A DNA stretch of 64,000 nucleotides from Saxidomus purpurata (Eukaryota; Mollusca; Bivalvia; Venerida; Veneridae): the NCBI GenBank assembly GCA_022818135.1, contig JAFMSR010000008.1, positions 28,876,935 to 28,940,934 of the forward strand, read 5' to 3'. Position numbers and translations under genes: made by a program. Below, piece after piece: positions 1-64,000 of the stretch (position 1 is the stretch's first letter; each line of letters starts with the position of its first letter). Below the pieces are notes generated by a model, which was not told the origin of the DNA, ran no database searches, and saw nothing but the letters and a program-made list of their open reading frames with translations.

Positions 1-27
1 ACATACACAACAACAACAACAACAATA
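1..27. repeat. short (CAA)n microsatellite at the window edge
   Basis: The first bases are a run of CAA/ACA triplets. It probably continues beyond the window edge. Confidence 0.8.
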
Positions 28-1133
28 GTCGGAAATGACCTAAGTTGTCACTATTCATTTATCATGCATTTTACTGTCCTAAATACTGCAAACTAATTTA
101 TCCCCCCTGCCCCAAACAGGTACTACATGACCCCTACTTTAAGATCAAGTACAATTCACAGTCACCCACAATAGCATAGTGGCAGCCTGTTTGCCTCTGG
201 GTACAGGGTTTACTATCCCCATCAGTGCTATGGCTACACTATCCTTAAGCGAGGCACTTTAAATCCACATTGCCTCTTTCTCTTTTTGAGGTTGATTTTA
301 TCTGGAGTAAATCTTGAGTGTGTTTCATCTAAGGTGTGTGAAGATGTATTGCAATTGAGAATAAATAAACTACATGACTGTAGTATGAATTAAAAAAATG
401 TTAATGGTTGCACTGTCATATACAATACATAAGTTCATGATTTCACGATGGGTTTTGTCTAACTCGTTCAAAAAGGACAAAACCGTATACAATCATAAAT
501 ATGTCCTCTGTAAATGAAGTCTGAAGGAAATAGTTGAAAAAAATATGAAATGACAAAAAATGACATGATGAAATCTGTTGAGCTTTAAACACTATTTTTC
601 GGGCCTTCATAGATTTTTGCATTCCTGCCATGGGATATCTATTGACCAACTGGAATAGAGCATTATGAATTGATAGGTATACAATATTCAAAAAAATAAT
701 CTTGTTTTGATTTGCACAAAAACGCAAAATATTCAGCTTCAAAATCGCATCATCTTTGGAAAGAGGTACTATTCTATTGTCAATATCCACACCCCAAAAT
801 GCTATGTTATAACAAACAAACTCAGGATAAATATGGTTGACTCCAGACAAAGTATGCCCATATAAACTATAACAAACATGCATTCTATCAAATGTCCAAA
901 ATTTTTATCTAAACAAACTGTGTGTAAAAATGATTATACAATATCTGACTAACATCAAGTGTTGGACAACTACTTACTTTTGGATTACATGCCTATGTAT
1001 ACAAACAAGTAAGAAAACAATACCTTAATTTCATCTTTAAAAACATATCAATTTCTACTGTTCAATACTTTTTAGCACAACTTAAAAAAACATATTTTTT
1101 TTACTTCAACAGCAAATACACATGTAACAAAAA
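28..1133. other. non-coding stretch, probably intron or 3' region of TMEM232
   Basis: No exon can be supported here. Around 150-330 there is a segment with the look of a dispersed repeat (a GTGGCAGCCTGTTT...TACAGGG part followed by GCTATGGCTAC and GCGAGGCACTTTA), but no second copy in the window proves it. A 146-codon minus-strand open frame at 443-883 has no recognisable domain and is probably chance. Confidence 0.4.
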
Positions 1134-1223
1134 TTAAGTATCATTTAGGCAAATATCTACACTATTAACAAGAGGAGTTTCAAAAACACCTTGTTCCTTC
1201 ATGCTTAGCATGTGTATTTTTTC
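1134..1223 (-). CDS. possible further TMEM232 exon (uncertain)
   Basis: A good acceptor (pyrimidine-rich TTCTTTCCTTCAACAG) precedes a 29-codon frame beginning EKIHMLSMKEQGVFETPL and ending in TAA. The phase fits exon 1631-1812, which ends on a codon boundary. I do not recognise similarity to the C-terminal part of TMEM232, so this may be an alternative last exon or chance. Confidence 0.3.
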   Translation of the reverse strand, partial: EKIHMLSMKEQGVFETPLVNSVDICLNDT

Positions 1224-1630
1224 CTGTTGAAGGAAAGAACAGGTGACCAAGCAACGTTCCCGTCAAAATCATGTTAATTGTTGTAAATTTAGGTAAATTT
1301 TCCATTTTTGAAGGCATTTCGTATGATGAGAGTATATATTTACCAAGATTGTGTAAGGGTTGTGTATGAAAAGATCTCACCCAAGGCACGAGATATGTAC
1401 GATTAACTCAGCAAGCCACATTTTTTATACTCTCTATGCCTCAAATGAGTTTTCTTTATCCACAAGCCATTGAATTGTCTATAGTGACATTATTGTCAAG
1501 TTAAGTTTAAAACTGTTTAATATGTGAGCTATCATGGACAAATTCTTCAATGTAAGACAACATTTAATATATTTCTGAACAGATAAATTATCCTTATCAA
1601 AAGAAAACCCCATCAGCATATTGTATTTAC

Positions 1631-1812
1631 CTGTCCAACTTTCAATGCTTCTAACACTCGTTCATCTTTTTCCATAGAGTGTGCCCTAAGTAAAACATTC
1701 CACGCAGCCGTTCTTAGACCCTCCCTATTTTTGTCATTAGCCAGGCAACGACAAATCTTTACCATAGATTGTACAGCACCAAATCTGATACGCCAGCTCC
1801 AGTCATTTGGTC
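1631..1812 (-). CDS. TMEM232: TMEM232 coding exon (last supported in window)
   Basis: Encodes PNDWSWRIRFGAVQSMVKIC and RTAAWNVLLRAHSMEKDERV, matching the human LTWTACYGLVYNLMKI / LRNRIWQTLQKI segment. Acceptor TTTACAG, donor GTAAAT. It starts in phase 2 and ends on a codon boundary. Confidence 0.92.
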
Positions 1813-4800
1813 CTGTAAACAGAAAAGATTTTTCAAATACAAACCTGAGTGAAGCAGCTGATTTTAATACCAGTACAACATGATTATCAGCTTTGTATCT
1901 TTACCATTTCTTACAATTACACAAAATATTAATCATCACATCACCGTTTCAGTCCTGACCCTGCTAAAGTTGTCAAGTGGACTTGTCCATCTTTTCATTT
2001 GGACAGTTTCATGAGTTGTTTAAAGGGGTATGTTTACTGAAAACTTGCTGACAAAATAGAAAACGGTGCAGATTCAGGCAGCCTAGATAATTACTACGCA
2101 GGTTGATCATGATCTGCACTTGTCACAAAAAAAGAATCATTTGCCTACAGCAGGGAAAGGGTTCAAGTTGGAATTCTAAATTTCATAAAATGAAATAATG
2201 AAGTGGAAAGCAGACAGGTTATCACTATTTTCCTAAACTACTGAGTCAGAACCAAACATGCATACCTCCATCCGTGGATTCATTCAAGGCTTGAAAGAAA
2301 GCCAGGTCCAGTAATCCAGCACTGTACAGAGGCACACTGTTGTTACCTCTCTTGAAAGGATCGGCGATGTCTTGATTAAATCCCATCAGTGCTACCTTCT
2401 GGATCTCCGCACTTCCTCCATGTAAACAAATGTCGGCTAAGATATCTGTGTACGTGATCGCCACTTCCCAGTGCCAACCATTGATACCAGGCATCTCTGG
2501 GCTCTACGTGATAAAATTAAACAAATAATAGCCATTGATAAATTCTAAAATAATTATCACATCTTAATTTCAGAACCAAATAAATTAAAAGATATCACTA
2601 TAATCTATCTTTTAACTAATTCAGGTGCCACATAAAGGGTCGAGTTTTTATGTCCAGTTGGCAAAACTAGTCAGTCCAGAATATGTAAGATCACAGCAGT
2701 ATGTCCAGGGTACAATTTTTAATTCTTTGAGAAGATAAGATTATTCAACTTATGAGTGGAATGAAATTGTCCGGTATACATTTCTGAGCATCTTCATTCT
2801 TTGTTGAGGTGCTGTGAGATCTTAACTGACAACATTTGCCAACTATGTAATTGTTCACTGGCCCAAACAACTGAAACAAGGCAGACAGCTGCTTGATCAG
2901 AAACCTGGTCAGGCATGTGGTAACTCATGGTTTTAGAACTAATTGTATTGCAAATAGCTTTTCAGGGGTCTTTGTGTAGACTGGTAAACTGTTAACCCTT
3001 CCCAGTACTTTCAATACTATTTGGATTTTTTCTTAATGTAAATTATTCACTATATCCTTTGATACTTATCTAAATTACATATACAAAATTTCTTAATAAA
3101 TTGTGCTAATAATTTTCTTGCATATCGGATCAGCGTTTCCGGTGATTTTACCCATGCCGGAAATATCGGTCTGGCACCCCTCCTATGCCAGACGACTCTT
3201 GTGAATTACTTCTGACGTTATGTTATAAACATTGTCACGTCACTTCCCCAAACACAACGTCTGAATTTTGTTTGTTTTATATGAAAATGCACCATTTTGA
3301 TAAGTTTGCATTTAGAAATCTACTTTAAAGTGTAAGATGGTATGTAAGAAAAAGTTTCTACCATGAGACATTTGGTTAAGATGGAAATATCCATCACCTC
3401 GGGTAACTGTTTTGCAGGAACTCGGCAGAGCCTCATTCCCACCAAAACAGTAACCCTCTGTGACAGATATTTTGATCTGAAACACATGCTCATGACAGAA
3501 ACTATTATTCTGTAATAAAAACAAGCAGGAGTACTGAAAAGCAGGCACAGTTTTGCTGCCAATCCATCAGAAAGTGCTTGTCCCCTAAGTTCAAGTAAGG
3601 CCTCAACTGCAGTAAATGATCAGCTCAAATGTTCAGTACTTACTACAGCATTTGTATAAGTCTGTACAGTGCTAGCCTCTGATGCTCTCCCACTTGGTAA
3701 AGTGGTACCAGCCTCAGCTTGGAAACCGGTTCCCGGTGGATAAAAGCTCTCTCCAGTAGCAGCTGTGGTGCGGGAACCCTGGGTCATTGCCCTAGTCCTG
3801 AAATATTTAACTTTTTTTGCGAAACATGACTACAAAAAATCTGAAAAATTGCATTACAACCTTTACATCTTAGACATGCAACATATCAATTGGTCTTATA
3901 ATACTCTAACAAATGCAGAAACGCAAGTTATACATGTGCTCATTTAAAATAATTTTTTAAGATTAAAAAAGATGAATTTTAACACTAAATCGCAAAGTTT
4001 GGTAAGAATTCAAGCAATATTGGTGTTCATGCTCCATAAAGATATGAAATTTGGTGTTTTAATGATATTCTATAGACTTGTCTAGGAAAGCCTATGTTTT
4101 GAATGAGCTTCATGTACAGTTACTACCGAACATCAAGCTGAACAACTGTATTAAAGTAATATTGACAGAAAAACATCAAAATAGACTTCCAATGCTGCCT
4201 TCATAACATTTAACAACTTCAATAACTCTAAATTACCCTGGTGTTGTTGACTTAGGAGACATTTTTCTAACAGCATCATATTTTGTGGCATCTTCTTTGG
4301 GAAGAACTCCTGTGTCAAATGACACTTCACGTTTAAATGCTGCAGAAACTGCTGGACGTGATGGAGATACTTCTCCTCTGAAAGGCAAGGAATAAAGCAT
4401 ACAGTTTACAACACAGTGATCCTACACAACACTATAGCAGCAACCTCAGGCAACAATACTGTAAAAGGTGTTTTTTTGCGTCATTTTTATTTTTTCTATT
4501 TTTTTGTGCAAATGAAGCACTTCATAAATTCATCAATTGAAACTTGCTTACAAAGCATACAAGCAATGATTATATATAAAATCGTGCTTGCTTGCCAATT
4601 CAAAAACATGCAAATAAAATAAATAGAAAATTGGAAAATCACAAAATTAAACAACTCACAAATATAATGACTATACAGTAGCTATTCAGTTCACTGACTT
4701 TTGATGAAATGTAATGGAAAACATCAAAAGTCTCTTTCAAACCATTTCACCAATAGCTGAAAACTTTCCTCTTAAACTGAGGTTACATGTGATATAACTC

Positions 4801-7800
4801 ATCCCATTTTAGATCCCTTTTAAGCCTCAATATAGCAATACATAGTTATTTATGTATACATGAGCTGAAAGAGCAGAGCTCAGGAAAACTAAAAATTTGG
4901 CTATCCGGACTGATTTTCAACTCGTCAGACCAATTCCTCTCACAAAAGATGAACACAATTTGGTCCAAAAATATGCCATAAATTTCATAAAAACACTGAC
5001 AGAATATGTCCAACTGAATGTTAAGCCATATTGGAAGTGGGGCAGAAAGGGTGATTGTGTGTACAGGGTAGCAGTTGGGAGGTGGGGGCGATCGACGGTG
5101 CTTGGCTGGCCCGGACCAATTGAGATTTCAAAATATCCTAAGCCCTGTGAAGGTGATATGCAGGTAAATCTGACTTTACTCCTATCCACTATTTTTAGCC
5201 GTAACTGAATATATACAACCAAGGAAAATTGATCATAGAAGTCTAAGGGTCACAGGCCTACTTTCTGCTGCCATCTTTTTTTGTAGGTGATTCTACATAA
5301 GGAGGTGACGCCTCACTGGTATCAGTGTCCTTGTAGGAAGATTGTAGTTCTGCACTTTTTCCTTTGGAAGATGCTGTGTAAAAAAAGAAATGAGAAATAA
5401 AATACTTAAATGTCTCCATGGTTACTGTACAATGTATCCATGGCTACTGTTCGGTAGAATCAAATCATATATACCGTACGTCATATTTCATTTTGATGCA
5501 CTTTTACACTGTCAAAATACTTTAAACTACCAAAATTTAACTTAAAATACGTACTTTACAAAAGCTACAAACAGCTTGACAAAATCATTTTCCAGATTTT
5601 TCTCCTCACTTAAAAATTACCATTTTCTAGGTATTCGGTGTTATTATCACGCAACAATCATTTCTATACATGTTGTAAGATTTCTACATCAATTTCCTTG
5701 ATGATTTATCTAAAGTAAATCATGTCATTGAATGAGATAAAGTTTTGGTTCCAAAACATTGTAGATGAAAGGGTGGCAAAACTAATGTACCAGTTGCAGA
5801 GGTTGTTTTATTCTTCTCTGAATCTCCCTCCTCACTTCTCTCATAGATGTCACTCAAGGTAGGTTTAGAGCTTGCTACACTGGCTTGTGATGCTTCATCC
5901 TCGGGCGTCGTCTCATCACTTGAAAAACTGTAGCTCTCTNNNNNNNNNNNNNNNNNNNNNNNNNNNNNNNNNNNNNNNNNNNNNNNNNNNNNNNNNNNNN
6001 NNNNNNNNNNNNNNNNNNNNNNNNNNNNNNNNNNNNNNNNNNNNNNNNNNNNNNNNNNNNNNNNNNNNNNNNNNNNNNNNNNNNNNNNNNNNNNNNNNNN
6101 NNNNNNNNNNNNNNNNNNNNNNNNNNNNNNNNNNNNNNNNNNNNNNNNNNNNNNNNNNNNNNNNNNNNNNNNNNNNNNNNNNNNNNNNNNNNNNNNNNNN
6201 NNNNNNNNNNNNNNNNNNNNNNNNNNNNNNNNNNNNNNNNNNNNNNNNNNNNNNNNNNNNNNNNNNNNNNNNNNNNNNNNNNNNNNNNNNNNNNNNNNNN
6301 NNNNNNNNNNNNNNNNNNNNNNNNNNNNNNNNNNNNNNNNNNNNNNNNNNNNNNNNNNNNNNNNNNNNNNNNNNNNNNNNNNNNNNNNNNNNNNNNNNNN
6401 NNNNNNNNNNNNNNNNNNNNNNNNNNNNNNNNNNNNNNNTGACCTTTGAGGTAGGGACAAGGGTCTTGCATGTGACACGTGTTCTTGATGTGCTAGACAT
6501 TTGTGCCAAGTTGTTTTAATGACAAAGTTACAGTCTGGACACGAATGTGTGCATATATACAGGATTCCAGTGTGACCTTGACCTTTGAGGTAGGGACCTG
6601 GGTCTTGCACGAAACACGTCTTCTTGATGTTTTATACATTTGTGCCAAGTAATTTTAAAATCCTTCAATGCATGACAAAGTTACAGTCCGGACACAAATG
6701 TGTGCATATATACAGGATTCCATTACCTTCAAACCTTAAGTGTGACCTTGACCTTTGAGGTAGGGACGTGGGTCTTGCACGCGACACGTCATCTTGATGT
6801 GCTAGACATTTGTGCCAAGTTATTTTAAAATCCTTCAATGCATGACAAAGTTACTGTCCGGACACGAATTTGTAAGTAGGGACGCACAGACAGACGGATC
6901 GTGTGATTTTAATATGCCACCCTTTGGGGGCATAAAAAGTCAGATCAGTAGCTGTGAAGGCTGTAGGATAAACAAAGCCCACCTGTGAACAATGCATGGA
7001 CTTGAATGGACAGACAAAAGTGGTTATGCTAGGTAAGCTAAAAGAGCTATGAACAGTAAAGGTTGAAAACTCAAAATAATTCACTGTGTAACCTTTCTAA
7101 TTTTGTGGAAAAGTAATCTTACTTAAAATCACAATTAAGATTTACTTCTTACCAACTTTCATTCACCAGCCCCATACCACAATGACTCAGTGCTTTAAGG
7201 GCATCTGTGAGGCCACCACTGAGATGGTTTGTACATCTCCACACGTCCAGGGCGTGCCACAGGGTAGGGCTGAGGTCATGTACACTGCTGCTTATAGCTA
7301 CACTATGAGAGGTGTGGGATGTCTTGTCCTTGGAATGGATCGTTCTTATACCTGTATCTGTACTTCTCTGTGAAAAAGTGCAGTCAAGATATATCGAATC
7401 ATGTGTAATACATTCATGCTACAGATCAAAGCTGCCAAAGATAAATATTTAAAAATCAAATGCATTGTCTTCTGTACACCAATATATGATTGGTTACAGT
7501 GTTTGCTAAACTGTGTTACAAACAACATTTTGATGTGTAAGATACATGCACTCAATCACACATGATACATTTGAAAAACAAACACTCTGATGAACATTCA
7601 AACACAAAACAAATCCCTTTATATATATAGATGTTAGAAAACCGCATCTGTTAGGATCAAATTTCAACGTGCCTGTTTTTTTTCTCTTTTAGACTAAACT
7701 CTTATCCAAGAAGTTTGACGTTTTTGTCTTTCATTTCTGACTCTTAAATTCTTAAACTCTTGCTGTGCAGATGGCAAGTCATTTAACCTTTGAAGCAAGT

Positions 7801-10800
7801 GCAGATCATGATCAATCTAGTTTGATTTTACGTCAATAAATGTCCAGTCAGCACCTCTATGAACAATTAAATGGTATCATCTTAATTGAAAGACTGACAA
7901 GGCCATCTTAAAAATTGAACTCGGTTCAGGTTAAAATGCTATCCCTTTTAAACAGTGACAATAAGGAATTCAACACAGAACATGTTCAACTTACTGCACT
8001 AGGTCTGCTGAGTGCAGATTTCCTGACATTATCCCCCTCCTTGATCTCACCCGGCTCCAGCTGTGTATCAGACATGATGATTTTACCAACAGTGATGATA
8101 AACCTGAGGGACAGGAGGGCATTAGGGTAAGGGCTGTAGGCTTCTTGACAGTCTTGCAGACCTGAAACACACAAAATTCCACACATAATCTCATCAGTGT
8201 CTACACAATCATATCACTAGTGTGAGGTGATAACTACTGTCCACCTGCTGCAGCAGAGACTGTTTAGAAATCTTTAGTATCCTTGTGTTCACTTTTAAAG
8301 GAAATGTAAGATCTGAGACCTTGACCTTTAAGCACCGTGTGGAAATGCTAATATTATGCTCTTTTAGCTTAGTTACCAAGAATGTATAACACAGCTGAAT
8401 CAGTTTAAAATCCTCTGTTAGAGACTGATGGCAGACTGCTAAAACCCAAGTTCAGTGAGAACCAACCAAGCGGATCTTAAAACAAAATATCTCAATAACA
8501 TTATCATTTTTCTGGTTCATATAGCATAAATGTGCAAAACAGTTAAACATTGCAGCATAGGACCACTTGAGGATCATTTCTGAAAAGTTATATTAAATCT
8601 GCCAGGTGTATGAAAACAGACAGACATTTGGACGGACAAATGGCAAACAAAGACCACTTGCTCCCATTACATCATCTTGACTACTTTGTACTCTGAGAGA
8701 TCAAACTACTTATGACTTACTGGCAGATACTGAGTTGTTATAGTGTAAACTTAATAAAGTGTATCTCTACGATAAATAGTTCTATAATATTTAACATATT
8801 TGTCACTGGGTGAGAAAAATGTGCAGCCTGACCAAGACTCGAACCCGGGACCCTTCGTTTACATGGCAATTACTCTCCTGACTGAGCTATCCGGCTTCTT
8901 ACATACTTTCTTCCCAATTGTGATTAAGTCAGTGACACATTATTTCAAGCAATGGTTCAGAAAAAATATTTTACATGAATAATGTAATGATTAACTTTCA
9001 CATATATATCACATGAGAATAGTATATTACCATCAAGGTATGTAAAAAGTCTGTTTTTGAACTCCTTTTGCCCTGAAAGCTGGCCAGCCATATGATGATA
9101 GAACAAGCGGCAAAACACAAGCTGCCCCATCTACAAGACAAAAAGTATTAACAATACAAATAGTAACTAGTCCACAGTTTGATGTTTGAATAATTTAATA
9201 CACTGCTCTCTATCTGTAGATATTTTGTTAATCATTTATACACTTGCTTTTTGTGAAAAAAAGAGAGTTTCTACAGCAAAATGAACTTTAACCCTAAACT
9301 CACCAGGTCTTCGACCAATGAATTGTGGCATCAACAGTTTAAGGCACGTTAGTTATGGTTTTTAGAGACATGTTACTAGGTTGTAGATGATACTGACATT
9401 ATTACCTGGCATAACTAGTGTCATTTATAAACCCATACATTAATGTAGATCTTTTCTCTGTGCAATGTAGCTATTCTCTTTTCTACAGCTTTAAATCTGG
9501 TCAAATACCATATTGCTGTATTGAGCACACAGCTTGGATTGTGATTATTCATTTTTTTTAAACAAAAGTGGGCAAATTTGTCTCTCATATGAAGGAAGTT
9601 TTTTTTCAGTTGATATTGCTGTACCATAAGTCTGAAACTACAGGCTATTGCTATATACATGGAGTACAGTATCAAGAATGGTTCAATATTGAATTTGAAT
9701 GAAAATACTTCATACTCCTGAATATAACTCATCATTGGTAATAAGTCACACACGGACCCTAAGCATATGACCAGCGACATGGGAAAATGTACCTTCGGAC
9801 AAAATACTTGAAAACTCGCTTTCTTGCATAATTTGAACAAACAATATTTCAATAACAATATTGGAAAATTTCAGTTACCTACGTCCAGTACATACAAAGC
9901 TACAACATTTTGAAAAAGTATACAAAAGGCGTCATTGTTCACTCTAAAAATGACGTCACATACCACAATTTGACGTCAAAGTTCACTTCAATTTACATGC
10001 ACAGTAAACTATTCCGGTAATCATTTCATAACAGCATCATTTATTTTTGGTTGCAACATTATATACTCTTTCAATATATATCAGATCTGGTGAAATATTT
10101 CATGCCTTCTTTCCAGGATATGCCTTTTTCATAGGGTATAGCCAAAATTTAAAAAAAAGAATTGTTTCAAATCGCTGTTGCCATAGCAATAGTCTTGGAT
10201 GATTTTGAAGCAAATAGTATGTTTCTGTTGAGGGAAACATAGTGGCTATCAGTTTTTATCATTTGTTTTACATTTAAAAAAGGTGACAAAAATGTAAATT
10301 CTATGGGGTTTTTTATCAATTATTGTCAATAATGTAACAAATGTCCGGAGGTACATTTTCGCGCGTCGGCGGTCATATATTTTTGTATTTCTGTATTACT
10401 AAGTCTAAGATTTGTAAACAGACTGTTTCCTCCCCCCCTTTGCAAGCAGCCAAATCATTACAATATCTGAGCAATGTTTGATTTAATCACCTTCAACAAT
10501 TTGATTTCACCAGTTCTAAGGTAAGGTTGGTGGACAGCATCTGTGCGTAGCCAATACAGCATGGTCTCAGCAAGGAAAAATAGTGCTGGTATATGGTACT
10601 TCTCTAGTGGAGATTGATCAAGGGAGATAATCAGTACATCCAAACACTCTGAAAATTAATTTTTATCACACAATATAAATACAGTCCTGTAATATATACT
10701 GAACAACTTTAAAAAAGCAACCAGGGATTTGACAGGCATTTTGCCATAACTGCAGGTGTAATTTGAAAAACACCATGCTTTTTGCCGTTCCTTTGTTTTA

Positions 10801-13800
10801 CTAAGTATTCAACAAGTTCATTACAAAATTCAAGCATAAATTCATTGGTCAACGTCAACAACTTTGATAATGATGAGATAAATCTACTGCTCAAAATCAA
10901 TTACTTATTATAAAGTTTGTGTTTTAAAAAATGTCTATGGTCAACCAAGTTATAAATGCCATGTGCTGACTGAGTGGGATTGTTTACCCTCGGTACTTAG
11001 CTGTTGCCATATGATCGAGCGTCTTGCCATGCGCCACGATTTAACGAGTATTTACATGTTTATGCCTTGTTAAAATCCTCTTTGTAAAAGATAGACGTAT
11101 CTTATTGTGTTTTAAATTTTTTCACAGATTTTGTTTGATTCAAATTCTCAGAGATATATTACAGAACTGACTATACAGATTAAACAAACAAAAATATGCA
11201 TTTACTATACAGTAGAAACATTTCTTGTGACAGTTTGTTAAATTTTATCATATCACTCGAGGTATTTCAAGAACGGATGATACAGTATGTAATGTCAGTA
11301 ACATCATTTATTTGACATCAAACTAATAACTTAAAATAACAAGAGCTGTCCATAAGACAGCACGCTCGACTATTGTGGGTGTTTGATAATAAAACAAAAC
11401 TTTTATCAGTATAATAGCAAAACAAATTCTGCTAACTATTAAGTATAAACTAGGAAAGTTGAATCATAAAAAAAGTCAAAATCTATAACTATAGATTTAA
11501 TTTTTGGTAAATTAATTGTTTGATACAAAATTTACCCTGAACACTATTGCAAGGTTTGATATAACTACCATAAGTGGTTACTGTGATATGTGCATGATAG
11601 TACCTTGCATGCAAAACTTTACCAAATTTTCAAAGTCAAACAAGGGCCATAATTTCCACTAAATTTAAACAAGAGTTATCTGTCTTGACTGTGTGACACC
11701 TCTTAAGACATTAAAAAAGTTTCAAGTCAATATCATAAGTGGTTACTGAGGTATGTGCATGATAGCACCTAGCAGGCAAAACTTTAACCAAATTTTCAAA
11801 GTCAAACAAGGGCCATAATTAGTACTAAATTTATACAAGAGTTATCTGACTTGATTGTACGACACCCCTAAAGACATTAAAAAAGTTTCAAGTCAATATC
11901 ATAAGTAGTTACTGAGGTATGTACATGATAGTACCTAGCAGGCAAAACTTTAACCAAATTTTCAAAGTCAAACAAGGGCCATAATTAGTACTAAATTTAT
12001 ACAAGAGTTATCTGACTTGACTGTGTGACACCCCTAGAGACATTAACGAAGTTTCAAGTCAATATCATAAGTGGTTACTGAGATATGTGCATGATAGTAC
12101 CTAGCAGGCAAAACTTTAACCAAATTTTCAAAGTCAAACAAGGGCCATAATTTGTACTAAATTTATACAAGAGTTATCTGCCTTGATTGTATGACACCCC
12201 TAAAGACATGAACAAAGTTTCAAGTCAATATTATAAGTGGTTACTGAGATATGTGCATGATAGTACCTAGCAGGCAAAACTTTAACCAAATTTTCAAAGT
12301 CAAACAAGGGCCATAATTAGTACTAAATTTTTTCAAGAGTTATCTGCCTTGATTGTATGACACCCCTAAAGACATGAACAAAGTTTCAAGTCAATATCAT
12401 AAGTGGTTACTGAGATATAAGCATGATAGTACCTAGCAGGCAAAACTTTAACCAAATTTTCAAAGTCAAACAAGGGCCATAATTTGTACTAAATTTTTTC
12501 AAGAGTTATCTGCCTTGATTGTATGACACCCCTAAAGACATGAACAAAGTTTCAAGTCAATATCATAAGTGGTTACTGAGATATGTGCATGATAGTACTT
12601 AGCAGGCAAAACTTTAACCAAAGAAGCAACGCCGACGCCGACGCCGACGCACAAGTGACTGTAATAGCTCTCCATATTCTCCGAATAGTCGAGCTAATAA
12701 TTTGAGGGTTGAATGTGATCCTAATGTAACTGCTTATTTCATATGCACTTACACTTTATTGTAGTTTTACATTCAACACTCATAATGCTCAAACAGTAAG
12801 TATATCAGCGATAGGCGTCATACCAGCAGTGGACAAGATCTAGTTTTTTACCGCAGCATGTTATGTCATTACCTTCTTGTATTTTGCCTCTACACTGTGC
12901 AAGCTGAGCTAGTTCTGTCCATGCCATGGGAAGATTGACATGTTTGCCCACACCACCATCCTTCAATCCTGCTCTCCTCTGAAATATGATAAAGAATCAA
13001 TGACCCTGATAAATTCCGAAAATGGACTTGTCTATCTTTCAGTTAGCTCTAAAAAGATGGGCCAACTAATAATTTCCTGACTGAATAACAAACAGTGCAG
13101 ATCATGCTCAGACCACACAGATATTTAGGCTGATCATGATCTACACTGGTCAGAAAGGTAGAATCACTTGAATCACAGTTGTTACGGGTTAAGTAACTCT
13201 TGATTTACATTTACATTAATAATCAAATAATATCCTGACTAAATATTTGTACAAATTCAAAACTGTATTGCAAAACTCTCTGGGAAGTTTCAGCATCTTT
13301 TTTTCTACTAAAGCTCTATTGAAACAAAGCAGTTTTTTATGGCAGAAACAGATGTTTTTTTAAAACTAGTACATAACATTATTCCATAGCATAAATTTTA
13401 TAATAGTATGAGAGAAATTTACTGCACGAACGCTACTGTGTAACAGCTATCAAATAAGTTACTGTCCTACCTTTGCCCTTTCAAGCATTTTTTGGGCACA
13501 CTGTTCAAGCTTTTCTTTCTCATCAAAATCTTTAGCATTGTTGTAGTCCTGTACAAAATCTTCGGAAACTTCTAATGGATTTCTGAATTATGAAACAAAA
13601 AACACACTTATAAACGATACAGCTTTTGAACAGAACTATATCTAAACTTTCTTAATACTCACTACATGTATATATATTAATTTTCTCGTACATAAGACTT
13701 TTTGGGCACAAGGAAATAACAATTCAATTCACTAGAAAAAATCTATTCTAAGACTATGTTTTCTGAGCTTAATATTCTTATCCAATATTGTCTGTCTGTC

Positions 13801-14428
13801 TGTATTTGTATATCATGGCTTTTGCTGTCATGTCATGCATGATATTAGTATTTTGATACTACATTTTGTACACTACATGTATGCTGTATCAACTATATTC
13901 AATTGTATCGTTAGTGGGGTCCATCATGTTGGCTGATCTATATGTAATATCCCACCATGAAAGTTGTCATCAAATAGCTTCATCACATATACATGTACAT
14001 CTACTGTGTTTACAAAGTTTATGAATACATCAGGAGATGTCATATCCAAATCGAGAAATAACAAATTAGTATTACATCTGTATCAAAATACATGTATAGA
14101 AAAATTACATTTGTTCTCCCATACAGATGTTTTGTAGTAAAAAAGTCGCAGGAACTGGAAGTGAGTGATAAAATGTAATCTATGTTAGATAATTATATGT
14201 AAAAGCGTTATACATGTACATTAGTGTGACTGTGAGGTTACCTTGTAGGTGCGAGAACTTTCTGGCTTTTAAGTGTCTGTATGTAGGATTGTTTCAGTAG
14301 CCTTTCTTGCAGTTCAAGTCTCTGGGTATGGGAAATAATTCCAAACTTGTGCACTATGGGGATCTTTGTGATAGGCATTTTGCCTCACTGCACTTGCTCA
14401 GTACTGCAAATTGGTCACATAGTTACAT
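1631..14428 (-). CDS. TMEM232: TMEM232 orthologue, multi-exon gene, partial at its 3' end
   Basis: Recognised from the N-terminal translation MPITKIPIVHKFGIIS followed by LEQCAQKMLERAKRR, GKHVNLPMAWTELAQLAQC, PALFFLAETMLYWL and GWHWEVAITYTDILADICLH, which match vertebrate TMEM232 in order. Coding exons on the minus strand: 14242-14378, 13471-13582, 12873-12978, 10491-10648, 9031-9130, 7995-8161, 7153-7367, at least 5791-5939 (running into the N gap), 5262-5373, 4237-4377, 3644-3797, 2266-2503 and 1631-1812. All have GT-AG borders and every junction I can test keeps phase. About 657 codons are visible, already near the human length, and the gene is not finished. Vertebrate TMEM232 is testis-enriched and needed for a normal sperm flagellum. 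Despite the name, no convincing membrane span is visible, only short hydrophobic helices. Unusual: a Ser/Thr/Glu-rich insert of about 185 residues encoded by four exons. Divergent from LYRM7. Confidence 0.93.
2266..2503 (-). CDS. TMEM232: TMEM232 coding exon
   Basis: Encodes GINGWHWEVAITYTDILADI followed by EIQKVALMGFNQDIADPFKR, aligned with human WAWNVVYIYTTVLGEICLY / LRKTALIGF. 238 bases; acceptor CGTAG, donor GTATGC; begins at a codon boundary and leaves one base. Confidence 0.93.
3644..3797 (-). CDS. TMEM232: TMEM232 coding exon, disordered insert, part 4
   Basis: Encodes a Thr/Ser/Gly/Ala-rich stretch (TRAMTQGSRTTAATGESF ... SEASTVQTYTNAV). Its phases fit the exons on both sides exactly, but there is no counterpart in human TMEM232. 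Donor GTAAGT. Confidence 0.8.
4237..4377 (-). CDS. TMEM232: TMEM232 coding exon, disordered insert, part 3
   Basis: Encodes GEVSPSRPAVSAAFKREVSF and DATKYDAVRKMSPKSTTP. It starts with one base and ends with two, matching the neighbouring exons. A second frame is also open across it; the chosen frame is the only one that keeps phase with both neighbours. Confidence 0.8.
5262..5373 (-). CDS. TMEM232: TMEM232 coding exon, disordered insert, part 2
   Basis: Encodes SSKGKSAELQSSYKDTDTSE followed by ASPPYVESPTKKDGSRK. Two overhanging bases at each end match exons 5791-5939 and 4237-4377. Donor GTAGGC, acceptor TTTTTACACAG. Confidence 0.8.
5791..5939 (-). CDS. TMEM232: TMEM232 coding exon, disordered insert, part 1; runs into N gap
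   Basis: Encodes ESYSFSSDETTPEDEASQAS and further Ser/Glu-rich sequence ending KTTSAT, then donor GTACAT. The exon start is hidden in the gap. The preceding exon ends in two bases (TG) that would form Trp with a G, as in human ...KKCWLDSVLALLVL. About 50 residues of that conserved segment are therefore expected in the gap. Confidence 0.82.
5940..6439. other. assembly gap of 500 N
   Basis: Exactly 500 Ns, a round number that suggests a fixed-size scaffold gap, so the true length is unknown. It removes the start of one TMEM232 exon and the left part of a tandem repeat. Confidence 0.99.
6440..6945 (-). repeat. tandem-core dispersed repeat (~160 bp units) beside the gap
   Basis: About three copies of a unit containing TGACCTTGACCTTTGAGG, AGGGAC.TGGGTCTTGCA, GACACGT..TCTTGATGTGCT and TGACAAAGTTAC, spaced about 155-170 bases apart. 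The right side ends with a degenerate inverted tip, TATGCCACCCTTTGGGGGCATA. I believe this family is common in bivalves. Tandem repetition beside the gap probably caused the assembly break. Confidence 0.85.
7153..7367 (-). CDS. TMEM232: TMEM232 coding exon
   Basis: Encodes SVHDLSPTLWHALDVWRCTN and LTDALKALSHCGMGLVNES, matching human ISHALWNCLATWSC / LEHLVFHKNQL. 215 bases, ending with two bases of a split Trp codon. Donor GTAAGA. Confidence 0.92.
7995..8161 (-). CDS. TMEM232: TMEM232 coding exon
   Basis: Encodes GLQDCQEAYSPYPNALLSLR then FIITVGKIIMSDTQLEPGEI, matching human YFSEASYHKYPNIFSNVQFIL. Acceptor GTTTCAG, donor GTAAGT. Other frames of this stretch are also open but break phase. Confidence 0.92.
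8823..8896 (-). repeat. tRNA-like sequence, probable SINE head
   Basis: On the minus strand it reads GCCGGATAGCTCAGTCAGGA ... GGGTCCCGGGTTCGAGTC. This has a pol III A-box-like GATAGCTCAG and a near-perfect B box GGTTCGAGTC. The acceptor and anticodon stems pair poorly, so it is not a functional tRNA gene. It lies in a TMEM232 intron. Confidence 0.75.
9031..9130 (-). CDS. TMEM232: TMEM232 coding exon
   Basis: Encodes MGQLVFCRLFYHHMAGQLSG then QKEFKNRLFTYLD, matching human [30 protein letters not shown]. 100 bases, in phase with both neighbours; acceptor TTGTAG, donor GTAATA. Confidence 0.93.
10491..10648 (-). CDS. TMEM232: TMEM232 coding exon
   Basis: Encodes CLDVLIISLDQSPLEKYHIP then ALFFLAETMLYWLRTDAVHQ and YLRTGEIKLLK, strongly matching human ALNVLYASLDHASFNYDHLP / VLFFIAESVLYRL. 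158 bases; donor GTGATT is weak but the phase is correct. Confidence 0.94.
11338..12695 (-). mobile_element. Helentron-like tandem-core element, family 1, copy a
   Basis: In element orientation (minus) it begins AGCTCGACTATTCGGAGA, has a GTCGGC-type triplet run, then about seven ~166 bp units (TTTGGTTAAAGTTTTGCCTG, GTACTATCATGCACATATC, CAGTAACCACTTATGATATT). It ends in a hairpin GCTGTC-TTATG-GACAGC followed by TCTTGTT. No target duplication is visible; flanks read ATTATT | ATTTTAAG. The layout resembles pearl-type elements described in bivalves, thought to be Helitron-related. It lies in a TMEM232 intron. Confidence 0.75.
12873..12978 (-). CDS. TMEM232: TMEM232 coding exon
   Basis: Encodes RRAGLKDGGVGKHVNLPMAW then TELAQLAQCRGKIQE, close to human RRMGLNTLGSGKHVHLPTAW / TEVAYLAQCKGEIQD. 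106 bases; acceptor ATTTCAG, donor GTAATG. Confidence 0.95.
13471..13582 (-). CDS. TMEM232: TMEM232 coding exon
   Basis: Encodes NPLEVSEDFVQDYNNAKDFD then EKEKLEQCAQKMLERAK, matching human PLQVTEEFIEKYNSTKSSSE / REQLEEFARKTLERSK. 112 bases; begins with one base to complete Arg and ends on a codon boundary. Confidence 0.95.
14242..14428 (-). CDS. TMEM232: TMEM232 first coding exon with 5' UTR
   Basis: ATG at 14378-14376; coding part 14242-14378. Encodes MPITKIPIVHKFGIISHTQR then LELQERLLKQSYIQTLKSQK. The start is chosen because MPI.K.PIV.KFGIIS is the conserved TMEM232 N-terminus. Upstream, acceptor TTATTTCAG at 14429-14430 implies a spliced 5' leader. Donor GTAACC. Confidence 0.93.
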
Positions 14429-14583
14429 CTGAAATAAAACACCATAAATTGACAAATTTAAAGAACATACCATGAATAAAGTGATCCCTTTATAAACCCA
14501 CCGAATGTCACATATAAACAACAGACAGCATTAGCAAGAAAGCTGTTGTGCGACAAACAGGCTTTCCAGTAACAAGAACTTAC

Positions 14584-14680
14584 CTTTTCCCTAAAACTGG
14601 AAGCTTCTCTTTATCAACCTCTCGCAACTGAAGCAGATGCTCTAACCATAAGGCTACTGAGGTGGTGTTAACACCATATT
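14584..14680 (-). repeat. degenerate tRNA-like sequence; possible spliced leader segment
   Basis: Minus strand reads ACCTCAGTAGCCTTATGGTT AGAGCATCTGCTTCAGTTGC, an A-box-like tRNA head with a decayed B-box side. It ends at a strong donor (GGGAAAAG then GTAAGTT), so it might serve as a 5' UTR exon of TMEM232. Confidence 0.4.
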
Positions 14681-14754
14681 ATATCACAACTAAATTTATG
14701 AAAAGCGGAGAACTGTAAACAGTAATGTAGATCTTACACTAGCCCAACTAACTG

Positions 14755-15480
14755 TATGCCAAGGCTTTTTGCTAAATTACAGCCGCCCTTTGCAAAGACA
14801 GACATCTATGTCATATCAATTGGTAAAATTGGTCGGTCTTCAAGCAGCAGTCAAAATATTGAGGCTAATTTTAGACCTATTCTTGGCTTTGCCATGATGT
14901 CATACTGACCAGTTAACCAATCAGATTATTAGGTCGCTTTCATTTCTCCACTCGGTAAAAGGTGAAAACTCAGTCTTTATCGTCGACTCATATGCAGGTT
15001 TAAATTTATTTTAAATGAAAGAGAAAGCTTTTAACAACATAGAATTATTATAAAAACAATCTGATAGTTTCAAGGTATTGGAAGATCGTCGTCTTCTTTC
15101 ATTTCTAACCTTACTGATTGTACTATTCGAAGTTAAAGATGCATAGAGACCAGCGATTACAGCCGAGGAATCACCTTTCCCTAATGTAAATAATTTATCA
15201 GTACCTGGATGTGTGAAGCCGAGAATTCAGAGGCTTTGCTGGTGGATTGTAACATTATGCTTTTTGATTTGAAGCAAATTTTATAAAGGTCCGTCCATTA
15301 AGAGCAACTATGTTACCTTGTATTTGTGAACGAGACCTGTAACATTATGCCCTTTGATAGCCAAATATGGACAATGAGTTTGTGTTATATACGATTGCCG
15401 CCCTTCGGCAGACAAAGATGTAATGTCAGTTAGTAAAATGGGCCTGCATGCAGTCGAAATATTGAGACTAGCCCGAGGAC
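14755..15480. repeat. two copies of a short dispersed repeat upstream of TMEM232
   Basis: Both 14779-14880 and 15395-15475 contain a GCCGCCCTT..GCA/GACA motif, GTAAAAT.GG.C.G and GCAGTC(A/G)AAATATTGAG. A third copy in reverse orientation lies at 28018-28090. The class is unknown. Apart from these, 14430-15690 shows no coding sequence. Confidence 0.6.
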
Positions 15481-15694
15481 ATGAAGAAGAAATTCAGAAG
15501 CCAGCAGAACCGAAGCCACTGAATTTATTTGATATGCCAGGACAAAATGTCGCAACAAAAACTTTCTTTAGTTGATGACATTTGATTTGAATAATCTTAA
15601 ATCGAAATTTTCTTTAATACAAAATCAAAACTTACAGAAAGAAATAAATTTTCAGTTTCCATAGAATTTATGTACACTACGCACGCGCACTTAC

Positions 15695-15830
15695 CACCGG
15701 AAACAGTTTCTGACGGTGCTGATGTAAACATCACTTTTAGCATGTCTTTCATAAGTTCACGGCAAAAAGTAAGTTTAAGATATTTTTGCATTCTTCAGGG
15801 GGCAGGAAATATATCAAAGTGATAAATGTC
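15695..15830 (-). promoter_or_regulatory. candidate TMEM232 transcription start region / first non-coding exon
   Basis: A very strong donor (CCGGTG then GTAAGTGCGCG) on the minus strand at 15693-15694 ends a segment of about 100-130 bases with no essential open frame. Its position upstream of the start codon makes it a plausible 5' leader exon. No TATA box is obvious. Confidence 0.35.
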
Positions 15831-16053
15831 TTTTAATCTAAACATTGTATGCGTTCGTTTAGTTCACTAACATCATGAAACATGCCAAAAAAAAAAAGAT
15901 TCATTTTTGACCTCGTGCAGATAGTCCTACTTTCATGGTCAACAAGACATCAATTATTCAAGTGATGTTATTTTATGTTTTTTGATTATCTATCAAAATA
16001 TATTGCATTATTACCTTATAAACTCGCTGATCACTCGGTGAAATTATAACATC

Positions 16054-16403
16054 AACATGCTAGTCCAACTAATTGCTACTGTTGAACACCTCAACCAGCA
16101 AAAAATTAAGAAATCACATGAGACATATATTGAAAACATACTAGACATTCAACATTCAGAAAACACAAACACTAATAAATTCAACACCAAACGCCTCTAC
16201 TCACTTATAAAAAATGCCAGACAAGATAACCAAGATATTGCACCTCTTAAAGATCAGACAAATGGTAAAATCACCTCAGAAAATCTTGGTCAAGCAAATA
16301 TTCTGAATAAACAATTCCAGTCTGTTTTTTCAGGTGTTTCTCCCTTGTCTCTGTCCCAGCTTTGCAGGACTTCTCTAGGAAAAAAGAAATACCCTACAAT
16401 GCC
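16054..16403 (+). pseudogene. 5' part of an interrupted LINE (linker upstream of reverse transcriptase)
   Basis: The frame NTNKFNTKRLYSLIKNARQD then IAPLKDQTNGKITSENLGQA and NILNKQFQSVF is typical of the linker between endonuclease and reverse transcriptase in Jockey/CR1-type non-LTR retrotransposons. The endonuclease is absent, as expected for a 5'-truncated insertion. At 16403 the frame is cut by a Gypsy element. The same frame resumes after 21435, using one copy of the ATGCC duplication, so the two parts were once one element. Confidence 0.9.
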
Positions 16404-16592
16404 TGTTACATTATTGCCAGTGTTTAATCCAAGCTGATTCGCTACCTGTATTTATACTGCTGATAAGCAACGCCCACTGACCATTATATGAACTCACATT
16501 GATTTCTATCTGTGGGTCACTTTTCTTCCAGAATAAATCTAGTAAACATGAACGCTCACTTGCTCTTTCATTAAACCCATAACATCAAAACA
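16404..16592 (+). repeat. 5' LTR of the Gypsy element
   Basis: 189 bases, TG...CA ends. Contains AATAAA at 16532-16537, a likely polyadenylation signal. Same sequence and length as 21242-21430. Confidence 0.96.
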
Positions 16593-16603
16593 TGGTGTCA
16601 GAA
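16593..16603 (+). other. primer binding site, tRNA-Leu type
   Basis: TGGTGTCAGAA directly follows the LTR. It is complementary to the ...TTCTGACA-CCA 3' end common to several animal tRNA-Leu. Complementarity stops after 11 bases. Confidence 0.8.
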
Positions 16604-16700
16604 ATAAAGTGACTATCAAACAGAAATATTTAATGATATACTGAGGAATTACACATCATTTTCTGGACTTATCTTTGTGTAAAAGTGCCATTGTCAAAAG

Positions 16701-17618
16701 ATGGATTCACAAAATAATCCAAGAATGGATTGGGAGTCGAGGGACTTACCAAATGCGTTCAAACGCTTCAAAGAACATGCAGAATGCATGTTTGGCGGAC
16801 CACTTGAAAAGAAAACGGAAGAGTCAAAATGTAACTACCTTATGCTGTGGATGGGTGAAAAGGGAAGACAGATATTCTCCACATGGGACATAAGTGCTGA
16901 AGACAGGAAATTACTCAAAACCTACTATGATGGTTTTGCCAACTACTGTGAGCCTAAATCCAATCGGATATACAGTCGCTACAAACTAAAGTCGCAAATT
17001 CAACAGGAAGGAGAACCATTTGAGCAGTTTGTCACAGAACTGAAGCTCTTAGTCAAGGACTGTGGATATCCTGATACAATAAGAGAAGAAATGATTCGTG
17101 ATCATATTGTATTTGGTGTCAATTCACCAAAAATTCGTGAAAAATTGATAAATGAAGGATCAGGACTCACGCTGGAGAAATGTATTGACATTGCTCAGAC
17201 ATACGAATTAAGCCAGAGTCAGGCTAGAGACATAAATAGCCAAACGCAATCCGTAAGCACTGTTGGAAGACGGTCATCACAGAGATCTCAACAGCAGTTT
17301 CAAGAACGAAACCACCAAGGTCAAAATGAACCGAGTGGCAGGAAACCTCGAAAGAAGTACCAAATGAACTATCAAAATGGTCACCAACCTAGACATGACA
17401 GCTATAGTTCTGCGTGTGGAAAATGTGGACATAAACATTCGCAACGCGAAAAGTGCCCTGCTAAAGGGAAAGTTTGTTTATATTGTGGGAAACTCAACCA
17501 TTTTTCATCAGTGTGTAGACAAAAGGAATATAACAACAGAAACGTTCATGAGGTAAACAATTTTGATTCTACACCTGATCTTGATAACCCAGATTCTGAT
17601 TTTTCCCCTTCCCTCTAA
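16701..17618 (+). CDS. gag: Gag of the Gypsy element
   Basis: 305 codons from ATG to TAA. Residues 50-170 resemble the retrotransposon Gag capsid-like domain (YSRYKLKSQIQQEGEPFEQF, VTELKLLVKDCGYPD, IVFGVNSPKIREKLI). A basic Gln/Arg-rich stretch (190-225) follows, then two zinc knuckles: an irregular one at C239/C242/C252 and a canonical C-X2-C-X4-H-X4-C at C259, C262, H267, C272. It would package element RNA into particles. The frame is intact, and the stop codon is followed without frame change by pol. Confidence 0.95.
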   Translation: MDSQNNPRMDWESRDLPNAFKRFKEHAECMFGGPLEKKTEESKCNYLMLWMGEKGRQIFSTWDISAEDRKLLKTYYDGFANYCEPKSNRIYSRYKLKSQIQQEGEPFEQFVTELKLLVKDCGYPDTIREEMIRDHIVFGVNSPKIREKLINEGSGLTLEKCIDIAQTYELSQSQARDINSQTQSVSTVGRRSSQRSQQQFQERNHQGQNEPSGRKPRKKYQMNYQNGHQPRHDSYSSACGKCGHKHSQREKCPAKGKVCLYCGKLNHFSSVCRQKEYNNRNVHEVNNFDSTPDLDNPDSDFSPSL

Positions 17619-20600
17619 AGTGAAGAATTGTATGTTAATACAATTGAACACGACCCTATTTCCAACCAGGCCTTTGCCAAAGTTGTCATCTGTTCAAAAC
17701 CGGTCACATTTAAGATTGACACGGGTGCACAAGTTAATGTCCTCCCAAGGTCATTTCAAACATCTCTGAAGATAACAGGTCCTATTCAAAACACGCACAA
17801 ACGCCTCACTGCATATGATGGGACCCCACTGAAAGTAGATGGCTTCTTAAATCTACCTTGTCAGTACAATGGACAAAATTTTCATGAGGATTTTTACATA
17901 ATAGACACTAACTCAAGCCCAATACTAGGACTGCAGACTTGCCTGAGATTTAATCTCATTAAATTAGTCCTAGCTATGAACTCAACCTCTATTTACACAA
18001 AAGAATCTGTTGTAAATAAATACACAGATGTATTTCATGGAATAGGTCAGTTACCCGGGGAATGTGAAATTCACCTGCGAAATGATGTAACTCCAGTAAT
18101 CCATCCACCTCGTAAAGTTCCCATTGCAATAAGAAATAAATTAAAGACTGAGCTTGACCGAATGGAAAATCAAAACATCATAACAAAGGTCACAGAGCCT
18201 ACAGACTGGGTTAATAGTCTAGTCACGGTTGAAAAAGCCAACGGATCTCTTAGGATATGTTTAGACCCCAAAGATCTGAACAATGCAATCAAAAGGCCTC
18301 ACTATCCAAATAAAACATTAGATGATATCTTGCCTGAACTGTCAAACGCCACAGTGTTTTCCAAATTTGATGCACGTAGTGGTTATTGGTCCATTAAATT
18401 GACAGAACAGTCATCATATTTGACAACGTTCAATACACCCTTCCATAGGTACAGATTTTTGCGTTTGCCCTTTGGCATTTGTAATGCCAATGATCTTTTT
18501 CAGTCAAAAATGGATCAGTGCCTCGAAAACCTCCAAGGTGTTAGGACAATTGTTGATGATATTGTTGTCTATGGCAAAAATCATGAAGAACATGACCGAA
18601 ATCTCGACCAACTCATGATAAGATGTCGAGAAATGGGCATCAAACTAAATCCCGACAAAACAGAAGTAGGCAAATCCGAGATACCATTCTTTGGTCACCT
18701 CCTCACTTCACATGGTTTAAAAATGGACCCTTCAAAGGTCCAGGCAATTCAACAAATGCCTGCACCAACATCCAAGTCAGAACTTCAAACTATATTGGGA
18801 ATGGTTACATACCTACAAAGATTTGCACCTAACCTCTCTCAAATTACAGCGCCATTACGACAGCTTTTGTCTAAAGATGCTGAATTTAGATGGGATGCAC
18901 CCCAGGAGGAAGCCCTACAAAAGGTCAAAAATATTATCACGCAGAGCCCAGGGCCTGTACTTGCTTATTTCGATCCAAATAAGGAAGTTACCTTACAAGT
19001 AGATGCTTCCAAATATGGTCTTGCGGCAGTTCTTATGCAAGATGGTAGGCCAATATCATTTGCATCAAAGTCCCTCACCCCAACTGAGGTCAATTATGCT
19101 CAGATCACCAAAGAGCTATATGCTATCCTATTTGGATGTAAAAGATTCCATCAATACACATATGGCAGAAGTATTACATGTCAAAGTGACCATAAACTGC
19201 TTCTTGCCATATGGAAGAAAGGGCTACACTCAGCACCACTTCGCCTGCAGCGCATGCTTCTACAGCTGCAAAAATATGATATAAAGTTAATATTTATACC
19301 AGGTAAAGACATTCCACTTGCAGATACATTATCTCGCAAATTCTTACCTGACACATACCCAGAGATTGCAGAGGGTTTGGATATCAATGTACATGCTCTC
19401 ATCTCAAGCCTGCCTATAAGCGATCAAAAATTTGAGCTTATTAGGACAGCCACACAATCAGACATACAAATGCAAATGCTGAAACAGGTTATCCTTGAAG
19501 GTTGGCCCAATGACAGAGCCAACTGCCCCATTCAGTTATTAGAATTTTGGAACTTTCGGGACGAACTTTCTGTCATTGATGGTATAATCTTAAAAAGCTC
19601 AAAAATACTCATTCCCAAAGAGCTCAGACCTCTAATGCTTGAAAAGATTCATGACTCACACCTAGGGGTAGAAAAGTGTACACAGCGTGCACGGGAACTA
19701 CTTTTTTGGCCAAATATGCCAGCTGACATTAAGTCAACAGTACTAAAGTGTCCAATTTGCATCGAACACAGGTGCTCAAATGCTAAAGAGCCATTACAGC
19801 CTACAACAGTACCTGATAGACCATGGCAAATCTGTTCAACAGACTTGTTTCACTGGAACAACAGTGATTATATTCTGTTGGTTGATGCATACAGCAAATA
19901 TTTCGAAGTAAGCCAGCTAACAAGTACTAGCTCAAAATCTGTCATTGAAAAGTTGAAAGGTTACTTCAGCAGGCATGGGATTCCAGAGACATTGTATTCA
20001 GATAATGGGCCTTGTTATGCAAGTTTTGAGTTCAAGGATTTCTCTAAACAGTATGACTTCCTGCATGTTACGTCATCCCCAAATCATCAGTCAGGAAATG
20101 GTTTGGCTGAGGTAACAGTGAAAACAATCAAGTCCCTGTTTACAAAAACAAGGCAGGCTGGGAAAGATCCTTATCTAGCACTCCTTGAATATAGAAATGC
20201 CCCATTAGCCTGTGGGAAGTCCCCTTCACAATTATTAATGAGTAGACAGCTCCGGTCAACTCTGCCATTAATTTCCCAGAAACTTGAGCCTCATGTTCCC
20301 AATAAACAAATCATCAAAGAGAAAATGGTTAGGTCAAAGGAAAAATCAAAGTTTCATTATGACCAATCTACTAAACCCCTGAAACCCTTAGAAACTGGAG
20401 AGGCAGTAAGGATAAGGCAAGGCAAACAATGGTTACCAGCCATAGTTAAACAAAAAGAGCATGATAGATCATATCTTGTGGCAACTGAAAATGGAGCCAT
20501 TTACAGAAGAAATAGGCGTCACCTCCTCAAATCAAATGAACAGTCCTTTCAAGAACTAGATCATAATCTTATGTCACATACTCCTCCCATAGAGGACCAA

Positions 20601-20816
20601 CACAACTTCAATAACTCTGTGCCTAGTCCCGTGGTAAACAAATGGCCTGAAGGGTTAAAGACTCCAATTCAGACATCGACAACCCAGAATCCAACTATAT
20701 CCCCACAGAAGCCGAACAATCGCCTGTCAAAACCTACTCACCTTTATCCCAGAGCCCTGCCTCCCCTACATATACAACAAGATCAGGTCGTAGTGTTAAA
20801 CAGCCTCAAAGACTGA
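17619..20816 (+). CDS. pol: Pol polyprotein (protease, RT, RNase H, integrase) of the Gypsy element
   Basis: Open frame of about 1,065 codons, in the same frame as gag and starting right after its TAA. No ATG lies near the start; the first Met is past the protease. Residues counted from the TTG at 17628: protease DTGA 31-34; reverse transcriptase with FGICNAND (282-289) and catalytic VDD at 309-311 in place of the usual Y-x-DD; RNase H D459, E496, D521, D566; integrase zinc finger H675, H678, C708, C711; integrase D739, D792, E828 (D,D35E spacing); then a basic C-terminal region. No stop or frameshift inside. Expression needs readthrough of the stop or another route. Confidence 0.96.
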   Translation, partial: SEELYVNTIEHDPISNQAFAKVVICSKPVTFKIDTGAQVNVLPRSFQTSLKITGPIQNTHKRLTAYDGTPLKVDGFLNLPCQYNGQNFHEDFYIIDTNSSPILGLQTCLRFNLIKLVLAMNSTSIYTKESVVNKYTDVFHGIGQLPGECEIHLRNDVTPVIHPPRKVPIAIRNKLKTELDRMENQNIITKVTEPTDWVNSLVTVEKANGSLRICLDPKDLNNAIKRPHYPNKTLDDILPELSNATVFSKFDARSGYWSIKLTEQSSYLTTFNTPFHRYRFLRLPFGICNANDLFQSKMDQCLENLQGVRTIVDDIVVYGKNHEEHDRNLDQLMIRCREMGIKLNPDKTEVGKSEIPFFGHLLTSHGLKMDPSKVQAIQQMPAPTSKSELQTILGMVTYLQRFAPNLSQITAPLRQLLSKDAEFRWDAPQEEALQKVKNIITQSPGPVLAYFDPNKEVTLQVDASKYGLAAVLMQDGRPISFASKSLTPTEVNYAQITKELYAILFGCKRFHQYTYGRSITCQSDHKLLLAIWKKGLHSAPLRLQRMLLQLQKYDIKLIFIPGKDIPLADTLSRKFLPDTYPEIAEGLDINVHALISSLPISDQKFELIRTATQSDIQMQMLKQVILEGWPNDRANCPIQLLEFWNFRDELSVIDGIILKSSKILIPKELRPLMLEKIHDSHLGVEKCTQRARELLFWPNMPADIKSTVLKCPICIEHRCSNAKEPLQPTTVPDRPWQICSTDLFHWNNSDYILLVDAYSKYFEVSQLTSTSSKSVIEKLKGYFSRHGIPETLYSDNGPCYASFEFKDFSKQYDFLHVTSSPNHQSGNGLAEVTVKTIKSLFTKTRQAGKDPYLALLEYRNAPLACGKSPSQLLMSRQLRSTLPLISQKLEPHVPNKQIIKEKMVRSKEKSKFHYDQSTKPLKPLETGEAVRIRQGKQWLPAIVKQKEHDRSYLVATENGAIYRRNRRHLLKSNEQSFQELDHNLMSHTPPIEDQHNFNNSVPSPVVNKWPEGLKTPIQTSTTQNPTISPQKPNNRLSKPTHLYPRALPPLHIQQDQVVVLNSLKD

Positions 20817-21228
20817 CATATTAATACATTATTAATATTGATGCTAGATTGATTATTATATGCATATAATACACTGTATTATGATTATAATTGCCGTAAA
20901 GCATTTAACATTGAACATTTGATGTGCAGATTCATTACAATTATTTGGGATGTAATACATGTGTTATCATGGAAAGGTGCATTGCAGGTGAAATTGGAGC
21001 AATAAATAATCAATCAAACTGACATTACTCAGTGATGGTGTGAGAACACAACTTCTCTTACAAACATTATAACCGAGAGTAACACCATCAGAGTTCCAGA
21101 GTTGCATGAACAGTTTATAATAAAAGACTATCCCTGCTAATTAGCAGCTGAGAAAATCAGATAACCCAGAAATGAACTCTAGTGAATGAATCTCTCAATT
21201 CATTGATCAATATCTATTTCAATTTTCT

Positions 21229-21241
21229 AAAGAAAGGGAGA
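21229..21241 (+). other. polypurine tract of the Gypsy element
   Basis: AAAGAAAGGGAGA lies directly before the 3' LTR, the expected site for plus-strand DNA priming. The stretch 20817-21228 between pol and this tract holds no open frame worth noting. Confidence 0.85.
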
Positions 21242-21430
21242 TGTTACATTATTGCCAGTGTTTAATCCAAGCTGATTCGCTACCTGTATTTATACTGCTG
21301 ATAAGCAACGCCCACTGACCATTATATGAACTCACATTGATTTCTATCTGTGGGTCACTTTTCTTCCAGAATAAATCTAGTAAACATGAACGCTCACTTG
21401 CTCTTTCATTAAACCCATAACATCAAAACA
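21242..21430 (+). repeat. 3' LTR of the Gypsy element
   Basis: 189 bases, read by eye as identical to the 5' LTR. It is followed by the second ATGCC target duplication at 21431-21435. Confidence 0.96.
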
Positions 21431-22735
21431 ATGCCCAACATTGAAATTGACCCCAACAGCATCCTGAAATTACTCCAAAACCTAAAAGTGGATAAGGCTG
21501 CTGGCCCAGATATGATTAAGCCCATTGTCTTGAAGGAGCTCTGCCATGAGATCCTTGACAAAGTATCACTAATCTTTAAAAGATCACTTAACACTGGTCA
21601 ACTCCCATCCAATTTGACGAAGGCAGATGTTGCTCAACTATTCAAAAAAGATGATACTAGTGACCTTGCTAACTACAGACCCGTATCGCTAACTTGTATT
21701 CTATGTAAACTCCAAGAACACATAATTGCATCTAGCCTATCCATGCATCTCTCAAAACACAACATACACTATGAGCTGCAACATGGGTGCCTTGAAAGAT
21801 TGTCCTGTAAGACTCAGTTCATTGAGCTAGTTGAAGAAATATCCAAAAACCTTTCCTCTGGTAAACAGACCGACCTTGTCCTACTTGATTTTAGTAAAGC
21901 CTTCGACAAAGTCAACCATCTAAAATTATTACTTAAACTCCTGGAGCATGGTGTCTCCAGTCAAACTGTGTCATGGATCCAGTCCTTTTTAATAGGTAGA
22001 TCTCAGTCAGTAGTGGTTAACGGTTGCACGTCTGATCAAGTCCCTGTTACATCTGGGGTCCCCCAGGGCTCTGTCCTAGGACCTCTGTTGTTCCTACTCA
22101 ATATAAATGATCTCCCTGACACATTTACCTCCCATGTGCGGCTTTTTGCTGATGATACTGCCGTTTACCTTGCAGTTACTTGCCTTTCTGATTGTCAAAG
22201 GTTACAAAATGATCTCTCTAAGCTAGAAACATGGGAAAAACTTAGGGACATGGAATTTAACCCTAGTAAATGCCAGGTCCTCCATATTACACGTAGCAGA
22301 AAACCCATCCAGTTCCCATATAAGCTCCATGGTCAAACACTCTCACCAGTTAAGGATGCAAAATACCTTGGTTTAGACATCAGCCAAGATCTCAGCTGGA
22401 ATACACACATCTCAAGAATAACAACAAATGCAAACAGAACACTAGGCTTTCTCAAACGTAACATCAAAACAAAACATGAAAATATCAAATCACTCTCTTA
22501 CAAAACATTAGTCAGACCACAACTAGAGTATGCATCATCTGTATGGTCACCACACACCCAGGTTAATATTCACAAGCTGGAGATGGTCCAGCGACGCACA
22601 ATCAGATGGGTAAAAAATGATTATTCCAGAGATACCAGCGTGATCTGCAGAACACCCTTAGATGGAGCACCCTTGAGAACAGGCGTCAAGCCTCCAAATT
22701 GGTTATGTTTTACAAAATATACTACAATCTTGTAG
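21431..22735 (+). pseudogene. 3' part of the interrupted LINE: reverse transcriptase
   Basis: 434 codons with DKAAGPDMIKPIVL, ANYRPVSLTC, catalytic LLDFSKAFDKVNH, the GVPQGSVLGPLLFLLNINDL motif and FADDT (FADD at residues 239-242 of this frame). This is a Jockey/CR1-like non-LTR reverse transcriptase. Near 22640 the frame shifts: the normal continuation (TLENRRQASKLVMFYKIYYN) is read in another frame, and the C-terminal LESFKQAVAQINY lies after a further break. With the Gypsy insertion upstream, the copy is dead. Confidence 0.93.
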
Positions 22736-23045
22736 CAATCTCCCTGCCCAGTTACCTAGAAGTCTGAAACAGGTTAAAATGTTATATGCTCCCCTTTAGT
22801 CTCCGCCAAACCCATGCAAACTCGCACTTCTTTAAGTACTCTTTTTTTCCCCCATACCACAGTCCTGTGGAATAGATTAACCACACATATTGCGATCCTG
22901 CCTGATCTTGAATCATTCAAACAGGCAGTGGCCCAAATCAATTATTAATCGTACAACAGTTGTTTTTAACCCTTTTATTCTTTTACTATTTTTAACAATT
23001 TTAACCGTCTTGTTTCTCTTGACTGTGAGAGCTATCTTGCAGTAG
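22736..23045 (+). pseudogene. frameshifted LINE C-terminus and 3' UTR
   Basis: Remnants of the usual C-terminal part are visible in other frames (LWNRLTTHIAILPDLESFKQ ending QINY then TAA at about 22948). A T-rich tail with CTGTGAGAGCTATCTTGCAG follows. The exact 3' end cannot be set because no target duplication was found. Confidence 0.7.
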
Positions 23046-23107
23046 TTTATTTTTTATTAACACTAGTATTCACTTTTTTCGAATACAACTATTGTACAAG
23101 TACCTGA

Positions 23108-23134
23108 ATGTGCCAATCCGAAAAAAAGCAAAGG
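23108..23134 (+). CDS. LYRM7: candidate LYRM7 exon 1 (9 codons)
   Basis: ATG then CQSEKKQR, with donor GTAAGA at 23135, joins in frame to VLSVF in exon 2. The intron would be only 71 bases. The ATG lies just 60 bases after the LINE end, so the true first exon might instead lie upstream of the retroelements; I found no better one. Confidence 0.5.
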
Positions 23135-26100
23135 GTAAGAGAATTTTTTATATCTTGCAGACAGCAAAATTCTCTGTTACTGATTTAACCATATTGTCAT
23201 TGCAGGTGCTGTCAGTATTCAAACAACTGCACAAGACAAGAAAAACAGTATTCAGAGGAGATACATATGCTTTAGGAGGTATAAGTTATTTTGCCACCTT
23301 TATAGCCAGGCTACTTACTTAGAATGTAATGTAGCTTGATTGTATGAAGTAAGATAAGATCAATGTTATTTTGAGTTGGCAAGATAAGTAATTGTATAAT
23401 ATAAGCAGTCTTTATAAAAAATGTAAGAACACACAAATTAACATTTACATTTCATGTAAATTATTTAGTAGAAATTCAGGGAAACAAATTTGGATAAATT
23501 TGAAAGTGCATCGGAGCGTAAAGTGCTGAAGGTAGGCTATTGTCAAGAAGCTACATTTCAAAACAGGAATGTAATAAAACTTCCACTGGATTTTTATTAC
23601 TTTTAGATCTTTTTACCTATACAAGTAAGATATGAATTATGCACATCTCAGACCATGACTTGTGTCTGTCTTTAATAACTTGGGTTAGAAATAAATTGGT
23701 TGTCTCTTGGCTGTCTTGTAAGAAATTTTTACAAAAGTCACTTAATATTTTCAAACAATTTTATATTTCTACAGAGGTTCGAGAAAAAATAAATGAAGAA
23801 TTCAGAAAGAATAAAGAAGTTACTGATACTAAACAGCTAGAAGAGGTAGGTGAATTTAATTACTTTATACTTGACTTAGACATGTTCTTGGCACAGGTGA
23901 GTGTAGCGTACCAGGGACCCATACAGTGATTTTTAGTTCAAAATAGCCTAATTACTATATATCAATAAGAAGGTAAACAACACAGTTCGCACATAGACCC
24001 AGTTTCAGCTTCAATTACTTCATACAGAATAGTGCATATTTATCAAAACCTATTGCATATATAGCCTACGTAATTATATTTTCCGTAAACGTTTACTTCA
24101 AGGTCCAAATGCAAACCGTTTTGTAACAGCGACTGATAGTTTCCGAAATTTTTACCATTTTTCGCCAACTTGAATAAATCTCACACATTTCGGGTGGGTC
24201 TATTTTCTATGCGCAACCGTCACTGTGGACATACAGAAGAACGGCACAACACTGCTACTTGAGCTCAGTATTCCATAGACATGTATTAGTGATGTGTAAC
24301 CTAGACTTGGTAAGACCTGGCCGATTGATGCATTATGGAAACTAGTTTTTCCCATTATCAATATGGCTGCATGTATATGTTTACAAAATATATCAACGAA
24401 ATAAAATGAATACTGTATTAACGGATCGTATTAAAACTGGAAAACTTGTGGAAATATTTATCAAATCAATTTCTACGAGCGTCGGTTGTGTAATATTTGG
24501 ATGACACAAGGCGATATTGTTTAAAAGCTTGTTAAAAGGGAAGAATTCAGTGTTAGAAATGTGTGAGATTTATTCGAGTTGACGAAAAATGTAAAAACAA
24601 TTCGGAAATTATCAGTCGCTATTTCAAAACGGTTTGCTTTTGGGCCTTGAAGTAAACTTTTACGGAAATGATAAACACTTATGCTATATATGCAATAGGT
24701 TTTAATAAATATGCATCATTCTAGATGAAGTAATTAAGGCTGAAAGTGGGTCGATGTGTAAACGGTGTTGTTTACCTTCTTATTGATATATAGTCATTAG
24801 GCTATTTTTATCTAACATTCACTGTTTGGGTCCCTGGTACGCTACACTCACCTGTGGTTCTTGGTAGCGAAGTTATGCCCACTGACTTGAAATCACTGAG
24901 AGTTATCGATTTTAGCCACAACCATACTTGATAGATATCTTAGGTGAGAAAGTTTGCAGTTTCTTACCGAGGATGGAACACTGGTTAGATAAACTGATTA
25001 CATGTAAAATAACTGAAAACACTGTATTCAGTAGCCACCTACTTTAAGGGGCCACTTTCTATATAACTCTTAAATGGTTTTTGGTTATAATATGATATCC
25101 AGTGTGGTTGCTAAGTCCCCCTCCCCCCTCACCCTCCCTAAAAACTATATGTGTTTCTGGTCTCCCTAAAAACCTTAAAGTTACCCTTCAAAACATTCCA
25201 ATTGAGTTATGATCAAAAACAAAGCTGAAAACTTAGTAAATGCTTTGAAAAGTGAGTTAAGCTGAGTTATTTCTCTTATTGAAAGATATGAATTAAAATG
25301 TATGTAACAGAAAGGGCCGAATTTCTATTTTTGACTAGCATAGATTTCCTTTATATTCAATAGGAATAAAACTGTTATACAGTATAGATTCATATACTTT
25401 TGTTAAAACTTTGACAATGATCACTTTTTAAGTAATATAAATCAGTCATTAATGTCATTCTTTAAATTATGATGGTCACTTTGAAGGGTATAATCACTTT
25501 AAACTTTTTGTCAAAGACCGGAAACATATATATTTTTTTGTTTGGCTTTAGACAGGCTTGAGCATATTCTAAAAGCTTTTACATATACAATCTGAGGTAA
25601 TATTTCAAGCCATTGCTTACAGATATTGTATTATATTTTGAACAGCTGGTCCATGAAGCAGAGGTTATTGAAAAAACCCTAAGAACAGCACTGGTGCAGG
25701 CAGAATATAACCCTGAGACTGGCAATTACAGTAAGTTGTTTTGTTGACCTATTAAAGTAGGAATTTCTAGATTCAGTCTGGACAGGTCCTCAAGTGAAAT
25801 TTTGTGTTTGTTTCAAGAAATTTTAATAATGATTTCAATGTGATTTTTACTACTACTACTGGTTCATATTCTACAACCAGACGTACACTTTAAAATCTAT
25901 TTCAAGATAACTCCGATTAAGTGTTATTATGGGAACTAAAATTTAAACAGTAGTAAGTTGGATTTTTATTCCAAAAGAACACATATTTATTAAGTTCTTG
26001 AAATAGATTTTATTGAGACCCAGTTGTGGGGTCACTAAATTGCTTTTTTATATTGACCAACTGTAACATGTTTCAGGGCAGCTAAGTTGTAAAGTTTAAT

Positions 26101-26923
26101 AGATTTGCTTAATTGTGATGTTAGCTATTGAATTTTGTTAACTGTTTCAAGTATACGGCATATTTATAAAATGTCATAGTGGCACAGAAATATTGCGGAT
26201 GTGCAGTGTGTCACTTCAAACTGACCTCACAATGTAAACATGCTTTCAGTGACTGACAAAGTAAGTGGGGAGATTTCTGATGAAATATTTACATTAAACT
26301 GTTGTTGTACTTTGTGCCATAGAAGGAAATCAAGCGTCACTTTGATTTACAACATATAATTGAAATAAACAATATAATCACATGTTTGATTTTAAGTGCG
26401 GGATTGATGGGTGTCTCAAACTAGTAAAGTTTATATTCAATTATTATTTTTAAATGGAACACCTTTTAAAACTTTTGCTTTGCTAGGTTCCATTTGTTGT
26501 GAAAAGTACATAAAGGATTTTGTCTGTTATATTTTCACATGCTGGTTTTGGAGACTTCACAATCTTAGGGTCAAGGTCATGAAAGAGGTTATGTAGCAAA
26601 CAGGTTAATTGTTTGACAGTATTTTTTATCATTTTACATACCTCATCTGTATTAGCAAGTGAAGCTGTGAAATATTGTCAGTTTTCAGACAGTATTAAAA
26701 CAATAAAAAGTTCCCTTTCATGAGACTTGCTTAAAAAATAAACTCTATCAATATATATGCAGTTTGAAGACAGGCATTATGGTGTATAATTTTTCCTTTA
26801 ATTATATTTTCAGGGATGAACATAACCAAGGACACGGAATTGCTTGAAAATAAGCCTTTTGACCCAAATGCCAAGTTGCCAAAGAGAAAACGAAGGCCAA
26901 AATGTGATGATAAAGTGTCATAA
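23108..26923 (+). CDS. LYRM7: LYRM7 orthologue, complex III assembly factor
   Basis: Five coding exons: 23108-23134 (candidate first), 23206-23278, 23775-23845, 25646-25730 and 26814-26923 with TAA at 26921-26923. Product is 121 residues (human 104). VLSVFKQLHKTRKTVFRGDT, then EKINEEFRKNKEVTDTKQLE and VEHEAE-like EAEVIEKTLRTALVQ match human LYRM7 ([46 protein letters not shown]). LYRM7/Mzm1 binds the Rieske Fe-S protein in the mitochondrial matrix and holds it until BCS1L inserts it into complex III. As in other LYRM7 proteins the LYR signature is degenerate (FKQ). A basic C-terminal tail (KRKRRPK) is an oddity. All splice phases agree. It is divergent from TMEM232; the retroelements lie just upstream. 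Confidence 0.92.
23206..23278 (+). CDS. LYRM7: LYRM7 exon 2
   Basis: Encodes VLSVFKQLHKTRKTVFRGDT then YALG plus one base; acceptor ATTGCAG, donor GTATAA. Confidence 0.93.
23775..23845 (+). CDS. LYRM7: LYRM7 exon 3
   Basis: Encodes VREKINEEFRKNKEVTDTKQ then LEE; acceptor TCTACAG, donor GTAGGT. KINEEF is the most conserved block. Confidence 0.95.
23892..24856. mobile_element. non-autonomous hAT-like foldback element in LYRM7 intron 3
   Basis: 965 bp bounded by terminal inverted repeats (CACAGGTGAGTGTAGCGTAC at the left, its complement at the right) that stay alignable for about 300 bases inward. Arms are roughly 23892-24196 and 24549-24856. Flanked by a perfect 8 bp direct repeat GTTCTTGG (23884-23891 and 24857-24864). 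An 8 bp duplication is the hAT signature. No transposase frame. It begins 46 bases downstream of the LYRM7 exon 3 donor. Confidence 0.92.
25646..25730 (+). CDS. LYRM7: LYRM7 exon 4
   Basis: Encodes LVHEAEVIEKTLRTALVQAE then YNPETGNY plus one base; acceptor GAACAG, donor GTAAGT. Confidence 0.93.
26814..26923 (+). CDS. LYRM7: LYRM7 exon 5 (last)
   Basis: Encodes MNITKDTELLENKPFDPNAK then LPKRKRRPKCDDKVS and TAA. Acceptor TATTTTCAG. Corresponds to human VPRKDLLVENVPYCD. The 3' UTR follows; ATTAAA near 26979 is one possible polyadenylation signal. Confidence 0.93.
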
Positions 26924-27379
26924 ATTAATGCAATGTGTCCAACTTTTAAAAAAATGTATTAAATCAAATGTTAGAAATTAAACTGTTTATTGACTTAGAA
27001 TTGTTTGAATTCCAGTTACCAGCAATGATCATTCTGGTTTTCCCTTCTGATGCAATCAAATTTCACAATTTTCAAGTAATGTCTATATTTTGCATATCTT
27101 GTATATCTTATTTTGTATTTGTCAATAACAGTAATAACTTGGTAAAACGTATTTCTTGTATGTTTTTAAAGCATTCACTGTGTTTTGAGTGTCATTCTTA
27201 ACCATAAACCAATGTGACCATTTAAATCAGTGTCATTTTTCAAGTGAAGAATGTGACTCTGTGGACAAAAGACCTTAATACTCTTTTATTTCTTTTGAGC
27301 TTTAAAAACAATAGATTCTGTATTTTCTTTGAAAGATGCCATGAATAAATGATAAATGTGCAAAAACAAAGGCTTTGCA
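26924..27379 (+). other. LYRM7 3' flank, no further gene seen
   Basis: AT-rich sequence, presumably 3' UTR then intergenic. A 77-codon open frame at 26968-27201 has no recognisable features. Confidence 0.5.
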
Positions 27380-27830
27380 TGCATATATATTTGTACAAAA
27401 GGGCAATAACTCTATAAATGTGAAATATAGGTATGTAACCTGTCTATTGTAGCTATTATAGGGTATACCAACTGGAGTTTCAGTGTAGCACCACCATGAA
27501 ATATTACACTTTCTAACTGAACATTTTGTACAAAAGGGCAATAACTCTATAAAATGTAAAACAATGTTATTTAATTTGTCATTATGATAATTATCATGCG
27601 TGATTCCTATGTAGCTTTTTGTTAAGTACAACAGGGCAATAACTCTATAAAATGTAAAACAACTTTATATAATTTGTCATTATGATTATTCTTGTGTCAA
27701 TGAACATGTTGATTAGGTTGAAGCTGAGTAGCACAAGTCAAGTAATACTTTACTTTGTGTAAGATGGGACAGGAAGGATGGACAGTACAACATGCATGAT
27801 TCCTATATAGCCCCCAGGGGGATATAAGAA
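27380..27830 (+). repeat. degenerate tandem-core dispersed repeat
   Basis: Three copies of GTACAAAAGGGCAATAACTC / TATAAAATGTAAAACAA starting near 27393, 27528 and 27625, followed by a possible tip ATATAGCCCCCAGGGGGATAT near 27808. Similar in design to the other tandem-core repeats here, with different sequence. Confidence 0.6.
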
Positions 27831-28941
27831 TACAGTTTATTTTCTGTTTTATGAATCTTTAGTGTGCAAAACAAGCTTCTTGTTAAATCCAAACTTATTA
27901 AGCACCGAGGTCAGAGTTCAAATGTCTCTTCCATTGCATTTAGTGAACTTGCCCCAACAAGATTTTTTATGCAACTTTGTGCTCAAACAGTCATTAAATC
28001 AAACAGAAATGCTGGTAGTTCGCATCCTTGATTGTAGCCTCAATATTTCGACTGCAAGACCGACCAATTTTACAAACTGATATTGCATAGTGGTCTACCT
28101 CGATTGAGGAGTGTGAAATTAGCAGGGCTTTTTCAGTATCCGTTGAATTTTGATATTCTTCAAGGATATTGTGCTGTGTGGAATAGAACTTGTATGTCAA
28201 GGCAAGTTTAGCACTTCCTATATATAGCCTAGCCAAACGCTGTCGTAGCAACAGTAACTATTGTCCTTCATCGCATATAAATACATCTCCACGACTAACA
28301 TCCTTATAGTAGAAACACCTGTGAATACTGTTTACCAACAGTAGTCTTTGTTCACAGGTTTGACTGTAGATGTTTAAATATTTAAAATATACCAACGTTA
28401 ACAAATAACACACCTTAACTGGTACTAGCTCCTCCATGCTGTTACATATCTAGCGTCCCGAGACGACATTTATGGGCGAGTTCCATCATGTAATCTGGTG
28501 TCCATATATTCCCAATGATGCTGATGATAGCAGTGCTACTGACTAGTACCCAGGATAATACCAAAAGGGTTCTTGGGCTTACCAATATCATTCAAACATT
28601 TTTGTGTTGTTTTTTGTGTCCATTCTGTCCATATACCTAAACTATCAGCAGGACTGCCCCTGCTGTTGGTAAGTGTTGTGAAACAATTTTATGAGCTGTA
28701 TAAATGTTAGAAATAGGAGCCCAATTTTAAAGCTTTTGCCATGTTAAGGACTGATGTGGCCAAAACTGGACAACATGTTTTCCAAACCCAAGGAAGGCAC
28801 TGCCAATAGTAGCATGTTGCCATAGACAAATCTAAACCCAAAAGCCACAACTGGATGGTAAAGGCTATAGAAGTTCAGGTCTGTGTATGGCTCTTCACTG
28901 ATTTAGGGTCATGGGTAAGAATCTTGCAACTAACCTCGATC
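27831..28941. other. intergenic; contains the reverse copy of a dispersed repeat
   Basis: 28018-28090 is the reverse complement of the repeat at 14779-14880 (TGAGGCT and GACCGACCAATTTTAC in common). No exon or RNA gene is recognised in the rest. Confidence 0.5.
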
Positions 28942-30205
28942 TTTATTATACCCCTGAAATGAAGTTTAGGGTGGTATAATTTCATAGGAGACACCTGGTG
29001 GTTGGTTGGTTGGTCAAGCAGTCCGTTGCATTTTCCTTGTCCAGAGCATAACTTAAAAACTACTGGATGGAATTCAATACAACTTCATACATTGGTCAAG
29101 CACATTGAGAGGAAGTGCAGTGCACAAGAACCATAACTCCATCTTTACTAATTACAGAGTTATCACCCTTTGTTACTTTTCCTTGTCTGGAGCATAACTT
29201 GAAAACTACTGGTTGGAATTCAATACAACTTCATACAATGGTCTAGCACAATGAGAGGAAGTGCACTGTACATAAAGAACCATAAATCTATCTTAAGTAA
29301 TAACAGAGTTATTGCCCTTTGTTAACTTTCCATGTCCAGAGCACGTACTGGTTGGAATTCAATACAACTTCAATGGTCAAGTACATTGAGAGAAAGTGAA
29401 GTGCACAGGAACCAGAACTCTATCTTGACTCATTACAGAGTTATTGCCCTTTGTTACTTTTCCTTGTCCAGAGTGTAACTTGAAAACTACTGGTTCGAAT
29501 TCACTACAACTTCATACAATGGTCAAGCAAAATTGGAAGAAGTGCAGTGCACAAGAACCATACAGTTATCTTGACTAATTACAGAGTTATCACCCTTTGT
29601 TACTTTACCTTGTCTGGAGCATAACTTGAAAACTACTGGTTGGAATTCAATACAACTTCATACAATGGTCAAGTACATTGAGAGAAAGTGCAGTGCACAG
29701 GAACCATAAATCTATCTTGAGTAATAACAGAGTTCTTGCCCTTTGTTATTTTTCCATGTCCAGAGTATGTACTGGTTGGAATTCAATACAACTTCATACA
29801 ATGGTCAAGTACATTGAGAGAAAGTGCAGTGCACAGGAACCATAACTCTATCTTGACTCATTACAGAGTTATTGCCCTTTGTTACTTATTCTTGTCCAGA
29901 GTGTAATTTGAAAACTACTGGTTCGAATTCAATACAACTTCATACAATGGTCAAGCACACTAGGAAGAAGTGCAGTGCACAAGAACCATACATTTATCTT
30001 GACTAATTACAGAGTTATCACCCTTTGTTACTTTACCTTGTCTGAAGCATAACTTGAAAACTACTGGTTGGAATTCAATACAACTTCATACAATGGTCAA
30101 GTACATTGAGAGGAAGTGCAGTGCACAGGAACCATTACTCTATCTTGACTAATTACAGAGTTATTGCCCTTTGTTACTTTTCAATGTCTGTAGCATAACT
30201 TGAAA
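28942..30205 (+). repeat. tandem array of ~143 bp units with trimeric higher-order structure
   Basis: Starts with an inverted tip (TTATACCCCTG ... AGGGTGGTATAA), then about eight units with GGAATTCAATACAACTTCAT, AGTGCAGTGCACA.GAACCAT and CAGAGTTATTGCCCTTTGTTA. Variants alternate in threes: CTTGTCTGGAGC (29184, 29609, and variant CTTGTCTGAAGC at 30037), CATGTCCAGAG..GTACTGG (29330, 29752) and CTTGTCCAGAGTGTAA (29461, 29890). The repeat of trimers is 422-429 bases. Confidence 0.9.
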
Positions 30206-30978
30206 ATTTGGTTAAAGTTTTGCCTGCCAGGTACTATCATGCACATATCTCAGTAACCACTTAGAATATTGACTTGAAACTTTGAACATGTCTTAATGGG
30301 TGTCATACAGTCAAGACAGAGAACTCTTGTATAAATTTAGCACAAATTATGGCCTTTGTTTGATTTTGAAAATTTTGTTAAAGTTTTGCCTGCTAGGTAC
30401 TTTCATGCACATATCCTCAGTAACCACTTATGATATTGACTTGAAACTTTGTTCATATCTATAGCAGTGTCACACAGTCAAGTCAGATAACTCTTGTATA
30501 AATTTAGTACAAATTATGGCCCTTGTTTGACTTTGAAAATTTGGTTAAAGTTTTGCCTGCTAGGTACTATCATGCACATAATTATCTCAGTAACCACTTA
30601 TGATATTGTCTGAAGGGCTGTCACACAGTCAAGTCAGATAACTCTTGTATTAAATTAGTACAAATTATGGCCCTTGTTTGACTTTGAAAATTTAGTAAAA
30701 GTTTTGCATAAAAGGTTCTATTATGCACATATCTCAGTAACCACTTATGGTTATATCAAACTTAGCAATAGTGTTCAGGGTAACAGTTTGTATTAAACAA
30801 TTAAATTACCAAAAATTAAATATATAGTGATAGATTTTGACTTTTTTTATGATTCAACTTTCTTAGTTTATACTTAAGAGTCAGCAGATTTTTTTTTGCT
30901 ATTATACTGATAAAAGTTTTGTTTTATTAGCAAGTACCCACAATAGCCAAGCTTGCTGTCTTATGGACAGCTCTTGTT
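30206..30978 (+). mobile_element. Helentron-like tandem-core element, family 1, copy b (3' part)
   Basis: About four ~160 bp units of the type at 11338-12695 (AAAATTTGGTTAAAGTTTTGC, CATGCACATATCTCAGTAAC), in opposite orientation to that copy. Ends ACAATAGCCAAGCTTGCTGT, hairpin GCTGTC-TTATG-GACAGC and TCTTGTT at 30978. The left tip AGCTCGAC is missing; the core begins abruptly after the trimer array. Confidence 0.8.
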
Positions 30979-33812
30979 CACATAATTATTGGTCACCTGT
31001 TGAGGAAGACATGCTTTTATATCAAAAACAACCATCTATGGTAGTTCTATACTGTTTTGTACAGTGTTACTATACATTACTAAGTCAGTACATAATAATA
31101 TGATAGCTTGAAGCAGACCTTCAAGGCATTGGTATATGCAGGGTGATCATTATCTGCACTCATTACAAAGGAAGACTGACTTGGGGTCAGTAGGGTATAG
31201 TCTTTTTCCAAGCAGTGAGTCATGAACGTACTGTTAGCGTATTGGAAAACAATCATTAAAACTGAAGAAAAACATTAGGTTATAGGCTCAAGGGTCATTT
31301 TCTATAGTCAAATCTGTGAACAAAGACCACTGTCAGGAAGCTATAAATATGGTCTTTGTTTGCAGGTGGTCTTTGTTTACAGGTGTGTCTACTACATATG
31401 AGTAGTGTATGGTGATCTCCCTGCTGGTCTTAATTTGCATGATGGTCTCTAACACAGGTTTGACTGTATCTGGTTTAATTTGTTGTCCATAATGACTGTG
31501 TACATGTAGTATGTTCAGTTGATCCTTTCAATAATGTGTGAAACACCCATTGTATGCAAATATACAGATTCCATGCAACAAAATACATTATGTATGATGG
31601 CCTGGAGGTAAAGATATAAGGTTATAATGTTTCCTGAATATGATAGTTGATCTGTTTATTCTTAATAGAGGATTAAGAGGATAAGTGAGATGTATTCTAA
31701 AGTAATTGTTGTAACTGTTAATAGCTAAAAGTAATCTTCAAAGTTTTTAACAGAGTCAAGGTGAACACTGTATTATACAATTTTTTTTATGCAGACATAT
31801 ATAATGAGAGATGTCAGAAGACCTGATTTACCTGTTGGAGCTAAACACCAAATGTGGACCCAAAGGACCAAGGTTAATATGCACTTTATTTATAAATGGT
31901 TTAGGAAACCTAATGTCATAATCAGACATTAGTTTCTCTGTAAAGGGTTGTGGGATTTATTTTAAAACTTCAATAGACTTTATAGGGATATCAAAATTCA
32001 TTGTATTAAGTTACAAAACTCTTGACTGAACTTAGGACCTATGTTGTTTTAAACTTTGTTAAAGTGTTGCATGCATTAAAAAAGTTAAACTATGAAGGGA
32101 TCAAATTCTTGTTGTTGCACCCTAAAATACTTAGTATACATATGTATGTGGCTAGGAAGAAAAGCGTAATGTAAATTCTATTCATTCAGTCTTTTATGTT
32201 GTAAAAAGTTGTTTACGTGGCTAAAAGAACAATGGAGAAAGCAATAGTATAGCCACATATTAAGTATCACTTCGTGAGAATGTAGCTGGTCTGTCCAGTG
32301 TCATAACTAAGGAACAAATGGATAGAATTTCGAAACTTAAGATAAGTATATAGTAGCATAATGCTGCAGGACATGCATTACTTTCTACAAGATTGGCAGA
32401 GCATCTTCAGAGTTATTGCCCTTTAATTGATATTTTCTTCTGTATGGAATATGAAAACATTAAAATTCTATTTCTTTGCAACCTGTTATCCAAATTTAAT
32501 TGTAATTGGCTCAAATAATTTAATACTCACTTTTTCTAATATCAACACCCTGCCAATGATTTGTTTCTATAAATGAGGCTCTCAAGGGTTAGTAGCACTT
32601 TTCTTAAATATTCCATATAGAAACTTAAGATTTTTGTTCTGAAATTTATAGGTTTGATTTAAATCTAACTTAAACAACTGAGTTATCTATAACTGTAAGA
32701 TGCAGAAAAAGAATTACCCCTAAAAGATGAAGTCCCAATGGGGTGATGACCTTTTTTAAAAGTTTCTATTTTCTAAAAAGGCTTTTGCTCAGCACAAATA
32801 ACAAATTTTGTATTCTCTAACAACAGAAAATTTAAAATCTTGATTTTTACAGAAATGAGGCCCTTAAAGTATCTACCCAATATTTTTATAAATGCAAGAC
32901 GCAATAGCTTTTGTGCACTGATATCATAGCTTAAAATAATCTGGCAGATGTCACCAGCGCATAAGCAGGGGATATTGAGCACTTCCAGTGATAGCTCTAG
33001 TTTATTATGTTTCTTTCTCAAATTACTGATTATGCATTGCCAAATGAATTGACGCTTGTTACTTTTGATCAGCAAGAACAGAAGAATTGACATGACGCCA
33101 ATGGTGCTATAACCCAACCCCTTTGTTGATGTTGGATTATTTATAACAAAAGAATCCATTCAAACCTTTTCCACGTGCATTTATTTGTCGTAGGTAAAGT
33201 CGAATTTTGATAGGTAATGAAGTCACTTGATTGACACCTGGCGTCTGGTCAATTGTGCTGTTCCTTTTGAAACACATGGTTTATGGATCATTCAGGAGCA
33301 CCTATGGCTGCTTTTATATACTCTATATTTCTATTTTCAGGTGAAATTAAACAGGCTAAATACTTACTACTTGTGAGGAGGCAAAGTGCAGAGAGGCAGT
33401 ATGCTAGGTTTATCTGCCTGAGAATTGGCTCTTTCCATTGACCGAAGGCTTGATCGTCTTGATATCAATACAGCCACAGAGGACATGTACACTGTAGAAT
33501 GTTACAGGTAATGTGTAGTTGTAGTTAATTTGACAATGAAAACAAAAGCAAATTAAATAACATTGAGTATTTGTTCATATTGATATAGGCAGTCAACTCT
33601 GGTAACCTAGATCAGTTATGGAAGACCTGAAAACTGGTCTTAATTTACAAGTGCTTTTCATTCAGATGTGCTTTACTCACATGTACATATCCTTTTTGAT
33701 TTTGATTTTAAAGTCTGTGAAGATGGTTGTAAAACATTTATATCTATATTTTAGTTTGCATATATTAACTGTTTGCAGTTGTGTGTCTTTTATGTGACAA
33801 TTGTATTGCTAT
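30979..33812 (+). other. intergenic, with two splice-bounded segments of unknown meaning
   Basis: 31105-31195 resembles a dispersed repeat also near 2050-2165 and 13050-13195 (TGATCAT.ATCTGCACT). 32290-32440 resembles a tandem-core repeat unit (AGAGTTATTGCCCTTT). Two segments have splice-like borders: 31796-31869 (MRDVRRPDLPVGAKHQMWTQ frame) and 33341-33507 (ELALSIDRRLDRLDINTATE frame after an in-frame TGA, donor GTAATG). I cannot assign either to a gene; they may be a decayed gene or a non-coding transcript. Confidence 0.3.
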
Positions 33813-34145
33813 ATAAATAAATGAATAAATAAATAAATAAATAGTGAAAATAAAAAAATCAATATTAAAAGATGTAATAACTAAAGATAAAATAAATGAA
33901 TAAAAAACAATAAAAAATATAGAAATTTGATTAATTAATTAATAATTAATTAATTAAATTTAAATTAAGGTTTTAAGATAATAAATAAAAACTAATATAA
34001 ATGGATAATTAATAATAAAAATAAATTAATTAATTAATCAATTGATTAATCAATCAGTTAATTAATTAATGTATTAATTAATTAAATTTAAATTAAGGTT
34101 TTAAAATATTAGCAATAAATAAAAACTAAAATGTAATATTACTAA
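33813..34145. repeat. AT-rich simple-sequence tract
   Basis: Begins with (AATA)n and passes into (TTAA)n runs with nearly no G or C. The segment AATTTAAATTAAGGTTTTAA occurs twice, near 33956 and 34085. Confidence 0.9.
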
Positions 34146-34899
34146 AAAAGGCACAATTTTCACATAGAAAATGCACACCTGAAACAGTTTCATCAGTAGA
34201 TCAAGTTGTGTTAAAGATCACTTTGATGGTAAAGGTTATACCTAGGGCTCAAAATATGATAAAGGGTTATATACCAGTATTTCATGCATTACTCTGTCCA
34301 CTTGTTTTTATTTTTATTGAAAAAACTTCAACTACACATTTAAGTCTCTCTCTGTCTGCATTCATGGTGGTCCCAGGAAGGCATTATTTGTTTTTGTCTG
34401 CTTTTTGGGTTCATGGACAAAACATTTCAGGTGATTCTTTGTTGGGGCCCTTAGTCTAGTTCTCATGAGTTTGGTCTGGCAAGAACTGCTACCTGTACTT
34501 GCTGGCTTGATTTAGCACTTTAGTAACTTGGACTGTTTAGGCAGAAAGAAATTGAAAATTCTACTCAGAACAGAAGGAAGCAATGTATTTTAGACATAAT
34601 ATTACTGGTTAAGAGCATGTTAACACCAATTTATGTCATTAATGTGTATCATAATGCAAAATTGTATGTAAATCTCTTTCGTCTCTTGACCTTATACTTG
34701 CAAGCTTTGTTTTATTGTTTCTGTTAGTCTTGTTCAAGCTGCGGTATGCCCAGCAGGCTTTCAAGTTCAGTCAAAGTCAAGTAGTTAGTGGCCAATGCCT
34801 TGCAAGGAAGTGGTTGAGGTAATAGAGGTAGAAGTGTTATAAACTTGAGGTTTTATGGTGCCATATCAGTCTTTATATTATTGAGTTTCTAAGAATTGC
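34146..34899. other. intergenic sequence left of the satellite
   Basis: No supported gene. From about 34730 there are satellite-like pieces (GCAGGCTTTCAAGTTCAGTCA, GTGGTTGAG) that look like an eroded array edge. Confidence 0.5.
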
Positions 34900-37800
34900 T
34901 GTTAAGACTTATCATTTTTTACCATAAGACGGTAGGTTAACGTTCATTTAAGAACTGATTTAACCTCTTATTTCTCATAGGGTAGTAGGGTCATTTTAGG
35001 GATTGTTCAGTCGACTCATTTTGACAATAATTTTTCATAAGGTTCATTTTAGGGACTGTTCTGACCATTTTTTTTATAAAAACTTCTTGTTGATTAAAAG
35101 ATTCATATTAAGTGCAAGTCATGTTTTTACAAAAGATCCTGTAAGGAATAAACCCTGCACTCAAAAACATACTAGGTAAACAGTAATGTCTTTTGTGTAC
35201 ATGAGCCTTAGTTGGCCTTTGGTTTCTCATCATTGAAAATTATTCATCTTCAACTTTGTTAAGCAACAAAATTTGAATATGTTAAAATTTAATTTGTGCC
35301 TTTTTGTACAAATATTAGAAAATCTGAAACTAGCAAGCTTTTTGGGTTAGGCACAAGTTAAGTGCCTTAGAGAAAGATTGCTAGTAGTTAGCATCTTATA
35401 AACTGTGTGCACAAAAATAATGTGATGGATTTTAGGTCAGTCAGTGTACAAATGTTTTGATCTTTTGTAAATTTTTTAAAAAAATGTAGAGTATTTGTAG
35501 GTCTGTAATCTCGATCCTTGCTTTTGTTGTTTGTTTTTGTCATCCCCTGAATACTCCATCTGAATGTGCTTTATGGCAAGTCTGTTGTCAAGTGGGCTAT
35601 GCCAAGCAGGCTTCCTAGGTTAGGCACACATTTAATATCTTGGTAACAGGTTTTAAACTGAGATATACCCAGTAGGCTGTCCAGTATATTCATTTTTCAG
35701 TACCTTAGTGCTTTGAAGAGAGAAAGCAAGTGGTTGAGATTATATATAATAGTCAAATGGCAAGATAATTTCATTGTTTTAGAAACTACAGCATTTATGC
35801 CATTTGAATACTCCTGTTAGGACAATTTTAGGCCAATCATTTTTAACAAAAGCTTCACATTAACCAGTAGATTCATTTAGAGGACTGTTTCGGCCAATCA
35901 TTTTTGACAAAAATTTCTGTCAAGACAAGACATTGGTTAAGAACAATTTTCTTTAAGAACCATTTTGGCCAATCATTTTTGACCAAAATTTCTGCTAAGC
36001 TGCAAATTTGTTTCATTATAAAGACTGACCTAAAAATTGATAAACAAAGTGTTTTCATAAAAAAAGGATATAATATGTGCTTGGAAGAAGTTATTCTGTG
36101 TAAAAATATGTTTAAAAGTAGGCATTTTATGTAAGTGTACTTAGAACAGTTCCTTTTACTTCAATATCAGTTCAGAATTTTATGCATTTCATTTGTACAA
36201 TGTAGTCAGTAACTAGGCCTTAACACTAATTTGTGACTAAATGGGTTTCCTGCGTAATGTTTATTACATATTTTTGAGATGGCCAACACAAATGGTAAAG
36301 CCGTTACATCCCCTTAACTTCATTGTAAGGATTGTTCATGCAACTTCTTTTTGACAAAAACTTCTCATAAGGTATAAGGTTCATTTTAAGGGACTGTTCT
36401 GACTTATTATTTTTGACAAAGACTTCATGTAGTTTAGAAAGTTCATTATAAGGCCAAGTCATTTTTACAAAAAGATCCTGTAAGGAATATAATTCATTTT
36501 AAGGACAGTTTATTCCAATAATTTTCAACAAAATCATACTATGTAACCGGTAATGGCTTTTGTGTACATGAGCCTTAATTGGCCTTTGGTTTCTCATCAT
36601 TGAAAATTATTCATCTTCAACTTTGATTATCAACAAAATTTGAATATGTTAATATTTCATTTGTGCCTTTTTGTACAAATTTTAGAAAATCTAAAACTAG
36701 CAAGCTTTTTGGGTTAGGCACAAGTTAAGTGCCTTAGAGAAAGATAGCTAGTAGTTAGCATCTTATAAACTGTGTGCACAAAAATAATGTGATGGTTTAA
36801 GGTCAGTCAGTGTACAAATGTTTTGATCTTTTATAATTTTTTAAAAAAATGTAGAGATATTTGTAGGCCTCTGTAATCTCGATCCTTGCTTTTGCTGTTT
36901 TTTTTGTCATCCCCTGAATACTCCATCTGAATGTGCTTTATGGTAAGTCTGTTGTCAAGTGGGCTATGCCAAGCAGGCTTCCTAGGTTAGGCACACATTT
37001 AATATCTTGGTAACAGGTTTTAAACTGAGATATACCCAGTAGGCTGTCCAGTATATTTATTTTCCAGTATCTTAGTGCTTTGAAGAGAGAAAGCAAGTGG
37101 TTGAGATTATATATAATAGTCAAATGGCAAGATAATTTCATTGTTTTAGAAACTACAGCATTTATGCCATTTGAATACTCCTGTTAGGATAATTTTAGGC
37201 CAATCATTTTTAACAAAAGCTTCACATTAACCAGTAGATTCATTTAGAGGACTGTTTCGGCCAATCATTTTTGACAAAAATTTCTGTCAAGACAAGACAT
37301 TGGTTAAGAACAATTTTCTTTAAGAACCATTTTGGCCAATCATTTTTGACCAAAATTTCTGCTAAGCTGCAAATTTGTTTCATTATAAAGACTGACCTAA
37401 AAATTGATAAACAAAGTGTTTTCATAAAAAAAGGATATAATATGTGCTTGGAAGAAGTTATTCTGTGTAAAAATATGTTTAAAAGTAGGCATTTTATGTA
37501 AGTGTACTTAGAACAGTTCCTTTTACTTCAATATCAGTTCAGAATTTTATGCATTTCATTTGTACAATGTAGTCAGTAACTAGGCCTTAACACTAATTTG
37601 TGACTAAATGGGTTTCCTGCGTAATGTTTATTACATATTTTTGAGATGGCCAACACAAATGGTAAAGCCGTTACATCCCCTTAACTTCATTGTAAGGATT
37701 GTTCATGCAACTTCTTTTTGACAAAAACTTCTCATAAGGTATAAGGTTCATTTTAAGGGACTGTTCTGACTTATTATTTTTGACAAAGACTTCATGTAGT

Positions 37801-40800
37801 TTAGAAAGTTCATTATAAGGCCAAGTCATTTTTACAAAAAGATCCTGTAAGGAATATAATTCATTTTAAGGACAGTTTATTCCAATAATTTTCAACAAAA
37901 TCATACTATGTAACCGGTAATGGCTTTTGTGTACATGAGCCTTAATTGGCCTTTGGTTTCTCATCATTGAAAATTATTCATCTTCAACTTTGATTATCAA
38001 CAAAATTTGAATATGTTAATATTTCATTTGTGCCTTTTTGTACAAATTTTAGAAAATCTAAAACTAGCAAGCTTTTTGGGTTAGGCACAAGTTAAGTGCC
38101 TTAGAGAAAGATAGCTAGTAGTTAGCATCTTATAAACTGTGTGCACAAAAATAATGTGATGGTTTAAGGTCAGTCAGTGTACAAATGTTTTGATCTTTTA
38201 TAATTTTTTTTAAAAAATGTAGAGATATTTGTAGGCCTCTGTAATCTCGATCCTTGCTTTTGCTGTTTTTTTTGTCATCCCCTGAATACTCCATCTGAAT
38301 GTGCTTTATGGTAAGTCTGTCGTCAAGTTGGCTTTGCCAAGCAGGCTTCCTAGGTTAGGCACACATTTAATATCTTGGTAACAGGTTTTAAACTGAGATA
38401 TACCCAGTAGGCTGTCCAGTATATTTATTTTCCAGTATCTTAGTGCTTTGAAGAGAGAAAGCAAGTGGTTGAGATTATATATAATAGTCAAATGGCAAGA
38501 TAATTTCATTGTTTTAGAAACTACAGCATTTATGCCATTTAAATACTCCTGTTAGGACAATTTTAGGCTAATCATTTTTAACAAAAGCTTCACATTAACC
38601 AGTAGGATCATTTAAAGGACTGTTTCGGCCAATCATTTTTGACAAAACTTTCTGTGAAGACAAAACCTTGGTTAAGATAAATTTCCTTTAAGAACCATTT
38701 TGGCCAATCATTTTTGACCAAAATTTCTGCTAAGCTGCAAGTTTGTTTCATTATAAAGACTAACCTATAAACTGAATAACAAAGTGTTTTCATAAAAATA
38801 GGATATAATATGTGCTTGGAAGAAGTTATTCTGTGTAAAAATATGTTTAAATGTAGGCATTTTATGTAAGTGTACTTAGAACAGTTCCTTTTACTTCAAT
38901 ATCAGTTCAGAATTTTATGCATTTCATTTGTACAATGTAGTCAGTAACTAGGCCTTAACACTAATTTGTGACTAAATGGGTTTCCTGCGTAATGTTTATT
39001 ACATATTTTTGAGATGGCCAACACAAATGGTAAAGCCGTTACATCCCCTTAACTTCATTGTAAGGATTGTTCATGCAACTTCTTTTTGACAAAAACTTCT
39101 CATAAGGTATAAGGTTCATTTTAAGGGACTGTTCTGACTTATTATTTTTGACAAAGACTTCATGTAGTTTAGAAAGTTCATTATAAGGCCAAGTCATTTT
39201 TACAAAAAGATCCTGTAAGGAATATAATTCATTTTAAGGACAGTTTATTCCAATAATTTTCAACAAAATCATACTATGTCACAGGTAATGGCTTTTGTGT
39301 ACATGAGCCTTAATTGGCCTTTGGTTTCTCATCATTGAAAATTATTCATCTTCAACTTTGATTATCAACAAAATTTGAATATGTTAATATTTCATTTGTG
39401 CCTTTTTGTACAAATTTTAGAAAATCTAAAACTAGCAAGCTTTTTGGGTTAGGCACAAGTTAAGTGCCTTAGAGAAAGATAGCTAGTGGTTAGCATCTTA
39501 TAAACTGTGTGCACAAAAATAATGTGATGGTTTTAGGTCAGTCAGTGTACAAATGTTTTGATCTTTTATAATTTTTTTAAAAAAATGTAGAGATATTTGT
39601 AGGCCTCTGTAATCTCGATCCTTGCTTTTGCTGTTTTTTTTGTCATCCCCTGAATACTCCATCTGAATGTGCTTTATGGTAAGTCTGTTGTCAAGTGGGC
39701 TATGCCAAGCAGGCTTCCTAGGTTAGGCACACATTTAATATCTTGGTAACAGGTTTTAAACTGAGATATACCCAGTAGGCTGTCCAGTATATTTATTTTC
39801 CAGTATCTTAGTGCTTTGAAGAGAGAAAGCAAGTGGTTGAGATTATATATAATAGTCAAATGGCAAGATAATTTCATTGTTTTAGAAACTACAGCATTTA
39901 TGCCATTTGAATACTCCTGTTAGGATAATTTTAGGCCAATCATTTTTAACAAAAGCTTCACATTAACCAGTAGATTCATTTAGAGGACTGTTTCGGCCAA
40001 TCATTTTTGACAAAAATTTCTGTCAAGACAAGACATTGGTTAAGAACAATTTTCTTTAAGAACCATTTTGGCCAATCATTTTTGACCAAAATTTCTGCTA
40101 AGCTGCAAATTTGTTTCATTATAAAGACTGACCTAAAAATTGATAAACAAAGTGTTTTCATAAAAAAAGGATATAATATGTGCTTGGAAGAAGTTATTCT
40201 GTGTAAAAATATGTTTAAAAGTAGGCATTTTATGTAAGTGTACTTAGAACAGTTCCTTTTACTTCAATATCAGTTCAGAATTTTATGCATTTCATTTGTA
40301 CAATGTAGTCAGTAGGCCTTAACACTAATTTGTGACTAAATGGGTTTCCTGCGTAATGTTTATTACATATTTTTGAGATGGCCAACACAAATGGTAAAGC
40401 CGTTACATCCCCTTAACTTCATTGTAAGGATTGTTCATGCAACTTCTTTTTGACAAAAACTTCTCATAAGGTATAAGGTTCATTTTAAGGGACTGTTCTG
40501 ACTTATTATTTTTGACAAAGACTTCATGTAGTTTAGAAAGTTCATTATAAGGCCAAGTCATTTTTACAAAAAGATCCTGTAAGGAATATAATTCATTTTA
40601 AGGACAGTTTATTCCAATAATTTTCAACAAAATCATACTATGTAACCGGTAATGGCTTTTGTGTACATGAGCCTTAATTGGCCTTTGGTTTCTCATCATT
40701 GAAAATTATTCATCTTCAACTTTGATTATCAACAAAATTTGAATATGTTAATATTTCATTTGTGCCTTTTTGTACAAATTTTAGAAAATCTAAAACTAGC

Positions 40801-43800
40801 AAGCTTTTTGGGTTAGGCACAAGTTAAGTGCCTTAGAGAAAGATAGCTAGTAGTTACCATCTTATAAACTGTGTGCACAAAAATAATGTGATGGTTTTAG
40901 GTCAGTCAGTGTACAAATGTTTTGATCTTTTATAATTTTTTTAAAAAAATGTAGAGATATTTGTAGGCCTCTGTAATCTCGATCCTTGCTTTTGCTGTTT
41001 TTTTTGTCATCCCCTGAATACTCCATCTGACTGTGCTTTATGGTAAGTCTGTCGTCAAGTTGGCTTTGCCAAGCAGGCTTCCTAGGTTAGGCACACATTT
41101 AATATCTTGGTAACAGGTTTTAAACTGAGATATACCCAGTAGGCTGTCCAGTATATTTATTTTCCAGTATCTTAGTGCTTTGAAGAGAGAAAGCAAGTGG
41201 TTGAGTTTATATATAATAGTCAAATGGCAAGATAATTTCATTGTTTTAGAAACTACAGCATTTATGCCATTTAAATACTCCTGTTAGGACAATTTTAGGC
41301 TAATCATTTTTAACAAAAGCTTCACATTAACCAGTAGGATCATTTAAAGGACTGTTTCGGCCAATCATTTTTGACAAAACTTTCTGTGAAGACAAAACCT
41401 TGGTTAAGATAAATTTCCTTTAAGAACCATTTTGGCCAATCATTTTTGACCAAAATTTCTGCTAAGCTGCAAGTTTGTTTCATTATAAGGACTGACCTAA
41501 AAATTGATAAACAAAGTGTTTTCATAAAAATAGGATATAATATGTGCTTGGAAGAAGTTATTCTGTCTAAAAATATGTTTAAAAGTAGGCATTTTATGTA
41601 AGTGTACTTAAAACAGTTCCTTTTACTTCAATATCAGTTCAGTATTTTATGCATTTCATTTGTACAATGTAGTCAGTAACTAGGCCTTAACACTAATTTG
41701 TGACTAAATGGGTTTCCTGCTTAATGTTTATTACATATTTTTGAGATGGCCAACACAAATGGTAAAGCCGTTACATCCCCTTAACTTCATTGTAAGGATT
41801 GTTCATGCAACTTATTTTTGACAAAAACTTCTTATAGGGTATAAGGTTCATTTTAAGGGACTGATCTGACTTATTGTTTTTGACAAAGACTTCATGTAGT
41901 TTAGAAAGTTCATAATAAGGCCACGTCATTTTTAGCTCGACTATTCGAAGAATAAGGAGACTATTGCACTCGCCCCAGTGTCGGCGTCGGCGTCTGCGTT
42001 GGTTAAAGTTTTTCATAAAGTCAAATATCTTGAATACTATCAAAGGTATTGACTTGAAACTCAAACTATATGTTTACCATCAACATCTTCACCTGAGGAA
42101 ACAATCCCCATAACTCTGTTTTGATTTTTGACAGATTTATGCCCCTTTTTAACTTAGAATTTTTGGTTAAAGTTTTTTATAAATTCAAGTATCTTGAATA
42201 CTATCAAAGGTATTGACTTGAAACTCAAAGTATGTGTCTACCATCAACATCTTCGCCTGAAGAAACAATCCCCATAACTCTGTTTTGATTTTTGACAGAT
42301 TTATGCCCCTTTTTGAATTAGAATTTTTGGTTACATTTTTTTATAAAGTCAAATATCTATAGGTATTGACTTGAAACTCAAACTATATGTTTACCATCAA
42401 CATTTACACCAGAGGAAACAATCCCCATAACTCTGTTTTGATTTTTGACAGATTTATGCTTCTTTTTACCTAAGAATTTTTGATAAAAGATTTTATAAAG
42501 GCAAATATTTTGAATACTTTCAAAGGTATTGACTTGAAACTCAAATTATGTGTCCACCATCAACATCTTCACCTGAGGAAACAATCCCCATAACTCTGTT
42601 TTGATTTTTGTTAGATTTATGCCCCTTTTTAACTTAGAATTTTAGTTAAAGATTTTTATAAAGTCAATTCTTGAATACTATCAAACGTTTTGACTTGAAA
42701 CTTAAAATGTATGTTTACTATCAACATCTTCACCAATGTTTTTGATTTTTGACATATTTATGCTCCTTTTTAACTGAGAATTTTGTCACAGTTTTTACCA
42801 GACATTATTAGAAATACTCGAAATGGCTTACTTTTGAAGTGTCATAGAATAATTATGCAGCATGCAGCGGGCATGCTTTTTTAATTTTAAACATATTAAT
42901 TTTGAAACGTTACAAAGTTATTCATGATCAAATATACAAGGTCATGTATTTCTTTGAAATTATCCCCCCCCCCTTCTCCCCCCAGTTGGCTTACAGAATC
43001 CAGAGTAAGGCAACGCATGTATTGTACATTTACATAGGTCTTTGAACAAGTTTCATATCTTTGACCTTAATTCTGATAGACAATTACACAAAACACCAGG
43101 TCCTGTTCTTAGACAAAAACAACATTTTACCGACAAGCTTTCGAATAGTCGAGCGTGCTGTCATGAGACAGCTCTTGTTACAAAAGTATCCTGTAAGGAA
43201 TATAATTCATTTTAAGGACAGTTTAATCCAATAATTTTCAACAAAATCATACTATGTAACCAGTAATGGCTTTTGTGTACATGAGCCTTAATTGGCCTTT
43301 GGTTTCTCATCATTGAAAATTATTTATCTTCAACTTTGATTAGCAACAAAATTTGAATATGTTAATATTTCATTTGTGCCTTTTTGTACAAATATTAGAA
43401 AATCTGAAACTAGCAAGCTTTTTGGGTTAGGCACAAGTTAAGTGCCTTAGAGAAAGATAGCTAGTGGTTAGCATCTTATGAACTATGTGTACAAATGTTT
43501 TGATCTTTTGTAAAAAAATTTAAAAAATGTAGAGATATTGGTAGATCTGTAATCTCGATCCTGCTTTTGGTATTTTGTTTGTCATCCCTGAATACTCCAT
43601 CTGAATGTGCTTTATGGTAAGTCTGTCTTCAAGTTGGCTATGCCAAGCAGGCTACCTAGGTTAGGCACAAATTTAATATCTTTGTTACAGGTTTTAAACG
43701 GAGATATACCCAGTAGGCTGTCCAGCATATTTATTTTCCAGTATCTTAGTGCTTTGAAGAGAGAAAGCAAGTGGTTGAGATTATATATAATAGTCAAATG

Positions 43801-44260
43801 GCAAGATAATTTCATTGTTTCAGAAATGCCATTTGAATACTCCTGTTAGGACAATTTTAGGCCAATCATTTTTAACAAAAGTTTCACATTAACCAGTAGG
43901 ATCATTTAGAGGACTGTTTCGGCCAATCATTTTTGACAAAAATTTCTGTCAAGACAAAACCTTGGTTAAGAGAAATTTCCTTTAAGCACCATTTTGGCCA
44001 ATAATTTTTTACAAAAATTTCTGTCAAGATGCAAGTTTGTTTGATTATAAGGACTGATCTAAAAACAGATTAAGGCAATCATTTGAACAAACTTTGTTAA
44101 AGAAAAGATCTAATTTATACTTTAAAGTAGTAATTCCTTCTAAAAAGATGTTTAAAATAAGCATTTTATGTATGTGTACTCAGAACAGTTCCATTTACTT
44201 AAATATCAGTTCAGAATTTTATGTACATTTGTATTTCATTTGTACAATGTAGCCAGTAAG
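34900..44260 (+). repeat. satellite array, ~1,367 bp monomers, interrupted by a mobile element
   Basis: The marker GCCAAGCAGGCTTCCTAGG (with small changes) recurs at about 35.60, 36.97, 38.34, 39.71, 41.07 and 43.64 kb. Spacings are 1,364-1,368 bases, and 1,328 for the last after removing the 1,246 bp insertion. The middle monomers are nearly identical and the outer ones more diverged. Each monomer also contains several ~60-70 bp subrepeats around GGCCAATCATTTTTGACAAA. Short frames of 61-80 codons recur in every monomer on both strands; they look like by-products of repetition. Confidence 0.96.
41934..43179 (+). mobile_element. Helentron-like tandem-core element, family 1, copy c, inside the satellite
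   Basis: 1,246 bp. Starts AGCTCGACTATTCGAAGAAT with a GTCGGCGTCGGCGTC run, has about five core units (the first ones 164 bases apart) with ATCTTGAATACTATCAAAGG and CAATCCCCATAACTCTGTTT, and ends TCGAATAGTCGAGCGTGCTG, hairpin GCTGTC-ATGA-GACAGC, TCTTGTT. The surrounding monomers show the empty site as GTCATTTTT | ACAAAAAG; nothing is duplicated beyond possibly ambiguous Ts. Confidence 0.88.
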
Positions 44261-44339
44261 TAGTTCTTAACACTGGATGGTTTTTCTTCATTTATTTTGT
44301 TAAATATTTCTAGTATGTTAATAAATATATAACCAAAAT

Positions 44340-45025
44340 TATTGGACCTCTACCAAGATTCTTCAAATTATGAACCCCGGGTCAAAATTGACCGGTGCGG
44401 GTGGTCACTTAGTTTTGCATAGGCTTTATATAGGAAAAACTTTAAAAATCTTCTCTGAAACCACAAGGCCTAGAGCTTAGATATTTGGCAAGTAGCAATG
44501 TCTAGTGGGCCTTAGTGGACCTCTACCAAGATTGTACAAATTATGACCCGGGGGTCAAAATTGACCCTGTAGGGGGAGTCACTTAGTTTTACATAGGCTT
44601 ATATAGGAAAAACTTTAAAAATCTTCTTCTCTGAAACCACAAGGCCTAGAGCTTAGATATTTGGCATGTAGCATTGTCTAGTGGACCTTTACTAAGATTG
44701 TTCAAATTATGACACCCAGGTCAACTTGACCCTGTAGAGGGAGTCACTTAGTTTTACATAGGCTTATATATATTTAAATCTTCTTCTCTGAAACCACAAG
44801 GCCTAGAGCTTAGATATTTGGCATGTAGCATTGCCTAGTAGACCTCTTCAAAGTTTGTTCAAATTATGCCCATGGGGTCAAAATTGACCTTGCCCGGGGG
44901 GGTATCATTTGTTTTACAAAGGCGTATAGGGGGGGGGACTTGTTTGGTATATAACATTGTCTAGTGATCTTTTAAGTTGACTTGTACCAAGGTGAGCGAT
45001 ATAGGGCCATCTTGGCCCTCCTGTT
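44340..45025 (+). mobile_element. Helentron-like tandem-core element, family 2, copy a
   Basis: About four units of 155-170 bases with GGACCTCTACCAAGATT, GGGTCAAAATTGACC, CACTTAGTTTTACATAGGC and CACAAGGCCTAGAGCTTAGA. It ends AAGGTGAGCGATATAGGGCC with hairpin AGGGCCA-TCT-TGGCCCT and then CCTGTT. The left tip is not visible. Confidence 0.8.
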
Positions 45026-46302
45026 TTGTTTTATTTTCTTTTCAGGTAAATTGAAAAAATTCCTGAAGATGCGAATACTCATCTGTACCATTCACCAATG
45101 AATTCCAGTTTTCAATCATGAACCTGCCACGCCTTTCAAAGAAACATGCACAACATTCCTTTGAGAAAGTAAGCTATTTAAACAATGAACAATTTGTCCA
45201 GCCTGCTGGCAAATAGTCAACATAGTAACTGTTCTCGGTTTTGGAGTTTACTGTGTCTGCATCTGCCCAGATGAGCTTATCCAGGTTGTAACTTTGTCAT
45301 GAATTGAAAAATGGTTCACCACATGGGGGCAGTGTGTTGTGTGCAAGACACAGATTTGTAGCTGAAAGGTCAAGGTCAGACTTAGAGAATAAAGTAAAAA
45401 TAGACACATGAGACGTTGTCTAGACTGTAACTTCCTCATACAGAGAATGATTTTGAATTGACTTGGTACAGTGGACAGATTGTTCACAGAACTCTGTTCT
45501 AATGCACATTATTAGCTATATTAACAAGAATTATGCAAATATCATGTATTGTAGATGATCATCTTGTTACATCACCTGATTGTCATCTTTCATCTGTCTG
45601 TCTGTTCCCAATTGTCCCATGGTGGTATACATGCAGCTGTGCAATGTCAGCTCAGAATCCTTTAATGCATGAAGCTGTTACAGTTGGCACATGGTCTTGT
45701 GTGTGTATTTTTGTCGAGCCCGCTTGCGGTGAGCTCAATATAGTTCTCCAAATGGTGGTTTGGTGTATGTGCATCCGTGCGTATGTTTGAGTTTAGTTTG
45801 TCCGGGCTGTAACTTATCCATGGATCCCACTTGTCTGGGGTACAACATGCATGTTTCATCCAATATTTAGGTGTATTTTGACCTATCTCTACTTGGTAAG
45901 AAGTTAGTCTTTGTGACAGCTGGCGGGCTTGACATGTTGCACATGGGAATCTAGTTTACCTTTAAACTTGAAGTGTGACATTGTCCTTGAGCTGCACTAC
46001 AGACCTGTTTGAGAGAGTTGCATGTCATATTTTTCCTATTAAAGACAATTGATCCAGGTTAGTAATGGCGAGTAAGACCTTATGTGGCACATATTTCTGT
46101 TGCCGATATTCACATAAACTTGACTTCATGTATTATCCTTACATACAGTTTGAATCAATGGTTGTGCTGTAGTAACCTATCCATTGGTGTCTTTACCAGG
46201 TGTATGCTCAGTGTCTTACTCTTGGAAGTGTTGTGGTGTAGGTCAAGAACGACCCACTTTCAGAACGTACTATCACCAGAACGGCTCTGACTTTTTATTT
46301 TT
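45026..46302. other. degenerate dispersed repeats, no gene
   Basis: Repeat-like pieces occur, such as CTTATCCAGGTTGTAACTTTG (45279), GAAAGGTCAAGGTCAGACTTA (45365), the tip-like TCGAGCCCGCTTGCGGTGAGC (45714) and TTGTCCGGGCTGTAACTTATC (45798). They have the style of tandem-core repeats but form no clean array. A splice-bounded segment at 45048-45166 has stops in all three frames. Confidence 0.45.
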
Positions 46303-46927
46303 AGCTCATCTGGCTTCGTCAGGGTGAGCTTTTCTGATGGATGATTGTCCGTCGTCCGTCAACATTTGATTCAAATGACATCTTCTCTGAAACCACTAGG
46401 TGAATGTTGATGAAACTATGCAGGGATGTTCCTTGCATGAAGCTCTACCAAACTTGTTCAAAGAATTCCATTCCATGCAGAACTCTGGTTGCTAAGGTAA
46501 CAAATAGGAAAAACTTTAAAAATCTTCCTCTCTGAAACCACAAGGCCTAGAGCTTAGATATTTGGCATTTAGCATTGTCTAGTGGACCTCTACCAAGATT
46601 GTTCAAATTATGCCTCTGGGATCAAAATTGACCTTGCCCAGGGGTCACTTAGTTTTACATAGGCTTATATAGGAAAAGCTTTTAAAATCTTTTCTCTGAC
46701 ACCACAAGGCCTAGAGCTTAGATATTTGGCATGTAGCATTGCCTAGTAGACCTCAAATTATGCCCCTTAGATCAAAATTGGCCTTTCCTAGGGGGGTCAT
46801 TTGTTTTACAAAGATGTATAAATTATAGGAAAACCTATTTGGTATATAACATTTTCTGGTGATCTTCCACCAGGCAAGTAGACTTGTACCAAGGTGAGTG
46901 ATATAGGGCCATCTTGGCCCTCTTGTT
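46303..46927 (+). mobile_element. Helentron-like tandem-core element, family 2, copy b (complete)
   Basis: 625 bp. Left tip AGCTCATCTGGCTTCGTCAG; two and a half core units with CACAAGGCCTAGAGCTTAGA; right end GATATAGGGCCATCTTGGCC, a hairpin, then CTCTTGTT. Flanks are TTATTTTT and AAAGTGGA with no duplication. The AGCTC start and TCTTGTT end are shared with family 1. Confidence 0.82.
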
Positions 46928-47600
46928 AAAGTGGAAGTTATGTTGATATTAAGAGAGAAATTTTAGAAGGTTGGATTATACAATCATAAGTATTTTCTAG
47001 GAAGAACTAAACCTTCTGCATAACATGATATCAAGTTATTATTCACAGTACTAGCTTTATGGATGAAATAGAAGACATTCTGTGAAAAAGTAAAGTAAGA
47101 AAAGGTATCACTTATCTTTATTCTGATCAATGTGTCTTAATATTCATGCAACAAAAATGATTAAAGTTCACAAGAATCCCCGAAAACTCTGCAAACTCAA
47201 TATTAGCTCTAGTAAATAATATCTAGAAGTTGGCCATTCTGGACTTCAAAGTGGGCTGGTCTTGACTGGGTCATTTTAGTAGTGGTCCGTTCTGGTACTA
47301 AACCATTGTTGTTACTCTCTAGTAAAATCATATCTCTCTCTGCAGGACAGTTTACACCTTCAGACTACAGCAGTATTGAAGTTCAAAATAAGAAGTAATG
47401 TGCAAAGTGTGAGTTGACATTGTGTGAGCCCTTAATGAGTTTGCTGTCAATGAAATTTTAACTAAGCTTCACCTTACTAGGTAAGTCCCATTTAATTTCC
47501 TAATTGCATTCCCTCAGTATCACCTTTTTAAATGGGCCTCAAAGAGACTTTAAAGACAATCCTTTAAAAGTCATTAGGAAAGCAACTATTTCACATAATA
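46928..47600. other. intergenic; one possible terminal exon
   Basis: Nothing firm. At 47346 an acceptor-like CTCTGCAG precedes a short frame (QFTPSDYSSIEVQNKK then TAA). No partner exon is recognised, so it is not called as a gene. Confidence 0.3.
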
Positions 47601-48190
47601 CTAGGGATGTCAACGATTAATCGGTTAACCAGTTAACTGACCGAACTAACGATTAACCGGTTACGAAATTGGTTACCGGTTATAAAAAAAAGTATATGTA
47701 TATGACAAAAAGAGAGAAAATTGCATTATAAAATGAATATATGTATTGAAAATAACTTGCTTTTTTATTTCTATCACCGACATTTAACACGTTGCAACGC
47801 GGTGCTTCGAGATAGTAAGGTGTGATAAGTGTCAATATGTTAATTGGACACGCTCATGACAACAGAGTTTGTTTTGACAAGGCATAGCTTCGTTGACTTT
47901 AGAGTAATTGTTAACTTGTGATACAAAAGAAAAGTGCGAATTTTGAAGCAAGTCGCTGTTTACGCTAATTAACCTATTAAACTAAAATTTATCGAGTAGT
48001 AACAATTATTATTAATTATGAAGAGCCATTACATTGGTGGAAAGAGCGTGCTTGTAAATATCCCAGGATTGCCAAAGTTGCTAAGGCACTGTTAGCCGTG
48101 CCAGAAGCATTTGTGCCATCAGAGCGAATATTCTCCGGTGCTGGACTACTAGTTTCTAAACCACGAACTCGGCTCGCTAGTGTGAAATAG
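47601..48190 (+). pseudogene. hAT transposon remnant: left terminal repeat and C-terminal dimerisation domain
   Basis: 47601-47630 is a hAT-type terminal sequence (TAGGGATGTCAACGATTAAT CGGTTAACC). At 48023-48190 the frame EEPLHWWKERACKYPRIAKV, then VPSERIFSGAGLLVSKPRTR LAS and a stop, is the hATC dimerisation domain (PL.WWK, VPSER.FS.AG motifs). The rest of the transposase is deleted and no right terminal repeat is seen before the next element at 48478. Probably ZBED-like (inference). Confidence 0.85.
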
Positions 48191-48477
48191 TAGTCAACAT
48201 CATTTTCTTAAACTAGAATAAATTCAACTTGTGAAATGTCACGGGAATGACTGATGATGCTTATTTGATGAACTTGCATAAGTTACTTGTCATGTGTAAC
48301 ACTCAACAAAGAAATATTATTCCGTAAATGATAGAAATAATCTCAGTAATAACATAAGTTTGTTACAATTATTTCGTTTTAGGCTTACTGTGCCAGTGAT
48401 GTCACTGTTTTATGTCTTTGTAAATAATATTTATATGCATTTACTTACACATATGTATTTGATTTAGTTTCGTTGTT

Positions 48478-49670
48478 AGCTGGACTATTCGAAGAATAAG
48501 GAGGCTATTGCACTCGCCCCGGCGTCGGCATTGGCGTCTGCGTTGGTTAAAGTTTTTTATAAAGTCAAATATCTTGAATACTTTCAAAGATATTGACTTG
48601 AAACTCAAACCATATGTTTACCATCAACATCTACACCTGAGGAAACAATCCCCATAACTCTGTTTTGATTTTTGATAGATTTATGCCCCTTTTTAACTTA
48701 GAATTTTTGGTTAAAGTTTTTTATAAATTCAAATATCTTGAATACTATCAAAGGTATTGACTTGAAACTCAAACTATATGTTTACCATCAACATCTACAC
48801 CTGAGGAAACAATCCCCATAACTCTGTTTTGATTTTTGATAGATTTATGCCCCTTTTTAACTTACAATTTTTTGTTAAAGATTTTTATAAATTCAAATAT
48901 CTTGAATACTATCAAAGGTATTGACTTGAAACTCAAAATATATGTTTACCATCAATATTAACACCAGAAGAAACAATTCCTATAACTCTGTTTTGATTTT
49001 TGACAGATTTATGGCCCTTTTTAACTTAGAATTTTTGGTAAAAGATTTTATAAAGTCAAATATTTTGAATTCTATCAAAGGTATTGAATTGAAACTCAAA
49101 TTATGTGTCCACCATTAACATCTCCACTTGAGAAAACAAACCCAATTGCTCTGTTTTGTATTTTGTTAGATTTACGCCCCTTTTTAACTTAGAAATTTTA
49201 GTTAAAGATTTTTATAGAGTCAAATATATATCTTGAATACTATCAAACGTATTGACTTGAAACTTAAAATGTATGTTTACTATCAACATCTTCACCAATG
49301 TTTTTGATTTTTGACATATTTATGCCCCTTTTTAACTGAGAATTTTGTCACAGTTTTTACCAGACTATTATATGGAAATACTCGAAATGGCTTACTTTTG
49401 AAATGTTATAGAATAATTTTTCAGCATGCAGTGGTCATGCTTTTTCAATTTTATACACATCAATTTTGAAACGTTACAAAGTCATTCATGATCAAATATA
49501 CAAGGTCATGTATTTCTTTGAAATTATCCCCCCCCTCCTCCCCGCAATTGGCTTACAGAATCCAGAGTAAGGCTTTACACGTAACGTACATTTACAAAGG
49601 TCTTTGAACTAGTTTCATATATTAATTCTTACAGACTGTTACACAATAAACCTGTTCTTAGACAAAAAAA
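48478..49670 (+). mobile_element. Helentron-like tandem-core element, family 1, copy d, right end lost
   Basis: Starts AGCTGGACTATTCGAAGAAT and runs parallel to 41934-43179 over core and 3' flank (CATGCAGTGGTCATGC, CAAGGTCATGTATTTCTTTG) up to CCTGTTCTTAGACAAAAA. There the terminal hairpin segment is missing and unrelated sequence begins. Confidence 0.85.
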
Positions 49671-49694
49671 TTATTTTCTTTGTGTAAGAGCTAA

Positions 49695-49805
49695 AAATAG
49701 AGGTAGAAAAAAAATATTTACCCGAGCCAGGTTTTGAACTCGGATCTTTGCGCTTACAAAAAATTTACAGGGGCTTAACCTACTACACTACGGAGTCAGC
49801 TGATT
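49695..49805 (-). repeat. tRNA-like sequence, probable SINE head
   Basis: Minus strand reads GACTCCGTAGTGTAGTAGGT TAAGCC ... GATCCGAGTTCAAAACCTGG CTCGGGTA. The A box is recognisable and the B box degenerate (GAGTTCAAAACC). Confidence 0.6.
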
Positions 49806-50274
49806 TGATGCGAGTTAAAAATATTGATATACCAAAGAGCCCACCCCGTTAGTCACGGGGTGATATTTTCTACAATAAAATTAAGCAAAGCAACATTTTA
49901 AGTGTTTCTTTTGTTAGAAAACTTGTCACGTTATCATAATACAATTCCCCTGATACAGTAATGACAATTGTTTTCTTGAAATTGAAAATTTTCTTTTTTT
50001 ATCGTAACTTGTCCATCTGGAGTGCAGTCGCTTTAAGATTTTTTTTAACCAGTAAGAGTCTAAGTTAGATATAGATATATAGCTAGTTAAGTATAATATT
50101 TTGACTATCACAGCATTGCGATGTTAGCTACTTATCAAACACTGAAAATCAAATGGGTGCATTATTGTGAAATATGTATAGGTTAATTGATATAAAAGAG
50201 AGCTTTACCTGCTGGTGATTTAGACAGTTCGTACCGATTATAGCCTCCTTAGAGGATGGTGGACCCAATAAGCA
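49806..50274. other. intergenic, nothing recognised
   Basis: AT-rich sequence without a supported gene, repeat or RNA. Confidence 0.4.
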
Positions 50275-53235
50275 CAATTACAAACAAAAAATGGTGATTT
50301 AGTATACGGCGTTACAAAAAAAGTGACACATTGAAAAAATCAGACGATTCCCTGGACTGTATACAAAGAGGATAACAAGAAAAGAATTGATGTGAGGCAT
50401 TAAAGGTGCTGCAAAGAATTCATGCTTTTGTTTATCTTTTGATATCAGGTTATGTATTGTAATGAGTCATTTAGATAACCCTTTAACCTACATTGAATGG
50501 TGTCTTTTTATGAAAAGTACATGAAAGTGCTTCATGCAACAGTTACATTACTTCAGGGTTGCTCTTTGGTACAGTGGTTAACGATCTAGACTACCAATCC
50601 GATGGCCTCAGTTCGAATCCTAGCCTGGAGAGTTTAGACTTGCTTTTCAGTATTTTTACCCATATCGAGATAAACTGGTTAGAAATGCAGAGGTAGTCTT
50701 GAGTGTATAAGTGCTATACACCAGGCATGTAAAGAATCAAGGGGTCTTTTTGTAGGGTCTTGTACCTGCAATCCATTGTATCTGTATCTGACTCTTCAAC
50801 TTGCCCCTAAGTCTTGGCAGTATCACTCTTTGAAAAATACAAAGTACGGCCGGTACTATAAACAGTAAGATAAAAAAATACATATTCTCCAGTTCTTTGC
50901 AACATTGTAGTTATATTCTAGTAAATTGTTCTTGATTTGACAGCTAAATATTATATCAATATTTTGGCAGTTTGTGGGTGTCATTGAGAAATCTAGTGGT
51001 GTCTTGGGGTAAAAGGTTGGCTCGGAAGTTTCAGTTTTGAAATCAATGCAATATCTTTTTTGTTATTGTAATTTTACACTTTTCAAAACATAATTTATGT
51101 TCTTATTTTTGGTATAGGTATACCGGTAAGTAAAATGTTATGCAATTTTGTGCCACCTTATACAATTGTTGGTGTTTTGGTTTGAATTAACTTTGTAATA
51201 TTCCAGCCATACTATGTTGTCATTAATTTTTCCTTAAAGAATCTGATTCATTTCAATCATCATTAATCTGAATATTATTATACATTAAATAAATTCCAGT
51301 CTGATCTGGCAAATATTCTGCACTATGATGGAAAATGTTTCTAATGATATAGGTTCATCTGATTAACTGTTCAAGCTATAAAACTGTTTGATTTGGAAAA
51401 TATTCCAGACAGTGCTCAAATAAGTTAGGCCTAAATATTGAAAGAATTTTCAACAGTTCACAGGCCACTCCATAAAAGATTCCAAGCAATGCTTAAATCT
51501 ATCCAAGAAATTGTCATGAATTCTAGCCTTTGCTTGAAGATATATGTTGAAATTTAGTACTATGCAATGTGGCATCTAGTTTATGTCCTGTGTTGGTTTT
51601 CTTGCCATATATGGAAAATATTGGTTAATACTCCATGCGAATTTTATCATAGAACTTCATAGATATTTTCATAATAGTGCTATTGAAATTTAAAATTTGA
51701 GTCTTTACTTGAACAAGAAAGTTACTCTTGTCCTAGAATAGAATATTTATACACATAGCACATAGTCACTCATAGCAGGTGTCAGCAATTGATGTTAAAA
51801 TACATCTAGATATTTTAGATGAATGAACACATCATATATTTCACAAATGCATAATGGCATTATGAAAGTGGTTCAGTCATTTAGTCTGCCCTGCATGAGG
51901 CGATGAAATGTGCGGCATACCTCATGTTTCAGAAAGGACTTGGGAGTATGATGAGTCCAGATACAACAAGAAATACACTCATTCACTGGACTCGTGTAAT
52001 CTGTGAGCAGATAGGACAACTTGTACTATTTAATCTCTTCATGTATTTTATTAAATAGATAGTTTAACTGGTATCTAAAAGTCCAAAACATGTCAAGAAA
52101 AACAAAACAAGCGCAGAAAAATATCAAAGTTATTCAATACCAGCATGGCCTCAAACATTTTTCAGTAAAGGCTTGAACCATGGAACTACCTGTATTGAAA
52201 AACAATTCAGTCTGGCCACAATAATATAAGTCGTAGCATTGAAACTTAAATTTATGGTCTGGGCAAAACCTACTCTATCAATGGCTCAATCCATCATAGC
52301 ACAATATTTGCAAGGACATACTTGAATTCAATGTGTAATAACATACAAACAAATGATGACTACAGTGAATCAGATCATTTAAGAAAAATAGAAGATGAAA
52401 TTACTTACGTAGTAGTCTAAGAATACAACAACTTTTTCATTCTGCGCATAGTCAGTCAGGGACTGCTCTTTCCTGTAGACTACTATTTATAAATGAATAA
52501 ATATTTCTGTTCTGCAATTGCTCAGACACCTTTAAGCTCACCAAAGTTTTACTTAATTTTACTCAGACTTTATCTTGATTATCTTTTGTGAAAATTTTGC
52601 ACATCAGAAGACTTACAGCAAAGCTACTAGGCCAATTTTGAAGGAATCTTGCTGAAGAAACAGAAACTTCAAGAATTGTATAAGGTTGCACTGAATTGCG
52701 AAACTTGTTACCTATTCCTATACCAAAATTAACAAGATCCATTTTGAAAGTGTGAAATTACATAAATAAAAAAGAAATTGAATTGACTTCAAAGCTGATC
52801 CATTTGGACCAACTATTTACCTGAAAATACCAAAATGTAGGTATAGTTGTACATTGTACAGTTTTTAATATTCAGATGTCAAATAGGAAACAATTTATTT
52901 AAAAATTATCTACAATGTTGCAAAGAACTGGGGAACATGTATGCATCTTTATTCAAAGAAGGTATCTAGTCTACAGTGGATAATTATTTAATCATTGTTC
53001 TTCAATTCAGTGTAGGTATAAGAACATTAAGTGTGATCTAAATGCCTTATTACAAAACAATACCTGCTACCCCCCAATTTTTAAAAAAATTCTTTGCACC
53101 TTTAATGTCATGCACCAATTCTTTTCTTCTTGTCCTCTTTGTTTACTGTCGAGGCCACCTCATTAGCCTTGATTTTTTTTCATGTGTTGCTTTTTTTGTA
53201 GCACAAAATACAACCGCTAACGAAATTGATTAGAG
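50275..53235. repeat. large diverged palindrome (~2.9 kb) with a central spacer
   Basis: The left arm matches the reverse complement of the right arm in order. TACAAAAAAAGTGACACATTG (50314) pairs with the segment at 53171-53201; CAAAGAGGATAACAAGAAAA with 53102-53143; CCAGTTCTTTGCAACATTGT (50890) with 52912-52931; TTTGGTATAGGTATACCGGT (51109) with about 52715-52735; GCCACCTTATACAATTGTTG (51151) with about 52670-52690. The arms are clearly diverged and the left one is lengthened by a tRNA-like insertion. The spacer, about 51300-52560, shows no coding sequence. Confidence 0.75.
50572..50645 (+). repeat. tRNA-like sequence, SINE head, in the left palindrome arm
   Basis: GCTCTTTGGTACAGTGGTTA ... 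GGCCTCAGTTCGAATCCTAG carries an A box (TGGTACAGTGG) and a good B box (GTTCGAATCC). The anticodon stem does not pair properly, so it is not a functional tRNA. Confidence 0.7.
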
Positions 53236-53317
53236 GGGCGTGAATTCAGCACAAGTCAAAATGTAACGGTCAGAGTTCATTTCGGCGACAGCTGATCACA
53301 TCTTCAAAGAAAGCACA

Positions 53318-53363
53318 ATGCTTTATTACGCCGCTCCAGTGAGAGCGACGCAGTTTTATCCAG
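53318..53363 (+). other. possible first coding exon (weak)
   Basis: ATG then LYYAAPVRATQFYP in a locally CG-richer stretch, ending at donor GTATGC. No downstream exon was recognised. The flanks 53236-54229 otherwise hold no supported gene. Confidence 0.2.
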
Positions 53364-54229
53364 GTATGCTGTCGATCAATATTTACTGATCACGTGATAA
53401 AATATGTCGTAAGTGTGAAAACTGTTACTTAGGTCAGAGTTTCAACATGTTTTGTTATAGGGAATTGTTAAATGAATCCATGGTCATTAAAGTTATATTT
53501 TTGTCGGCGACGGTATTATAGTAGGATTTTGACTTGTGAGCTATGACCTATTCATAGAATATAAAAGTGCAGTCACGGCACAATGCATAAAATCTAACTA
53601 TACCTCGTTTATATCTTTACTGCACGGGAAAACGATCATCAAGACTTCTTAACATGCACGAGACGGTTATTCTACTGTTCAAATTATCATATGATAGGTT
53701 TTCAAATGATTATATTTTTCATAATCAAAGCCTAATACCCGTTATTGGACATACAAGCAGAAGATTCTATTATTAAATCACCGCTAGAAATAGGGGTGTA
53801 CAATACCTCAATAGCCAGGTATCAATCGCTGAATACAATTTGAGCTTTATGAACAAATATTGATGTTTACATACAGATGTTAGAGGCCGAGTACATTTCA
53901 TATATTGTGTCAATGTATAAAGAATAGATTTAAATGTATCTTTAACATGACGTGAACAAATACCCTTCATGCAAATGGGTGATTCCGTACAGAAATGTTT
54001 ATTAATGTAACTCCACGGAATTTTAAAGAGAGCTACGCATGAGAATTTGTATTGTTTTTTGTACTTGAAGTATAAGTAAGATACACACATGCCATGTTTA
54101 TCAGTATCGTATGTGTACAATTAACTACATTGATTTTAACTATATAATAATATTAAATGTCTCTCCACGAACACGTTATTTAGTTTATACTAAGTCTTAT
54201 TATTTTAGCTCGGTTGTGAAGAAAGATTG

Positions 54230-54380
54230 TAGCTTATCGAGTCACTCGCGAGTCCGCTTCCTCAGTACTGGTATCAAATGAGGAGATACGGTCGTGAAAC
54301 CCAGTTGGGCTCGAATCAGAAACGGCCTCCGGAATGAGCGGCAGACACCAGAGGTTACACCACCACTGCCCTCTTTCTTG
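54230..54380 (-). repeat. tRNA-derived SINE, copy 1
   Basis: Minus strand: AGAGGGCAGTGGTGGTGTAA, a decayed B-box region (GATTCGAGCCC), then ACGACCGTATCTCCTCATTT GATACCAGTACTG and GCGGACTCGCGAGTGACTCG. Same family as 55975-56140. The central part may correspond to one of the conserved SINE central domains found across animals (such as Nin-DC), from memory only. Confidence 0.8.
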
Positions 54381-55974
54381 TTTTTTGACCGCAGTGAGTT
54401 TATCATGTATGTCATAGAAATACAATAAATTACAGATATACATGTATGAAGGTAGGCAAAAACACAATTCATGTGTTAAAAGCCGATTCAGTTTTTCACC
54501 ACACACAATTTTTCACCGGCGTTTCCCGCTGTAAAAACGCCCGTCGTTTTATTGTTATGAGATATTTTTAAAATGTTTTCTTTATCGTTCGTACACGTTT
54601 CTACACCAAAATGTGAGCAATACCCGACACAATGATAGTTACATGTTAAAGTTTTAGTAATTATCTGCCTCTACATGTTGTTACCCGTTCCCTCAAGTGT
54701 GTGTGTGTGTGTAACATGTCCATTGATTTGACATATGTTTCGGCAGTTTTCATTTAAACAAGAGACATAGAAGGGCCAGTATCGCTTAATTTCTGCACCA
54801 TATACAGGCTAAAGTCATCGCTCATAAAGTATTACATGTAACTAGTATAGTATTGATCGGTCATTGTCAAAAAACTGATAAAAGGCGGAGTTTAGGAAAC
54901 CAATATTGGGCGGTGCTTCATAGCTACTTTGACAAGCGAGTCGGCAATCTTCAAACATTTGTGCATTGCTTTTGATGTTATCGGTAAACCTCCTGACTCT
55001 AATCAATTTCGTTAGCGGTTGTATCATGTCACCAGTAAGTGAAGGTTTCTTTTATATCCATTAATCTATATATATTTCACAATTATACACCAATTTGAAT
55101 TTCAGCATTTGGTATGTAACAAACATCGTAATGATGTGACTGTAAGAATCTTAGAACTAGCCTTCCGTAATATCTAGCATAGAATCTTACAAATACTTAA
55201 TCCAATTTATTTATATGAAGGGGATTCAAAAAGTACAAACATCACAACTTTATCAGTTTCAAGTTGTTTTCTTGAAATATTGTCAAAATCAAGTGCATGA
55301 CATCTTCCAGGAATAGATATTTGAAAAATGAACTTATTATTAAATGTTGGTGCTTTATCATCTCCATAGTAACAAAAGAAATGACTTGAGAGGGTAACCC
55401 AACAATGTTGTGGATTGATGCTATCTTTGTGTGATTACATCTAAAATAATCAACCTGACCAGGAGTGAATTGAAACATTTGCTAACTGCAATTACGTTAC
55501 TGACATACTATGACATCATTTAAAGTTACATCATACATCACACACTATGCCAGCAACTATACTGAAAGAAAATCAAAGCTCTTAAGGCACTGGAGCAGTC
55601 CTTCATAAAATATGGTGATCACTTCCCATTGCATACAGATCTGAAATGGTACATTGTAACAAGAGGAGAGTGATGGTCCAATACTGCAAAGATGCATCCT
55701 AGTTTGAATATGATTGCTCCATTGATGTACTTAATGCGAACACTCAGGTTTAGTGTGGGGTACAATGACGGGATATTGCAAGTGTATATTACCGGCTTGC
55801 CCATTAATATCAATATCTATTTACCTGTCATTGACCGATAAAACAGCTGGAAATTTCATGGAAGGGTAATAAATACATCTATTATGGGATTAGCTAGAGT
55901 TATGGTTCTTGGTCAATGCACTCCCTATCAATGTCCTCCATTACTGTGTGATTCAAGTATCAATTAAATAGAAA
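54381..55974. other. intergenic; promoter-like segment near 54.9 kb
   Basis: 54890-55034 contains a CCAAT box (54900-54904), a GC box GGGCGG (54908-54913) and then ATGTCACCA followed by GTAAGT (ATG 55026-55028). That would suit a plus-strand 5' end with a three-codon first exon, but no further exon was recognised. A (GT)n run lies at 54699-54713. Confidence 0.25.
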
Positions 55975-56140
55975 GCTTGTAGCTTATCGAGTCACTCTCA
56001 AGTCACTCTCGAGTCTGCTTCCTGGAAAAACCAGTACTGGTGTCATATGAGGAAGTACGGTCGTAACCCCAGTGGTGCTCGAACCCGCAACCTCCAGGAT
56101 GAGCAGCCGACACCTTAAACTCTACACCACTGCTCCCCTT
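55975..56140 (-). repeat. tRNA-derived SINE, copy 2
   Basis: Minus strand: GGGGAGCAGTGGTGTAGAGT, B box GGGTTCGAGCACC, then ACGACCGTACTTCCTCATAT GACACCAGTACTGG, CCAGGAAGCAGACTCGAGAG TGACT. Better preserved than copy 1. A short duplication of the right end (GTCACTCTC AAGTCACTCTC) is present. Confidence 0.85.
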
Positions 56141-58650
56141 GTACTATCCAAATTATATTCCTGACAACGTTTTAACATAAAAGGAAATAATTAAATAATC
56201 TAAAGTAACAGTTCTCGGTACTTCACAGCCTACCCAAAATGTCTTCTATCATTGCGTGAAGTATCAAAGCAGGACAGCCCAAGTGGTCTGTAAATCAAAC
56301 TGATTTTAATGCAACATCATTTCTCCCTAAATTTCAAAGTTTGCTTTTACAAATTTTGCCCTAGCTGAGTTGCTCTTACATAATTATATTGTACTTATCT
56401 TTAATATTTCCTCCAAATATGAATCATACTTAAGTTTCCTGATGATATATTCGATCCTGCCAAGGACTGGTGTACACTTGTATACATTCAAAAACAATAC
56501 TGTACAATCATGTTTGATAAAATAGATTCCATATTCATTATATTAAAGTCAAAGAATGAATCTGAGGTACTTGAGGCATTACATCCCCATACCTGTAGAA
56601 TGAATAAATGAATATGATTAAATAAATAAGTTAAATAAATGAATAAACTTTACTCCTCAACAAAATCAAGGGCATAATGATGCTATTCCTAAAGCATGTG
56701 AAAACTACAAATTAAAAACTTTTGCAATGATATAATAGGGTTATTAGTATTGTAATGAGATCGAGCATGCTGGATTTGCTTGAATCATGCATTCAATGAG
56801 ATTCAATCCGGCCTATGGATCACATAACTGTACTAATAACCCTTTTATTACATACCTTTTGACACAAGTTTGTGTGAATAAACTTAACTGAAAGGACGTT
56901 TAAAACATAAAATTAAAGGAAAACTCTTCTAAGTGTGAAATATACATATGTATGATGTCATTTTATTGAAGTCATCATATAAACAATCAGTCATGACCCA
57001 GTCTTAAGCGAAATTATTAACGCCAGATCACAGTATTTTAGGGACAATTTAATGCACTCTTTCAAATGATAGCACTGTAGTTTGTATTGCACACACATAC
57101 AATACAGATTTTTTTTCTGTCAGGCCATATTTGATGGTTAAATAAAGGCTGTATTTATTACAGAAAATTTATAGGTATATGATAAACTGGTATGTTACAA
57201 TACAGAGCCTGGCCTATACTTAGTGTGGTATGAATTCCTGTACTGCAGTATTCAAAGTTAAATCAACTTAACTCACTTTACACATTGCTATGCATGTTAA
57301 TTTATCAGAAAAAAAGATCATGGTTGAGCATCTTTGCTTAGCTTCAGTTACAAATATAATACAGTTTGCATGTAAGTTGAGTAAGCTTTAAAAGAAAGTT
57401 TCACAATCATTTGTGGACAACTTGTGGCACTGTACAAATGTGCTTACTGCAGTGATTTTGCATTCTTTTATTTATTTAGTTTTTCTGTAATATCAATATT
57501 ACAATACGTATTGCAATATGGGTTGGCTGTCATTACAGTACACTAAATAAGCTTTCGAACGTATCGCTGCACCCCTTTAATTAGGCTCTAAGTATGATTA
57601 CACCATTTAACGTCTTTCACTGACATCAAAATCCTCAGTCCTTCTGTTGTAGTTTGATTCCAGAAATGAATGATGTAAAAAACCAATCCAGCTAATTTAT
57701 CAGAATTGTAGGGTGAAATTATTGAAACACTGCTACAATATTGAATGAAAGCTAACTGGACTTCAATTGGTCTAGCTAAAATTCTTGTACTTTAAGGGAC
57801 ATACCCTATAACTGATGTCAAACTAAATAACCTCAAAAACATAAATGATATAATCTTTTGAGGTATTATAACTTAGCAAAGTTTTAGCTGTGCATTCCAA
57901 GTCATTATCGATAAATCAGCGGTTTAAAATATACTGCAGTACCGTAAACCATTCAATAATCTATGAGTTGTTGTACAATTAATGGGTGGAGCGATTTATT
58001 ACAGAAAGCCTCTATATTGATTGATTGTGGTAAAATGAGGCATTTTTCGCTATAAGTTCTTCCTTGAAATTAAAATTTATTCATCATTTTACGTTCATTG
58101 AACATATAATCCATGTTTCGAGAATATAATCTGCTAGATATAGGGAGTGCCCCTTTAACTTCATCCATAGACATCAAAACCCTTTGTCAAACCAATATCT
58201 GCTTTTGATGATGATGATAAAATACCAATCCGGCAGGCAGCTAAATCATCAAATTGGTAATAACGAATGTATGCTTCATGTATTGTAACTGGAACCAGCA
58301 GAATTCAACTTGATGTTCTTTTTGTCTTGCTGACCGAGTCTCGGTCTGTGAATGCAGTTAACGCAATAAACCTAAGGAACACCGATGCAATTGGCTCCGT
58401 TCACTGCTTCGGTTAAAATTTGCAGAGCAAAAATATTGAATAGGAAGCAAATGCAAGGAAATGAAAATATTAAGAATACTGACTTCTGAATTCGAGAAAA
58501 GAGTACAATATATGTTACATGTAATTATTCAAATTTAATTATTCTCTGTATTCTCATTTATTTGCTAAATTTGAATAAGAATGAGATAAGTGTTTTTTAC
58601 CTTGGCGACAATGACACACAGTAACTAAGTAAATATGCTGTATATAATTT
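56141..58650. other. intergenic, no gene seen
   Basis: Two weakly similar segments, 57565-57720 and 58145-58260 (CCCCTTTAA, GACATCAAAA.CC, CCAATCC.GC..), look like old copies of one dispersed repeat. Nothing else is supported. Confidence 0.4.
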
Positions 58651-58654
58651 TATC

Positions 58655-59300
58655 TCAAAAGGTAAACATATAAACATAAATGATTTTGCCCAAGGGTGGA
58701 GTAAGTCCGGATGGCTTTTCAATGAACACCTCGAAACAATCGATAATCATTGCACATTTGTTGCCAAAGTATTTGAGAAATTCCATTGGCATAGTATTTT
58801 GGAGTGTTTCACTCTCTGGCCCTCTAATGAGTTTCTGCATTCTCTTATACATAACTACAATAATTGCAGTTAACAATCTTGATACAGTTGGCTGTGTTGT
58901 ATCAAATTCATATGCTAAGAACAAATTAAGGCAGGTTAAGTCTTAGTTTCACAAGAGTCAATGTCATAAGTTTGAATTTGTTAATAGCTAGACTGTTTGG
59001 TAAATATTGTTCAAGGAACTGAAAAAGCAACATCAACATTTAAAATGCTGGGAGACCAGTAAGGTGCTTCAGTTTGTCATTATTGTCCCTGAAATAGTCA
59101 ATATTAAATCTCATCTCCAGTTTCAGCACTTTAGTTTTCATCTCAGACAATTCAGTCATTAGTTTCTGTAAATCTGCATGCATAGCATCCATTAAATCAC
59201 AATCAATGTCTGTCTTTCGATACAACAGGTCAGTCAGTAGATGTAGTGTTGCCTGTTCAACCAGAATTGGTCCCCTTGAATTCTTTTGAGGCCATAATAG
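58655..59300 (-). pseudogene. broken THAP/Harbinger-type (DDE_Tnp_4) transposase fragment
   Basis: Read right to left: MKTKVLKLEMRFNIDYFRDN, NDKLKHLTGLPAF then a stop; the same frame continues FQFLEQYLPNSLAINKFKLM TLTLVKLRLNLP then a stop; after a frameshift AYEFDTTQPTVSRLLTAIIV, and KCAMIIDCFEVFIEKPSGL. The pattern FYTGL/LTGLP.F, TLVKLRL, F..TQPTVSR and IIDC.EVFIEKP is that of DDE_4 (PIF/Harbinger) transposases fused to THAP-like N-termini; IIDC carries the first catalytic Asp. The frame is lost after GKI, so the later catalytic residues are absent. Confidence 0.75.
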
Positions 59301-59732
59301 ACATATTTACATATTTTGAACCTTTGTCAGTTATATAGTAGGGTATTGTAATTTATGAAAATGTTTAAGAATTAATAATTAAGTCATGCATTGTACTCAC
59401 AGTATACAGGTAATTATTTCCATTTCGATATTGAATTTCAATTCAAACATAACGGCTTATAAATTCTATACAGGCACCATTATGCCAACTGAAAGTAGGA
59501 ATACCTGTAATGTGGGACATAAAATTTGTGATATATTGTACTGATTTTTCGCTGATTCTATTTTTCATTCATTCTGCTCATGAATATAGTCAAACGAGAA
59601 AAACGATATACAGTTAATGAGAAATTATGTTTTGGATTATCGCTTGTTCAATACCACACAATTGTAGTTTAGCTGAACGAACATTTGGTAATGTAAGCAA
59701 ATCATAAATATATATCAAGTGAAAGCCCTTAC

Positions 59733-60188
59733 CATGTGGACCAAATACAGTAAAGATACCCGGTAATAACACATGATGGCGAGTTACTTTCTTTGTGCAT
59801 TCATTTTTGTTTTTCTCTTTGTCTGTGACATAGACGCCTCTGTCTCTAAGGCACGGTAAATTTGGATAAAAAGCCAATGAATGTTGCGTGTGGTTACAGG
59901 GAGAAGTTGAATTGATATTGCTGTTTTTAAAAGGGTCTTGAACAAGCTCAATCAATTCTTTGAAGACACATTTTAAGTTTTCTGTAACATTCTGCACTTT
60001 TGACAGCATACGAAAAAGGACAGGCATATAGTTTTGGCACTCACTTAAACTTTGAGCATTCAAAGGATTCTCAATAATGTCATGGAGTATGTTTATTGTT
60101 GTCAAAGGAAAGGTTCCACAGATAGGCGAATTTCTTGACAATACATTAAGAAACTCTGCATATTCTTCTGGAGGTGAATTTACATAGC
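59733..60188 (-). CDS. exon of an HMGXB3/KDZ-transposase-like protein
   Basis: Acceptor TTTTCAG, donor GTAAGG. 151 codons plus split codons: YVNSPPEEYAEFLNVLSRNS, an Asn/Ser-containing middle, and KVTRHHVLLPGIFTVFGPH near the end. The TRHH.L.PGIFT.F.PHG signature is one I associate with HMGXB3-like proteins and Kyakuja-Dileera-Zisupton transposases. The expected continuation (CYGF.. and a YDNAC motif) was not found downstream, where Harbinger debris begins. Phase agrees with exon 60487-60653. Host gene or mobile-element origin is undecided. Confidence 0.5.
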
Positions 60189-60486
60189 CTGAAAATAAAG
60201 AGTTGTTTAAAATGTATAACAGTTCATACTATATATCAAGTAAGGAAATTAATAAATGGTTATCAAATGTTCAACTTGATCCACTTCTTCATAAAATCCA
60301 AGGTTATGCAAGATTCTTTTACAGTTACAATGACCCTATTATCATAGGAAAATGTTGTTAAACTGAGTCTACTTTAAAAACATGTTACAGCAAATGTTAA
60401 CTATTCCAAAGTCAATGAAACTCAGCAGTGTATCAAGATTTATAGGACAGGTAATCACTATTTTTGAAAATATAATGTAGCCTTAC

Positions 60487-60653
60487 CCACATTCTCAAAC
60501 ATATCCAGTAGTGGTACTGGTGCAGGTTGGTGGATTGCAATCAAAGATTTCATAAACCTAAATTCTTCCGATGATATACCATGTTTTAATTGGCTGTATT
60601 GGTGAAGTATATCTCTGGTGGCTTTATTGTTCACAAAAACACGCTCTCCATGG
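60487..60653 (-). CDS. exon upstream of 59733-60188, same gene
   Basis: Encodes HGERVFVNNKATRDILHQYS then QLKHGISSEEFRFMKSLIAI and VPLLDMFENV. Acceptor CTCTTACCAG, donor GTAAGG; ends with one base that completes Gly in the next exon. It needs an upstream exon ending with two bases of a codon, which I did not find. A link to the CARD exons at 60.8-62.1 kb is possible but unproven. Confidence 0.5.
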
Positions 60654-60797
60654 CTGGTAAGAGCAAATATGCATAATCAATATCAGGTTGTGTTTTCATG
60701 TAAAATATATCACATGTGTATTGCTTACAAAATTTCTTATTATAAAGAGCATAATGATATAAATAAATAGTAAGTTAGAGGAAAAAGTGTATTTGAT

Positions 60798-61123
60798 TCA
60801 GACAAGGCAAGTGTGATGACTTTCCGCAGGCGTATATTTTGATATGCTTTCAACGCTTTCTCTCTCACTTTGACGACTATTGTCGGAGCTAGGCATATTT
60901 AAATATAAATCATCTAGCTCATCAGTCTCTGAATGCGAAAAGTTATCACAGTGTTCATTTTCACAATTGTCATGAACGTTCACGCCAGTAACCATTACAT
61001 TCTGCGTTCGGTCTTCTGTAGTGATATATTCTAAGTCTGAAGGGCTAACACACTCCATCACGTGTCGCAAGCTTGTCACTTTATCATTAACTGTTTGATT
61101 CTTTCGGCCCATATCCTCTTCTC
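60798..61123 (-). CDS. acidic Ser-rich linker exon of the CARD gene
   Basis: Acceptor ATCGCAG. Phase fits the CARD exon 61416-61586 exactly (split Gly, then EED MGRKNQTVNDKV). The rest is Asp/Glu/Ser/Asn-rich (ENEHCDNFSHSETDELDDLY) and ends at TGA at 60798-60800 unless a donor was missed. Such linkers commonly follow CARDs in RIG-I-like receptors and related adaptors. Confidence 0.5.
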
Positions 61124-61415
61124 CTGCGATAGAAATGTTTCATATTGTGTAATCCGTGCTGATTTTGCATGATTTTTTTCTACAACATTTAAGAAGTTTG
61201 AATATTATTGCTAAGATATTGAATATGATAGCATAATAAAATTTCAAATCTGCTTAAAGACTATTTTTCAGATGCAATGTAAATCTTTTATCAATTTTAA
61301 AGACCGTTCTATCGATATTCTTTCTTTATCAACCTTCTGTAACGTTTTGTTATTTTGTCTTACCATAAAAGCTGAGAATCTCGGGTATAGCTAAACTCTG
61401 CTGCTTCCGTCTTAC

Positions 61416-61586
61416 CGACAGTTCTGAGAGCATCAACTAAATGTGTATACCAGTGCTTGTGGCGTCTCGGTATCAAATCAAGTAGCTTATCTGCGGCCGC
61501 TGTAGCACACCTGCTCTTTTCTAACTGTCATATGTCTTCTCTGTCTTCGCTTGAAATTACATCAACGGCCCAAAGGACTGGCAGAA
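61416..61586 (-). pseudogene. CARD exon with an in-frame TGA
   Basis: The frame reads LPVLWAVDVISSEDREDI, TGA (61530-61528), then QLEKSRCATAAADKLLDLIP and RRHKHWYTHLVDALRTV. Helix spacing and the W..HLVDALR end resemble RIG-I/MDA5-type CARDs. Splice phase agrees on both sides. The TGA stands where an Arg (CGA) or similar codon would fit, so a C-to-T change is a likely cause. Either this copy is dead or the base is polymorphic or wrong. CARDs mediate assembly of innate immune signalling complexes. Confidence 0.55.
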
Positions 61587-61937
61587 CTGACAGATCAGCT
61601 CACGTAGAATGGGAGTGATAATTTTCAGATACTAGTATTCCCTTTGATAGGTATGGTCCACAGGGTCTTGTCCCCGTAAAGTGTCAACGATGTAATTGCA
61701 TCCTGTTGAAATAAATTAAGAGTGTACAGGATTATCAATCTTGAATTCACATAACAAAATTTATATTTCTTGTAAACTTGAAGTAAGCATGGTCTTGTGT
61801 TACATCAAAGCCTCGATGGTAACAATGGTAGGAACAAGGATTTTTTAAAGCTGTCCGACACAGTATCTTGCTTTACGTCTTGATTCGGACATTTAACTCC
61901 TCGACACGTGAGAAGTACCATAAATGAAACCAATCAC

Positions 61938-62115
61938 ATATTTCAAGCGCTTGTATAAACTGATTCCATCCCCCAGGCTCCGTGTTGTTGCTTGAACATA
62001 ATTCGTCAATAAGATAGATAACTGCTGCACGTGGATCCCGTTCCTCTATCGCTCGAATTCTGTCTGGATTAGCTGTTGTAAAATTATCAATAATTGTACT
62101 GATAAAGTATTCCAT
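61938..62115 (-). CDS. first CARD-like exon (candidate gene start)
   Basis: ATG at 62115-62113. Encodes MEYFISTIIDNFTTANPDRI, then RDPRAAVIYLIDELCSS and GGWNQFIQALE. The part from DRIRAIEERDPRAAV to GGW..FI.ALE resembles the later helices of MDA5-type CARDs. Early helices are missing or lie in an unseen upstream exon. The donor (GTGATT at 61937-61936) is weak and was chosen because it keeps phase with exon 61416-61586; without splicing the frame runs on to a stop at 61873. Confidence 0.5.
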
Positions 62116-63823
62116 TTTATAGACAGCAAGGGAACAAAAGCATTATATTTATTCCGATTTTCCCTTTTTTGACAATTGTAGCTTCGTTGGTATTGATCAA
62201 CGCTACATTTAAGAGAGAGTTATCATCTTCATGTTTTATAAACATCAGTGCATTGTACCAGTGTGTACCATGGTAGATAGTTCTGCACCCCATACTAAAA
62301 GTAAACAAATATTTGATAAATGAAACCTTGTAGTCTTAGTAAGTCGTAACCTGACTCTTCTTTCATACATGGTATTACACGGCGCATCAGCATAATATTG
62401 CTAAAAATGTTTTTCATAGAGGAGCACGTGACCTCATGTCACAGATTTTAAGAAGTTGAACCAATATCCAGAAGTGGATTTTTTCACCATTTACTTGAAA
62501 TACAGATTAAATTTAATTGCTCTAGTGGACTTTGGTGCTGGAGATCTACAAATTTCACACAAAATTTACATCAAATAGTCTTGTACATGTGCTATGGCCA
62601 TTATTGAAACAAGGAGGGTGGGCATTTCTTCATTTAGCTCCCATTTTATATTTAGTTCAAATGATGTAACCGTATCCCAAAAGCAAATAAAACGTATACT
62701 TAAAGAAGTAGTTACATATATTTCAAAAGGCCGGAAATCTGGATATATGGTCGTGCATCTATTATTTCTCCTGAATATAAAATGATATTATCTCTATCGA
62801 TGATAAGTTACGTATTACTGTCGTATAATAAAATGAGTAATTAGTTATATACTACATTTATTTGAGATCGCGGTCTTAAACACACACACACACGTCATAG
62901 TCAAGGCTGGTCACAATCATAAATTGTGTGTATGATAAAGGTATTGTAGCTATCATAATTCATTATTATGATTCATATACCTCAGTTAATGGTATGGGAT
63001 ATATTTGTTGTTTATATGGGAAACCGGTACCAACGATAAAACCCTAATATACCATACATTTGTTTACAAATATTTTATCAATAGATTCATATTATTCGAT
63101 TCGAATAAAGTGTAGTCAGAGGATGTTGTTCAACCAGAAGCTTCAGGGTCGACTCGCACATAAGTAACCTAGCACGTTAGTCATCTCATACCCTAATTGG
63201 TCAACTCGTAGGGATCAAAAAGTAAACTGGTACCCTTTATAGTCATCTCGTACCTTCTGTTTCAAAACTTCAGTTTTAACGAGGAACAAAAGGGACTGAT
63301 ACGTCATTAAAGGCATGGCCATATGGCATGTATCACGATTTTTTTGCAATCTAGGTTATTATATAACGTTATGTTTTTCAATGAAGATTTATTTACATGT
63401 CTAGATAGGTGTTTATAGATTAATTTGCGTCAAAAGTAAGCGTTTCCTTCACGTGAGCACATGAACTAGGGCAGGTTGTCTTTTCTCAAAATACAATTAA
63501 AAAAAAGAGAAAGTGTGGCGGTAAATAACATTAATAATGTTTACCAACAACAGATTTCGGAAATCTGTAATAACAATTTATTAAAGATATTCATAACCAA
63601 ATTGTACAATGTGGCGATAAAACAAAGGCATGAGTCGCACAATGCAATTTAGAAAGGGTCTCCTTGGATTCTTTTGGGCCATGCCTTAACATCAACCATC
63701 ACATATTTCCAAAATATTTACATGTCAGTTTTATTTGTTAGCTCGCTGTGATACTACGTATCAGTTTTTCTTGTTACAATGTATCATATTCTAGCGTAAT
63801 TTTGTATAAAGAATGTTCGAACC
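62116..63823. other. intergenic, no gene seen
   Basis: Contains a (CA)n run at about 62880-62893 and, at 63150-63265, repeated phrases of the type AGTCATCTCGTACC / GTCAACTCGTAGG. No exon or RNA gene is recognised. Confidence 0.4.
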
Positions 63824-63857
63824 ATGAGCGGTAAAGCAAAACGTTTCCGTTGGGAAG
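63824..63857 (+). CDS. candidate first coding exon of a plus-strand gene leaving the window
   Basis: ATG then SGKAKRFRWE plus one base, ending at a strong donor GTAAGTATG. A short basic start with FRW resembles the opening of Myb/SANT-like DNA-binding proteins that are numerous in bivalves, but 11 residues cannot prove it. Downstream exons would lie beyond the right edge. Confidence 0.4.
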
Positions 63858-64000
63858 GTAAGTATGTATGATCATGTGTATGCGCAGTTGCTCGTTTGTA
63901 TATTTTTACTGAATTTCCCAATATCAAAATGAAACAAATACGTTATTTTGCAACAATTATCTTTCACAATAAAGTAACCACAACTTTGCAATCACTAGTC

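Follow-up and report, generated by a model that had tools for sequence, protein, structure and literature searches.

Probable HINEs with different tandem cores and a common 3' hairpin and tail in a genomic stretch of the bivalve Saxidomus purpurata

The repeat elements of the window analysed here (the whole stretch of 64,000 nucleotides, C8:28876935-28940934) are very probably HINEs, the non-autonomous, tandem-repeat-carrying relatives of Helentron-type rolling-circle transposons. This assignment is backed by the subterminal inverted repeats (subTIRs) of family 1 (F1), the 3' hairpin, the GTC-rich microsatellite, the tandem core and the insertion into a run of T's. HINEs are already known from bivalves as pearl/CvA and Cg_HINE, and the window elements are further members. 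The original prediction had proposed rolling-circle elements with a common short end and different tandem cores; this was essentially right, and such elements are described for bivalves in the available text of PMC7492417. Genome-wide counts given below refer to the assembly of 1,134,997,084 bases. A search of viral and prokaryote sequence collections returned 0 matches. A bivalve host is indicated by the CvA primer match of F2 described below and by a retrotransposon gag, for which the best hit bearing an organism name is Mytilus edulis. The features assigned in the window are the following.

6440..6937, minus strand: F4-type HINE; 5' end near 6937 (TTTATGCCCCC...GGCATA), GTC microsatellite, E core
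11338..12695, minus strand: complete family-1 HINE (F1a); A core of six monomers and a partial one, 11-bp subTIR
27302..27828, minus strand: HINE-like remnant with a 5' palindrome, a stretch rich in GTCC and repeats at irregular spacings of 135 and 98
28946..30978, plus strand: hybrid HINE; F3-type 5' end and 146-bp D core, then family-1 A core and F1 3' end
30200..30206, plus strand: hybrid junction; the two cores overlap by 7 nt (TTGAAAA) and are joined about 19 nt out of register
35095..44274, no strand: 1367-bp tandem array, host of the 41934-43179 insertion and empty-site reference
41934..43179, plus strand: complete family-1 HINE (F1b), 1246 bp; AGCTC 5' end, GTCGGC microsatellite, five B-core monomers, 3' subTIR, hairpin, CTCTTGTT; empty site available
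41935..41949, plus strand: 5' subTIR of F1b; perfect 15-bp inverted match to the 3' subTIR (score 15, 0/500 shuffles)
43140..43154, minus strand: 3' subTIR of F1b, 25-39 nt before the 3' end
43157..43172, plus strand: 3' hairpin of F1b; -9.9 kcal/mol, z -2.7
44340..45025, plus strand: family-2 HINE, 5'-truncated into the array; tail CTCCTGTT
45715..45960, plus strand: possible further HINE 5'-end remnant; GAGC...GAGCTC inverted repeat read by eye, 41/200 shuffles folding as well
46303..46927, plus strand: complete family-2 HINE (F2, CvA-like); C core, hairpin GGGCCATCTTGGCCC + TCTTGTT
48478..49677, plus strand: family-1 HINE (F1b) with its 3' end lost near 49677; begins AGCTGG, without 3' subTIR, hairpin and tail

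Tandem cores were found at the places originally named, with detected units of 166 bp at 11569-12622, 146 bp followed by 167 bp at 29031-30608, 164 bp at 41999-42734 and 48543-49296, and 157 bp at 44343-44889. The predicted AGCTC start and hairpin + CTCTTGTT end hold for the complete copies, which make up only three of the six named: 11338-12695 (minus), 41934-43179 (plus) and 46303-46927 (plus). The copy at 44340 is without its 5' end and that at 48478 without its 3' end, and the sequence at 30206, named as a family-1 copy, lacks AGCTC and forms the right half of the hybrid. Each complete element opens with AGCTC, preceded by T's; a short inverted repeat and a microsatellite rich in GTC lead on to the core array, and the 3' region closes with hairpin and CTCTTGTT. 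The microsatellite and tandem core by which bivalve HINEs are recognised are thus present in the window elements, as is the palindrome or hairpin near the 3' end; the subTIRs are present in F1, and F2 fails the same shuffle test. The 3' end of the F4-type element at 6440..6937 was not seen, a run of N occupying 5940-6439. For the remnant at 27302..27828 no 3' end was found, and its 5' fold is no better than that of shuffles (119/200).

The F1 5' stretch GCTCGACTATTCGAA reappears inverted 25-39 nt ahead of the 3' end. The subTIRs match at 15/15 positions in the 41934-43179 copy and at 11/11 in the 11338-12695 copy, and 0 of 500 shuffles did as well in each case; for the complete F2 copy, 230 of 500 shuffles were as good, which is not beyond chance. 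DNA folding yielded a 3' hairpin in all five 3' ends tested (z -1.0 to -2.8), the weaker ones belonging to F1a and to the hybrid, for which 15 and 35 of 200 shuffles, respectively, folded as well, the hybrid's being the weakest. It should be noted that the last C of the hairpin in the 41934 copy (43172) is also the first base of its CTCTTGTT tail (43172-43179).

The proposal that the termini are shared beyond chance was borne out at the 3' end. A perfect hairpin stem of at least 6 abutting CTCTTGTT occurs 4 times in the window, compared to 7 times in total over 200 dinucleotide shuffles; three of these four cases are F1 elements, so the independent agreement is that of F1 with F2. CTCTTGTT alone is found 8 times in the window (mean 3.5 per shuffle). 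Genome-wide, it is found 53,913 + 53,726 times compared to 22,018 + 22,091 for the reversed pattern (2.4 times the control), an excess that overstates the number of element ends because some CTCTTGTT sit within core monomers. The F2 3' end, hairpin with tail, occurs at 5,241 + 5,181 = 10,422 places in the genome and its control at 0. The CTCTTGTT occurrences at 1174, 54764 and 55665 (minus) are without a perfect 6-bp hairpin and were rejected as element ends; a looser hairpin rule let 1174 through, which was judged to be due to chance. A generic scan for 5' ends gave 6 matches, compared to 1-5 per shuffle in 6 shuffles, a difference too small to be informative.

Twenty stretches on contig C1 were chosen from listed CTCTTGTT sites, and 15 of the 36 CTCTTGTT occurrences within them were read by eye as HINE 3' ends. 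The hairpin that precedes CTCTTGTT is GCTGTC..GACAGC in F1 and GGGCCATC.TGGCCC in F2, with variants; it is TCACTTGTGAGTGA in F4, whose 5' end is TTTATGCCCCC, and CCATGTGTAAAATGG in F8, whose 5' end is TTTATCCCCCCGCCG. Hairpin and CTCTTGTT are therefore common to at least four families with different hairpins (F1, F2, F4 and F8). Selection by the tail means that F4, F8 and the other C1 loci reveal the range of families able to carry it, not its frequency. An F3 copy selected independently of the tail (locus L018, 1263 to about 2300) ends with a hairpin and AGCTCTAGTT, its tail being CTCTAGTT; the 3' end of a second F3 copy (L006, minus) is decayed. The F3 5' palindrome is TTATACCCC. The 3' tail is the wider feature; AGCTC is confined to the 5' ends of F1 and F2 and is not a general 5' signal, since F4 and F8 combine this 3' tail with other starts. 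The suggestion of a machinery that recognises short termini would fit the 3' tail, found in several families, and does not extend to AGCTC as a general signal. A search of available literature text for CTCTTGTT with Helitron or GGCCCTCTTGTT, figures and supplements lying outside it, found no explicit statement of a shared tail.

The copy at 41934-43179 interrupts an array of 1367-bp units, which provides its empty site. Its joined flanks were compared without gaps to four uninterrupted units and agreed at 229, 229, 227 and 229 of 239 positions; gaps were needed to align a fifth unit, which is more diverged. The filled site reads GTCATTTTT / AGCTC...CTCTTGTT / ACAAAA and the empty site GTCATTTTTACAAAA. 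The element was inserted in a T-run and target duplication is absent (one insertion, four empty units), the cut being placeable at T/A or T/T because of the T's. Insertion without target duplication is likewise reported in the available text on Helentrons (PMC4067079), and the same T-rich pattern in that on Cg_HINEs (PMC7492417).

The original prediction also called for an autonomous Rep element with these ends. The Helitron Rep domain PF14214 was matched 95 times in the genome and not once in 14 control genomes; some of the 95 are fragments of a single gene. The 30 listed Rep loci fall into 6 multi-copy families and 6 singles. Copies are 99.7-100% identical within R1 and within R4, which indicates either recent activity or assembly duplicates. 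In R4 and R6 the Rep frame is closely followed by an endonuclease domain (PF03372, E 3.7e-14 and 5e-9), which in the copies read is in a different frame from Rep or cut off from it; no endonuclease was seen in the parts of R1 that were fetched, and no helicase domain in the pieces scanned. The R4 copies remain identical past locus L053, beyond which an exon looks RPA-like by eye.

R1 provided the 3' end. Its copies on C3 (L051) and C17 (L059) agree at 128/128 bases as far as GCTTTTTTACAAAAGC-ATC-CTCTAGTT and cease to resemble each other immediately after it, which places the R1 3' end at the hairpin and CTCTAGTT. This end occurs at 46 places in the genome (27 + 19, with at most 2 mismatches), 44 of them exact, and its control at 0. 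At C3, C9, C17 and C1659 it follows the start of the R1 Rep match at a distance of 4948 bp (4/4), and at C6:33906764 and C8:13339760 it is found 4.5-4.7 kb after partial Rep matches; about 40 R1-type 3' ends without a listed Rep match may be non-autonomous or broken copies. At L051, repeats about 320 bp apart were seen by eye between the Rep frame and the 3' end. The R1 tail CTCTAGTT is that of F3 and differs by one base from the CTCTTGTT of F1, F2, F4 and F8, and the R1 hairpin stands 3 nt further from the tail than in the CTCTTGTT families. Among the pieces of Rep loci fetched, none ends exactly in CTCTTGTT or starts with AGCTC, and CTCTTGTT is absent from the 0.8-1.5 kb pieces downstream of Rep in R2, R4 and R6.

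The similar 3' end of R1 supports, as far as sequence likeness goes, a 3' signal shared between HINEs and a Rep-encoding element. We lean slightly towards the view that hairpin + CTCTWGTT is a common cleavage signal by which one Helentron-like machinery moves F1, F2, F4 and F8 (with CTCTTGTT) and F3 (with CTCTAGTT), families that share no hairpin and, F1 and F2 apart, no 5' end, and that R1 and its kin are the current drivers.

The left part of the hybrid at 28946-30978, with its 5' end and 146-bp core, is of F3 type, and the right part consists of an A core and the 3' end of F1; an ordinary F3 copy has a 3' end of its own. At the joint, TTGAAAA is common to both parents and lies 34 nt from a GCCCTT-type box in one and 15 nt in the other, about 19 nt out of register. 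This structure is accounted for by a deletion in place that joined neighbouring HINEs, or by a single hybrid insertion. That the hybrid is instead a mobile element born of rolling-circle template switching we regard as unlikely. The 7-nt overlap at an out-of-register joint and the presence of both kinds of outer ends would fit such an origin, but no independent insertion was found: the exact 25-base junction occurs at 2 places in the genome, the window and a place 280 kb away in inverted orientation, and the two agree in their 5' flank (95.5% over 425 aligned bases, of which flank makes up 265). This shared flank makes the second place a duplicate of the locus, and the hybrid's 3' part was absent from the expected position there and was not located. 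The hybrid as a spreading element is therefore not supported, and deletion in place or a single insertion is retained.

Monomer consensuses of the cores were compared with rotation allowed and 300 shuffled monomers as control. Cores A and B scored 241 compared to 101 +- 16 (0/300 shuffles, z 8.9) and B and D 185 compared to 87 +- 15 (0/300). For the other pairs, shuffles did as well in 0 (D-G, D-E, A-G), 1 (B-G), 5 (A-D) and 15 (A-E) of 300. The opposite-orientation control, in which 2 (B-D), 3 (D-G), 11 (A-B) and 16 (D-E) of 300 shuffles were as good, calls for caution on the weaker relations. Core C of F2 showed no relation to the other cores beyond chance (at best 22/300); a separate test on tandem pieces gave A-C 1/100, a value inflated by tandem repetition. 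Judged by these scores, the family-1 cores A and B are homologous and core C is unrelated. The original statement that the two families have unrelated cores is thus retained, and unrelated cores within family 1 are ruled out.

A cores are paired with one F1 terminus variant (11338 in the window, L019) and B cores with the other (41934 in the window, L001, and 48478 at its 5' end). A and B are thus related cores that have diverged, each tied to a particular terminus variant, and were not swapped. The B arrays of 41934 and 48478 were split into five monomers each. Their last monomers are 0.972 identical to one another and at most 0.907 to others within their own array, and for the first monomers the identity between arrays is 0.963; in the 41934 copy, monomers 2-4 are as close to monomer 1 of that array as to their counterparts, or closer. 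The first and last monomers point to arrays that were probably copied whole, with which the middle monomers 2-4 do not fit; since first and last keep their positions, at least the array edges were inherited with the element.

The original idea that cores are exchanged or made anew, at each transposition, appears improbable. Core C, without relation to the others in the monomer-consensus test, the existence of a hybrid of two HINEs and the change of position of middle B monomers between copies speak for it; against it, A-B and B-D are related in the same orientation, core type tracks the terminus variant in the copies seen, the first and last B monomers hold their positions, and the hybrid junction is restricted to the window and the place 280 kb off with the shared 5' flank. 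It is hardly credible that the elements are MITEs, as pearl was once labelled, belonging to an ordinary cut-and-paste DNA transposon with terminal inverted repeats: subterminal inverted repeats are present and CvA was earlier classed as MITE-like (available text of PMC5874043), but target duplication is absent at the empty site (one insertion), the 3' inverted repeat lies internally, with hairpin and fixed tail after it, and a similarly built 3' end is found on a Rep-encoding element.

The unit of about 160 bp, which had also been ascribed to the repeats at 6440, 27380 and 28942, is usual for the HINE class; according to the available text of PMC7492417, 51.41% of 51,024 oyster monomers measure 160-180 bp. 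Unit lengths range from 146 to 178 bp among the families, and the nucleosome-scale phasing first suggested for the common length gained no support. The repeats at 6440 (F4-type, minus; spacings 139 and 170) and 28942 (F3; 146/136-bp units) are HINE arrays as such. The repeat at 27380 is irregularly spaced and resembles a HINE remnant; its spacings of 135 and 98 bp rule out a regular 160-bp array there.

The window HINEs resemble Cg_HINE of Crassostrea gigas, as described in the available text of PMC7492417, in the 5' subTIR and inverted repeat, the GTCY/GTCC microsatellite, the 140-180 bp tandem core, the 3' subTIR and palindrome, the T-rich insertion without target duplication and the presence of two arrays in some elements; Cg_HINE group 2 likewise has related flanks and unrelated cores. 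The window families are nevertheless other families, the comparison being one of described architecture. The empty site in the window, the explicit common 3' tail, the hybrid and its joint go beyond what that text presents. So does the link to a Rep element through a similar 3' end, which could not be made in the oyster study. With pearl/CvA (PMC5874043, available text), the F2 3' end aligns to the scallop CvA primer with a score of 27 compared to a maximum of 24 among 60 shuffled primers, a primer match only, and the core measures 156 bp there and 157 bp in F2. SubTIRs, 3' palindrome and TT or T-rich target are shared with Helentrons and HINEs/DINE-1 as given in the available text of PMC4067079, and the genome also holds Rep genes with endonuclease frames beside two Rep families; here, the candidate partner R1 was compared at its 3' end only.

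Taken together, these observations suggest how the HINEs may move. Rep/helicase proteins from Helentron-like elements would recognise the subTIRs as well as the hairpin and tail of the 3' end, and one strand of a recognised HINE would be copied by rolling-circle replication and inserted into T-rich DNA. As the ends alone would be recognised, satellite-like cores of differing kinds could be carried along; the cores would evolve mainly by descent with the whole element and by change in monomer number, hybrids arising by rare illegitimate joins such as that at 30200-30206. For oyster HINEs, no autonomous element could be related to them according to the available text of PMC7492417 and PMC7992393. 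Here, the near-identical Rep-encoding R1 copies with the same kind of hairpin and tail make the question of the partner directly testable. HINEs disperse satellite-like DNA across bivalve genomes, and a common cleavage signal, if true, would make them a cross-mobilised system dispersing satellite DNA, with R1 as a named candidate partner.

The complete HINE (a non-autonomous Helentron-type, rolling-circle element with a tandem core) at window positions 41934-43179 on the plus strand breaks up a tandem array of 1367-bp units, the middle units of which show 94-100% likeness between their pieces. This array and further features of the window are as follows.

1640-1811 and 12868-12990, minus strand: exon-like open stretches
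8824-8896, minus strand: weak tRNA match, 30.2 bits
16683-22735: gag-like frame; pol frame whose domains are RT, RNase H and integrase; after these, a reverse transcriptase in a frame of its own
23892-24856: large inverted repeat with arms of 262 nt, 88% complementary, spacing 441 nt
35095-44274: tandem array, about 6 units of 1367 bp
54255-54390 and 56000-56135, minus strand: pair of stretches that resemble each other and carry a tRNA-like GGTTCGAG-type box (by eye)

Regarding the other HINEs, the complete minus-strand copy at 11338-12695 lies near the second exon-like stretch and may be intronic. Immediately 5' of the copy that begins at 48478, a putative remnant of a hAT-like transposon was noted by eye at 47600-48460.

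The gag and pol frames are labelled here as Gypsy-like; 58 relatives of the gag were found, the best organism-named one being from Mytilus edulis. The two stretches with the tRNA-like box are probably two copies of the same SINE family.

Elsewhere in the genome, features were also observed in or beside loci encoding the Helitron Rep domain. A small inverted-repeat element with the ends TACAGGGTTGTCATTAA...TTAATGACAACCCTGTA (by eye; L053, 1199-1367) sits 3' of an endonuclease frame of the Rep family R4. Just 5' of an R6 Rep gene (L050, bases 1-165 in the Rep direction) lies the 5' end of an F2-type (CvA-like) HINE in the opposite orientation. Finally, several Rep genes of the R3 and R6 families start with short tandem repeats of ~95 bp or similar (5' parts of L034, L043, L045 and L050), which apparently fall within the reading frame.
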